This document shows positions 1-64,000 of a stretch of 64,000 bases of DNA, in pieces. The notes beneath the pieces are model-generated. The model was not told the DNA's origin, did no database searches, and was given only the letters and a program-made list of their open reading frames with translations. The DNA lies in assembly GCF_018873765.1 (NCBI RefSeq), contig NC_057924.1, positions 20,393,542-20,457,541 on the forward strand. Direction: 5' to 3'. This stretch comes from Telopea speciosissima. Taxonomy: Eukaryota; Streptophyta; Magnoliopsida; Proteales; Proteaceae. Each line of letters starts with the position of its first letter. Position 1 is the stretch's first letter. The position numbers were made by a program, and so were the translations under genes.

Positions 1-248
1 AATTATCTTAAAAAAAATATTCAAAAGGGTTAAGTAACTAACCCTAATCCGACCGGAGCAAACTAAGAAAGACAAACCAAGCCAAAGAAATCGGATGTAA
101 CAAATCAACCCGGGTCAGACCAGAACTAATTCCGATTTTTGGGTTGACCCATGTACCCGACTTGTAACCCAACGATTTTGACCCATCGGGTCAGTTGTTG
201 ACCCATTGAAATACGATGGCCGGTGGTAGCAACTCCAGTAGTTGACCA
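1..248. other. Unassigned AT-rich flank
   Basis: No reading frame or element could be assigned here. The stretch has repeated GGGTCA/TGACCC words at about 110-210, a pattern often seen in subterminal parts of plant DNA transposons, but no terminal repeats could be paired. It ends at the hAT target site. It does not resemble the upstream part of a Copia polyprotein, so the Copia fossil to its right has lost its upstream half or been joined to unrelated DNA. Confidence 0.3.
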
Positions 249-256
249 GTGTTGAT
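249..256. repeat. hAT target site duplication, left
   Basis: GTGTTGAT, repeated exactly at 1563-1570 on the other side of the element. Confidence 0.85.
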
Positions 257-1562
257 TAGGGCTGTAAATGGATAGCCGAAAATTCGAATCCGATCCGTGT
301 TCGAATCCGTTTAGGACTATCCGTATTCAAAAAATTACTATCCGTATCCATTTGGAAACTATCCGAATCCATTCGATAACTAATCGGATACGGATTCGGA
401 TAGTTCCCCATTTTTGATAGGATATTCAATCAATTTAACTTTTCATTTACAACTTTATGTTTTAAGGTTATTTTGGTAATACGGCCTAAACCCTAATCGA
501 CTAATCCCATTTCCGTTTGTACTCTTTTACTCTTGTCTCTCAAGTCTCAATGTCTCAAGCCCTCACCTTCAGTGGCACTCTGCAATCAAGCCTCAAGGTC
601 ATTCAAGACCTCAACTCTCATTCTCGATTCTTGACTCGGCACCGGCAACTGCAATGGCATATGCACAACCCTCTCGACTCTCGATTCTCACCAGCAGCGA
701 CACATGCGCAACCGGCAACAGTAGGTTTTGCCTTCTGATTTTCCTTTTTTTGTTTTTCAATCTCAACTCTTGATTAGGTTTCTTCACCATCTTTTCGTTC
801 TGGGCGAGAGAAAAAAGGGAGAGAAGAGAGAAAACAGGAAAAAAAGATAGAGAAGGGTTTCTAAAAGGGATTTTTGGAGATCTTTCGTTCTGAGTGAGAA
901 AATAGAGATAAAGGAGAGAAAAAAGAAATGAAAACCTGAATCTAAGGTTTGAGAAAAGAGAGATTTAAGGGGAAATCTCAGCGAAGAAGGCAGTGAAAAT
1001 GCAGAATCAAAGCAAGCTAATCATCGACACTAAACACTGGAGCGTTCAGATGCATCAGCCTTCATCCAATCTTGTTTTTCTTTGAAGTTTTTTCTTTGTC
1101 TGATCCATACTGGATCTTGCCTTTGAGTTGTAATCTCGTTTTAATTTCTTATCTTTTCGGATCTGTAATAAATCCCTATGCTGCTTCAATCTATATCTTC
1201 TATAGCAGAATAGAACCTTCTTTTGTGAGCTTTTAGATGCAACTTGAAGGAGAGAAAAAGCAAAGATGTGGATCTAAAATAATTTATAATTGATTTCTGT
1301 GACTTCTTTGTGTTCTTTGGTTTTGAATCTTAATCAATGGCTCGAAGGAGGCCATAATTGTAATGTCAGATGTGTTCACTAATCGGAGAGCTTATCGGAT
1401 CGGATAATATCTGGATATCTGATAAACTCCCGGATTCAGATATCGTAATACATTTTAAAAGTCCGTCGGATATCGGATCAGATTCGGATATGGCATTTGG
1501 TAAACGGATTCGGATTCGGATAGTAGTGAGTCCGAGCCGAATCCGATCCGTTTACAGCCCTA
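257..1562. mobile_element. Non-autonomous hAT transposon
   Basis: The element is bounded by perfect 12-bp inverted ends, TAGGGCTGTAAA at 257-268 and TTTACAGCCCTA at 1551-1562. It is flanked by an identical 8-bp target duplication GTGTTGAT at 249-256 and 1563-1570. Both the terminus and the 8-bp duplication fit the hAT superfamily. The subterminal zones (about 270-420 and 1375-1550) are packed with CGGAT/ATCCG words in both orientations, the usual layout of hAT transposase binding sites. The 1306-bp element has no transposase frame, so it would need an enzyme supplied from elsewhere. The interior (about 480-1370) is unrelated to the ends, with a purine-rich GAGAGAAAA tract near 800-960. Its origin is unknown and could be captured host DNA. 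Confidence 0.85.
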
Positions 1563-1570
1563 GTGTTGAT
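1563..1570. repeat. hAT target site duplication, right
   Basis: Exact copy of the 8 bp at 249-256. The Copia integrase-like reading begins immediately downstream. Confidence 0.85.
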
Positions 1571-4500
1571 TGAAAGTGGAGAATTTTCTTGCTAAGAAAA
1601 TCAATATTATCAGGTCTGACAGAGGTGGTGAGTACTATGGGAAGCATGGTGATACAGATCAATACCTAGGACCATTTGCCAAATATCTACAAGAGCATGG
1701 GATATCTCGTCAATATTCTATGCTTGGGATACCACATCAAAATGGTGTTGCAAAAAGGAAAAACCGTACCTAGAAAGACATGGTGCAAAGTATGATCAGT
1801 AATAGTGGTCTACCAGAATCATTATGGGGTAAGGCACTTAAGACTACCACTTATATTCTTAACCGAGTACCAAGCAATTTGGTTCCCAAAACCCCATATG
1901 AGCTTTGGATTGGCAAGAAGCCCAACCTTAGACACTTGTATGTTTGGGGTTGTAGGGCAGAAGCAAAATTGTACGGCCCAAACGAAAAGGTGTTAGATCC
2001 TAAATCTGTCAGTTGTTATTTTGTGGGATACCCTAAGAGGTCAAAAGGCTTCAGATTTTATTGCCCCCCACTTAGGCACTAGGCTAGTTGAGACTAGTGT
2101 TGATAAATTCATTGAAGGTGATGTTGACACTTTTGAGACACGCAATCTTGTGTTTGAGGAAGAAAGAGTTGAGATTCTAGTTCAGACAGTTCGTTCCACA
2201 GAGTTGCCCTTGATGACTGGAGATAATTTACCAAAGCTTGTTGTTGAGGCTATTGGTGATGATGTGATTATTAACACAGTTTTTTCAAATGTACCTACAA
2301 TTGAGGTTGAGGCAGCATTACCACCAGAAAGACCAGCAAGACCTATTAGGGCTTGAAGGTTAGCCATTCCTTTAGACTATATTATTTATCTGAATGAATG
2401 TGATTTTGACAAAGGAGAAGAAGATGATCCAATTATTTTAGCAAGCCATTAGCAATAAGAATTCTCCTAAGTGGAGTGAAGCTATGGATGATGAATTGTT
2501 ATCCATGAGTAACAGTGATGTTTGGAAGTTAGTTAAAATTCCAAAGGGCTGTAAAGCCATAGGCTACAAATGGGTTTGCAAAATCAGGAAAGATTTCAAA
2601 GGCAATATTGATTGCTACAAGGCAAGACTGGTAGCAAAAGGATTTATACAGAAGAAAGGAATTGACTTCAAGGAGAACTTCTCTCCAGTGTCATCAAAAG
2701 ATTTCTTTAGGATTATCATGGCACTTGTGGCACATTATAACTTGGAGCTGCATCAGATGGACATTAAAACAACTTTCCTAAATAGGAATTTGGATGAGGA
2801 TGTCTATATGCTTCAACCAGAGGGTTTTGAATCTAAGGATAAAGACAACATGGTTTGTAAGCTCAAGAAGTCGATACATGGTTTGAAGCAAGCTTCATGG
2901 TAGTAGTACTTAAAGTTTAATGAAGTTGTTACATCTTTTGGCTTTGCTGAAAATGTCATGATCACTACATTATCAGAAGGTCAATGGGAGTAGATTCATA
3001 TTTCTGGTGCTCTATGTTGATGATATTCTCCTAGCTAGCAGTGACATGGCTTTGCTTCTCAAAACGAAGTGTTTTTTGTCTGAGAAATTTGAGATGAAAG
3101 ACATAGGTAAAAGTAAATTTATCCTTGGCATTGATATTGTTCGTGATAGAAAGCGAGGACTTTTGAGAATATCTCAGAAATCATACATTGATCGAGTTGC
3201 CAATAGGTTCAATATGTCCAAGTGGTCAGCTAGAGATGTGCTTATCAGCAAAGGTGACAAGTGAACAAGGAGTAATGTCATGAAAATGAAGTTGAGAAAG
3301 GTTCCATGACAAACATACCATATGCTTCAGCAGAAGGGGGTTTGATGTATGTACAGGTTTATACTCGTCCCAACATAGCATTTGCAGTGAGTGTATTGGG
3401 TAGATTCCAATCCAATGTCGGCTTGGCTCATTACAAGGCTACCAAGAAGGTCATGCGGTATTTGCAAAGGACTAAAGACTCTATGCTTGTATACAACAAC
3501 TATGATCAGCTTGAGGTAGTGGGATATTCAGATTAAGACTTCAATGGGTGTACTGATGATCGAAAGTCTACTTTAGGTTATATTTTTATGTTGGCAGGGG
3601 ATGCTATTTCTTGGAGGAGTGCAAAACAAATTATTTTGGCTTCATCCACAATGCAGACGAAGTTTGTAGCGCTTTATGAGGCTACTAAACAAGCAGTGTG
3701 GTTGAAGAATTTCATCTCTGAGTTGAAGATCATGGATTCCATATCAAGACCTTTGATGATATATTGGGATAACAGCTCTTCTGTTTTCTTCTCAAAGAAC
3801 AACAAGAAGTCTAGCAGTTCTAAGCATATTGAGATCAAGTATCTTCTGGTGAGAGAAAAAATAAGTGAACAACAAATTTCAGTTGAGCACTTGAAGACTG
3901 ATAGCATGTTGGCAGATTTCAGTTGAGCACTTACCAGTGGGAGTGTTTAAAGGCCATGTTTTGAGCATAGGTATTATTGAGTCATTCGATATGCTTGGTT
4001 AGTGGGAGTTTTGCTTCTTGTTGGTTACTCATTTATGTTTGATACTTTAGCTCGTTTGTTTGGGCATAGTTTGATGGATGTTGGTTATATTCCTTATTTG
4101 ACATCTGCATTTATTTTATACAAAGTAATTTCATCATGCATTTGTTTGTTGATACATATGGTTTTATCTGTCACAGTTCATAGGCAGTATTTGCCATAAT
4201 TTATAGGCGCTTTTGCCACAGTTGATATGCGATTTTGTCATAGTTCATAAGCGGTTTTGCCACAGTTAGATATTAACCCCAGATTATAGGCGGTTTGCCA
4301 AAGTATAAGTTAATATCAAAGTTAAGGACCTGCATGGAATGACATTTGTTAAATTAAAGTACATGTCACTATTTTCATGTCATATCTCACAGGTTTCGCG
4401 TTGATTCATTTATGTTTGTAATGATAGAAAGTTGTATGTCGTATGTTGAGATGTATCTTCTACTGTCGTTCAACATAAGTGGGTTTTTCAACTGGATCAA

Positions 4501-5160
4501 AGTAAGAGTGGTTATAGTAATGAGATTCTATGACCACATCAATTAAAAGACATCTTTATAATTAATGTAACCCAAATGGGAGATTATAAGATTTTTGAGC
4601 TAACTTAATTATTTAGGTTGATTAATTGGTGAGAATCAAGTTACACAAACCGGTTCGGTTCATTATCCATTTTAGGGATATGCTGGCCCAATCCATTGTG
4701 GTTTAGGGTATAGGGTCAGGACAATATTATATATACTCTTTTTTGGGTCCCCACACCACTCATTCCATTCTTCTCCACTTTACCACAAAAGTTAGAAAGT
4801 AAAACAGGAGGTCTGAGGTGCTGTGAAAGATCCAGAACCAGTGAGGAGAAGATCATTGGAAACTGCATCGAATCGTCTCCAACATACTATGATGCAAGGT
4901 ACGCCTCCATTCACTGACATTTATTTGATTTGTGTTCTAGTTCTTGTATGGGATACAATTAGGGTTATATGAAAACCCCAATTAGGTTTTACAAGTAAGA
5001 TTTCCATTAATGTACTATTTTGGAATTTCTAATTATGTTGACTTTTGGACTCAATGGATGTTTAAATGACATCTAGGTTACTTAACGTTTTGAGAACTTG
5101 TAGCTTAGGTATCTGACGTTTCATAAATTATGTTTGGGATATTTTAATTAGATTAAGGTT
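1571..5160 (+). mobile_element. Copia LTR retrotransposon fossil, partial (Copia 1)
   Basis: This is the downstream part of a Ty1/Copia element on the + strand. The preserved parts are the second half of integrase (about 1571-2082, with the RSDRGGEYYG motif), the linker (about 2083-2460), reverse transcriptase (about 2480-3264, with the LYVDDILLA catalytic motif) and RNase H (about 3306-3926). A non-coding 3' region and a probable LTR with a TATA-like box near 4725 follow; the LTR limits are not proven. No gag, protease or 5' LTR is seen. The element is broken, with several interruptions, and looks older than Copia A-C because no LTR pair survives. Confidence 0.75.
4172..4268. repeat. 22-bp tandem repeat, about 4.5 units
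   Basis: Units of 22-23 bp with a consensus close to CACAGTTCATAGGCGGTTTTGC run head to tail. They lie between the RNase H region and the probable LTR of Copia 1. Units differ from each other by several bases, so the array is old. Confidence 0.6.
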
Positions 5161-5187
5161 AATAAAGTTATTAATTTTTTAGGAATA

Positions 5188-5400
5188 TTTCACAAACACC
5201 CCTAATAAGTTTATCGCATATCACAGACATCCCAAAAACTATCAAAATATTATAGACACCCCCTATAGTATGACTTTATTTCGACTTAATTCACTTAGTT
5301 AGGTTTGTGCAGTTAAATCGTTGTTAACTCTTTTATAATGGCAAAATTACCCTTACCACAGGCTGAACTTCCCATAATACCCTTAAGGGTAAAACCCCAA
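5188..5400 (+). repeat. Mutator-like terminal sequence (left-end type)
   Basis: The run of short phrases 'CACAAACACCCC', 'GACACCCCCTATAGTATGAC' and a later 'AAAATTACCCTT' matches the layout of the long terminal inverted repeats seen at 37686, 23204 and 41868. This resembles the left end of a Mutator-like element. No partner end or target duplication could be paired in the window, so the element's length is unknown. Confidence 0.45.
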
Positions 5401-6740
5401 ATTACGAACCATTCTCTTCATTGTCTTCGTTGGTCTAAAGGCGGAAGAAGCAAGAATAGTGAAGGAGATTGATCTGCAGGCGCCATTTTTGCTTCGATTT
5501 CCATGCTCTGAAGGCGGAAGAAGCAAAAACAGCAAGACCGGTTTGTTTTCCCCCTTTCAATCTGTCATATTTGTTTCATCTATCTATATGCTCTGTTATC
5601 CCTCTCGCTCTCTGTTGAATCCTGATCAGTGTACTTGATCGAACATGTCTACCGTAAGGCTAGATCCTCTTCTCCTTTAATGTCTCAGGATCCATTCCAG
5701 ATCAAAGCAAGCCAAGCTATCCTATTTAAATTACTCTCCTCCGAAGTTAGCATTCAATGGTAACCTCAGATGAAGACCAGTCTGACATAACCTAGCAAGT
5801 TAGTTGACAGAGCAAGCCTTGGCTATATGAACAGATAAACAATTTCAGGAAACCACTGGATTGCAAACCATACAAAAGCTCCATGGCTATGTAAGTAAGA
5901 TGGTTCTGCTTGTCAAGCAAAGCACTAGCTATATATAGACTATATCCAAAAGGAGCAATTATCCTGTCCAGTTTCCTAAACCAAACTATTGAACAAACAA
6001 AATGACATCAACCATTTAGGTAATTGGCCGGGTAGGTAAATAGCACCCTCTGCCATATGATATATATTGAATTCCAACAGATGGGCTTATACCATTATAT
6101 GTTTCCACACTTAAAACCATTGAAACAAGGTGGTAATCACAACATTTAAACATAAATAATTTCTGAGAAATTTATTGAGCCAAAAAAAAAATGTCAGAGA
6201 AACTCAAAAGATGAGAAGACAGATTTATTCAATCCAATAAATCAAAACATTACAACAACACAACTATAAGCGATTCAATCAGCTCCAATAATTAAACTTT
6301 CTAATGGTAACTCAAAAATTATAACAAACATACAATTTCAAAGGCCCCAATAAATCCAAGATTACAAGAGTATAGTTAACTGGGATCCAGTCACATTCCA
6401 TGAATCAGAGGTGGGTTTGACGAATCTTAGTTCATCCAAAAAAAAAAAAAAAAGCAAGAGAAAATAAACCAACAAAAAATAAAGATACAAAGAGATGGCA
6501 CAATGGTGATTTCCCCCATTCAACCACCAGGAGAATAGATGGCATATGGAAAAAGGAAGATGGACTCCTGAAACTGCCATAAAAATACTGCAGGAACTTT
6601 TTAAAATAACTGTTAAAAGGAAATGCTCCAAGGTTCATTATGTCCTTGATACTGCTACCTTGGAAATTTCTGAAGCGTCCGAGGTTACGTTTCAGAAGAG
6701 TTTCACGTTGAGACGAACTCAAACGGTATTTTCTTCTTCT
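5401..6740. other. Unassigned non-coding stretch
   Basis: There is a near-repeated phrase AAGGCGGAAGAAGCAA at about 5439 and 5511. An A-rich run at 6183-6192 and poly(A) at 6437-6453 could mark ends of old retroposed sequence. Frames on the - strand at 6362-6722 are low-complexity and match nothing I recognise. The sequence just inside the left-end-like repeat could be captured host DNA. Confidence 0.3.
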
Positions 6741-6744
6741 TTTT

Positions 6745-7245
6745 AGAAAAAAGGTACATTACACGACACCCTTTGAAAATCGAACGATACTCAACTCATC
6801 CCCTGTTTTTTTAAAATACTCACCCGTCCCATTGAATTAGAGCCCTATATTACAATTTAGTCCCTACCGTTAGTTTTATGTAGTTAACTTATGAAGTCAG
6901 TATATTATATATATTTAAATCCCTAAATTAAACTAACCTTGACCAGTGTAAAGTTATTATTTTACTCTTGAATCTAAAAACCTCTTCCTCACATGACCTG
7001 CAACTCAATCTCTGCCTCCAGTCGAGCCAGTGTTAAGTTTCAGGATGAAACAATGTTCTCCATGAACAAAAATGAATACTAACCAACATTTTTATTAAAA
7101 ATAAAATAATAGTAATTAATTGAGGATTTTGAGGGAGCTTCTTGCGATTCGAGAAAAATTATTGCCTCAAGTACATTATGTCCTAAAAGTGCTTTTGTTT
7201 TAAAGCACTCTCCAAGTGCATGACCTTTTTAGTGCACTTGAAGGT
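6745..7245. other. Possible transposon end and AT-rich spacer
   Basis: About 6756-6900 reads like another Mutator-like end: 'ACACGACACCCTTTG', then 'ACTCATCCCCTG', then 'AGTCCCTACCGTTAG'. The rest up to the AUG5-like fragment is AT-rich with no supported feature. A matching right end was not found. Confidence 0.3.
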
Positions 7246-7249
7246 GTAC

Positions 7250-7693
7250 TCAAGGACTTGAGGGGATAAAGGTCCTGCGACTCGAGCTCTCATCAAGCAT
7301 CCTCTTGTGCTCCGCTTCCTCCCTATAGACCTCCAGCTTCCGTTCCCTCAACTCCTTCCGCTGCCTCCGAACAATATTCCTCAAGCTCTCCACCTCCTTC
7401 TCTGCCAATTCCCTCTCTCCCAGAGCAATCTCCCTTCTCTCCGAAGAACTATCCAAACCCAACCCTCTATCATGCCCTAATTTCATCTTCTCCTTCCTCC
7501 TCCCCTTATTCTTCCCCTCTTCATTGAGCTTCGCCGTATCCACCAAACCACCATCACTGCTGCTGCCGTGAACATGTATGTTCCGCCGAATCTTCTCCAC
7601 TGTCTTCTCCGATTTAACTCTCTGCAATAAGAAATTCCACACGGGAACCATATTACCTGAGATTTTGCTTCCTTTTTCGGTCAAGTGTGACAT
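7250..7693 (-). pseudogene. AUG5-like (augmin subunit 5) gene fragment
   Basis: The minus-strand frame contains [19 protein letters not shown], then IRRNI and VHG, then [20 protein letters not shown] and [12 protein letters not shown]. This order and wording match the N-terminal part of plant augmin subunit 5, which helps nucleate branching microtubules on the spindle and phragmoplast. The fragment covers perhaps 130 residues of a protein of about 800. The first roughly 60 family residues are missing, and after the KRMLDE motif the sequence departs from the family and stops. No downstream exons are seen. It is best read as a captured or duplicated fragment without function. Identification is from memory of the family, not from a search. 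Confidence 0.6.
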
Positions 7694-8468
7694 TGTGGTG
7701 GTGGTATCAGAGATGGATCAGATATTGAGACAGGGTGGATTGATTTTGGTTCAAGACAAAATGGAAATGATTCACAAACTGATTCCCATTTTGAAGTCGC
7801 TGCACTGGGAGATTACTGCCCAAGAGGAATAGTTCCTTGTTGGTAAAAAGGGTTTTTGGCGAGTATCAAGGGAGGGTATCATTGCATGGTCCAAATTTTT
7901 TTTGGTATTTTTTTCCCAATTCCCTGCGAAGTTTAGCGTTTGCTTCAGGTTTTTCTTTCATCTTCTTCAGGAATTCAAACCCACTGATTGTTGGTGATCT
8001 GGCCATCCCCTTTCTCTCGTTTTCAGGTTTTTTGAGAGCTTCGAATAGTTTTAGCTATGTTAGAGTTCTAATTATGGAGAAATTTCGTTATAATCTTCCT
8101 AATTATTCTGTTTCCATTTGTGTATATTAATCAAACTCTCACTAGATTCTTTTCAAGTCTGTTCTCCTTTGAATTGGAATCTCTATAAGCCGTAAGCTCA
8201 TAGGTCTGAAATTTTAGGTCTGGCCATAGAGTTCAAATTCTGAAAGATGATAAATTTGATGTCCTTGCCTGAGTTGAACTTAGAAGTTTGCTGGAAGTTG
8301 GACGAGTAATATGGACCATAATTGAGGGCTTTACCCCATTTCTTTTTGAAGCCACTCCAAGATGGCCTCAGGTTGCACACCAAAACTACTGGCGCTTTCT
8401 GTAACAATGTCGGAATTTGGTATTGTGAAATTAAAGGCTTCAAATTATTGCGGTCTCCAAGAGTTGCA

Positions 8469-8470
<2 letters not shown>
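7694..8470. other. Unassigned stretch beside the AUG5-like fragment
   Basis: Nothing recognisable is encoded on either strand. The sequence is T-rich on the + strand around 7890-8150. It may be part of the same captured or duplicated segment as the AUG5-like fragment, but I see no element ends that would prove it. Confidence 0.3.

Positions 8471-8516
<46 letters not shown>
8471..8516. repeat. (GA)n microsatellite
   Basis: About 22 AG/GA units followed by a run of G. It produces spurious poly-(Ser-Leu) and poly-(Arg-Glu) frames on the two strands. Confidence 0.95.
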
Positions 8517-8523
<7 letters not shown>

Positions 8524-9108
8524 TAGTGATCATCGCGCGCAGGGAAGAGGATGGTGTGGGATGGGGCTACACAGCGGTAATGAACCTTGAAGAGAATTGG
8601 CGGCTTCCGGTATGATGCAATCTTCCAGGGAAATGGGTTTTGCATTGGGGTGTAAATTATATTGATGAAGTCGGCAGGCTTGATTTGTTCCATCGTCAAT
8701 GTTCTTTGAATCTGTACTTTGGTCCTTTTATCTAGTTCTTTCGATGAAGATCTTGTATTTATAAGACCATTGGAATAAGTAACTTGAATTGGGACTACCT
8801 TTTTATCGCTGGAGCTGGAGTTGACGTGAAAAGCATCGATTGTCCCTCTCAAGGGGATCGGGTAGGCATCCATTTTATATGTCCCTTATCATATTTGGCA
8901 TGAAAGATATAGACGTCGGTTTGAGAATACAACGCACGCTTCAACCATGGTGGTAAACTTGATCATCTAGAGTTTTCAGGATCTTGCATCAGTGGAACCT
9001 ATTGTATTTTCTTCTTTGCAAGATCTTTTGCTAGCAAGGAAATGGTGGACTCCATATATTAACCCTCCATCAAAGTAGATCATTGATTTTTTTTGGATTC
9101 CTCTAGCT
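8517..9108. other. Unassigned stretch with one minus-strand frame
   Basis: A minus-strand frame starting at 8873 with MDAYPIPLRGTIDAFHV runs into the GA microsatellite. It carries no domain I recognise, and its last part is low-complexity. I do not call it a gene. From about 8890 onward the + strand may already belong to the LINE fragment that becomes recognisable at 9109. Confidence 0.25.
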
Positions 9109-9302
9109 CTGGATTTCCTAAAACTAAACATTCATGGCAGCTCGATTGCCAACCCAGGCCATGCTGGTTGCGGCAGTATTTTTAGGAACTATCTTGGCCG
9201 GCTTGTAAGATGCTTCGTCAGGTATGTGGGGATTGCAACAAATTATTTGGCTGAATTTGCTGCCTTTTTGGAGGGTTTGAAAATTGCAAGACAAATGTGC
9301 TT
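9109..9302 (+). pseudogene. LINE RNase H fragment, + strand
   Basis: The + frame from 9109 reads LKLNIHGSSIANPGHAGCGS, then IFRNYLG, then YVGIATNYLAEFAAFLEGLK. This is the first half of the RNase H domain found at the C-terminus of plant L1-type LINE ORF2 proteins. The family pattern K-N-D-G is altered here to N-I-H-G, so the catalytic Asp is replaced. The domain is cut off at about 9302, where a different LINE begins on the opposite strand. The upstream limit of the LINE piece is uncertain. Confidence 0.7.
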
Positions 9303-9602
9303 GTCACATGCCATCTGCACACCAATAAAGAAAGCCGTAAATTCTGCAGTGTGATTTGTAATAATTCCCAGGTATTCGGCATAGCTTCCCTCAGGCTGAC
9401 CAAAGGAATTTCTAAAAATTCTAGCAGCACTTGAATGACCTGGGTTCCCCAATGAACATCCATCAATGTTCAGCTTCACCCAATCAGAGCTTGGCTTTTT
9501 CCACAATACTTCAGTGATTTCATTGGCCTGTGCCTGTGGGAATGCAGCACCAATATCACTTGCAATCAGCAGGTCCTGTATGGATTTGATGGCGCATTTC
9601 AT
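9303..9602 (-). pseudogene. LINE ORF2 RNase H domain, 3' truncated
   Basis: The minus frame reads DWVKLNIDGCSLGNPGHSSA, then YAEYLGIITNHTAEFTAFF. The catalytic Asp of NIDG is kept. The domain stops at the junction with the + strand RNase H fragment, so its second half is lost. Confidence 0.75.
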
Positions 9603-9683
9603 AAAGGATGAAGCATCTCTAAGATCTGATTTGATGCAATGCAGAATGGTATTTGAAGTCTTCCCCTACCCCTCAAATCGCCT

Positions 9684-10207
9684 CTAGTTTCTTTCGTTCC
9701 TGATTTGATAAGGAATCAAAATTAACCCCGCCATCCATACCTGTGGTAGAGGGGCGCATGTGGCCTTGTCCTTCCACCATGTGAGTAAATCAGCTAGTGA
9801 GCTCACCATCGGCCATGCCTTCTGAAAAATTGCAAGAAATCCTTGCCATATCTTCAAAGAGACAGAGCATTCAAAGAAGAGATGTTGTTGGGACTCAAGG
9901 GCTTTCAAAAACAAGTAGCAGCGAGAAACAAAAGGCACTCCCCGTTGTAGCACCTTATCATCAGTAGGTAATTTTCCCTGGAAAAATCGCCATCCAAACA
10001 ATGAGTGGCGGGGCTGCAAGAAACGTGCCCAAACCATTGCATGCCAAGGGGGGTGATCTGCAGATCTATGAAGCCCTTCCCACGCAGTTTGTACCGTGAA
10101 ATTACCCTATTGAGATAGGGGCCACACCCTTTCATTACTCGCTTGGATCGAAGGAAGGGTAATTTTCGCTGCATCATTGAATATATGCCACAAGGCAGGC
10201 GAATCAA
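9684..10207 (-). pseudogene. LINE ORF2 zf-RVT region
   Basis: This piece matches the cysteine/histidine region between RT and RNase H in plant LINEs: FLQPRHSLFGWRFFQGKLPT, then CYLFLKALESQQHLFFEC, then WQGFLAIFQKAWP. It is split into two overlapping frames (9684-10037 and 9905-10207), so at least one frame change lies within it. Confidence 0.65.
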
Positions 10208-10438
10208 CTTAGGGAAAGGTCCAAGTGGCGTTACTTATGAAGCAAGCTAAAGGCGAGTGCAACCTTTTCACCCACTGATCATCAATCCTTGCTCTAGCTG
10301 CAACCGAGCTGCCATCAATCCACTTGTCATACCAGAAATCTATTTGCGCCCCATTGCCTACAATCCATGACTCATGATAAAAAACAAAGGCCGCATCTTC
10401 TTAATCCCCAACCAGATTGAAGAAGGTGAGTTAAAGTG

Positions 10439-12303
10439 CTATTTCAAAACTCCCTTTGAAGTGAACCGTGCACGAAGGAAAGTGTACATAAGACTGCTGT
10501 CCGACTTGATGCTCCAACACAACTTGCAAAGCAGTGCTTTATTCACATCCCTGAGCTTCCTGATGCCAAGACCCTCCTCAATCCTGAGTTTACAAGTTGC
10601 CTCCCATTTAACAGTAATTCCCCTAGCAACATCAGGGTCACCACTCCATATGAAGTTGCGCATCCACTTTTCCATTGAAGCTATTAGTGAGGTAGGCCAC
10701 CAATAAATAGAGAAGATGTGGATTGGCAAACTTGAAATCACAGACCTTACTAACTGGACTCTCCCTGCCATTGAGATTAACCTTCCTTTCCAACTTGCTA
10801 ACTTGGTTTTGAATTTATCCATCAAAGCCATAATAGCATCTTTTTTGACCCTGCCCTTGAAAATGTCAATTCCCAAATATCTAGTAGGGAAGCTGCTATT
10901 TGAAAACCCAATAATGTCCCTTATCCTTGCTTTTTTGGCAGCACTCACATTGCAAAAAAACACCTTGCTCTTTTGAACATTTATGCACTGCCTTGAATAT
11001 TTTTGGTACTTCCCCAAGAAGGCTTTCAGGCAGTGAACTGAACGTATGCCTACTTTAACAAAAAGAAACACATCATCTGCAAACAAGAGATGGGTTGGAA
11101 CCACCACACCTCTAGGTCCTGGTAGGGGGTGATCTTGTGGCTGGACTATAACTCTGCAAAACCCCTACACAGGACTTCTTCTAAAATAATAAAAAGAAGG
11201 AGGGCCAGGGGGTCACCTTGTCGTAGTCCTCTCTCTACACCAAAGAAACCAATGGGTCCTCCATTAAGGAGGATTGAGAGCCAAGCAGAAGAAAGTAGCT
11301 GATGAATCATGTTGACCCATGTGTCATTAAATCCGAACTTTCTCATCACATCGAACATAAAGTCCCATTCCATGGAGTCATAAGCTTTCTGAATATCCAG
11401 CTTAAGGCCCATCCCTCCTCCATGAGATTTCATATGCAGAATATTACTCAGCTCCGAAGCCACACAAATGTTGGAAAAAATGACTTTCCCTTTTTGGAAT
11501 GCACCTTGTTCCTCTGAAATTTGCCTAGGAAGAAAGCCAGACAAGCGGGTAGCAAGGATTTTGGGAATCAGCTTATATAGAAAATTACCAACACAGATAG
11601 GCCGAAACTTATCCAGGGTATGTGCCTCCTCAACTTTTGGTATTAGTGTAATGAAATTATTATTAATCCCCTTGGTGATGATGCCATCAACAAAAAATCG
11701 TGAGACAGCCCGACATACATCACTCTTAATAATCACCCAACAGGATCTGTAAAATGCTCCTGGAAACCCATCCGGACCAGGTGCACTATCTGGATCCAAG
11801 TCACAGGCCGCGGCTTTTATCTCCTCCCTGCTAGGTATAGCTGTAAGAAATACATTGTCATCTGCAGAGATTATCGAAGGGATGCAAGATAGGATATCCG
11901 GCTGTGCTTCAGTAGTCACTCTCTTATGAAAATCTTCATAGTAGTCCGTTACATAGGTGCTGATTTTGGGTCCATCATTAAGAACAGTCCCATCAGCCTT
12001 CTTTAACACCCAAATGAGGTTCTTGGAACGCTTGATCTTACTAGCCAGGTGGAAGAATCTTGTGTCACGATCCCCACAAGTGAGAGCCCTAATTCTGGAC
12101 TTTTCTGACCACAACTTTTCTTGCAGTGTGATAGCATTGATGTACTCCTGTCTGGCTTGGAATTCGCACTGGATAAGATACTTTGTGGTTCCCACCATCT
12201 CCATAATCTCCTGGGCATCCTTCAGCGCTGCGCTAGCTCGGTCAACCTCAATATTTACATTGGGAAAGGCTGCTCTAGACCATCCTCTAAGAGCCGCTTT
12301 CAA
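10439..12303 (-). pseudogene. LINE ORF2 reverse transcriptase region, frameshifted
   Basis: The first piece (11146-12303) has GDRDTRFFH, SAPGPDGFPGAFYRS, FRPICVGNFLYKLI, EEQGAFQKGK, LKLDIQKAYDSMEW and RGLRQGDPL, which are the conserved blocks of a non-LTR RT. The second piece (10439-11107) has the catalytic FADD motif (LLFADDVFLF) and the thumb region with SRVQLV-like and WW-containing motifs. The two lie in different frames, so at least one frameshift falls between the RQGDPL block and the FADD block. The polymerase cannot be made as one chain. Confidence 0.85.
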
Positions 12304-12408
12304 TCTTTTTAGCTTCTGAGAGACTACATAAAAAGGGGAGCCTGATACAAATCCACTCTAGGACTGGTGCACCATAGTGGTAAAATCCTTATGTTCTAAC
12401 TAGATATG

Positions 12409-13143
12409 CTACAACCTGAAAGGGCAGTTGATAGGCTTGGGCACAGAGTCAGAAAAAATCACAATAGGAGAGTGATCAGACACAGACCTCGGGAGTACCC
12501 GTTGATATGCATCATGGTAACGATCCAGCCAGGCTTGGTTACATAAACTTCGATCCAGGACAGCAGTAGCATTCCCTTGCTTTCTATTGTTTGTCCAAGT
12601 GAATCTATTTCCTTTGGACGGTAAAGGAAGGAGAGAAGCAAAGTCCAAAAAAGCCTCAAAATCCATCGCAGCCCCTGTATGAAAAGCACCCGGTCCTCTT
12701 TCCTCAGACGCCAGTAGAGTCACATTAAAATCACCTACCACAAGCCAAGGCAGCGATGAAATTGGCCGACTCGACAAATCCACCCAAAGATCCCTCCTTC
12801 GAGCACATAGGCTGCTAGCATGCACAGCTGAAAGGAAGAATTTTTCACCCCTCACATCCATGAAAATCGTGATTTGCTGATCAGAAGTGCTATAGACCAC
12901 AGGCTTAGTGAATGAATTCCTCCAAACTACCCATAAGTTAGGATTATTCCCCACTCTCTCATTGTGTATAAAATCCACACAGAAGCCCATTCGTTGAAAA
13001 AACAACTTAGGGAATTTATTAGGCATAGCCATAGGTTCAGCAATGCATACTACATCAGGATTCTGATTATGAATCAGAATCTTCATAGTAGCCCTAGTAC
13101 GGCTGTTCAATATGCCACGCAAGTTCCAATAAACTATCTTCAT
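12409..13143 (-). pseudogene. LINE ORF2 endonuclease domain (intact frame)
   Basis: This is the AP-endonuclease-like domain that nicks target DNA. It starts with MKIVYWNLRGI (the catalytic Asn is in WNLRG, residue 7). Then come CIAEP (metal-binding Glu), VGDFN, VLDRSLCN and SDHSPI, all in the expected order. The domain is 244 codons without interruption and is the best-preserved part of the LINE. The ORF2 start is the Met at 13143, with a new frame needed after about 12409. Confidence 0.8.
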
Positions 13144-13336
13144 TGATACTTACTGGTTTTTGAAGTCCCTCTTGCGGCACGTCTTGGCATGTTCCGCACA
13201 TTCTTAGGCTGCTTACCCGATCTATTGGTAACCGGTGTAAAGGTACCCAAAAGAGCTGCATCCACCTGTTTAACTTCATCAAAAGCTGTTACAGAAGACG
13301 ATGGGTCTTGGCATGCCACCTGGCCTTCACAAGCAA

Positions 13337-14668
13337 TTAACGAAATAGGGTTAACCTCCTGCAAATCACCCCCTTTGGGTTACCTTCCTGTGTTCCAATA
13401 GGGCTTGGGCATCCCAAGACCACTTCAATGGTGCCCCCAGCCGTTGGTGCACTATCTTGTGAAATACGGTTGTCCGTGCGAGGACCTGCTTCTTGACTTT
13501 CATGCACAACCATAGATGTCAAGTCATGTGGGGGTTCTCCCACCAAAGGTAATGCTGCATCATCCAGCACCGCAGCTGTCAAACCAAGTGGAGCCTCTCC
13601 CACCATGGGTAAGACTATCTCTTCCAATGCTACAGATGTCGATTTAAGTGGAGCTGCAGGTTGAGTCGCCTCTACAGCATTAGGTATCGCCTCCCCTGTC
13701 GCTTGAGCCCCACTCAAATTTTCAACGGACTCATGCGTGGCTGGGCCTGCATGCCTATGCCTCCTTCATCTGGCTTTATGGAGAGCACCTGCATTACCAT
13801 CAGCGTACACAGCGCCTGGAACCGAAGGCTCAGCCTGTGCTTCCAGAGAACGATTAGGGCAAGCCTCAGCCCTATGTCCAAACTTCTTGCAATCACTACA
13901 TCTCGTCGGGGGGTCTTCAAACACCACCCGTTGATTGAAAAGAAAAAGCTCGACAGACCCTAACTGTTCCCTCTCAACCAGTACTTCAGTAACCCTAGGC
14001 AAGGTTTCATCCAAATCGATACACACCCTTGCAAAGTGTCCATAAAAGGACTCTTTGGTCTTCCTATCAATCGCCATTGGCCGTCCCACCGCGTTGCTGA
14101 CAGAAAAGAGGATATCATCGTGCCAATACTCCTAAGGAAGATTGGGAAGACATATCCATGTCAAACGGTGCGTGATCTGCTGCGTATCCACGTTGAAATC
14201 CTGGCACCAATGTTGGAAACGGAGAAGCTGTCCCTCAATTCGAAAAGGACCCTGACGCCACACCATAGTCATAGCCATTTCAAGATTGAAGGTGAACAAA
14301 ATAAACCCTTTCCCTAGGGTTTTCAGATCAACAGAACTTGATAAAACCCAGGACTGTCGTATGTGTTTGTGCACATCCTTCATATTCAAGAACCGGAAAT
14401 TGAGTCAACCAATCAGGGAGTATCTCAAGCGATCAATCTGTTCCTCATATGCACCTTGAGGAATCTTGATTCTGGTCATGTTGCCTTCCCATACTGGTTG
14501 AGGCAATGCATCCACATTCGGAAGAGGCCTCTTGGCACCCAAAACCACTGCAAAAGAACGAGGAAAGACCCCCTGATCAATACCTGGGGCCTCCGGTGGT
14601 GCAGAAACATCAATAGCAGGACCTACAGTGTTGTTCGGTGGTTCCAGGGCTTCAATCCCTACTGCCAT
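13337..14668 (-). pseudogene. LINE ORF1 (nucleic-acid-binding protein), broken
   Basis: ORF1 proteins of plant L1 elements coat the LINE RNA. The start is the Met at 14668 (MAVGIEALEPPNN). The following pieces are 14405-14668, 14132-14389 (with the aromatic motif KGFILFTFNLEMAM of a DUF4283 domain), 13766-14089 (with a CCHC knuckle, CSDCKKFGHRAEAC) and 13337-13717 (Pro/Ala-rich tail). The pieces lie in different frames and are separated by at least three frame changes. ORF2 starts just downstream at 13143, the usual close spacing. Confidence 0.75.
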
Positions 14669-14766
14669 CGACGAATTTCCACCCCCTTCATGAAAAAAAC
14701 CTAGGAGAAACCCTAGCCGCCGCAGTCACTCTCTCAACAGAACTCATATTCCCTCCACCAGGATCA

Positions 14767-14952
14767 ATAGCATCATAATCGTATCATACATTTCATCAAA
14801 ACTTGTTTACAGAAATCAAATAAAACCTTAATTTCACATTCAATTGCCAAACATAGTCGAAATCATATCAATTAGTTCATAAAATCTACTTTACTGAACT
14901 CAATTCAAACCTAAATTAACAAACACATCATAATCGTATCATACATTTCATA
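14767..14952. repeat. Direct repeat of about 26 bp, spaced about 157 bp
   Basis: CATCATAATCGTATCATACA followed by TTTCAT occurs at about 14770 and again at about 14927. The first copy abuts the 5' end of the minus-strand LINE. The pair may mark a local duplication rather than a LINE target duplication, since no third copy is seen on the far side of the LINE. Confidence 0.55.
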
Positions 14953-15734
14953 TTTCCTTAAAGTTTGGTTAGGGATTTTCACTTACAGAGTGTATCAGGT
15001 TCCCTAGTAGTTTGAATTGTGTCCAATAGGGAAGATAGGGCTTCGAGTGAAGAGTTCAGGTTGGGATGAAAGGGGTTTCAGTCGAAATCGTCACTGCACT
15101 TGCTCCAAGTTGCAGTTGAGGATAGTAAACCAATATACAACCTTACCACGACAAGATGGTTAGCAAGTTGGATGATTTAGTCACCGTCGACAGTGGGGAA
15201 GAAGAGCTACAGGCAGGGAAGACAAGTTGCAGTTAAAGAAGAGATGCTTGTTTCCAGGGTATTTTGGGTTGTGGTTCAACGGTATATTGGCTAATACCCT
15301 ATCAAGGGTATATTGGTCCTAAATTTTCTATAAAGCACCCACCGTTTATCAATAATGAAGAAAGATGGATGCATCGGTAATAAATCCATACCTCAGGGGA
15401 GGTACATGTAAATTTCCCAATTTTGTGATATAAAGTAGAAATTAAAGGGGATTAAGTAATAGGGTATGGCAGTGCAATGAACTGACACCTTAGAAATGCC
15501 ACCAGTTTTTAATAAATGAACATTTGTTATCTTTTGGTTGAAGTCTTTTATCTTACAGACACACAATCAAACTTTGTAATTCAAGGATTGCAAAATATAA
15601 CAAAATTTAATAACGAAATGTGGAATGTTATGGAGTTGTTATACAATCATGTTGGGTCTCATGACTTTAATTTTTTTCTTATTTTACTTTTGATTTAATT
15701 TCACTTATTTTCCCATTATTTCCTTTGCAACCAG
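14953..15734. other. Unassigned non-coding stretch with a possible transposon end
   Basis: About 15290-15425 resembles the right end of a Mutator-like element: 'GGTATATTGG' twice, then CAGGGGAGGTACATG and AAATTTCCCAATTTT. It is similar in layout to the right ends at 35051 and 39527 but not paired with a left end. The remainder (14953-15290 and 15430-15734) shows no supported gene. Confidence 0.3.
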
Positions 15735-16207
15735 AGGGGGCCTAACAATGCCAGTGTTATAAGGGATTAATCCATCAGTTTCTAGCTCTTACATTGTAAT
15801 ATCACACACAAGTCATTTCCTTACAAATGTCTTTGTGAAGCCATATCTCAGAAATTTGAACGAAAGCCCTTTTACTCTTTTACACGTGCACATTTGTTGC
15901 TAAATAAACTTATGGAGGGGATCGCTGCCACGTTGCGTGGCCACTTAACCAGCATGGGCCAGTGAGAGTGCAGGCAAAGGCATCCAAAAAGGTGAGTTTT
16001 TTCATTTCAAGGGGGAGGGGGTGTGGGGAGGTCATTTCACGTTTCCTATGTCAAGCATAGAGGGCACACAGCCTGACAGCATTCTTTTTCTCATAATCTT
16101 AAAATTTTCTCGATCGACCATGAGGCTTAACTAATAAAAGACATCAAACCTTCATCGTTCCAAATTGACAGATAAATCCACTTAAAATAAATTATCATGA
16201 GAAATGA
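15735..16207. repeat. Lipase-flanking repeat X, copy 1
   Basis: This segment recurs at about 19615-20029 and 41391-41858. Shared phrases include GAGTCATTTCC-type, 'TTGCTAAATAA', 'TGCCACGTTGCGTGGCC', 'AAAGGCATCCAA' and 'GGTGTGGGGAGGTCATTTCA'. Copies 2 and 3 are closer to each other than to this one. The copies sit before lipase 1, between lipase 1 and MULE1, and after lipase 2, so X is the spacer of a tandemly repeated lipase unit. Confidence 0.75.
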
Positions 16208-16216
16208 TTAAATTAA
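16208..16216. other. Empty target site of the large Mutator-like element
   Basis: TTAAATTAA occurs once here, in the context ATGA-TTAAATTAA-TGAC. In unit 2 the same 9 bp flanks MULE1 on both sides (20030-20038 and 35052-35060). This unit therefore preserves the pre-insertion state. Confidence 0.8.
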
Positions 16217-16544
16217 TGACATTCATTTACAGAGACTGGTTGGTTTGTAGCCGGGCTTGACTGGTCTGCTCTGGCTTTCCAATAGTTGATTAGATAAGTA
16301 GTGGTCCTTAAACTAAATTTTCCACGTCAAGTTTAGTTAGTATATATTAACATCTTTTAAAGACTTCTTCCCACGTACAATCGAGCATGCATGCATCCAA
16401 TTCATTTTTTCTCCCACGTTTTGTAATTGTTGAACTTTCAGATAAGTGAATGTTGACCTTTCTATAATACTATTTAAAAACTACAATTTTACACGTGTGA
16501 GATACGTTTGAGCTGGACTTAACACAACACAAATTTCCTTAATT
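16217..16544. other. Distal upstream region of lipase 1
   Basis: Non-coding. It aligns with 35061-35420 upstream of lipase 2, with shared phrases such as 'GAGACTGGTTGGT', 'TGTAGCCGGGCTTGACT' and 'ATGCATCCAATTCA', but the second copy has small insertions and deletions. It could hold promoter elements; none is proven. Confidence 0.5.
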
Positions 16545-16710
16545 CCTCTCAGTACCTGCCCAGTTAGGTTCGTAGGTTCCTCTCATAGGGGGTCAGAAAT
16601 GACGATCTCACCCCCTGCCCAAACACACTGATTGGGTGGGATGAGGTTGTCATTTTTGCCCTCCCTAAGAGAGGAACCTACGAACCTGGCTGGATAGGAA
16701 ACCTGAGAGG
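16545..16710. mobile_element. Foldback MITE-like element
   Basis: The 166-bp segment begins with CCTCTCAG and ends with CTGAGAGG. Its two arms are largely complementary: TTCGTAGGTTCCTCTC on the left pairs with GAGAGGAACCTACGAA on the right, with more pairing inward. It has no coding capacity. The matching region upstream of lipase 2 (about 35405-35440) lacks it, so it inserted after the units separated. A clean target duplication could not be assigned. Confidence 0.75.
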
Positions 16711-17180
16711 AGAAAAATTCCAAATTTTTTCATGGTGCAAGTTGCAAATTCAATTCTTTGAAGATATCTTGGTCACGCCCACCAGTTACTGTACTACTTT
16801 GAGAGGGTCTTTTGAACAAGCTGAATACATAAAAGGATAGCAATGAAACAACAAATCTTGTAGGGAATTTGGGATTAGCTTATGAATACTTATGAATACC
16901 AGTTGGTGGAACCAAGTTAGAATGGTAGGTTTAGGGTTGCCCTTGCCATATACATGGAAAGTGCGAAAGCACCTTCTTAGCTTCTTGATTTGAAAACCAT
17001 GTGACTTGGTCCAGCCAAACTCCAATTATATATAAATTGATAATCTGTGAGATAAGAAAACACAAGGAACTCCCAAAAATTCAATTAAGGGGAAGTTAAA
17101 GGAGAAATCTCTCTGATTCATTGTCTGTATAAACTTGTATTTTTGATTCACTGAGTTTGGAAGTTAGAAACAAAGAAAAG
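16711..17180 (+). promoter_or_regulatory. Proximal promoter and 5' UTR of lipase 1
   Basis: A TATATAAA box lies at 17029-17036, about 145 bp before the ATG. The same box at the same distance stands before lipase 2. About 4% of bases differ between the two proximal regions, which is about as conserved as the coding sequence, so both copies probably keep similar core promoters. Confidence 0.6.
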
Positions 17181-18636
17181 ATGGGTAGCCTTAATGAAAG
17201 CAGCATTTCCAAAAGATGGAAGCAGTTGAGCGGGCAGGATCACTGGAAGAGCATGCTGGACCCCCTCGACATCGATCTCCGGCGATACATCATCCACTAC
17301 GGCAAAATGGCTGAGGCTACATACGATGCCTTCAACTCAGAGAAGTTGTCCAAGTATGCCGGAAGCAGCCGGTACGGGAGGTCGGATTTCTTCTCGAAGG
17401 TGGGTTTAGATATAGGCAATCCATATAAGTATGAGGTAACGAAATTCCACTATGCCACATCTTCAGTGGACTTACCAGATGGTTTGATGGTGAAGTCTTT
17501 GTCGAGGGAGGGATGGAATAAGGAATCCAATTGGATTGGTTACGTTGCAGTGGCGACTGATGAAGGGAAGGAAATGTTGGGAAGGAGAGACATCGTGATT
17601 GCATGGAGAGGTACGGAACAAGCTTTGGAATGGGCTAACGACATGAACTTCATATTGGTTTCTGTTGATGATTCCATATTTGGGCCGGATGCCGACCATG
17701 TTGATGTGCATCGAGGCTGGTACTCGATGTATACTTCCGATAATCCACGCTCCCTCTACAACAAGTCTAGTGCTAGAGCCCAGGTAAATTCTTTTATTTA
17801 TTCCTCTGAAGAAGAAGCCGTACAAACCTATGTCATCAACTACTTCCAAGATCGTCATCCACTTTTTATTGTTATTCACTCACTTTCATTTATTTTATTT
17901 TAATTATATTTTTAATGACTATCTATATTTATTCTCCACTAACCAAACGGAGGCCTTAGATGGCGTTTCGAAAGAGAGGGAGAAAACGGTGGATTAAATT
18001 GTTTGTTTGGTGGTATTTCAGGTATTGGGTGAGGTGAGAAGACTAGTAGAAAAATTCAAGAACGAAGAGATCAGCATAACTATAACAGGTCACAGCTTGG
18101 GAGCAGCGCTTGCAACAATAAACGCAGCAGACATAGTTGCCAATGTAGTAAACAAGCCCAAGGACCAGCCAGACAAAGCATGTTTAGTGACGGCCTTCGT
18201 CTTTGCTAGTCCCCGCGTTGGAGATGGTGACTTTCGGAAGTTCTGCTCGGAATTAGATGACCTCCGAGTGTTGCGCATCACCAACGACCCTGACATTGTT
18301 CCCACATACCCGCGCTTTGGCTACGCCGATGTTGGACAGGAACTAGAGATCGACACTAGAGAGTCTAACTACTTGAAGCGTCCCGGCAATTTTTCAGGTT
18401 GGCATAACTTGGAGGCGTACCTGCATGGCGTTGCTGGGACTCAAGGGTCCAAAGGAGGATTCAAGTTAGAAGTTGATCATGATATCGCACGCGTGAACAA
18501 GTCCAAGGATGCGTTGAAGGATGAATATCATGTGCTTGCTTCGTGGTGGGTTGAGAAGAATAATGGGATGGTTCAAGATGCCAATGGTTCTTGGAAGTTA
18601 ATGGACCATGAGGAAGACATTGATTTTGGACTTTGA
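17181..18636 (+). CDS. Phospholipase A1 class II-like lipase, copy 1 (2 exons)
   Basis: Exons 17181-17783 and 18022-18636, joined in phase 0, give 405 residues. The 238-bp intron has GT/AG borders (CAG|GTAAAT and TTTCAG|GTATTG). The start is the first ATG (MGSLNESS); reading in from a TTG at 17157 is not needed. The product is a lipase_3-fold acyl hydrolase: AWRGT at 141-145, nucleophile elbow GHSLGAALA with Ser226, Asp292 in NDPDIVP, and His336 in LEAYLHG form the expected Ser-Asp-His triad. There is no chloroplast transit peptide, which with the length fits cytosolic class II PLA1 rather than plastid DAD1. Such enzymes release the sn-1 fatty acid from phospholipids, feeding stress and oxylipin signalling. 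It is 97.5% identical to copy 2. All key residues are present, so it is probably functional. Confidence 0.93.
17784..18021 (+). other. Intron of lipase 1
   Basis: 238-bp GT-AG intron, T-rich near its 3' end. The copy 2 intron at the same place is 341 bp and starts with the same bases, so it has gained or lost about 100 bp since duplication. Confidence 0.88.
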
Positions 18637-19318
18637 GTATTATCTTATATAATGTCAAAATGATTTGTATGATACATTCAACATCATATTTTTTGTTTCT
18701 ATTGCAGCTAAAATCCATTCTATTGTATTTTTTAATTGTTTGCAATAATTTATTAGGCTAGATCCAAAGTCTGTATTTTGTATCATCTGGGTATGCCTAG
18801 ACGTAAACTCTGTAATATTTTTTTATTTTATTCATTCTGCTAATCTTTAGCGATCTATCTATCTATCTATTTATTCTATTCTATCTATAAACGTACGTAT
18901 TCCACTTTCTTGCCCAATTTTTTCACATGACAAGAATACCCTTACTCTCTCTCTCTCTCCAAACCATTGGAGAGTGGTATCATCCATATGGAGTCCATAT
19001 AAGGGCCACATGGCCAGAGCGTTTCATTATGAGCCCCACTCTTTTATTACATGATACGGTATTTTGGAATTTGCACAAGCACAGTGCATGGTTCCTTTTC
19101 GGTATTATTTATATGAAAGCTATTATGTGCACCACCTCATGATGAAAACCTTTCCTTCATACAGTATTGTGTGCGGTGCGTAGGACTAATTTATTTAAAT
19201 TGACCTTTGGATTAGTTGTGAAGTTCAAAACCTTATTCCAATCAAGTGGGCTATCATATATTAAACTTTTGATTCGCACATTCAGTTATCAAATAAAAAA
19301 AATGCTACTCACTTTAGA
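18637..19318 (+). other. 3' flank of lipase 1
   Basis: Contains the 3' UTR. At about 18852-18880 is an (ATCT)n microsatellite, and near 18937-18960 a (CT)n run. The stretch around 18811-18835 (TAATATTTTTTTATTTTATTC) is the intact version of the site into which the MATE-carrying element inserted downstream of lipase 2. The rest aligns with about 39537-40020. Confidence 0.6.
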
Positions 19319-19376
19319 ATACAACAACAAATTCAGTCTTATCCCAACTTAATGGGGTTGACTACATGAATCCAAA
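19319..19376. repeat. SINE-like dispersed repeat fragment
   Basis: ACAACAACAAATTCAGTCTT followed by ATCCCAACTTAATGGGGTTG and ACTACATGAATCC. This wording resembles a very common dispersed plant repeat (CAACAACAA, CCTTATCCCA, GGGGTCGGCTACATGAATCC). The match is from memory. In unit 2 the same fragment is split by a LINE at about 40057. Confidence 0.4.
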
Positions 19377-19614
19377 CAAAACCAATTGGGGGAAATTAGG
19401 TCTAAACAAGAAAAAGGGGATAAAGAGATGACAAAAGAGAGATTGGGGAGGAGTTGAGAAAGATAAAGAATATAGGAGAATGAAAGATGAAAAATAAAGG
19501 AAAATGAAAGATAAAAGTACGAGGGAAAAAGGCACAGCCCAGCAAGTCAGGAGAATCTTAGCTAAATGAGGGTTTGCAATAATTTATATTTCCAAATTAG
19601 AAAATACATGTAGA

Positions 19615-20029
19615 CTTGAATGCCATTGTTATAAGTGATTTATCCATCCTTTTCCAGCCCTCACATTGCAGTATCACACATGAGTCATTTCCTTATAACT
19701 ATCTTTTGAAGACATGTCTCAGTAATTTGAACGAAAGTGCTTGTCCACTTTTATATGTGCACCTTTATTGCTAAATAATCTTAGGGAGGGGGATCACTGC
19801 CACGCTGCTTGGCCATTGCACTAGCGTGGGGCCCAATTAGAGTGCATGCAGAGGCATCCAACAAAGGCGAGATTTTTCATTTCAATGGGGGTGGGGAGGT
19901 CATTTCACACTTCCTGTGTCTGGGTACAGATGGCCCACTGCTTGGTAACATAACTAATAAAAGACATCAAACCTTCATTGTTGCAAATTGACAGATAAAT
20001 CTACTAAAATAAATTATCATGAGAAAGGA
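19615..20029. repeat. Lipase-flanking repeat X, copy 2
   Basis: Closest to copy 3 at 41391-41858. It ends at the 9-bp site TTAAATTAA (20030-20038), where MULE1 begins. It lacks about 40 bp present in copies 1 and 3 (the GCATTCTTTTTC region). Confidence 0.75.
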
Positions 20030-20038
20030 TTAAATTAA
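20030..20038. repeat. MULE1 target duplication, left
   Basis: TTAAATTAA, identical to 35052-35060 and to the single copy at 16208-16216 in the empty site. Confidence 0.8.
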
Positions 20039-20436
20039 GGGAAAATGATCCTAGAAACGAAAGCAGTATAATAGGTTGAGGTGATGGAAGTTTCACCTCC
20101 TCAGGCTCAAGAAAGGAGGGGGTCAAAGAGCACCCGATGGAGGTGGGTGGAAGAGAGAATCTGAGGTGCTCCTCTACTTCGAAGCAGTCAAATCTTGCTG
20201 TAGATCTGGTCTCTGCAACTCCTATCCAAGGGGTGGGTACGAAAGGTTGGAATTCCTTGTTCTCCTAGGGAGGTTGTGAGTGTTCTGAAGGGTTCTTTCT
20301 CCATTATGTTGCTCCCACTTTTGTTGAAGGTGCTAAGGTCGCTTTATATCCAAAGGGCCTTGTCATAGATGAACTAGGGGTATGGAGGAATACTCTTGTT
20401 GGCCATTTTCTTAGCAGACGCCCCCCTTTCTTAGTC

Positions 20437-21576
20437 GTGAAGAGTGGGTTGTTACGACAGTGGCAGTATGCGACCATGATTGAAGCAGGGTTTTTTGCCT
20501 TCAGATTTGCCGCTGAAGAAGATAAACTCAGGGTGCTAGGTGGTGGCCTATGGTATGTTCAAAGTAAACCACTTGTTCTCAGGGTTTGGTCTCCTTTTAT
20601 TGACCTTACCAAGCTCTCCTTCGATTCCCTCCTTATCTGGATCAACCTCCCTGGCCTTCCATTTCATTTATAGTCGGAGGGAGCGCTAAGTATTATAGGG
20701 AGTAATGTTGGAAATCCTCTTTATTCAGATATCTAGACAAGATCAAAGCAACGGTTATCCTACGCTAGAATCTATGTTGAAGTTTCTGCCTTATCTGATT
20801 TTGTGGAGTTGGTAACTATTTCGGAGGAGGGTGGTAGGTCCTTTGCCCAACCCGTCGTCTATGACTGCAAACCCCCCAAATGCTCTGTCTGCTTTTGTTT
20901 TGGACACACCGATAGTCAATGTGTAAGAGGGGGATCTGGTTATCATCCATCGCTGATGTCCTTTCCTATGAATGAACCTAATCTGGTGGATTTTCAGGCT
21001 GATGATGGGTTCTTAAGGCCTCGTCAAAGAAGGAGAAACAAATCACATAGAGAGCCCCAAGGCGATAGTGGGAGGGTTTTGGAAGCTAGAACTGTGGGCG
21101 TGTTGCAGCCGGAGCGGGGAGAGAAGAATTGGAAAACTCAAGGAGGTGGTAGAGAGGGGAACATGGGGTGGGTCCCATCGGGAGAGAGAGGAGATGTTGA
21201 GCTGCCCGTTGAGAGGATCCGGACTGCCAGGCTTTCGGATTTGGGTGTGGAGAATAGTTTCACGGTTTTGGGGACTGTACGAGGAGGTGGTGTGTGGGAG
21301 AAGGACTCTACTTCTGCTACTGTTCTATTGGGAGCAGGTCCTGAGGAGGGACAAGTAGCTGGTGCTAGCAGTAGCCGATTGGAGTTGGAAAAGGAGGGGG
21401 AACTGACGTTTCCTTTTGAACTTGCATCTTGTAATCAACTTCACCCATCCCATACAGCTGTCGTGTGCGTGGAAGATGGTGAACTCTTGGAGGGCATGCC
21501 TTTAGAGATTCTAGGAGCTACCCTAGAAGACCACATTGTGATCCCATATGTGGATCAAGTCCATAGGGGTAAATAA
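20437..21576 (+). pseudogene. LINE ORF1-like protein, broken
   Basis: The first piece (20437-20673) shows a DUF4283-type pattern: GFFAFRFAAEEDKLRVLGGG, then LWYVQSKPLVLRVWSPF, then WINLPGLPFHL. The second (20803-21576) has a CCHC zinc knuckle CSVCFCFGHTDSQC (CX2CX4HX4C) followed by a charged, Gly/Glu-rich tail. A stop and a frame change separate the pieces. ORF1 proteins of this kind bind the LINE transcript. A separate acidic frame at 21766-22347 has no recognised domain and may be the extended ORF1 tail. Confidence 0.7.
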
Positions 21577-22403
21577 CAAAGTGGATTGCAAAGAGCCCTC
21601 TTGTATGAATAAAAAAGTGGATTGTCAAGATAACTCAGTTTCTGAAGCAGCTCCTAAGTTAAAGAAGCATGGGGAAAAAAAGAAAGGGAAATACAAATAG
21701 AATCGTGAGAAATCTCTAGGTGGCAATTCTCGGGTTGTTGAGAGAGACTTGACATTGAGGACTCTTTGATTGTTGGGGAAGTCGTGGCAGTGAGGGCTAC
21801 TGCACTTTGTGACATGGTGGACCAAGGTAATCTCAACCACACTATGGTGGTTCCTGAATTTCAAGAAGAGGTTATCATCCACCAACCACCCGAGGGCACC
21901 TTGTTTATTGATCTAAATTTCCAGCAATGCACGTTGGAGGAAGAGAGAGGATGTGAGCAAATAGGGACTATGGAAGTTGCGGATCAGTGTGAGAGGAGTG
22001 GTGAAGAGTTTGACTTCGAATCTGATTTTGGGAGAGTACATAGAGTAGGTTTCTCCATTGTGGCTCCAATAGTCAAAGGTAATCAGCTTAGCGCTGTTGT
22101 TTCTATTGAGGCAGCCCAGATGTCAGAAGGGGTGGATTTATCATCTAATTGGTCTCTATCTAAGGAGGTGTCAGGTTATGAAGGTAGTAAGTCCCCTAAT
22201 AAGTGTTTACTTGGTTTTAACTCTGAAGTGGAGAGTTCTTTGAGACAATCCTTGCTAGCTATTGGTGGCTGCGTTGAGGGCAGAGAAAATGTGCCAATTG
22301 AGCTAGTCGACCAGCATTGCCGTCACAACACTCACCTTAAAATTTGATCTAGTAAGACGGGGGCTAATGAGGTGGTTAGCCTTTCTGATGAGGTGTCCAT
22401 TGA

Positions 22404-22975
22404 TTTTTTTTGCTAAAATTCAGCAAGAGATATATTACTATAGAAAAAAGGGGAGAAAGAAATTACAAAAAATAAGGAGAGACAAAAAATCACAAATAGA
22501 AAAGAAAGTCAGCTTCTCACCCACCTTCGGCAAGGCCATCAATCGGGAAGGAAACTAACCAAGCAAAAAAGAAGCTAGTAAAGCTTAACAAAATCTATAT
22601 CTTGGGCAATTCCAAATCCCATCCGTAGTCTTCAACGATAAAAGGAGGAGGAAGAGACCAACTAGCAGAAGCATGAGAAAGAGCAGCCTTCTTTGCCAAA
22701 GAATCCGCAGCATAGTTCATTTCTCGATAACAGTGAGTGATATGCCATATTGAAGCCTATAAAAATGGCTGAAAGAAGAGCCACTTTTGCAATTAAAACC
22801 AAGGAATTGAGTCATTGTTTATGCATTCCACAGTAGAGGCTAAATCACATTCCACCCAGAATTTTTGAAAACCAGTCTTGAATAAAAAAAAGGCCTTCAA
22901 AGAGGGAGAACCTTGGTACAGGCACAACCAAAGTGGGAGTTGGGTGATTCCTCCCATTCCTCCCTTTAATCCTAA
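22404..22975 (-). mobile_element. Antisense 3' fragment of a LINE
   Basis: On the minus strand the stretch near 22683-22735 reads CYREMNYAADSLAKKAA, the final conserved block of the LINE RNase H domain. The minus-strand 3' end carries GAATTTTAGCAAAAAAAA at about 22404-22421, a poly(A) tail. This is a short, 5'-truncated LINE copy lying in the opposite direction inside the larger LINE. The 5' limit (about 22975) is approximate. Confidence 0.65.
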
Positions 22976-23203
22976 TGGGAAAAAAGGTCAACTTTATATA
23001 TAAGTGATTAGTTGTTTGGGCCTGCTAATTATGTTCTTCGTTCCTCTTTCTATGGTTTCCCTTCAGCTTGATTAGGCTGTAGGTTAGGTCGTTGTTTTGC
23101 TGTGGAGTTTTCTCCTTGTATTCTTCCTTGTCTTTCTCCTTTTTCAGGGGTTGTTTCTTTGTGCTTTTTAATATCTTTTTTATTCATCCAAAACAAATTA
23201 AGG

Positions 23204-23350
23204 GAAAATTTTATGCCCCTCCCCTATACTATGACCTATTTACACATTCCTTCCCTGGACTTTCCCCAATTACATCCCATTCCCGTACAGTTTACAATAA
23301 ATTACTATTACACTCATGCCATTAGCGTTAAGTCGTAATGTGGCTTAGTA
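23204..23350 (+). repeat. MULE1 left terminal inverted repeat (main part)
   Basis: Pairs with about 34950-35051 in inverse orientation and aligns directly with 41868-42016, the left end of MULE2. Confidence 0.75.
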
Positions 23351-24044
23351 ATATTTTATTTACACATCTTCCTCTCTTTCCAAATTCGGATAAGCTTGAG
23401 TGGATGACCTCTACAAATGGAGTCTTTTCTGTGAAGAGTTGTAATCATTTTATTGCAAATGATTTATCGGAGGAGAGAAGTTTGGAAGCATCGACTTCAA
23501 GGAATCATCAACTTCAAGGAATCGTTCTTGGTCGGATGTGCCGAGGAGTGTATAGAAGAGAATCTGGAATTGTAGAAGTCTTACCAAAATTCAATGCTTT
23601 CTGTGGAGAGCATGTGCTGCTGGTGTAACGACAGGAGATGTTCTTTGTCATTGCAATATCAGTGTGGATCGATGTTGTGCTAGATGTGGATCGGTTGAAA
23701 CAATCACACATATTTTGCTGGGTTGTCATTTGCCCGTGCGGCCTAGTTTGGTTGTTCTTTGGGGCTCTTCATTCCTTCAGGAGATGATCCTTCTCTGTGT
23801 GACTGGATCATGAGTTGGAGCAATATCTCACGGGATAAGACCACTTAGCGTATGGGAATTTCTTTGTGCTCTTTCATATTTTAGTTTATGTGGAAAGCAC
23901 AGAATGACAATGTTTTTGGTCGTCGGGTTTGATCTCCATTAGAGGTTATTCAAACGTCTTTTCATGTTTTCCAAGAGTTTCATGATTCCCAGAGTCATAT
24001 TGCTTTGCAACCTTCTACGGCGAGCCATACTTCATCTTTGGTTT

Positions 24045-24288
24045 TATTGAGAGAAAGATCACAGTCGATCTTACCTTCCTTTCTCGATTTGTCATCACAT
24101 GTGATATACATATGATATGAATCCATCCAACTATGGCAACTCAATATCAATTGGTTATGGCTGAATATTTTGTATCACCCAATATTGGGTTTGCTATTCT
24201 TGGAGATCTAGAATCTCACATTATGTATCTTGTATATATATCCTTTTGGGATCATTTATTAATTTAAGGATTACCATTCACTCTATTA
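24045..24288 (+). repeat. Copia A 5' LTR
   Basis: 244 bp. Contains a TATATATCC-type box near 24234. Followed directly by the primer-binding site at 24289. Confidence 0.85.
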
Positions 24289-27200
24289 TGGTATCAAGAA
24301 CCAAAATAGCTCCACCGAGCTCCCCCTAAATTTTTTTTTCCTTTTTCTCTTCTTCTTCATGGCGGGCGAACTCGGTCCGGCTTCAGTCACCAACCCCCTT
24401 GCTACGGTTGAGACTACCACTCCCCCTTCGCCTTCCACTCCTTCTTTACACCATGTCCATCACTATATTTCCCTTAAACTCACTTCTAAAAATTATATCT
24501 TGTGGCGAACTCAAGTTGAACCATTCTTAGATGGTCAAGATATATTTGGACATGTCGATGGCTCCACTCCATGCCCGGAAGACCCCATTACAGCCGTTGC
24601 TTGGCGTCGTCAGGATTCCTCAATCTGTAGTATGCTTGTCTCCTCTCTCTCTCTGAAGAGGTGTTTCCCCTCATTGTTGGCAAGCGAACTAGTCAAGAGA
24701 TTTGGGACACATTATCCACTGCTTTCTCCTCTCCTTCAGAGAGCCGTTTGATGTCTCTAAACATGGCCATGACCGATCTTGAGCAAAGCTTGATGAGTCT
24801 ATGTTCCTTTTCCTACAATGTGCCAAATCAATTGCTGATGAACTATCTGCTACTGGTCACCCGTTGCGCCCAAGCTCCTTCAATCTTCATATTTATTTGG
24901 GTCTCAAATCTGAATTTCAATCTATGGTGTCCTCTCTTCTTACTCGGATAGATCTGATTGGTTACGATGATCTTCATTCCATGTTATTGAGTCATGAATT
25001 TATTCATGGCACATCTTTGAAGAAACTTACTGTGATCGATGCTACTACAAGTCCAACACCCATTACTGCCAACAATGTTCAGCGCACCACCCCACTTGGC
25101 AACCCCGGTTCCTCAAGTTCTCCAAATCGTGGAGGCCGTGGTGGGCGTGACAGCCGTGGTTTTGGTCGCCGTCGTGGTGCTTTGTCAACTAGTTATGGTC
25201 GTTTCTAGTGCTCCATTTGTAAACGGACGAATCACTCCATTGATCGATCCCAATACCCTACCACTTCCCCTTACCCGTTTCAGCCCACTTCCAACCCAAC
25301 TTCTCATTACCCCTACCCCAACCCACCGGTACCCTATAACCCTCCACTTTTACCCACCCCACATCCATCGACTGCCCTTCCATGTTACCCTGACACTGGT
25401 GCTTCACACCATGTCACCCCTGACATTCAGTCCCTATCTCAGTATGATGACTACCATGGACCGGATCAACTGCATGTAGGTAATGGTAAGGGTTTATAGA
25501 TCTCGCATGTTGGTTCTACCTCTATCCCTTCTTTGTCTTCTCGCTCCTTTTATTTACATAATGTCTTACATGTTCCAACTATCTCTAAGTCTCTTCTTTC
25601 AGTTCAGCAATTCTGTAAGGATGATAATGTTTTCTTTGAGTTTCACCCATCCCATTTTCTTATGAAGGATTAGGTAACCAAGGAAACAATTCTGTCCAGA
25701 CCGAGTAGAGATGGCTTATATGAGTTGCATTCCCAGTCCTCACCGTTTGCCCTTTCTGCTGTTCATGGTTCCCTCACTACTTGGCATCAGCGTCTTGGAC
25801 ATCCACATGAGCGTCTCCTCAAAATCATGCTTCAAGACAATAATCTACCTTCTCATCCTTCTAGTTTTAATAAAATTTGTAAGGCTTGTCAGTTAGGCAA
25901 AGCCAGTCATCTTACATTACCTGCATCTCCTAGTCGCAGTTTATTTTCATTAGACTTGCTTAGTGATGTTTGGGGGCCTTCGCCCACTCCTTCTATTTCT
26001 TCTCATCGTTACTGTGTTCTTTTTATGGATGACAACACAAAATATATATGGTTTTATCCTCTAGTCCATAAATCTGATGTTTTCACAATTTTTCCACAGT
26101 TCCAAGCTCATGTGGAACGTTTATTTGGTAGGAAGATTAAAGCTTTGCAAACTGATTGGGGGGGGGGGGGGTGAGTATCACTCCCTTCCCACCTATTTCT
26201 CAAAACTGGGAATTTCTCACCACCTTTCTGCCCCGCACACTCATGAGCAACAAGGTGCAGTTGAAAGACGTCATCGACACATTGTTGAGACTGGACTTTC
26301 CCTTTTTGCTCATGCGTCTATGCCCCAAAAATATTGGAATTTTACTTTTGAAACTGCTGTTTACTTAATTAATCGCATGCCATCATTGGTTTCTTTTGGA
26401 ATCTCCCCTTTTCAGTTAGTTTTTCATAAGTGCCCTGATTACTGTTTTCTCAAAGTCTTTGGGTGTCTCTATTATCCATGTCTTCGTCCCTTTAATTGTC
26501 ATAAAATGGAATATCGCTCATCAGCATGTGTTTTTCTTGGTTATAGTCCTTCACATATGGGTTATCGCTGCCTCAATCTTCAATCCCAGAAGTTCATAAT
26601 TGCCCGCCATGTGCGATTTGATGAGAAATCATTTCCATTCTCCCAATCGCCTACCCCTACTTCCCTCAGTTCTATGCCCTCCCTCACATGACCGTGGGCA
26701 TCAGCTCCCCTTATTCCTCCTCCCTTACCACACTTGCGAGATCCTCCTCCCTTACAATTATCTCCCACTCCCTTGCTGTCCATACCACCCTTATCCAATC
26801 AACCATCTCCACTAAACCATGAACCGGCCTCCCCCTCCCAGACCACCGTAGGCACTGAACCTCTCCCCTCTAGAACCCTGGCTCCTCCCTCTCCCCCTTT
26901 GCGTACCAGACCGGTTGCTGATCTTTATATGGACCCCCACCACCACCACCAATACCAGCTCCTACAGTTGTCCCAACTCCACCTCAGCCTGCCTCTATGC
27001 ATCCGATGCGGCTCCATTCTCATGAACGACAACCACAGGCACTAGATGCCATTGTAATTATTACAAAACCAACTTCTTTTTCGTAGGCTAATAAAGTAAT
27101 GGAGTGGCCAAGGCCATGGCTGAGGAGTTCAATGCTTTACTCAGGAATGGCACCTGGTCTCTTGTTCCCCGCACCGCTCAAATGAATCTTATTGGCAATA

Positions 27201-28606
27201 AATGGGTGTATAGGATTAAGCGAAAGGCCGATGGGTCTCTTAAGAGCTATAAAGCATGTCTGGTTGCAAAGGGATTTCATCAGCAGCATGGTTTGGATTA
27301 TGGTGAAACTTTCAATCCGGTTGTCAAACCTACCATCATTCAGTGTGTTCTGTCTATTGCAGTATCCAACAGCTGGCTCGTTCGTCAGTTGGATGTCCAA
27401 AATGCGTTCCTCCATGGTATGCTAGCTGAGGAAGTGTATATGGCCCAACCTTAAGGGTTCACTGACCCTGACTATCCCAATCATGTCTGCCGACTGCATA
27501 GGTCATTATATGGTCTCAAACAGGCACCCCATGCGTGGTTTCATCGATTGTTTGAGTTTCTGGTTGGTTTGGGCTTCCATGGCTCCAAGACAAACACCTC
27601 CCTCTTTATTCGTCACACTGCTGGCTAGCCCTGTTATATTCTCGTCTATGTGGATGACATTATCATCACTAGAAGTGACTCCTCCATGATATCCTCTCTA
27701 TTACACCGTCTTTCTCAGGAGTTCTCCATCAAGGATCTTGGTGATTTACATTTCTTTTTGGGTATTGAGGTCAATAGCACTGCTAAGGGACTTGTTTTGA
27801 CCCAAGCGCTATATATTTCTGACCTATTGACACATACAGGAATGGTGGATTGCAAACCGGTCAAAACCCCGATGGCTATAAATATAAAGTTTTTGATTCA
27901 GGGGGTGCATTGATGTCTGACCCCACTAAGTACAAATTGATAGTGGGTGCTTTGCAGTATGTGACGCTCATAAGACCGGATGTCTCCTTTTCTGTTAATG
28001 CATGTCAATTTATGCACTCTCCAACAGAAGAACACTGGCAGTTAGTGAAGCGCATTATTCGTTACTTGAAAAGCACCCAAGTGGCAGGATTACTGATTGA
28101 GCGCTCCCCATCTCGCTCTCTCTAGGCGTTTACTGATGCAGACTGGGCAGCTGATGGGTCCGATCAAAAATCAACTGGGGGTTTTGCGATCTTCCTTGGA
28201 CCCAATCTTGTTTCTTGGGTATCTCGCAAACAGCATACTGTGGCTTGTTCTTCTACGGAGGCTGAGTACAAAGCTCTACCCGATGCATCGACTGAATTAA
28301 TCTGGCTAGAATCCTTATTCACTGAACTTGGGTATCCTTTCACTGGCCCTTCAATTCTGTGGTGTGACAATCTTGGTGCAACATACTTGTCCGCAAACCC
28401 CGTATTTCATGCTTGTACAAAGCATGTTAAAGTCGATTTTCACTTTGTCCGTGATCGGGTTGCCAAGAAGCATCTACAAGTCCAGTTCATATCCTCACAA
28501 GATCAAATTGCAGATACTCTCACCAAACCGCTTGCCCATACCCGTTTTCTGATTCTACGTGACAAGTTGAAGATTCAGTTGCCCGATTCTCCACCTTGAG
28601 GGAGTG

Positions 28607-28850
28607 TATTGAGGGAAAGATCACAGACGATCTTACCTTCCTTTCTCAGTTTATCATCACATGTGATATACATGTGATATGAATCTGTCCAACTATGGAA
28701 ACTCAATATCAATGGGTTATGGCTGAATATTTTGTATCACCCAATATTGGGTTTCCTATTCTTGGAGATCTAGAATCTCACATTATGTATCTTGTATATA
28801 TATCCCTTTGGGATCATTCATTAATTTGAGGATTACCATCCACTCTATTA
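28607..28850 (+). repeat. Copia A 3' LTR
   Basis: 244 bp, about 93% identical by eye to the 5' LTR and preceded by a short purine tract (TTGAGGGAGTG). Confidence 0.85.
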
Positions 28851-29398
28851 GGTTTCTAGGGGATCCTCTCTCCAACCAGGGATGACTCAAGTTTTTTGTG
28901 ATGCTAGTTTGCTTCCAAACTCATCTATAGGTGGTGTTGGATTTATTTGCATGGACTATTTTGGTCAACCGATACATGCTATCTCGGTGCCTATGATTTT
29001 TTAGGATATTTCTATTGGGGAGGCTATGACTATCCGATCTTCTTTGCTGGAGTGTATTTTGAAAGGCTTCTACAGGATTCTTATTGCATCTGATAATAAG
29101 GATGTTGTCAATTACATACAAGGAGGGTTATCTTTGTCTCCTCTTAGCATTCGTGCCATCCTGGAGGATATTGTGCATCTTTCTACCTATTTTGATACAT
29201 GTAGTTTCACTTATGTTCCAAGGGAGAATAACAGTTGGGCTGATTCATTGGCAAGGAGGGCGCTATCTATGACATGTATGATAGTATGGCCCATTTTCGA
29301 TCCGTGGCTTGTTGATCTTTGTAATCCTCAGCCATGAGCTTTCACATTTTATATAATAAAGCTCTTTTTACCAGAATAAAAAATATATATTTTCTTTA

Positions 29399-30117
29399 AT
29401 CCCCAAACTAACCTTGGGTCTATATAATACCCAAAATACCCTTCTTCTTCCTCCTACCACCCCACCTGCCTCCACCCCTTTGCACTTTGAGTGACCAAAC
29501 ATCGCCGCCCTCCCCATTGGTATCTTAGCTTCCACCCCTTTGCACCTTGAGTGACCAAATTTAATTTTGACTTTGTCACCATTTTCTCTGGCAACAATGC
29601 CTTTGAAGGGCAATAATGGTAAGCCTCCCTACATCTATAGGTCAATGTCTACCATAAAAATGGAGTTTTGAAACTTGAATTTCCTACCATGGATTCTATG
29701 AGTTGTGATAATCAGCCCGGCCATCTGATGAGATAAAGTCTCTTTTCATTGTGCTCTTCGAGCCCAGTTGTAGTGCTCTCATGGATTTGGAGAAGAAGGT
29801 CTAGTAACAAAAGAACCAACGAGTTCAGGCCAAAATCTAGGGAACCGATCTGTCTTTACACATCTTGATGCTTTTCCCCTAGAATCGAATCTAAACTCCC
29901 TGGCTACACATCTTTAGAAATAATTAATCGATTGCAATGTACAATTTTTTTTCCATTTCCCCCTTATTTTATTTGAGATTCAATCAATATAAACTGTATC
30001 TATAGCTATCTGGGTATGTGATGCTCGATGAATGGTAGCTATCTATTTTTGATAAATGATGCATCCCTCACCTTTATGGTATCTTCTCCAAAAATTATGG
30101 CTTTGGTTCTCTTACAT
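29399..30117. other. MULE1 interior, first part
   Basis: Aligns with 43214-43935 in MULE2. It contains a local duplication of a phrase near CCACCCCTTTGCACCTTGAG (about 29472 and 29534). No gene is recognised. About 29400-29450 is still terminal-repeat-like, with TAATCCCCAAACTAACCTTG. It may be captured host DNA. Confidence 0.4.
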
Positions 30118-30371
30118 TGTTAAGGTGAGTATACTGTTCATTGGATTATGATTCTCCAATGGAGAATATTTATTGAGTACAAGAGTTTCCCAATTCTAGA
30201 GAATCCTAGATGGGATGAAATAGGAAAGAGATACATAAAATATTGAGTTTTCTATGCAAGTGGATTCCATATCGGATTTGGTATCTTGGAGAAGATTGAG
30301 ATCACATGTGTGCTGGCCTTTCCAAGTCTATGCACAAGAGTGAAAAACAGTGAGTCATAGTATATTCAATA
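30118..30371 (-). repeat. Copia B 3' LTR
   Basis: 254 bp, at the left because the element is antisense. Confidence 0.83.
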
Positions 30372-33300
30372 CACCCCTTGGAGAGTCGGGCAACTGAATC
30401 TTCAACTTATCTCACATGAATTCAAACCGGGCTGTCACGAGTGCTTGGTGAAAGTAGCCGCCAATTGTGTGGATATGAAGCAAACAAGTAACTGCTTCTT
30501 GGACACACGATCGTGCACAAAATGAAAATCCACTTCAACATGTTTGGTGCTTGCATGAAAAATGGGATTGGCAGACAAGTCCAATATTGTCACACTACAA
30601 TACAGGAGCACTAGAAAGAGGGTAACCCAACTCACGAAACAAGGATTCAAGCCAAACAAGCTCAGCCGAAGCATCGGCCAAGGCTTTATACTCAGCCTTA
30701 GTGGATGAACGGGCAACAATATGTTGCTTACAAGAAGTCCAAGAAATCAGATTGGGACCCAAAAAAATGGCAAAACCTCTAGTAGATTTACGATCAAAAC
30801 CATCGCCTGCCCAATCTGCATAAGAAACTGCTTGAAGAGAACGAGAAGAAGAATGCTCAAGTAGTAGGCCTGAAGTACATGTACTCTTCAAATAGCGTAG
30901 TATCCGCTTAACAAGTTGCCAGTTCACCTCAGTAGGGGCATGCATGAATTGACTTGCATGATTAACTGCAAAAGAATCATCCGAAAGGGTAAGGGTGGCA
31001 TATTGCAATGCGCCAACCACGGACCTGTATAAAGTGGGATCGGACATTGGTGCACCCCCTTCAGCCGATTGTTTCTGAGTAGTAGCCATAGGTGTTTTAT
31101 CAGGCTTACAATCAACCGTACCAGTCTTCTTAAGAAAATCAGATATGTAACGAGACTGGGAAAGAAGAAGACCCTTGGAGTGAGGAATAGCTTCAATGCC
31201 GAGAAAAAAGTGGAGATCCCCAAGGTCCTTTATAGAAAATTCCCTTGATAATTAATGAAGAATAGAGTTGACTATGGCTGAAGTACTGCTTGTAACTAGT
31301 CCATCATCAACATAAATTAGAATATAGTAGACATGAGTACCTGCATGCCAAATAAAGAGGGAGGTATCTGTCTGGGAGCCATGAAACCCAAGGCGAATAA
31401 GGAACTCAAAAAGGCGGTGAAACCAAGCTCTAGGGGCCTATTTGAGGCCATATAAAGATCGATGAAGCTTGCATACATGAGTGGGATGAGAAGCATCAAC
31501 AAAACCTTGTGGTTGGGACAGATACAGCTCCTCATTTAACTTGCCATGGAGGAACACATTGTGTACATTTAACTGGCAAACAGGCCAGCTCTGTGAAACA
31601 ACAATAGAGAAAACATAACGAATAGTAGTCGGCTTTACCACCGATCTAAAAGTTTCACCATAATCAATGCCATATTGTTAGTGAAAGCCTTTAGCAACAA
31701 GGTGGGCCTTGTAACGTTCAAGACCCCCATCAGCTTTCCTTTTGATTTGATACATCCATTTACAACCAATTAAATTCATATAAGAGGTGTGGGGGACAAG
31801 AGACCATGTGTCGTTTTTGACCAAAGCGTTGAACTCGTCTGTCATAGCAGTGAGACACTTAGAGACTTTAGAGGCCTGCGAGAAATATGTTGGCTCAACA
31901 ATAATAGTGTTAGTGGAAAGGGTATGAGGTGGATTATGATGAGGCCGTAGTTGAATGCGATGGGTTGAGGGGCGTAATAGGGTTGGAGGGGCAGGGTCAA
32001 TGGAGGGTGGAGGGCCGTAAAGGTCAGCCAGAGAGCGAGTTTTTGGTTGGGGAGAGGAAGTGGTGTCGGGTGAGGAGAAAGAGAGGGTGACGGTGCTGGA
32101 CTAGGTGGGCTATTAGGGTCGGCTAGTGGGGAAGGTAGTGGGGAAGCCGGTGATAAAGGCCACATTGATACAGGAGACATAGAGGGGGAGGGCAGTAAGG
32201 GTAAACCTGGGGAAAGGAGATTAGGTGGTGGAGGGACATGGAGAGGTGCAACGCCCTATGGAGGAGCAAAAATTAAGGGGGAAGGAGCCCTATTACCGGA
32301 CACTGTCATTGCAAAGGGGAAAGAATTTTCATCAAAGCACATGTGACACGCAATGATGACACGATTTATGGAGAGGATGAGACACCGGTAGCCAGTGTGG
32401 TGCAGAGTAATCGGTTTGAGAACGAAAATAACATCTGTCAATAGAGTGGTTTGTGCGCCTACAGATCGAGCACCAGAAACTGCTTGTGTTTTATCCAGGA
32501 AAAGCACCATATGAACCACCATGACCACAGCCCCCACTGCCGCCCCGGTTTGGAGAAGAGGATGTACCCGGGGAGGAGCATTGAGCAGTATTAGCACTTG
32601 GTGAACCAGCAGGGGCAGAAGTATTAGTCACCTGAAGCTTGGACATGGAGGTGCCATGTAGAAACTCATGGCTGAGCAACATGGAATGGAGACCATCGTG
32701 GGAGATAGGATCAGTTCTGGTCAAGAGAGAGGAGACCATATCACGAAACTCAGATTTAAGTCCACGAGAAATGTGGAGATTGAACTCATTAGGGTGCAGA
32801 GGATGACCAGTAGCGTTCAATTCAATAGCAATTGAATTTGCAGGCTGCAAAAATTGGGAGACAGGTTCATCGGACTTTTGTTGAAGATCCTACAATGCCA
32901 TGTTGAGAGACATGATGCAACTTTCAGAGGGAGGGGAAAAGGTTGTAGAGAGGGTCCCCCATATTTCATGGCTTGTGTGCTTCCTAAGAATTAAGGGAAA
33001 AACTTCTTCAGACAAAGAAGCAAATAGAAGACTACGTATCATCGAATCTTGTCGGTGCCAAGTAGCGGCAACAACGGCTTCAACAGGGTAAGAGGAAGTG
33101 CCATCAAGGTACCCAAATAAATTCTATCCATCGAGGAAGGGTTCAATTTGGGTTTGCCAGAAGAGAAAATTCTTAGAGGTAAGTTTGATATAGATCCAAT
33201 GGTGATCCTGATTAAAAGAATTAAGGAGAAGAAGTGGAGGATAAGAGGCCAGCTGCAGGCGTGACACCATCAGAGGCAGCAGATAGGAGATCGTCACCCA

Positions 33301-33401
33301 TTAGAGACGAAGAACAACAGGTTTAGGCGTGAAGAAGAAGATACAAAACAGGAAAAAAAGGAGGATAAACTCGTTGGAGTTCTAGGTGGCTCTCGATACC
33401 A

Positions 33402-33655
33402 TGTTAAGGTGCGTATATTGTTCATTGGATTATGATTCTCCAATGGAGAATATTTATAGAGTACAAGAGTTTCCCAATTCTAGAGAATCCTAGATGGGAT
33501 GAACTGGGAAAGAGATAAATACAATATTGACTTTTCTATACAAGAGGATTCCATATAGGATTTGGTATCTTGGAGAAGATTGAGATCACATGTGAGCTGG
33601 CCTTTCCAAGTCTATGCACAAGAGTGAAAAACGGTGAGTCATAGTATATCCAAAA
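33402..33655 (-). repeat. Copia B 5' LTR
   Basis: 254 bp, beside the primer-binding site. Confidence 0.83.
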
Positions 33656-33660
33656 TACAT

Positions 33661-34949
33661 GATTAACACACCCACCTGTAATAGTTTGGGATTTCAACAG
33701 TTCCATTCTCTCTTCACTCTTTATTGCTGCAAGTTATTCAAATTTTCAGCAGCCGTACTGGCCATATCGTCTGGATTGGGTGGGCTGGGGCTGGAAGGAA
33801 TGGTAGGGATGGAAGACCTTGTTGGTGAAGGCACAGAACCACCAGGAGAAGGTAATAAGGGGTAATGTCAAGGGATAACACGGACAGAGAAGTTGCCAGC
33901 GAATCTAGAAGGAAAGAAGGCGCTGCTGAAATGGTTGAGGCTGCTAGTTTTAGGTGAGAAGAAGAGTAATAGGAGAACAATTATGATCTTGCCGAATTTA
34001 AGAGAAAAATTGGTGAACCCAGTCTAGTTAGATGTGAATTGTCAGATAACCTAGTTCAGATCTAAAGAATTGCCAGCATATGAGTGGAAAACCAAGATAG
34101 ATTTGTAAGTAGGACAAAACCGTTGGAGGGATGAGAAGAGATACTGAGAGGCTATTCGAGCTGCCTGGGAGAGCTCGGTAGAGGGAGATAGTCAGAGTGG
34201 AGGCTCTGTCGACTTTAGCCGGTGCAGAGCTTCCAAGCCTCCTGCGCTAGGGCTTGCCATCCTTTCCTTCCTTTCTTTCCCACTCTCTTTACTCTTTACC
34301 AGTTTGAGTTATCAAAATTTGGGGGAACCGAGGCAAATGACTGTAGGCTTCGTAAGATTCTTGTAGTTCACATTGAAGCTGAAAAAATTGATAAAAATTC
34401 CATTCACTTGGTGCTCCACCTCGAAGTGGAAACACAAGGTTTATGTTCTGTAACCTGATGAGCATCTCATCCTTGTTCATGAACGACCACCTAGCCTGAA
34501 CCAGTGCCAGTTCATCGTTGCCCTACAAGAAAACTCCATTAAGACAAGAACAACCCGACCAGAAAACTGACAATTTCCTATTTTTCCTTCAACTCAGGTA
34601 CGGGTTTTTAAGTTGCTGTGCCCAAGACGCTCTTGAAATGTAAATCCCTTCATTGTTGCATTCATATGTCTACTGGCTCAAATAGAGTGATGTGGGTTTT
34701 CAGTTAGATTTGCAGGTTAGGATTTAGATTGGCAAATTAGGGGTTTTTTCGGGACATGGAAGGTAGCAGAGACAATTAGCATAGATGATAGATTGAGTTT
34801 GTATTTTATTAAGGGCAGTGAAATGGATACCGGTAGTGGCAGTGAGGTCAGCGATGTCGTCAACCATAGGGTGGGTGGGGTTGCAAGAAGAAGAAGAAGA
34901 AGATAGTATAAGGGTAAAATAGTCTTTTCAAAACTATAACTAACAGTAG
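33661..34949. other. MULE1 interior, second part
   Basis: The first part aligns with 43943-44583 and 61230-61288 in MULE2 at roughly 91% identity. It also holds the intact version of the Copia C target (CTCTTTACCAGTTTGAG at about 34295). No protein is recognised. Minus-strand frames at 33738-33980 and 34289-34480 are short and match nothing known to me. A short (GAA)n run lies near 34890. Confidence 0.4.
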
Positions 34950-35051
34950 GTTAACACCATCAGCCAGAGGGGGTCCGGGTGTAATTGGGAAAAATCCAGA
35001 TAAAGAATGTGTAATTAGGCCATAGTACAGGGGAGGGGATGTAATTTTCCC
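34950..35051 (-). repeat. MULE1 right terminal inverted repeat
   Basis: Inverse of the left end at 23204 onward. It ends ...GATGTAATTTTCCC at 35051. Confidence 0.78.
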
Positions 35052-35060
35052 TTAAATTAA
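35052..35060. repeat. MULE1 target duplication, right
   Basis: TTAAATTAA, followed by TGAC exactly as in the empty site upstream of lipase 1. Confidence 0.8.
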
Positions 35061-35976
35061 TGACTTATCATTTATAGAGACTGGTTGGTATGTAGCCGGG
35101 CTTGACTACGCGGTTCTAATACTTATCATATGGAGGCCTGGTCTGGCTTTCCAATAGTTGTGTTTAGAAAAGTAGTGGTCTCTTACCTAGATTTTCCACG
35201 TCAAATTTAGTTAGTATACATAACCATCATTTACTAATTTAGATTTCTTCCATCGTTTTAGCTAAAAAGCATGCATCCAATTCAATTTTTCTCCCACGTG
35301 CGTTTTGTAATTGTTGAACTTTCAGATAAGTGAATGCTAACCTTTCTATCATACTATGTTAAAACTATAATTTTACACGTGTGAGATAAGTTTGAGCTGG
35401 ACTTAACACAAATGTCACAATGTTTTTTTCAAGGTGCAAGTTGCAAAATCAACTCTTTGAAGATATCTTCGTCAAGCCCACCAGTTAATGTAGAACCTTG
35501 AGAGGGTTTTTTGAGCAATGAAACAACAAACCTTGTAGAGAATTTGGGACAAACAATTAACAGCCATGACCATGAGCTTCAAAGTAATTACAGCTTATGA
35601 AAGGGAATCCCATGACCCTGTCAACTGAATCTGATCGGGTCAATAAAGTAGGTCTGATTTTTTGACTACACCTTGACACTGTAGCAATCAATAACCAGTT
35701 GGTGGAACCAAGTTAGAATGGTAGGTTTAGGGTTGCCCTTGCCATATACATGGAAAATGCGAAAGAACCTTCTTAGCTTCTTGATTTGAAAACCATATGA
35801 CTTGGTCCAACCAAACTCCAAGTATATATAAATTGATAGTCTGTGAGATAAGAAAACACAAAGAACTCCCAAAAATTCAATTAAGGGGAAGCTCAAGGAG
35901 AAATCTCTCTGATTCATTGACTGTATAAACTTGTATTTTTGATTCATTGAGTTTGGAAGTTAGAAACAAAGAAAGG
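35061..35976 (+). promoter_or_regulatory. Upstream region of lipase 2
   Basis: Aligns with the lipase 1 upstream region but lacks the MITE. It has an extra stretch around 35540-35690 not seen before lipase 1. A TATATAAA box lies at 35825-35832, 145 bp before the ATG. A large transposon now ends about 920 bp upstream of the start codon, so any more distant control elements shared with lipase 1 are displaced by about 15 kb. Confidence 0.6.
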
Positions 35977-37535
35977 ATGGGTAGCCTTAATGAAAGCAGC
36001 ATTTCCAAAAGATGGAAGCAGTTGAGCGGGCAGGATAACTGGAAGAGCATGCTGGACCCCCTCGACATCGATCTCCGGCGATACATCATCCACTACGGCA
36101 AAATGGCTGAGGCTACATACGATGCCTTCAACTCAGAGAAGTTGTCCAAGTATGCCGGAAGCAGCCGGTACGGGAGGTCGGATTTCTTCTCGAAGGTGGG
36201 TTTGGATATAGGCAATCCATACAAGTATGAGGTAACGAAATTCCTCTATGCCACATCTTCAGTGGACTTACCAGATGGTTTGATGGTGAAGTCTTTGTCG
36301 AGGGAGGGATGGAATAAAGAATCCAATTGGATAGGTTACATTGCAGTGGCAACTGATGAAGGGAAGGAAATGTTGGGAAGGAGAGACATCGTGATTGCAT
36401 GGAGGGGTACGGAACAAGCTTTGGAATGGGCCAACGACATGAATTTCATATTAGTTTCTGCTGAAGATTCCATATTTGGGCCGGATGCCGACCATGTTGA
36501 TGTACATCGAGGTTGGTACTCCATGTATACTTCCGATAATCCACGTTCCCTCTACAACAAGTCCAGTGCAAGAGCTCAGGTAAATTCTTCTGTTTGCCTT
36601 TTGTGTTTTCTTTTGATTTTATTTATTTATTTATTCCTATGAAGACGAAGAAAAAATTATTAGATTTGCAAGAATCCGTACAAAACTACAAAACTATGTC
36701 ATCATCTACTTCTTAACGGAAGCTAGCGCAATACCTTTTATCCAAAATCGTCCTCCATTTTTTATTCTTACTCACTCAGTTTCATTTATTTTATTTTAAT
36801 TGTATTTTTAATGAATATCTATTATTTTTTCCACTACACCTGTAACCAAACGGAGGCCTTAGAGGGCCTTTGGAGAGAGAGAAAACGGTGGATTAAATTG
36901 TTTATTTGGTGACATTTCAGGTATTGGGTGAGGTGAGGAGGCTAGTAGAAAAATTCAAGAACGAAGAGATCAGCATAACTATAACAGGCCACAGCTTGGG
37001 AGCAGCTCTTGCAACAATAAATGCAGCAGACATAGTTGCCAATGCAGTAAACAAGCCCAAGGACCAGCCGGACAAAGCATGCCTAGTGACGGCCTTCGTC
37101 TTCGCCAGCCCCCGCGTTGGAGATGGTGACTTCAGGAAGTTCTGCTCGGAATTAGATGACCTCCGAGTGTTGCGCATCACCAACGACCCTGACATTGTCC
37201 CCACATACCCGCGCTTCGGCTACGCCGATGTTGGACAGGAACTAGAGATCGACACTAGAGAGTCTAACTACTTGAAGCGTCCCAGCAATTTTTCAGGTTG
37301 GCATAACTTGGAGGCGTACTTGCATGGCGTTGCTGGGACTCAAGGGTCCAAAGGAGGATTCAAGCTAGAAGTTGATCATGATATCGCACGCGTGAACAAG
37401 TCCAAGGATGCATTGAAGGATGAATATCATGTGCCTGGTTCGTGGTGGGTTGAGAAGAATAATGGGATGGTTCAAGATGCTAATGGTTCTTGGAAGTTAA
37501 TGGACCATCAGGAAGACATTGATTTTGGGCTTTGA
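35977..37535 (+). CDS. Phospholipase A1 class II-like lipase, copy 2 (2 exons)
   Basis: Exons 35977-36579 and 36921-37535, phase 0, 405 residues. The 341-bp GT-AG intron sits at the same codon (after Gln201) as in copy 1. The AWRGT loop (141-145), Ser226 in GHSLGAALA, Asp292 and His336 are all kept, so an active acyl hydrolase of the class II PLA1 type is expected, cytosolic and without transit peptide. By eye it differs from copy 1 at about ten residues, for example His21Asn, His90Leu, Val162Ala, Asp163Glu, Val243Ala and Gly323Ser, none in the catalytic motifs. Transposons crowd it on both sides: MULE1 ends upstream, and a MATE-carrying element starts 150 bp after the stop codon, which may affect its 3' end formation or expression. 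Confidence 0.93.
36580..36920 (+). other. Intron of lipase 2
   Basis: 341 bp with GT-AG borders, about 100 bp longer than in copy 1. The added length is AT-rich sequence around 36610-36740. Confidence 0.87.
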
Positions 37536-37685
37536 GTGTTATCTTATAAAATCTCAATATGATTTGTACCATTCTATTGTATTTTTTATTTGTTTGCAAT
37601 AATTTATGGGGTAGACCCAAAGTCTGTATTCTGTATCATCCGGGTATATGCCTAGACGTAAACTCAGTAATATTCTTTTATTTTT

Positions 37686-37840
37686 GAGAAAATTATTGGG
37701 ACCCCCCCTATACTATGACCTAATTACTTAGTCTCCCCAACATTTAGAACAATTACTTGAACACCTCCTGCAGTTTACCATTTCTTTCAAGCAAGTCCTG
37801 TCTGTTAGTTTAGTGATGATGTCATCGATTAAATTTTTTG
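37686..37840. repeat. Left inverted repeat of the MATE-carrying element
   Basis: Pairs inversely with about 39380-39527. The innermost limit is approximate. Confidence 0.75.
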
Positions 37841-38070
37841 TAATGCCTAAACTACCCTTAAAGGGTAGTGAAGTGACCCTTTTACTCTCTTCCTCCTCCT
37901 TCTTCCTACAACCCAATTTCAGATTCAAACCCTAATCGATTTCGAAAAAAATCTCTTTTCTTAAACAAATTTCAAATCAAAATAACCCAAAACCCTTAAT
38001 CGATATCAGATTTAAACCCTAATAAATCTCTTTCATCGATTCAAGTACAAAAAATAAAATTAAATTTGAG

Positions 38071-38642
38071 CCAGAGCGCCACCATACCCGACTGCTCCGC
38101 CACATCCTCCGGTTGCCCCATCCATTTCAGAACAAGAGTAGCAAATACGTACATGGGTAGAAGCAGAACAGAGTAGAGAAACAGAACCATCCATGATCTC
38201 TGCATATGGATTCCCAACATATGGAATTTCTTGGCTCCAAATGCCTGACCACATAGTGTCTCCAATGCACTAGCCATTCCTAACTAATAAATCGAAAAAA
38301 AACAAACAAAACCCAGAACAGAGATTGTTATGAACATTCAATTAAAACATCAAAAAGTGTAGCCGAGTAGAGAAGATTAAGTACCAAGAGACCGTAATTG
38401 AAGCCAACAATGACATTATTGGCGATGGAGAGGGAAGCGAGCTCGAGATCACCAAGATGGCCAGCGAAAGCTTGGGAGATGACATTCATGGAGTAGGAGG
38501 CGACACGACTGAAGATGGCTGGACTAACGATGTGCCATAACAGTTTTGATTCGATCCAAACCCTTTTCCCTAAATCTTCCTCTTCTTCGTTCTCTCTTAT
38601 TAATGGTGTTTTCCATAATGAGGGAACAGATTCTTTGAGCAT
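38071..38642 (-). pseudogene. Captured MATE (DETOXIFICATION) transporter fragment, 2 exons
   Basis: Exon 1 runs from 38642 down to 38385 (86 codons, starting MLKESVPSLW, with AGHLGDLELASLSIANN and GFNYGLL). Exon 2 runs from 38283 down to about 38071, with LGMASALETLCGQAFGAKKF, then MLGIHMQRSW, then MGQPEDVAEQSG. Together they give the N-terminal 150-160 residues of a plant MATE efflux carrier of about 500 residues, covering roughly the first three or four membrane segments. The 101-bp intron (38284-38384) keeps GT and AG borders, so capture was from genomic DNA. Coding similarity stops after VALWL, where terminal-repeat-side DNA begins. No transport function is likely. The frames are open, so the capture may be recent. 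Confidence 0.85.
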
Positions 38643-39379
38643 GTTATGGTTAATTATGGGTTTGTGATGGAAATTACTTTGCTTCCTTATTTAATTGTCC
38701 ATTCTGACCTAGTGTCTTAATCTTTCCCCTCCCCCCTCCTCAATTTGAGAGAGAATGGAACCAAGCTGAAACGAGCAAATACCCTTGAATATGGTTGTGA
38801 AAATCTTTCTTTTTCCCTTACTTCCATATGCACCAACATATGACAAATAGAGTCAGCCTTCAGAGATATGTCCTCTACCACTTGGGCTATGACAGCTTTA
38901 CAGATCTTGGAACCAACCTTCCGTTCACAAGCTGAAGATAGTATGGCAGTCTGATACCATTTTGAGATTGTTGCTACAATGGTGTACATCGATTAACCTT
39001 TACAAATGGACTGTTGGGTTCCACCGATTGAAAATTTTGACCTCTACAAATGGTTGAGATTATTGCTGCATAAGTGGATTATTGCTGTGAGATGAACTGA
39101 GATTATTACTCCACCCCTACTCCCTCTAGGGTTCCACCGATTGAAAAAAAAAAAAAAAAAAAAGAGAAGAAGAAGAAGAAGAGCAGAGAGGGCAAGAAAC
39201 CGAGAATCGCTCTCGATGTACCCATCATGCGTTGATGGTGACGGTGGTGAGGTCCTCCCTCTGCAGCTGAACTGTAGTTGCAGGAAGAAGAAGAAGAAAA
39301 AGTTAAAGAAGAAAGAAGGGGAGGAAGGAGAAGGAGGAGGGTAAGTTGGTCATTTAACTTCATAAGTTTAAGTTAAATA
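38643..39379. other. Rest of the Pack-MULE-like interior
   Basis: About 38643-38700 may be captured 5' UTR or promoter of the MATE gene. The remainder has no recognised gene. A poly(A) run followed by (GAA)n lies at 39145-39185, and a further GAA-rich run at 39280-39340. A phrase near GTTCCACCGATTGAAAA is repeated at about 39017 and 39131. Confidence 0.45.
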
Positions 39380-39527
39380 ACTTATAAGGGTAAAATGGAC
39401 ATTTTCATTTAAACACTAACAGCAGACTAACACCGTTAGGTTTCGGGGGGTGTCAAGTAATTGTTTCAAACATTGGTAATTGTAAGCAAAATGGCCATAG
39501 TACAGGGGGTGTCCATGTGATTTTCTC
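39380..39527. repeat. Right inverted repeat of the MATE-carrying element
   Basis: Inverse of 37686-37840, with scattered mismatches. Followed by the 9-bp duplication. Confidence 0.75.
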
Positions 39528-39536
39528 TTTATTTTA

Positions 39537-40056
39537 TTCATTCTACTAATCTTTGGTGATCTATCTATCTATTCTATTCTATCTATAAAAGTACATACTC
39601 CACTTTATTGTCCAAATTTTTCACATGACAAGAATACCCCTATTCTCTCTCTCTCCCTTTCTCTTTCCAAGCCATTGGAGAGTGGTATCATCCATATGGA
39701 GTCCATATAAGGCCCACATGGTCACAGTAGGAGAGAGCGTTTCATTATGAGCCCCACTATTTTATTATATGATAGGGTATTTTAGAATTTGCACAAGGAC
39801 AATGCATGGTTACTTTTCCCTATTATTTATATGAAAACTATTATTTGCACCGCCTCATGATGAAAGACTTTCCTTCATACATTATTGTGTGCGGTGCGTA
39901 GGACTAATTTAGTTAAATTGACCTTTGAATTAGTTAGTTGTGAAGTTCAAGACCTTATTTCAACCAAGTGACCTATCATATAATAAACTTTTTATTCGTA
40001 CAATTTATCAAATAAAAAAATGCTACTATTCACTTTAGAATACAACAACAAATTCC
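39537..40056 (+). other. Resumed 3' flank of lipase 2
   Basis: Aligns with about 18830-19340 downstream of lipase 1, including the (ATCT)n and (CT)n microsatellites and the CAACAACAA repeat fragment. No gene is present. Confidence 0.6.
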
Positions 40057-41094
40057 GTCTTGTCCCTCTTTGCAACATATTTTTTTTCTATTGTGATGTT
40101 AGCAACGCCATTTGGAGGGAATTTTCTTCTTGGTTTGGCTTTGTCTGGGCTCGGCCTTCCTCTATTGCTGGTCTTTTTGGATGGAGGAAGAGGAAGTTAC
40201 GATGTACCAATGTCAAGGATCCTTCGGCTGGTGGTGCGGTTGTCATTTGCGCTGTTACTTGGGAAGAGCGCAATAGAAGATGTCATGAGGGCCTTTCTCG
40301 AAATTTAAATCAGATCCTAGACTGTATTAAGGGAGAAATAAGGAATTGCAATTTTGTGATTAAGGGGATTAGAACAACCTTTGATCTGGTGTGCGTTAGA
40401 TCTCTGGGTCTGGCCATCTCTAGATCCTCTTCCAGAGGCATTGCCGAGGTGTTCTGGTGCAAACCTCATTCAAATTGTATCAAGCTGAATATTGACGGTA
40501 GCTCGCTTGGGAACCCTGGTAGAGCAGGGGTAGGTGGTGTTTTTCGTAATCACCACACCCAAGTGGTGAATTCTTTCAGTCGATTTCTGGGGATCTGCAA
40601 CATTTTTGTGGCAGAGTTTGAGGCTCTTATGGATGGTCTTTTCATTACAAAGGAGATGGGAATAAGGGACATGTGGATCGAATCTGATTCGGCCTTTGTG
40701 GTGATGTCAATTCACTCTTCAAATATCCCTTGGTTTGTTTTTCAAAGATGGTTGGTTCTTAGACCCTATCTGGATTCCTGCAATTGAAAATTTTCGCATT
40801 GCTTCAGAGAAGCTAACCCCATTATGGATTATATGGCAAAGCAGGCGCCTAAATCTGGGGAGTCGATTCTAATTGTGTTTTTCCTAGACACATTGAAGAA
40901 CAGTTGGCGCATGATGCCATGGGCATGTCGAGATTCAGATTTTTATAGTGGTGAGTGAGATTCCTGCTGATGGCCATGCCGAAGGTGGGGTTCCTCGCCT
41001 GCTAGGTTGTTTCTTGGTTTTGGCCTTTTTGTAATTTGTTTTTGTATCTTTTTATTCAATGATCTTTTAGCAAAAAAAAAATTAAATAAATAAA
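40057..41094 (+). mobile_element. 5'-truncated LINE fragment
   Basis: A single frame (to 40787) covers the end of the zf-RVT region (YCDVSNAIWREFSSWFGFVW), a linker and RNase H (CIKLNIDGSSLGNPGRAGVG, then VAEFEALMDGLFITKEMG). The 3' end has a long UTR and the tail AGCAAAAAAAAAATTAAATA near 41070-41094. Unit 1 has no LINE at the matching site (about 19345), so insertion followed the lipase duplication. The frame ends before the last conserved RNase H block. It is a dead 5'-truncated copy. A clean target duplication was not found, and a few target bases seem lost. Confidence 0.75.
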
Positions 41095-41390
41095 AAGGGG
41101 TCGACTACATAGATCCAAACAAAATCAATTGGGGGAAATTGAGGTCTAAACAAGAAAAAGGGGATAAAGAGATGGGAAAAGAGAGATAGGGGATGAGATG
41201 AGAAAGATAAAGAATATAGGAAAATGAAAGATGAAAGTACGACGAAAAAAGGCACAGCCCAGCAAGTCAGGAGAATCTCATCTGAATGAGGTTTGTAATA
41301 ATTTATATTTCCAAATTAAAAAATACATGTACACTTGAATTCCATTGTTACAAGTGAATTACTTCCCTTGCAACTAGAGGGGGCCTAACA

Positions 41391-41858
41391 AGTAACAATG
41401 CCATTGTTACAAGTGATTTATCCATCTTTTTCCAACCCTCACATTGCAGTATCACACATGAGTCATTTCCTTACAACTATCTTTTGAAGCCATGTCTCAG
41501 TAATTTGAATGAAAGTCCTTGTCCACTTTTATATGTGCACCTTTGTTGCTAAATAATCTTAGGGAGGGGGCTCACTGCCACGCTGCGTGGCCATTGCACC
41601 AATGTGGGGCCCATTGAGAGTGCACGCAAAGGCATCCAACAAAGGTGAGATTTTTCATTTCAAATGGGGGGTGGGGTGTGGGGAGGTCATTTCACGTTTC
41701 CTGTGTCTGGGTACAGATGGCACACAGCCTGGCAGCATTCTTTTTCCCATAATCTTAAAACTTTCTCAACCACATGGCTTAACTAATAAAAGATATCAAA
41801 CCTTCATCGTTGCAAATTGACAGATAAACCCACTAAAATAAATTATCATGAGAAAGGA
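41391..41858. repeat. Lipase-flanking repeat X, copy 3
   Basis: Very similar to copy 2. It ends at TTAAATTAA (41859-41867), where MULE2 begins. Its presence implies a third lipase unit boundary, but no third lipase gene is visible in the window. Confidence 0.75.
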
Positions 41859-42028
41859 TTAAATTAAGGGAAAATTATATGCCCCTCGCCTGTACTATGA
41901 CCTATTTACACATTCCTTCCTTGGACTTTCTCCAATTACATCCCATTCCCTTACAGTTTACAGTACATTACTATGACACCCATGCCGTTAGCGTGAAGTC
42001 GTAATATGACTTAGTAATATTTTATTTA

Positions 42029-43201
42029 CACATCTTCCTCTCTTTCCAAATTCGGATAAGCTTGAGTGGATGGCCTCTAGAAATGGAGACTTTTCTGTTA
42101 AGAGTGCTTATCATCTTATTGCAAATGATTTAACGGAGGGGAGAAGTTTGGAAGCATCGACTTCAAGGAATCATTCTTGGTCGGATGTGCCAAGGAGTGT
42201 ATGGAAGAGAATCTGGAATTGTAGAAGTCTTCCCAAAACTCAACGCTTTCTATGGAAAGCATGTGCTGCTGGTGTAGCAACAGGAGATGCTCTTTGTCAT
42301 CGCAATCAGTGTGGAACGATGTTGTATTAGATGTGGATCGGTTGAAACAATCACACATATTTTGCAGGGTTGTTCATTTGCCCTTGCAGCCTAGTTTGGT
42401 TGTTCTTTAGGGCTCTTCATTGCGGAGACTAGATCATGAGTTGGAGCAATATCTCACGGGATAAGACCACTCAACGTATGGGAATTTCTTTGTGCTCTTT
42501 TATATGTTGGTTTCTGTGGAAAGCACGGAATGACAATGTTTTTGGTCGTCGGGTTTGGTCTGCATTAGAGGTTATTCAAACCTCTTTTCATGCTTTCCAA
42601 GAGTTTCATGATTCCTAGAGTCCTATTGCTTTGCACCTTCTACGATGAGCCATACTTCATCTTTGGTTTCTAGGGGATCCTCTCTCCAACCAGGGACGAC
42701 TCAAGTTTTTTGTGCTGCTAGTTTACTTCCAAACTCATCTACATGTAGTGTTGGATTTGTTTGCAAGGACTATTCTGGTCGATCGATAAATGTTGTCTCG
42801 GTTCCTATAATTTTTTGAGGATATTGCTATTGGGGAGGGTATGGCTATCCGATCTTCTTTTGCCGGAGTGTATTTCGGAAGGCTTCGACAGGATTCTTAT
42901 TGCATTCGATAATAAGGATGTTGTCAATTACATACAAGGAGGGTTATCTTTGTCTCCTCTTAGCATTCGTGGCATCCTGGAAGATATTATGCATCTTTCT
43001 ACCTATTTTGATACATTTAGTTTCACTTATGTTCCAAGGGAGAATAATAGTTGTGCTGACTCCCTGGCAAGGAGGGCGCTATTGGTGACGTGTAAGATGG
43101 TGTGGCCTATTTTCGATCCATGGCTTGTTGATCTTTATAATCCTTAGCCATGAGCTTTCACATTTTTCATAATAAAGCTCTTTTTACCAAAATAAAAAAA
43201 T
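42029..43201 (+). mobile_element. 5'-truncated LINE in MULE2 (same insertion as in MULE1)
   Basis: Flanked by a 12-bp target duplication ATATTTTATTTA at 42017-42028 and 43202-43213. Contents are zf-RVT (FSVKSAYHLIANDLTEGRSL, then RIWNCRSLPKTQRFLWKACA), a linker (ISLCSFICWFLWKARNDNVF) and RNase H (CISEGFDRILIAFDNKDVV, then YVPRENNSCADSLARRALL). The tail is ACCAAAATAAAAAAAT. It is split into at least three frames and dead, but uninterrupted by other elements. Confidence 0.82.
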
Positions 43202-43213
43202 ATATTTTATTTA

Positions 43214-44583
43214 ATCCCCAAACTGACCTTGGGTTTATATAATACCTAAAATACCCTTCTTCTTCTTCCTCTTGTAACCCCACCTGCCTCCACCCCTTTG
43301 CACCTTGAGTGACCAAACATCGCCACCCTCACCATTGGTATCTTAGCTTCCACCCCTTTGCATCTTGAGTGACCAAATTTAATTCTGACTTTGTCACCAT
43401 TTTCTCTGGCAACAATGCCTTTGAAGGGAAATAACGGTAAGCCTCCCTACATCTATAGATCATCATCTGCCATAAAATTTGGGTTTTGAAATTTGGATTT
43501 TCTGCCATGGATTCTGTGAGTTGTGATAATCAGCTAGGTCATCTGATGAGATAAAGTCTCATCTCATTGTGCTCTTCGAGCCCGGCCGTAGTGCTCTCAT
43601 TGATTTGGAGAAGAAGGTCCAGTAACAAAAGAACCAACGAATTCAGGCCAAAATCTAGGGAACTTGATCTATCTTTACACATCTTGACGCTTTCCCCCCC
43701 AGAAGCGAATCTAAACTCCCTGGCTACACATCTTCAGAAATAATTAATCGATTGCAATGGACAATTTTTCCTTTTTTCCATTTTCCCCTTATTTTATTTG
43801 AGATTCAATCAATATAAACAGTATCTATAGCTACCTAGGTATGTGATGCTCGACGAATGGTAGCTATCTATTTTTAATAAATGATGCATCCCCCACCTTT
43901 ATGGTACCTTCTCAAAAAATTACGGCTTTGGTTCTCTTACATGATTAGTACACCCACTGTAATGGTTTGGGATTTCAACATTACCATTCTCTTTTCACTC
44001 TTTATTCCTTCAAGTTATTCAAAATTTCAGGAGCTGTAGTGGCCATATCGTTTGGGTTGGGTGGGCTCGGGCTGGAAGGAATGGTGGGGATGGAAGACCT
44101 TGTTGGTGAAGGCATAGAACCACCCGAAGAAGGTAATAAGGGGTAAATAATGTCAAGGGATAATGCTGGTAGAGAAGTTGCTAGCGAATCTAGAAGGAAA
44201 GAAGGCGCTGCTAAAATGGTTGAGGCTGCTAGTTTTAGGTGAGAAGAAGAGTAATAGGAGAACAATTATGATCTTGCCGAATTTAAGAGACCAATTGGTG
44301 AACCTAGTCTATTTAGATGTGAATTGTCAGATAACCCTGTTCAAATGTAAAGAATAGCCAGCATATGAGTAGAAAATCAAGATAGATTTGTAAGTAGGAC
44401 AAAACGTTGGAGGGATGAGAAGAGATATTAAGAGGCTATTCGAGTTGCCTGGGAGAGCTCGGTTGAGGGAGACAGACAAAGTAGTGGCTCTGTTGACTTC
44501 AGCCAGTACAGAGCTTCCAAGCCTCATGCACTACGGCTTGCCATCCTTTCCTTCCTTTCTTTCCCACTATCTTTACTCTTTAC
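43214..44583. other. MULE2 interior
   Basis: Aligns with 29399-30117 and 33661-34310 of MULE1. It contains the empty site of Copia B near 43938 (CTCTTACATGATTAG). A minus-strand frame at 44002-44265 (starts MFSYYSSSH, Ser/Pro-rich end) has no recognised domain and is not open in MULE1. Confidence 0.45.
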
Positions 44584-44831
44584 TATTGTGACTTAGAATT
44601 CTATATGTATTTCATTAACAATCACAATGTAGTTTTATACAAGAGAAAGGGTATGGAAACCCTAGAGGATAGGATCGGATCCTTCACATGTGATCACGAT
44701 TACAATAGGAAACAAATCCTAGAATCTTGCACATGTGATAATGGATAGAATAGGAAAGAAATCCTAATTATAATCAATGACTAAACCATATATAGAGTTA
44801 CTCTTTGAGAGAGAGTCTATATACGTCAATA
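44584..44831 (-). repeat. Copia C 3' LTR
   Basis: 248 bp, TATTGTGAC to GTCAATA. About 97% identical to the partner LTR. Confidence 0.87.
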
Positions 44832-47800
44832 CACCCCCTCAAGATGATGAGTCGTGACAATGAATCTTCTGCTTATCTTACAAGAATTGGAACCGCATAG
44901 TTGAAAGCGGCTTGGTAAGAGCATCAACAAGTTGATCAGTGGTGGAGATGAGCTGAATGGATAGTTGCGCTTGGCAACACGATCCCGAACAAAGTGAAAG
45001 TCAATCTCCACATGCTTAGTACGGGCATGGAAGACTGGGTTTACCGATAAATAGGTTGCACCAATATTGTCACACCACAAAATAGGAGGACCAGGTAGGG
45101 TGAGACCCAACTCAGTGAAAAGTGTATCAAGCCAAACAAGTCCAGTAGCGGCATCAGCCAAAGCTTTGTACTCAGATTCTGTAGATGAGAGAACAACCAT
45201 ACATTGTTTACGAGAGTTCCAAGAGATGAGATTGGGGCCAAGAAAAATAGCATAAGCCACTGTAGATTTACGGTCCTCACTACTACCAACCCAATTTGCA
45301 TCAGAGTACGCTTATAAGGTGCAATCAGGGGATCGACTGATGAGAAGACCATGTGTGCGAGTGGCCTTCAAGTAACGTAGGATGCATTTGATAAGAGACC
45401 AATGATCCTCAGTGGGTGCATGCATGTACTGGCATACTCAGTTGACAACGAAGGCAACATCAGGGCGCGTGAGTGTAACATAGTGGAGAGCACCCACTAT
45501 GGAGCGGTACTTAGTGGCGTCTGAGAAGGAGCATCCCCTGAGTCAGAGTATTTGATGGTAGTAGCCATGGGAGTGGAACTTGGCTTGCAGTCGACCATAC
45601 CGACACGTTGTAGTAGATCAGACACATACCGAGACTGAGAAAGTAAGAGACCTTTAGAGCTGTAGGTCACTTCGATCCCAAGTTAGAAGGACAATGGGCC
45701 AAGGTCCTTCATGGCAAACTCAGATGACTACTGACTGAGAAGGGAGGTAACACAGGTAATAGAGTTGCTTGTAACCAAAATATCATCCACATAAATAAGG
45801 ACATATATAGTTTGAAGAGCATCCTTGAAAATAAAGAGTGAATAAGGATCCGTTTGAGAAGCACAGAAACCCAACTGAAGAAGATACTGGAAGAGGCGGT
45901 GGAACCAAGCACGAGGCGTCTGTTTTAGCCCACATAGTGACCTGTGAAGTTTACACACATGATCAAGTCGGGTACTGTCAACAATCCGAGTGGCTACACC
46001 ATAAAAAAATCCTCTGAAAGAATGACATGCAAGAAGGCATTATGAACATCAAGTTGACGAACCGGCCAACCTTGAGAAACTATAATTGTTAAGATAGATC
46101 AAACTATCGTGGGTTTGACAACTAGACTAAAAGTCTCAAGATAATCAATGTCAGGTTGCTGGTGAAACCCTTTTACAAAACAAATGAGCTTTATAACTCT
46201 CAAGAAAGCCATCTGATTTGCGCTTCACACGGTACACCCATTTACAACTGACAAGATTCATTGTAGGAGATCTAGGAACTAGTGACTAAGTGCCATTTTT
46301 TAGCAGGGCATTAAATTCATCAACCATTGCATTTTTCCACTCTGGGAGTTTAGATGCTTGTGAAAAACAAGTAGGCTCAGGGGGGAGTTACGTCAGGATG
46401 TAAAGCATGGGGCCGGGAATGTGAGGACATTGGAGAGGGTAGGGGAGGCGGTTGTGGGATGGGCACGGTGGTAGCATATAATTCTTGAAGGGAGGCGGTG
46501 CGGGTGGGTTGAGAAGGCAGGGGAGGGGACGGTGAAGGGGAAGGGGTAGCCAAGATGGGGATTGAGGGAGAGGCCGAGGGAGATGGAGATGGTTTAGGTG
46601 GAGGGGGTAGGGTAGGTGGCGACGTTGGTAAGGGGGGAATAACGCAAGGAGTGGAACCCTAAGGAGAGAGAGTGACCGGTGAAGGAGATGGAACATAAGG
46701 AGAAGAGGAAAGAAACAGAAAAGTGGACTCGTCAAAACGAACATAAAGAGAAATCCATATTTTCTTGGATTTAATGTCAAAACACTGATAACCAATTTGG
46801 GAAGGACTATAACCAAGAAAAACACAAGGGGTGGAACGAAAATCCATTTTATGATTATTGTAAGGCCGAAGAAAAGGGTAGCAAAGGCACCCAAATATAC
46901 AGAGAAAAGAGTAGTCAGGAGTCTTATGGTGGACTAATTGAAAGGGCAAAATCTTGTCAGACACTCGTAAGGGCATCCGATTTATTAAAAAAATAGCGGT
47001 TTCAAAGGTAAAGTGCCAATATTGCAGGGGTACGTGACCATGGGAAAGAAGGGATAAACCAGTCTCAACAATATGTTGGTGACGTCGTTCAATAGTCCTT
47101 GTTGCTCATGAGTGTGGGGGCAAGAGAGATGATGGGATATACTAAGAGAAGAGAAAAAAGGTGGGAGAGTGCGATACTCACCCCCCCAATCAGTTTGAAC
47201 AACAAGTATTTTATGATAAAAAAGGCGCTCCACAAGTAATTGAAAAGTGCAAAAAGTGAAAAAAACATTAGATTTGCACAATAGAGGAAAAAACCAAATA
47301 AACTCAGTGCAGTCATCCAAAGGATTACAAAGTATCGATGACCATCGATAGAAGTAGTGGGGGATGGTCCCCAAACATCACTATAAATTAAATCTAGGGG
47401 AAATAAACTATGGGAAGGGGAAGAACCTAAAGATAAATGACTTGCTTTGTCAAGTTGACAAGCATTACATAATTTTGAAAGATGGGTGGTAGCACAAGAT
47501 AAGTTATTTTCACAGGGCATAAAATGAAGAAGGCGTTCATGCAGATGACCAAGACGTTGATGCCAGCAATCAATGGAGGTACGTTCGGAAATATTGGCAG
47601 ACGGACTTGAAATCGGATTAAAGGAAAAAGATTAGAGGTCGTTATTACTCGGTCCGAAAAGTAGTAGTTTCTTGGTGACCTGATCCTTGACAAGAAAATA
47701 GGAAGAATGAAACTCAAAATAAACACCATCGTCTTGACAAAATTTTTAACAGAAAGGAGATTTTTAGAAATAGAGGGAACATGCTAAATATTAGATAAAC

Positions 47801-48971
47801 GAAAAGCAAGGGAATTAATATCAGACGAAAAGTAGTACCAATATGAGAGATGGGGAGACCCTTACCATTGCCGACATGAAGTTGATCTGGACCATTATAA
47901 CCATTATAGGAAGATAAGGAGTTCAAATCCGGTGTTACATGGTGAGAAGCACCAGTATCCGGATACCAAGTAAGCTCAGTGGATGGTGACGATGTAGGGA
48001 GAAGTGGAGGGTTAGCATAGTAGGCTTCCGGCGGGGTGGGGTTAGGATAGGGGCGATAGGAAGGGGCAGCAGGAGTGGTAGGGGTAGTGGAAAAGATGGG
48101 GTTGATCTTTGTAGTGGCATTAGGAGGTTGTATGATACAACCTGTGACAGATAAGGCACCAAGGGGTAGGGCCTTGTGAAGAGCGACTACCAAACCCATG
48201 ACCACAACCACGACCACAGGCACCGTACCCACGAGAAGAGGGCATATTATTGGAAGAATTGCCAAAGTTAGTAGGCGAGGAGCCACACTGCACAGAATTA
48301 GCGGTAGGAGACCCTGTAGTGGAAGACGGTTTAGCAAGAGAGAGCTTATTCAGCATTGCCATAAAGGAACTCGTGGCTGAGTAGGATGGCATGTAATTCA
48401 TCATATGAAATTGCATCGGTGCGGGACAATAATGAAGACACCATATCATGGAAATCAGTCTTTAAGCCATGATAGATATGCATATTGAAAGTACTTGGGC
48501 ATAGAGGTTGCCCGACGACAGAGAGTTCAGCAGCAATTGCCTTCGCACGAGTGAGAAATTGGGACACGGTCTCATTTGGCTTTTGAGAGAGATCTTGAAG
48601 TGCCATTATAAGGGTCATCCGTCGACTTTCAGAAGAAGAGGAGAGCGAAGTAGAGAGAGAATCCCATATCTCCTTGCTAGAATTTTTACCGAGAATAAGA
48701 GGAAACACTTCCTTAGATAAAGAAGAAATCAGTAAACTACGGCTCATGACATCCTGGCGAGATCAGGAGGCAACAACAACAACATCAAGGGGACAAGGCA
48801 TGGAGCCATTAAGGTATCCAAAGAGGTCTTGTACCAGAAGAAACGGCTCAACTTGGGTCTTACAAAATAGATAATTTTTGGACGTGAGCTTGATAGAGAT
48901 GTAGTGATGCGTTTGAGGGAAGGGACTATCAGCAGAAGCCGGCACTGCTTGAGGATTAATAACTTCATGGC

Positions 48972-49743
48972 TGATACATCCAAGATTCACCGGACCAATT
49001 AGCGGCTGCCACATGTCACAGAACGACCTGCTCCAGAACCAAGGAGAACTAACTGGGGGTACCACCCGGGCACGGCCTCACCCAGGCGCGGCCACACCCA
49101 GGCATGGCCTCACCTAGGCGCGGCCTGCACCCAGGCACGGCCTACACCCAGGCGTGGCTTGCACCCAGGCGCGGCCTCTCATCTAGGCGTGGCCTGAACC
49201 TAGGCGCAGCCTCTCACCCAGGCGTGGCATTGTGGACGCAGACGTGATGTACACGGACACCGAGGCTACTCATCTATGACCCAATCGTGTCACTACAGAC
49301 TCATATCACCACTAGGACTCTAGGCCACCGCTTAGAAGTCACGTCACCCAGACGGATTCAAGAACTAATGACGTCATCACCACACGTGGGTATCTATCCA
49401 CCAATGATCTTGATACCACCAGGACACTCCCTCCCGCGGGGAGATGGCCAATCAGGATAGAACCCCGTTACCCAGGGCCTTTATCCACTCAATGGCACAA
49501 TCACCATCAAACTAGGACTCTCCACACCGCCATACACTACTATAAAAGGCAAGGTACACAACCCCATTAGGGGACATCTAAAACTCATATTGAATAATCA
49601 CTATTCATCTCTTTGCTCAGGAGATCTAACTTTGGCATCGGAGAGCCCTAGGCCGGAACCACACCGGTTCTCTCTGTTGACCCCTTGGTCCACTTACAGG
49701 TGAGGGCACTCGCAGGACCGCTCTACGATTTCTTGACGCAACA
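48972..49743 (+). repeat. Gypsy 5' LTR
   Basis: 772 bp, TGATACATCC to GACGCAACA. Contains a GC-rich array of GGCGCGGCCT-like units (about 49060-49235) and a CTATAAAAGGC box near 49550. Confidence 0.9.
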
Positions 49744-50675
49744 GATTGGCGCCGTCTGTGGGAATGACGCTAGCCATTACAGCTACTAGCTCGCTTCCAT
49801 ATTCATTCAATGGCACAAAGGAAGACTACCACCACCAACAACGGAGTAAGGAATGGATCACCACCCCAGAGTGCTCTCGCCATAAAGCCAATGACCAGGA
49901 CCATGTCCCTCTCAAGGAAGAGATCCCCCTTAATGACCAGTTTATGGTCGACGAGCCCAATAATGACGAGACAGACGATGTGGTGGTGGAGGTGATACCT
50001 GACCCCAATGCTCCAGCCACTATGGGTCAGATCAAAGACCTACAATGACAGATCCTCGATGAATAATGACTCTTTCGAGAATACTTGACACAGCGTGCGA
50101 TGTCTCACCGCCAAAGGACATCACCATCAGCAGGGGTGGAGTCCGTACCTCGACAAGAGCCGAACCCTAGGAGATCATCTCCCAGGGGCGTGGGATCAGA
50201 GAGACTTGCGCAACGGGCAACCCCCACTCCGCAGTGGGGGGAGCCTTCCCAGCGTCCCAGGAGAACAAGAAACCTCTCACCACGGTCAGAATGTGGGAGG
50301 ATGCCAACACCGAGGGCGAGGGTGCCTAGCCCGCAGAGATCGGTCCAGAGGTTTGTGTTCGACGGACGACTTGAAGAAGGTCACATACCACGATGAAGTC
50401 AGACCTACAGAGAGGAAAGCCCCTCACCTTCGTGACAGGGTTCAGTACGGCGTGACCATTCACCATCCCGCCAACACTCAAGGTGGGAGGGGACATCCAA
50501 GAGAGAGCGTGAACGAGGTCACAGCGAACGTCCTGCCAGGCTTGAGGGACAGACATGGGACGAGGAGCTTGATCAAAGACTCTGCGACCTGGATGAGAAG
50601 CTGGAAGGGCTGAAGAAGCAAACTAAAGGCGAGACACATTCCATACCTGGACAACACCCATTCTCGATAGAGATC

Positions 50676-51410
50676 ATGTCAACCACGCTACCTTCCAGGT
50701 TTCGACTACCCGCCTTTGAACTTTATAATGGTACCACTGACCCTAATGACCACATCAACTACTTTAATGGCATGATGATGCTGTATGGTGGGTCGAATGT
50801 GGTCTCCTGTCTGACATTCCCTGCATCCCTCAAGGGAGCAGCCACATCATGGTTCTCCAGGCTACGACCAAGATCTATATGCTCATTTGCGGAGCTATGC
50901 GAATAGTTCATCACCCGCTTCCAGAGCAGTGTCAAGCAGAAGAAGACCATCATCAATCTACTGAATGTGGTACAGAACCCTGGGGAATCTCTCAGGGAGT
51001 ACGTTAGCAGGTTCACCAAGGAGTCCCTGGAGGTTCGAGACTTGGATGACCAGACACAGCATGCAGCCCTAGCAGGAGGCATCAGGGACCTGGACCTGAT
51101 CAAGGACCTGACACGTCATGAGACCAGGACTATGAAAGAGCTCCTGGAGCGGTGCAACGAATTTGTAAATATGGCTGAGGTACTACAAGCTAGAACGAAG
51201 ATAATCGAGGCCAAGCCGCAGGACAACAAGAGGTCAACACCTGACGATCGCAAAGAAGGTAAGAGGTCGAGGACAGAGCATCGACAAGAGAAGGGCGATC
51301 GCCCATCTGGGAGGACAGACCGTCTCCCAGAGAGAAATGAGAGGGCAAGCACCCCTGAGTTCACACCGCTGAACACCACTAGGTCCCAGATACTCATGCA
51401 GATCTAGGAC
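50676..51410 (+). pseudogene. Gypsy gag remnant
   Basis: Capsid-like region of a plant Gypsy gag: FELYNGTTDPNDHINYFNGM, then FPASLKGAATSWFSRL, then ESLREYVSRFTKESLEV. It is followed by a charged, Arg-rich tail and a zinc-knuckle-like CxxH stretch near 51480-51530. Confidence 0.75.
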
Positions 51411-51563
51411 CGTGACCTACTCCATTGGCCACAGTCTATGCTAGCCAGATCAGAGAAGCAAAACCCTAATAAGTACTGTCTCTTCCACAAAGAGAATGGG
51501 CACGACACAGAGGAGTGCTATCAATTGAAGAGAGAGATAGGATAACTTGTAAGAGCAGGAAGC

Positions 51564-52472
51564 TTGAACAAGTATGTGAAGGGGAGACGTGACAACCGCT
51601 CAGGCCAAGGAGACAGAGGTCGTGACGGAGACAGAGTGGAACCGAGACAAGAAGAAAGGAGAACAGATCGAGAGAGAGACCGCCCAGAAGAGAGGAGAGA
51701 TGCAGCAGAACCTAGTGGCACCAATGGACCTCCTATCCTCACCATACTTGGAGGACCGGGGCAAGAGTCCACCAGAAAAGCTAAACCCCATGCCAGGTTC
51801 GTGGGAGTAGTAGAGAAGCCAAGCAAGATAGCCAAGACCGAGGCGGTGATCTCCTTCTCGGATGAAGACCTAGAAGGACTAAAATTCCCACATGAGGATG
51901 CCCTGGTAGTACAGGTGGAGGTAGCCAACCGACCTGTACACAGGGTACTGATAGACACAGGGGCATCCGTTGACGTACTCTCCTTGGACGCCTATCTACA
52001 GTTCAGGTTCGGGGACGATCAGCTCAAACCAGAGCCCACGTACCTCCATGGATTCTCAGGTGCCACTGCCTCCATCAGAGGTACCATAGAACTACCCGTC
52101 ACCTTCGGGGTACACCCTCGACAAGTGACTATCATGGTGAATTTCATAGTCGTCAAGTCCGTGGTGTCCTTCAACGACTTCCTAGGGCGACCATCTCTGA
52201 CAGCCCTTAGAGGAGTCATATCGCCACTTCTCCTGAAGATGAAGTTCCCCACCGAGAATGGGGTAGGCGAAGTCCGAGGAGATCAGAAGAAAGCAAGGGA
52301 GTGTTATGCCACCTCCATGAAAAAGAACAATGGTAACACCCATGGAATGGCACTCTGCCTAGAGAACATGGTCAGTGACCAGAGAGATGAACAGACAGAG
52401 AGAAGAGGAAGACCAGTGGAAGACCTCATCCCATGGCCCCTTAGTCGGGACGACCCCTCCAAGGTCATATAG
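51564..52472 (+). pseudogene. Gypsy protease region remnant
   Basis: Contains the retroviral-type aspartic protease signature VLIDTGASVDVLS and a downstream FLGRP-like segment. The N-terminal third is a low-complexity Arg/Asp/Glu stretch. Confidence 0.75.
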
Positions 52473-52649
52473 GTTGGCTCGCTACTAAGCAAGGAACAAA
52501 AAGAAGGGCTTGGACACCTCCTCCAAGCGAACATGGATGTCTTTGCATGGTCGACCTCCGACATGCCGGGAATACCACGTTCCATAGCAAAGCACAGACT
52601 ATATGTCGACCCAACCAGGAAGCCCATTCAATAGAAGCGGCGTAACTTC

Positions 52650-54363
52650 GCCCTTGATCGACAAGCAACAATCAAGGAAGAGGTCGAGAAGTTAAGCCAG
52701 TCAGGGTTCATCAGAAAGGAGAAGTTCCCAATTTGGCTCGCAAACGTGGTCATGGTACCAAAGCCAAGTGGGAAGTGGAGGATGTGTGTCGACTACACCG
52801 ACTTGAATAAGGCATGCCCAAAAGATGAGTACCCACTGGCCATAATCGACCTACTGCTCGATGCCACCGTCGGCCATAAGATGCTGAGTTTCATGGATGC
52901 CTACTCCAGGTACAACCAGATCCTCATGCATGAGGGTGATGAGTCCTACACCACATTCCGGACAGACAAAGAGAACTACTGCTACAATGTTATGCCGTTC
53001 GGGTTGAAGAATGCACGGGCCACCTATCAGAGGATGGTCAACAAGATGTTCGAGGAGCAGATCGGGCGTAGCATGGAGGTATATGTGGATGACATGCTCG
53101 TGAAAAGCATCCATGCCAACCAACACCTGACCGACTTAGAGGAAGCATTCACAGTACTGAGGAGGAACCAGATGAAGCTAAACCCTGCAAAGTGCGCCTT
53201 TGGTGTAACGTCAGGAAAATTCCTGGGGTTCATGGTCTCAGTACGCGGAATAGAAGCCAACCCATCCAAGATCAAGGCCATCCAAGAGATGGCACCTCCT
53301 CGGATGGTCAGGGAAGTGCAGAGGTTGAATGGAAGGGTCATCGCCCTTTCCAGGTTCGTGTCACGATCAGGTGATAAGTGCTTACCATTCTTCAAAACAT
53401 TGAAGAACCTCCGAAGCCCTAAAGATTTCACATGGATAGAAGAGTGCCAGAAGGCGTTCGAAGAATTGAAGGAGTACCTAGAGATCCCACCACTGCTTGG
53501 GCGACCAGAACCTAACGAAGAGTTGCAGCTCTACCTGGCCGCCACCCCTGTCGCGGTCAGCGCAATACTGCTGAAGGAAGAGGACAAAGTCCAGAGGCCT
53601 ATCTACTACGTCAGCCATGTTCTGATCGATGTAGAGACCAGGTATACTAGGATCGAGAAGGTAGCCTATGCGTTGGTAATCGCAGCTAGGAAGCTATGAC
53701 CATACTTCCAAGCCCATACCATCACGGTCCTCACAGACCTACCTCTGAAGAAGATACTCCACAAGCCAGACGTCTCCGGACGATTAATAGCATGGGCGGT
53801 GGAGTTAAGTGAGCATGACATCAGGTTCCAACCAAGGACAGCCATCGAAGGCCAGGCTCTTACAGATTTTATTACAGAGTGTACCCTGTCTGAGATCGAA
53901 CCAGAGATAGGGGAACCCGAGGAGAAGGATCACGAATCGTGGGACATGTTCGTGGACGGGTCGAGTAACACGGTAGGAAGCGGCGCTGGCCTCATATTAA
54001 CTAGCCCCAAAGGATTTCGTATCTAATATGCTCTCCGATTCACCTTCCAAGCATCCAATAATGAAGCAGAATACGAAGGCTAGAGCCATCCAAGTCACAC
54101 ACCTATCCACCCAGAGCGACTCCCAGCTTGTGGTGAATCAGGTGAATGGAGAGTACGAGGCGAAAGATAATGGGATGGCATCATACCTTGCACGTGCTCA
54201 AGCATTGATCGAGGGTTTCATGAAGTTCGAGATGGTTCGAGTTCCCAGGGATGAGAACGCCGCCACCGCCGCCCTATCCAGGCCAGCCAATGAGGAACTC
54301 CGAAATTTTGCTAGTGCATTCTATGTTGAGATCCTGCATGAGCCAACGTATAAGGAAAAGTAG
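52650..54363 (+). pseudogene. Gypsy reverse transcriptase and RNase H region
   Basis: RT blocks KWRMCVDYTDLNKACPKD, then LSFMDAYSRYNQILM, then MPFGLKNARATYQRMVNKMF and YVDDMLVKS lie in order. RNase H follows (FVDGSSNTVGSGAGLIL). This is the typical Gypsy order PR-RT-RH. Confidence 0.8.
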
Positions 54364-54449
54364 GTTAACGAAATCGAGGAGGGACCTAGCTGGATGGACC
54401 CTCTACTCAACTACCTCTAGAATGACGTCTTACCAGAAGACAAGGCCGA

Positions 54450-55606
54450 GGCAAGGAAGATTAGGATGAGAGCTGCAAAGTACACCATCCTAGACGGGGG
54501 TACTGTACAAGTGGGGGGCAACAACACCACTACTCTGGTGCCTAGGACCCAAGGGGGCAGAGTACGCCCTAGTAGAAGTCCATGAGGGGATATGTGGAAG
54601 CCACATGGGGGGACGAGCCCTAGCCTACAAAATCCTCCGCCAGGGACTATACTGGCCACGAATGCAAGAGGAGGCCATCCAATATGCCAAGAAATGCGAG
54701 CAATGTCAGTTGTTCGCCCCAGTACCCCATCTACCCGCCACCAAGCTGACATCAATCCTCAATCCCATACCTTTTGCCCTGTGGGGACTGGACATCTTAG
54801 GCAACTTCACCGCAACACTGGGAAACAGAAAGCACCTGGTCGTCGCGATTGACTACTTCACCAAGTGGGTCAAAGCTAAACCCTTGGCCAAGATAATAGA
54901 GACAGAGATGGAGAAGTTCGTCCGCGACGACGTCATCTACAGGTTTGGAGTACCATAGATCCTCGTCTCAGACAATGGCAAATAATTCAACAACCCCAAA
55001 TTCCAAGCATTTTGTCACAGCTACAACATCGACTATCGGCCTGCATCGGTAGCATACCCATAGGCCACTGGTTAGGTGGAGGTCACCAATAGAACACTAC
55101 TGGAAGGAGTCAAGAAAAGGCTAGAGGGAGCCAAAGGGAAATGGGTCGAAGAGCTACCAAGCGTTCTGTGGGCGTACCAAACTATAGTACGGATACCCAC
55201 AGGAGAGAACCCATTCCGCCTAGCATATGGCACTAAAGCATTGGCGCTAGTAGAGGTCTACGCCATGTCCCATAGGGTTCTGCACTTCAACGAATGTACC
55301 TATATCGACGGACTATGGGCGAACCTAGACTTTATAGATGAGGTCCGTGAGAGAGCACTACTAAGGAACGTCGCCTACCAACAACGTACTGCCAGGTATT
55401 ATAATGCCAGGGTCAAGGAAAGGCTATTCCTACGGAGGGCAAGTGCATCACAGCCACAGAAGGCAGGGAAGCTGTCAGCCAACTGGGAAGGACCCTACAT
55501 AGTCTCCAAGCAGATATGCCCAGGGACCTACCGCTTGAATACTCCGGGGGGCAAGAAGGTAGACCGTACCTGGAACTCAGAACAACTGAAGAAGTATTAC
55601 CAGTAG
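54450..55606 (+). pseudogene. Gypsy integrase region
   Basis: Zinc-binding region (YAKKCEQCQLF), catalytic-core wording (VAIDYFTKWVKAKPLAKIIE) and a C-terminal region ending WNSEQLKKYYQ are present. Confidence 0.78.
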
Positions 55607-55623
55607 AAGCAAACAGCTCCATC

Positions 55624-55692
55624 AATAGTAGCAGTTAAGTAGTAGCAGTAGTGGTAGTGGTAACAGCAGTAGTAGCAGCAGCAGTAGCAGTA
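55624..55692. repeat. (AGT/AGC)n trinucleotide tract
   Basis: Imperfect run of TAGCAG/TAG units directly after the integrase end, before the minisatellite. Confidence 0.7.
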
Positions 55693-55794
55693 GACGACAT
55701 CATTGTTTCAAGGGCAATTTAAAAATTTTTATTCAAAATAAAGAGGTGTTTCAAGAATACTTGTCTTCTTCTACCACTCAATCGAATCACTGCC

Positions 55795-56640
55795 ACTACA
55801 CCAAGGCATTACGCCACCACGGAGGCTTTATGCCTAAGGCGTCATGCTACCATCGAGGCTTTTCGCCTAAGGCAACATGCCACCACTGAGGCTTTATGCC
55901 TAAAGCGTCATGCCACCAATGAGGCTTTCTGCCCAAGGCGTTATGCCACCACTGAGGCTTTATCCCTAAGGCGTTATGCCACCACTGAGGCTTCATGCTT
56001 AAGGCATTATGCCACCACTGAGGCTTTATGCCTAAGGCATTATGCCACCACTGAGGCTTCATGCCTAAGGCGTCATGCCACCACTGAGGCTTTATGCCTA
56101 AGGCATCATGCCACCACCGAGGCTTTATGCCTAAGGCGTCATGCCACCACCAAGGCTTTATGCCTAAGGCATCATGCCACAACTGAGGCTCTACGCCTAA
56201 GGCGTTATGCCACCACTGAGGCTTCATGCCTAAGGCATTATGCCACCACTGAGGCTTTATGCCTAAGGCGCTATGCCACTACTGAGGCTTTATGCCTAAG
56301 GTATCATGCCACCACTGAGGCTTCATGCCTTAGGCATTATGCCACCACTGAGGCTTTATGCCTAAGGCGTCATGCCACCACTGAGGCTTTATGCCTAAGG
56401 CATCATGCCACCACTGAGGCTTCATGCCTAAGGCATTATGCCACCACTGAGGCTTTATGCCTAAGGCATTATGCCACCACTGAGGCTTTATGCCTAAGGC
56501 GTCTTGCCACCACTGAGGCTTTATGCCTAAGGCGTCATGCCACCACCGAGGTTTTATGCCTAAGGCGTCATGCCACCACTGAGGCTCTACGTCTAAGGCA
56601 TTATGCCACCAAGGTCTGATGACCATCCAGGCACAAGGCC
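55795..56640. repeat. 33-bp minisatellite, about 25 units
   Basis: The unit is close to ATGCCACCACTGAGGCTTTA followed by TGCCTAAGGCGTC, repeated head to tail for about 0.85 kb inside the Gypsy, between integrase and the antisense frame. Because 33 is a multiple of three, the minus strand stays open for long stretches as repeats of GIKPQWWHDAL. These frames are products of the repeat, not evidence of a protein. Units vary mainly at GCGTC/GCATT and at CACTG/CACCG. Confidence 0.92.
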
Positions 56641-56850
56641 ACCAAGGTCTGATGACCACCAAGGCGCAACGCCACTACCAAAATCCCATGACTATCAAGG
56701 GTCATAGGGCACTAATGCGCAATCAACCACCAAGAGACAATGCAATCAAAGAAAAGCAACAGCGATCACATAGAGAAGTCATAATAGTTACAACTCAAGT
56801 TCAAAAAGGAAAAAGTTCAAGACGTCTACAAGATCGGTATGACCATAGGG

Positions 56851-59004
56851 TCAAGGGACCACAGAGGGGTGGGTCATCTCTGACCCAGTAGGAGACATCA
56901 TGTCCACCTTGAGAAGGCACGCAGCAGCACCCCCCTCAGGCAGGGCAGCCTCCACCTCTGACACTGGAACTCTCTCCACCACCGCTACACTAGGAAGCGT
57001 CGTAGCAAACTCAGAGAACCCCAAGACAGAGAAGTCATAATCGGGGGTCACCTCCAGGGCACAAGCAGCTAAGTCCCCGACCCCTCCCTCATAGGCAGGC
57101 TGAAGCTGTGCCTGATACAGCACCGACAACGCCGAGGACGTCTGGAACTCAGCCACAAATCGCTCGCCTACAGATGCCAGCTCCGCCTCATGACTCCCCC
57201 TCAACGAATAAAGCTCCTCCTCCAAGGCAAGAACCCTGGCCGAGCTCTCGGCCGCACCAGCAGAGGTCACACGAAGCTCCTCAGACACCTCTAGGAGCTT
57301 CCCGGATGCCACCACGAGCTCCTCCGATGCCCTCTGAGCGCCGGCCTTGGCCCTCTCGTAGGCATCGATTTGTCCGTGGAGCTCCCTCTCCACATCACGC
57401 AGGGTGCGCTGTATTTGCACCTCGCGAGAAGCGTGACCCTCCAGTCGAAGCACTGCCTCAGCAACATGGTGATGGACCTACAATCAACATGGCAAGCGAT
57501 AAAATACTCTAAGTATAAGTGGAGCAGGGAACATGACGAGATAAAAAAGGGATAACTCACCGAAGCCATATTATGGTAGAGAGTCTGGACCAGACACGCA
57601 TCGCTAAGCCTCTGCAAGGCCACTCACGCAGTAGGGAGCCTACCCCTGTCCACCCATTCCTGCGACACGCCGGCTCCAGCCAAGGTCGAGCCCTCCCGCA
57701 TGCCCAAGGTGATCACCAGGGACTCATCCATCGTGGGAAGATTAGTGGCAGTACCACCAGAGGAACTCACCCCTTTCCCCTTAAAGAGGGGCAATGCAGA
57801 AGACCCGGAAGGGGTGATAGATGGAGGCAGAAGCACAGAGCCCAAAACACCATCATCATCAGGAAAAGTACGGGGAAGGAGGACACGCACACCAGAGCTC
57901 GTCACATGGGCATGTCTTGAACCACCCTTCCGCTTTGCCCCAACAGCCATAGGCGCAGAAGGACCACCAACATCTGTCACTCCAGCAGATGGACCACCCT
58001 GAGAAGCGGCCTTCCTCCGTAGATTGCCACGGAGCAAACTATAGTCCGGATGCATATCCACTGCACAGACCGCCCAACCAGTCAGATGACATATATATTC
58101 AAATACAAACATGCCAATCAAGTACAAAAGACAGTGCTCTTACCAGGACTCAGCTTCCAGAGGGAAAGGAAGGCCTTCGAGTCCAACTCCTGGACGTGGA
58201 ACAGATCGCGACCCATGCACAGCTTGAGGGAGTCACCCTCAAAATCACTCAGCTCAAGCCCCTGGTTGACCCTCTTGAGGTTAATGACTTCCCTAATAGT
58301 CTGTAGTGGACATCGGGGGACCATGGCAAAAAAGAAGCTATCCCTCTAATACTTCACGTCGCTAGTGATCCCTGTGAGAAGCTCCAAAGAGGCATAGGGC
58401 CCCTTGAGCACGCGGCGAACAAAGTGATAACATCCATGATTCCCTTTCTTCAACAAATAAAAGTGGGAGAATAGGGGAACAGTGGCGCACGCCCCAGGTG
58501 GGCGAAAAAGACATAGAAACCCAAGATCACCCTCCAAGAATTGGGCAACACCTGCCCGGGGGTGAGGTGCCAATGCTCTAACACCAACTCGACAAAGCGA
58601 GGGATAGGAAGGCAAAGGCCTTGGAGCAAAAAGGAACAGTAGAGACAGATCTCATCCACACGGTGAGAAAAGGCATACTCGCCAGGTCCAAGAATACTTA
58701 ACACGACCTCAGCGGGAATATGGAACTCCTCACGGAGGGAGACCAAGTCAGAAGGGGACAAGATGCTAGCAACATGACCTAACCTATCAATAGGACCGAC
58801 GACTGAGGACGCCGCCCCAGAAGGCCTACGATCTCTACTAGGACCAGAGACACTCGAAGGTCCCATACCCCCATCAATAGCACTGGGGGAGGGTATAGAG
58901 GATGGAGTAACCATAGAAGAAGGCGATCCTGGGGAACGCTCCTCTGAAGATCCAACCCCGACTGAAGCAGGGCCAAGGTCACCCAGAAACGACATGAGCG
59001 ACAA
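56851..59004 (-). pseudogene. Antisense frames of the Tat Gypsy (Transposase_28-like)
   Basis: On the minus strand, opposite to gag-pol, are frames at 58450-59004, 57624-58127 and 56851-57453. The first has LLQGLCLPIPRFVELVLEHW and PGQVLPNSWRVILGFYVFF, which match the domain catalogued as putative gypsy-type transposon (Pfam Transposase_28). The last is a coiled-coil-like Ala/Glu-rich stretch (for example RASEELVVASGKLLEVSEEL). Antisense extra frames in the region before the 3' LTR are known from Tat-group elements such as Grande and Retand, where the transcripts may be spliced. Function is unknown, and this copy is broken. Confidence 0.7.
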
Positions 59005-59138
59005 GAGAGGAATGGACTACTTACTCGAGAAAGCGATCTCCCAGACAAGAAGCTAGCAAGAAAAATGAAATGAAGGCCACCTACAAAGTATAAATAGCAG
59101 ATCCATCACAGATAAGAAGAAGAAAAGTGGAGAAGCAT

Positions 59139-59515
59139 GGGGGTCCATCACACCCACGCCGCGGCCACCATAGGGGAGGCCTCACACCCACAGGCACAGC
59201 CATCCCAGGCGCGGCCTCACATCCGCAGGCGACGGCCACCCAGGCGTGGCCTCACGCAGGAGCGATGACTCAGCGGCCTCACGCCATCAGGCGCAGCCAC
59301 CCCAGGCGCGGCCTCACACCCACAGGTACCGGCCACCTAGGCGAGGCTTCACAAGGGCATGGTGACCCAGCGGCCTCACACCCCACAAGCGCTGCCTCAC
59401 ACCCCACAGACGCGGCGACCCAGGTGCAGCCTCACGCCCCACAGGGGCGGTGACCCAGGCGCGGCCACCCTAGGGGCGGCTACACCTGCAGGCGCGACCT
59501 CACCTAGGCGAAACC
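59139..59515. repeat. GC-rich GGCGCGGCCTCAC array in the Gypsy 3' interior
   Basis: About 20 imperfect units of 17-22 bp built on GGCGCGGCCTCACACCCACA. The same core occurs in both LTRs (49060-49235 and 60205-60380) with a slightly different spacer. It is followed by a T-rich/A-rich stretch on opposite strands at 59520-59565. Confidence 0.75.
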
Positions 59516-60110
59516 CTGCATAATAAATAAATAAAAAAAAAAAAGAAAGAAAAAGAAAGAGAAGAGGTCGAACTTACCTCAGGGGGAAGGCGATTGCACG
59601 GGGAAGCAGGAACACGATGATGTGGCCACACCACTGGCACGATCAAGTGACAGAGACCACCAGAGGCAAGGCACTCAAGCCAAGCACCACTCAAGCCCTC
59701 CAAGTAAACAAGGCACCAAGTGAGCACAAAGCAAACACAAGGACCCAAAATTAAGCAAAATGGATACTAGTCTAGGTGACCCAAAGACAAGCACATGGTG
59801 GGTACCAAAAAGAGGACAAAAGACAAAAGTGTAATGCAAAGGAGAAATTCAAGAAGAGCAAAAGGGGAGACAAAAAGTAAGAAAGAGAAATGAGAAGTGA
59901 AAAAAGAGAAAGTGAAGGAGAGGAACATATATCTACAAAAAATAAAAGAAGAAAAAGTGTAGGAGGAAAGGTTTGAACCCCCAACCTCTCCTACCTCACT
60001 AATAGATTTACAGGCAAGCCTCGCAAAGAAAGCTTATTCGCAGCGGACCCCTCACTATGTAAAGGCATCTACTCTCTTGGACATCCTATCTCAAGAGAGT
60101 GGGGGGCAAA
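59516..60110. other. Gypsy region before the 3' LTR
   Basis: Purine-rich (59520-59960) with no recognised coding. It ends with the polypurine tract beside the right LTR. Confidence 0.6.
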
Positions 60111-60895
60111 TGATACATCCAAGATTCACCGGACCAATCAGCGGCTGCCACGCGTCACAGAATGATCCGCTTCAGAACCAAGGAGAACCAACCGGGGGTC
60201 CCACCCGGGCGCGGCCTCACCCAGGCGCAGCCTGCACCTTGGGGTGGCCTCACCCAGGCGTGGCCACACCCAGGCGCGGCCTCACCCAGGTGTGGCCTGC
60301 ACCCAGGAGTGGCCTCACCCAAGCGAGGCCACACCTAGGCGCGGCCTGCACCCAGGAGTGGCCTCTCACCCAGGAGCGACATCGTGGACGCAGATGTGAT
60401 GTACACGGACACCAGGGCTACTCGTTTATGACCCAATCGTGTCACTACAGACTCATGTCACCACCAGGACTCTAGGCCACCGCTTAAAAGTCACGTCACC
60501 CAGACGAATTCAAGCACTAATGACGTTATCACCACACGCGAGTATCTTTCCACCAAGGATCTTGATACCACCAGGACACTCCCTCCCGCGGGGAGATGGC
60601 CAATCAGGATAGAGCCCCATTACCCAGGGCCTCTATCCACTCAACGGCATAATCGCCATCAAACTGGGACTCTCCACACCGCCATACACTATTATAAAAG
60701 GCAAGGTACACAACCCCATTGGGGGACATCTAAAACTCATATTGAATAATTACTATTCATCTATTTGCTCAGGAGATCTAACTTTGGCATCGGAGAGCCC
60801 TAGGCCAGAACCACACCAATTCTCTCTATTGACCCCTTGGTCTACTTGCAGGTGACGGCACTCGCAGGACCGATCGACGATTTTTTGACGCAACA
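60111..60895 (+). repeat. Gypsy 3' LTR
   Basis: 785 bp with the same ends and the same GC-rich array (about 60205-60380). It differs from the 5' LTR at about 7% of aligned positions, mostly C/T and G/A changes. Confidence 0.9.
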
Positions 60896-60981
60896 ATGGC
60901 CGTCACCTATTCAAGAAGAAGAAAGTGAGACGAGCAGAAACTAGGATCGCTAACTCGTTGGAGTAGCGGCAGATGATACCA

Positions 60982-61229
60982 TATTGTGACTTAGAATTCT
61001 ATATGTATTTCATTAACAATCACAATGTAGTTTTATACAAGAGAAAGGTTATAGACACCCTAGAGGATAGGATCAGATCCTTCACATGTGATCACGATTA
61101 CAATAGGAAACAAATCCTAGAATCTTGCACATGTGATAACGGATAGAATAGGAAAGAAATCCTAATTACAATCAATGACTAAACCGTATATAGAGTTACT
61201 CTTTGAGAGAGAGTCTATATACGCCAATA
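60982..61229 (-). repeat. Copia C 5' LTR
   Basis: 248 bp, TATTGTGAC to GCCAATA. Confidence 0.87.
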
Positions 61230-61288
61230 TTTACCAGTTTGAGTTATCAAATTTTGGGGGAACCGAGGCAAATGACTGTAGGCTTCGT

Positions 61289-62066
61289 ACACCAAGGTGA
61301 GACGAGCAAAAAACATGATCAAGTCCTTAAAGCTTGGCGAAGGTTCTATCTCTTCTGATCAACGAATGATTGCTACTCATGTGGCTAGTTTTTATGAGTC
61401 ATTCCACAAATCAGTGCCTCTCTCATTGCATTCCCATCATCTATCTTGTATTCCAAAGGAGGTTGACGAGGTGGATCTCCTTGGCTTGGAGGCGATTCCG
61501 TCCATTGGTGAAATAAAATCTGCTGTTTGGGACTTAGACCCTCTTAATTCTCCAAGTCTGGATGGTTTCCCTGGTGAATTCTTTACCCAATGCAGGTCCA
61601 TTATTGAAGCTAATTTTTGTGACGCAGTCAGAAGTTTCTTTATCTATGGTCATCTTCCATATGGCGTTAATAATAGTTTTATAACGCATATTCCCAAGAT
61701 TGATGCTGCTTTGTCCCTTGACAAATTCCATCCTATTTGCATGGGAAATTTCTTTGTGAAGACCATTTCCAAAATTATTGCTTTGCACATCTCGCTTCTT
61801 CTCCCTCGATTAATCTTCGATGAACAGGGTGCCTTTCAGAAAGGAAAAATCATCACCTCTAATATCAGCCTTGCATCGGAACTTGCCAATATTATGCATT
61901 CTTCAGTTCGTGGCAGTGGCTTGGGTCTTAAACTGGACATTCAAAAAGCTTATGATACCTTATCCTGGCCTTTTCTCTTTGTAGTGCTCAAGCAGTTTGG
62001 TTTCTCTAACAAATGTATTGCCTGGGTAAATCAGATCTTGGCCTCTTCTAAAACTCAGTGGACCTT
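61289..62066 (+). pseudogene. LINE reverse transcriptase fragment
   Basis: The open + frame (61297 onward) contains the first RT blocks: NSPSLDGFPGEFFTQC, then FITHIPKIDAALSLDKFHPI, EQGAFQKGKIITSNIS and LKLDIQKAYDTLSW. It ends before the FADD catalytic block. PGPDG of active elements is changed to SPSLDG. The left edge abuts MULE2 interior sequence at about 61288, and the right edge meets an unrelated repeat at about 62067. It is an internal fragment, cut at both ends. Confidence 0.8.
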
Positions 62067-64000
62067 AATGGTGGTTATTTGAGTTTAAAAATTACCGCAA
62101 GCATACGGGTCAATCGTAGCTACGGGTCAAACTCAAGTAGATATACGCCACTCTATTTAACTAACTTAAAAGTAATGCAAAGTGAACCAAATTAAAGTGT
62201 TAAATTAAACTAATTAAACTAATGAAAATTAACGCATCCTAACTCACAAGCATCTAGCGAATTGAATTGGCGGCCTAACACACAAGCATCTAACCTATCA
62301 ATACTAACTCGGATTCGAAGGGATAAATTGCAGTCACACTTCACAACCACATAAAAAAATAAAAGAAATAGAGGGAGAAGAAGAAGAAGAGAGAGAGAAA
62401 GAGATAGAGGAGAGGGAGAATGAGATTAAGGGTTTAGAGAATAAAAACCTGGATGTGCTTGAACCGGAATGAACTTGCTTGCATGAATTAATTAAGCCTT
62501 GCATGAACACTTGAATAAACTTACCATGGCTTCCTCTTCTAAATCTTCAAGTCTTGTCATTAACATAGGAACTTAGACTAGAAAGCTTTAAACCTAAACT
62601 AGAATTAAATTATTACAACCAAATTGAAGACATGAATTGAAAGCATGAATCAAAAGCATTACGACCATGAAATAAAAATCATAAAAGCAAACTAGAACTT
62701 AGAAAGCCAAAAATCACAAATTAGAAGGACAAGAAGAGAAGAAATTTCACTAAGTGAACGAACAATCTTTACAAGAGAAGTAGGGGGTATTTATAGGGGG
62801 AAGGGGAGAAGAAGAGAGGAGAGGGAGAGCCCTCCCTCTAAAAAATGTGGAGGAGAGAAAGTGTAAGGGAGAGTGGTCCATAGAGAAGGGAATATTCCCT
62901 TCTCTTTCCTCCTTTACAATGCCTTGACTCCTAAGAAAAAAGAAAAAAATAGAAAGAGGGAGAGAGAAGAATCCTAGTTACATAAACCTTCTATTTCTAG
63001 AAAAGTAAATCTCGAATTCTAACTTGTGCTTCCTTTTCTTTGTAGATATCTTTTCCAAGCAATGAGATCAAAGCATCTTTGACTTTTCAACCTTCCATGA
63101 ATGAGAGAATATTTTTCAAAAGAAATCTATCCGAAGTAGAATTTCAAAAGTGCCCTTGGAAAGTTGGAGGAGAGAGAAAGTGTTGATGATGACTAGGATT
63201 TCCACTCAATCAAATAACACAATGCCCATCATGTCCTCAAGCAAAATCGTGGAGCACTGGGTGCAGCCCAATAAAAATCGTAGACAGTAGTGGGCCTTCA
63301 AAAATAATGGAATGTAGTGGCAGTGTGGTCCCTCCATGCGAGTAGCAGTCCTTCTCTCTCTTCAAGAATGAAAAATTACCGTAACGGTCCTGTACTTGTA
63401 GTAGATCTTCACCATTGCTTAGAAATATCTTCTATAATATCAAAAATGTCCTTGGGAAGTGGTAGAATGACTATGGGCTTGCACTACAGCTCCTTTCTGA
63501 CCCATTATCCTTTATTGGTCTGAAAAGAATAATCGACTGCATGGTGGCCTAAACGAATGTATACTTGCATTCCGTCACGTCCATCTTGCTCCATATTTAG
63601 TTCTCTTTACAATCATGGAAAGAAAAATGATAACTTTACGTGTAAATTGGGACATGCAGCTCCCGATAGTCTAGAATAGCCCAAAACCTGAAAAGCACAA
63701 GAAAGCACCAAAGTAACTCTGTCCAATGTGGTAAAATGTATGCTTTATGCCCTAAGATTTCACACATAAATGTGCTCATCAGATTCTCCCACACTTGAAC
63801 GTTACTTGTCCTCAAGTAAAGAAAAAGAAAAATTAACCTAAAATGCAAAAATCCTAATTCACTTTCGTAAGGAATCACGGTTGCACTTAGTATGTGCAAC
63901 AAGCCTTTAAACCCCTAGGTTATCCCTAGTGGACGAGTTGTGTCTCGTGGATGTTTGCAGTGAATATACACCCAAAATTCAATAAATCAAAAAGAATGAT
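62067..64000. other. Unclassified dispersed repeat running off the window
   Basis: Begins around AAAAATTACCGCAAGCATAC then GGGTCAATCGTAG, and later contains TCTCCCACACTTGAACGTTA then CTTGTCCTCAAGTAAA (about 63784). These phrases resemble ones I recall from common high-copy, LTR-like plant repeats. No coding region is supported. A (GAA)n/(GA)n run lies at 62375-62425. The left limit coincides with the end of the LINE RT fragment; the right limit is outside the window. Confidence 0.4.

Follow-up and report, generated by a model that had tools for sequence, protein, structure and literature searches.

Nested transposons and empty target sites order the growth of a tandem class 3 lipase array in Telopea speciosissima

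How did a tandem array of lipase genes come to be interleaved with transposons inserted into one another, and in which order did the duplications and insertions take place? The window analysed is a stretch of 64,000 nt of Telopea speciosissima (contig NC_057924.1, forward strand, 20,393,542 to 20,457,541); all positions refer to it, and those above 64,000 continue its numbering along the contig. An earlier note had derived an order of events from paired empty and filled sites. To compare such pairs, the flanks of an insertion (host, spacer or MULE DNA only) were joined and aligned to the partner copy, and all proposed empty sites continue as homologous sequence on both sides. Three of these sites, those of Copia B, Copia C and the LINE shared by both MULEs, are also borne out by MULE relatives at other places in the genome.

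Lipase unit 1 (16217–19618, +) encodes a class 3 lipase in two ORFs (17157–17903 and 18007–18636), which match Pfam Lipase_3 with E values of 8.5e-07 and 2.1e-24. Unit 2 spans 35052–41396 (+). Its first coding block is 96.1% identical to that of unit 1, and together with its spacer E2 it is 97.3% identical to unit 3, which starts at 83303. The Lipase_3 domain of unit 1, together with a second coding block that is open in all five units examined, marks the locus as a class 3 lipase array. Spacer block E0 (15715–16216, +) ends in the empty MULE target TTAAATTAA at 16208–16216; E1 (19619–20038, +) and E2 (41397–41867, +) end in the left target copies of MULE1 (20030–20038) and MULE2 (41859–41867), respectively. 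The target is present once in E0, and for each of MULE1, MULE2 and MULE3 the alignment of the joined flanks runs through it. It is also empty beside unit 5, with one base changed.

MULE1 with its nested insertions spans 20039–35051 (+), between target site duplications (TSD) TTAAATTAA at 20030–20038 and 35052–35060, and its joined flanks match those of the empty site (16208–16216) at 87/100 and 67/72 positions. MULE2 (41868–64000, +) runs past the window to 83302 and has its right TSD at 83303–83311. The inverted ends match over about 80 bp at 84–85%, and TTAAATTAA lies on both sides of all three copies, MULE1–3. A Pfam scan for a Mutator-type transposase in eight core MULE ORFs of 62–87 aa, a selection of short ORFs, found no family, which fits a non-autonomous MULE, a type that lacks the transposase. 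Two boundaries had to be revised. MULE2 had been thought to end at 61288; the first of the two target copies around a LINE insertion lies there (61276–61289), and MULE2 resumes beyond the window at 82589. The start of MULE1 moves to 20039, and a LINE-like insertion (20047–23194) divides its 5′ end.

One LINE, inserted at a single 12-bp target, ATATTTTATTTA, is present in both MULEs, as had been noted before. The MULE2 copy (42029–43201, +; TSD at 42017–42028 and 43202–43213) is 5′-truncated and consists of the RNase H end; its 12-bp TSD, A-run and RVT_3 match (1.6e-12) identify it as a LINE. The MULE1 copy (23363–29386, +) is split by Copia A, and its TSD (23351–23362 and 29387–29398) has one mismatch in the right copy. 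A different 12-bp repeat, TTTACACATCTT (42025 and 43674), was rejected as the TSD, since genome copies set the LINE edges at 42028 and 43202. The site is empty in a MULE copy on contig 1 (L058). A probe across the MULE-LINE junction had 107 candidate matches; of the 40 that were scored, three span the junction, all in the lipase array, while 20 cover the MULE side only and 17 the LINE side only; these counts by side include two MULE-side matches that stop about 35 bases short, one that runs 8–9 bases past, and one LINE-side match that begins 14 bases before the junction. The LINE probably arrived after the MULE had reached the lipase locus.

Other insertions are specific to one copy. Copia A (24045–28850, +; LTRs 24045–24288 and 28607–28850) lies inside the LINE copy of MULE1. 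Its TSD GGTTT (24040–24044 and 28851–28855) is single in MULE2 at 42665–42669, where the flanks match at 93/99 and 92/100 positions without a gap at the join. Copia B (30118–33655, −), also in MULE1, resembles Copia A internally, with the orientation inverted. It has an LTR pair and the 5-bp TSD TACAT (30113–30117 and 33656–33660), and the one ORF scanned gave no family. Its target is single in MULE2 (43938–43942; flanks 94/100 and 87/99) and in a relative on contig 8 (L052). Copia C (44584–61229, −; LTRs 44584–44831 and 60982–61229) lies in MULE2; its TSD TTTAC (44579–44583 and 61230–61234) is single in MULE1 at 34295–34299 (+; flanks 48/50 and 49/50) and in the relatives L052 and L057. Copia A and Copia C belong to Ty1/Copia by their LTR pairs, 5-bp TSDs and copia-type gag (3.7e-07 in A; 2.3e-16 at 48346–48747 in C), with gag_pre-integrs (7.3e-14) in addition in A; three further ORFs of Copia C gave no Pfam family. 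Copia C is split by a Gypsy element (48972–60895, +; LTRs 48972–49743 and 60111–60895), whose TSD ATGGC (48967–48971 and 60896–60900) lies inside Copia C. RVT_1 (1.2e-30), RT_RNaseH_2 and RT_RNaseH together with the LTR pair and the 5-bp TSD assign it to Ty3/Gypsy; of its three other ORFs two gave no Pfam family and the third stayed just below the cut-off.

The insertion at 20047–23194 (+), found only at the 5′ end of MULE1, has a 15-bp TSD, AAATTAAGGGAAAAT; MULE2 has the empty site, where the flanks are alike at 93/100 and 91/100 positions and the join shows no gap. Its two tested ORFs had no Pfam match and no long A-run was seen; a CCHC-like motif was spotted by eye in ORF 20803–21576, and the TSD and visual inspection suggest a LINE-like element. 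A big LINE insertion of 21.3 kb (61290–64000, continuing to 82588, +) interrupts MULE2. Its 14-bp target CTGTAGGCTTCGTA is filled at 61276–61289 and 82589–82602 and empty in MULE1 at 34341–34354 (+; 49/50 and 42/50, no gap), and an A-run ahead of 82589 and RVT_1 (3.9e-11 at 61297–62082) identify it as a LINE. Two LTR elements split it: one occupies about 62076–72636, and the other, an LTR pair at 74085–81624, has no clear TSD.

Lipase unit 2 itself contains an element with a MATE gene fragment (37686–39527, −), flanked by TTTATTTTT (37677–37685) and TTTATTTTA (39528–39536), which are alike at 8/9 positions; the target is single in unit 1 at 18822–18830 (flanks 89/98 and 91/100). Pfam MatE was found at 38044–38283 (3.6e-14) and, just below the cut-off, at 38331–38690 (1.9e-05). 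The edges of the captured segment (about 38069–38635) were set by genome matches with and without it: among 40 scored of 98 candidates, seven remote places match the probe whole at 91–94%, two match query positions 66–632 only, and others match the flanks only (1–67, 631–701). With a fragment of a host gene captured between MULE ends, this is a Pack-MULE-type element. A LINE 3′ fragment (40066–41094, +; RVT_3, 2.4e-12) is present in units 2 and 3, not in unit 1, without a clean TSD and with 8 gap columns at the join. The single targets that the earlier note had placed in lipase unit 1 for MULE1 and the MATE element, in MULE2 for Copia A and B, and in MULE1 for Copia C, were thus all recovered.

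MULE1 and MULE2 differ at 61/799, 105/1244 and 54/641 positions in three blocks (7.6–8.4% raw; K2P 8.1, 9.1 and 9.0%). K2P divergence of the spacers is 16.8% for E0/E1, 13.8% for E0/E2 and 7.8% for E1/E2; for lipase units 1 and 2 it is 9.4 and 8.8% in mostly noncoding blocks and 12.6% in the 5′ block. Units 2 and 3 differ by 2.7%, the 5′ ends of MULE2 and MULE3 by 2.8%, and units 3 and 4 by 0.8%. The segment duplication proposed earlier did take place, but not as a single event: at least two ages (8–9% and 2.7%) are present, and a third (0.8%) lies beyond the window. Two MULEs could have inserted independently into the same target of two lipase units, and the same 9-bp target does occur at the homologous place in both. 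We regard this as extremely improbable, since the same LINE occupies the same MULE base in both copies, and the divergence of the adjoining spacers E1/E2 (7.8%) agrees with that of the MULEs (equal-age test, p = 0.76). The duplicated segment also bears probable marks of later exchange. The interval 34723–34929 would hold the breakpoint of an unequal crossover between MULE1 and MULE2; divergence switches sharply there, with 47 mismatches in 34359–34722 followed by 3 in 34723–35051, and a second sharp switch lies inside the big LINE (81917|82373). We infer that these switches are crossovers rather than long conversions. If units 2 and 3 were older and one had overwritten the other, they would be similar as well, and a MULE1-like tract in MULE3 (about 34621–34722), not accounted for by a single crossover, indicates that conversion-like patches do occur. 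However, the stretch of low divergence between units 2 and 3 takes in gene, spacer and MULE over about 8 kb (34.72–42.67 kb), with 0.7 to 7.1% in 300-bp windows, and ends only where MULE3 breaks off; a crossover, moreover, naturally yields an additional copy. Long conversion is therefore unlikely. The divergence of units 3 and 4 is near the heterozygosity of 0.76% given for the species in the available part of PMC13080361, so that unit 4 may instead be an allele that was misplaced.

LTR divergence does not provide the order of these events. The LTRs differ at 15/244 positions in Copia A (6.1%), 15/254 in Copia B (5.9%), 8/248 in Copia C (3.2%) and 73/770 in Gypsy (9.5%). The values given earlier for A, B and C (about 6.6, 5.9 and 3.2%) hold, but the claim that LTR divergences fit the order is contradicted by Gypsy, which had been left out. 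Gypsy is nested in Copia C and therefore younger, yet its LTRs are three times more diverged (p = 0.001 with all sites mutating alike; still 0.013 after dropping CG and CHG sites). Weighting by CG, CHG and CHH context raised p to 0.17, rates learned without the Gypsy and Copia C pairs again gave 0.17, and transversions alone gave 0.39. CG and CHG make up 25% of LTR sites in Gypsy and 5% in Copia C. Most of the conflict disappears once site context is allowed for. We suggest, tentatively, that the clock was inverted mainly by the CG/CHG-rich Gypsy LTRs, and that the same effect, more than gene conversion, may lie behind a large share of inverted nested pairs in plants; if so, arrays in which several orderings are firmly set could serve to calibrate a context-aware clock. 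It is likewise possible, if doubtful, that conversion homogenised the Copia C LTRs, or that Gypsy LTRs were exchanged with other copies, and gene conversion is the cause proposed for such inverted pairs in the accessible text of PMC7251063. In a ranking by distance, the Gypsy LTRs come only 11th nearest to each other among 29 others (30 copies ranked, with both LTRs included for three pairs besides Gypsy), their clade support is 50/25 compared to 98/75, 93/67 and 89/61 for three other LTR pairs of the family, and the corrected age of Copia C (0.013) is still below that of Gypsy (0.021). Against this, the tree of the family has a star-like shape and long terminal branches (2/27 inner branches starred), the best tree still joins the Gypsy pair, weakly, the eight differences between the Copia C LTRs are scattered along their length, and site composition and the independently learned rates favour context. 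With context weighting (15/243 for Copia A), the four elements are compatible with one age (p = 0.44) and cannot be ordered by LTR divergence; since MULE1 holds A and B and MULE2 holds C, topology gives no order among them either. The event separating units 2 and 3 postdates Copia A (p = 0.0009), Copia B (p = 0.002), Gypsy and the 62–72 kb LTR element (both p printed as 0.0). Copia C cannot be told apart in age from this 2.7% event (p = 0.33); compared with the MULE split, it is nominally younger (p = 0.035).

The order of events comes from nesting and from the comparison of copies, not from the LTR clock. Duplicated targets and their empty counterparts, nesting, the divergence of single blocks and the divergence switches were all observed directly. 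On this basis we consider it very probable that unequal homologous recombination enlarged the tandem array, with transposons marking its steps and at least two of the exchanges taking place within transposon sequence, in an order of 17 events, where the earlier note had counted seven. After an older lipase duplication (1), a MULE would have inserted into the spacer between two lipase units (2) and a LINE into that MULE (3), before the lipase-spacer-MULE segment was duplicated (4; 8–9%). MULE1 would then have received Copia A (5), Copia B (6) and the LINE-like element (7), lipase unit 2 the MATE-carrying Pack-MULE (8) and the LINE fragment (9), and MULE2 Copia C (10), Gypsy within Copia C (11), the big LINE (12) and two LTR elements inside the latter (13, 14). 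Events 5–14 are ordered among themselves only in part. A misaligned crossover between MULE1 and MULE2 near 34.7–34.9 kb would have produced the third lipase unit (15; 2.7%), MULE3 would have lost most of its middle (16), and a further exchange, this time within the big LINE, would have produced the fourth unit (17; 0.8%). Only the corrected ages suggest that MULE3 formerly carried Copia C and Gypsy. Shared and empty sites and block divergences support the sequence proposed earlier, which runs from lipase duplication through MULE, LINE and segment duplication to copy-specific insertions, with Gypsy later than Copia C; the statement that LTR divergences fit this order is not supported.

All elements and processes at this locus are of known kinds; it is ordinary in kind and unusually complete. 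Tandem gene arrays grow by unequal crossover between repeats, and here, too, whole units were added and junctions lie at homologous points of repeated sequence. The lipase locus differs in its two successive exchanges with sharp switches, one in a MULE and one in a LINE, which presents transposons as exchange points for gene-array growth. The MATE element resembles Pack-MULEs in its MULE-like inverted ends, its 9-bp TSD and its genome-recurrent gene segment, and, known here from its sequence alone, has no notable difference from them. Many hard orderings at one locus, from nesting, shared insertions and empty sites, make divergence dating checkable, and the array demonstrates that simple retrotransposon dating can mislead: raw LTR dating fails for the GC-rich Gypsy and mostly recovers with site context. 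The closest parallel found in our literature search is PMC7251063 (2020), which, in the part available, reports that in 1042 of 4126 nested LTR pairs the inner element had the more diverged LTRs; Gypsy in Copia C is inverted likewise. The terms CpG, cytosine, methylat and GC content do not occur in the main text of that paper as available, whereas at the lipase locus site context removes most of the gap.

The window lies at C9:20393542-20457541 in a genome of 822.9 Mb, and we analysed it together with 40 kb of upstream and 80 kb of downstream sequence. The array consists of tandem class 3 lipase repeats (units 1-5) and three copies of one Mutator-like element (MULE1-3). For each insertion the flanks were joined and aligned to the partner copy. 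Target duplications flank Copia A and Copia B (inside MULE1), Copia C (inside MULE2), the MULE, the Pack-MULE-type MATE element (37686-39527) and three LINE insertions, namely the one shared by MULE1 and MULE2, the one at 20047-23194 and a big one at 61290. In every partner the target is single and homology continues across both flanks; the empty sites claimed in an earlier note are thus borne out, and the backbone of its interpretation is right. Joined-flank alignment gave no clean join for a fourth LINE, the fragment at 40066-41094. Empty copies of the MULE target lie upstream of lipase unit 1 and, differing at one base, next to unit 5 at about 103.8 kb.

MULE-related sequences outside the array also carry empty sites. 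The Copia B and Copia C targets are both single in L052 (contig 8), the Copia C target is single in L057 (contig 8), and L058 (contig 1) is without the shared LINE. When the MULE-LINE junction was used as a probe, three of the 40 scored matches (of 107 candidates) span the junction, all of them in the array, while 20 cover the MULE side only and 17 the LINE side only.

The array goes on past the window end (positions beyond 64000 continue the same numbering). What the earlier note had taken for the end of MULE2 is a break at 61290, where a LINE insertion of 21.3 kb, bounded by a 14-bp target duplication and carrying an A-run, interrupts the element; MULE2 resumes at 82589. Outside the window follow lipase unit 3 (from 83303), MULE3 (from 90117, breaking off at 90922), unit 4 (from 92886) and unit 5 (near 104-108 kb). 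After the MULE3 break come about 15 bases of filler and then LTR and LINE sequence homologous to the region from 81355 on. This break (90915-90940) lies 4 bases beyond the site homologous to the Copia A target, which may be coincidence or a weak spot.

In three blocks, raw divergence between MULE1 and MULE2 is 7.6-8.4% (K2P 8.1-9.1%), similar to that between the spacers directly to their left, E1 and E2 (K2P 7.8%), which indicates that MULE and spacer were duplicated in one event. Divergence is 2.7% between lipase units 2 and 3, 2.8% between the MULE2 and MULE3 5′ ends, and 0.8% between units 3 and 4. The single segment duplication of the earlier note is therefore incorrect, and more than one duplication took place. 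Between MULE1 and MULE2 divergence switches sharply, with 47 mismatches in 34359-34722 and only 3 from there to 35051. The switch at 34722 is the pattern that an unequal crossover between MULE1 and MULE2 would leave, and such a crossover would account for the low divergence of units 2 and 3. Parts of the big LINE and of an LTR nested in it are retained in MULE3, at 2.7-3.7% from their MULE2 counterparts, so these insertions predate this first crossover. MULE3 also contains a MULE1-like tract, about 100 bases long, for which a single crossover is insufficient. Around the Copia C target (34255-34354) only 2 of 100 sites differ between MULE1 and MULE2, against 10-14% in neighbouring 100-base windows; this is a small conversion patch or chance.

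Inside the big LINE there is a second switch, at 81917-82373 and adjacent to units 3 and 4, where divergence falls from about 3% to 0.65%. Since the divergence of these units is near the heterozygosity of 0.76% given for Telopea (PMC13080361), unit 4 may represent a misplaced allele, a reading against which the switch inside the big LINE speaks.

The LTR divergences in the earlier note are close to our recomputed values for Copia A (15/244), B (15/254) and C (8/248), but the clock that it read from them is wrong. Gypsy (48972-60895) sits within Copia C, flanked by an intact 5-bp target duplication, and is therefore younger, yet its LTRs differ at 73/770 sites, significantly more than those of its host (Fisher p 0.001). 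The combined share of CG and CHG sites is 25% in the Gypsy LTR and 5% in that of Copia C. We fitted a Poisson model to 11 pairs in which transversions and the transitions at CG, CHG and CHH sites each had their own rate; the three transition rates came out at 10.5, 8.3 and 3.4 relative to transversions. The context-weighted ages, 0.021 for Gypsy and 0.013 for Copia C, are indistinguishable (p 0.17, and again 0.17 when the Gypsy and Copia C pairs are excluded from rate estimation; p 0.39 with transversions alone). Dropping only CG and CHG sites still gave p 0.013, which points to a contribution of CHH sites as well. In this model all three Copia elements and Gypsy are compatible with one age (p 0.44). 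The 2.7% crossover postdates Gypsy, Copia A and Copia B (p ≤ 0.002) but is inseparable in age from Copia C (p 0.33), whose estimated age is nominally below that of the MULE split (p 0.035). As Copia C is necessarily older than Gypsy, its LTR divergence is probably too low, by chance or by conversion.

The tree of the Gypsy family (30 LTR copies) is star-like. Three other LTR pairs, recognised by their 10-11 kb spacing, have K2P of 6.7-7.6% and support of 98/75, 93/67 and 89/61, compared to 10.3% and only 50/25 for the pair at the locus. The Gypsy LTRs may thus have exchanged with other family copies. The element carries a 33-bp tandem repeat array and, downstream of pol, several opposite-strand ORFs (55704-56762 and 56851-59004), and some Gypsy lineages have features of this kind.

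The MATE element holds a captured segment (about 38069-38635) with MULE sequence on both flanks. Among 40 scored matches (of 98 candidates), seven remote places match the entire probe (91-94%), two on contig 4 match the MATE part only (92-93%) and may be near the source of the segment, and further matches cover the flanks only. L052 is about 86% identical to the MULE core (43558-44583 and 34300-34817), and a search of its flanks for the MULE ends found no match, which suggests that the MULE itself may contain a captured segment. Between blocks that align in lipase units 1 and 2 lies a dispersed repeat about 180 bp long (16538-16728). Among 40 scored matches (of 1438 candidates) it occurs in at least 32 other places (85-89%), most of which match the other strand too (75-80%), so it is probably a foldback element. 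Apart from the array, a minus-strand LINE with a reverse transcriptase domain (RVT_1, 1.3e-18) is located at 10439-13143.

Inverted LTR divergence is already known from 1042 of 4126 nested pairs, with gene conversion as the proposed cause; the main text of that paper has no occurrence of CpG, cytosine, methylat or GC content (PMC7251063). Our literature searches turned up no context-based treatment, which does not prove absence. The elements at the locus are all of known kinds, and growth of gene arrays via unequal exchange is textbook knowledge.
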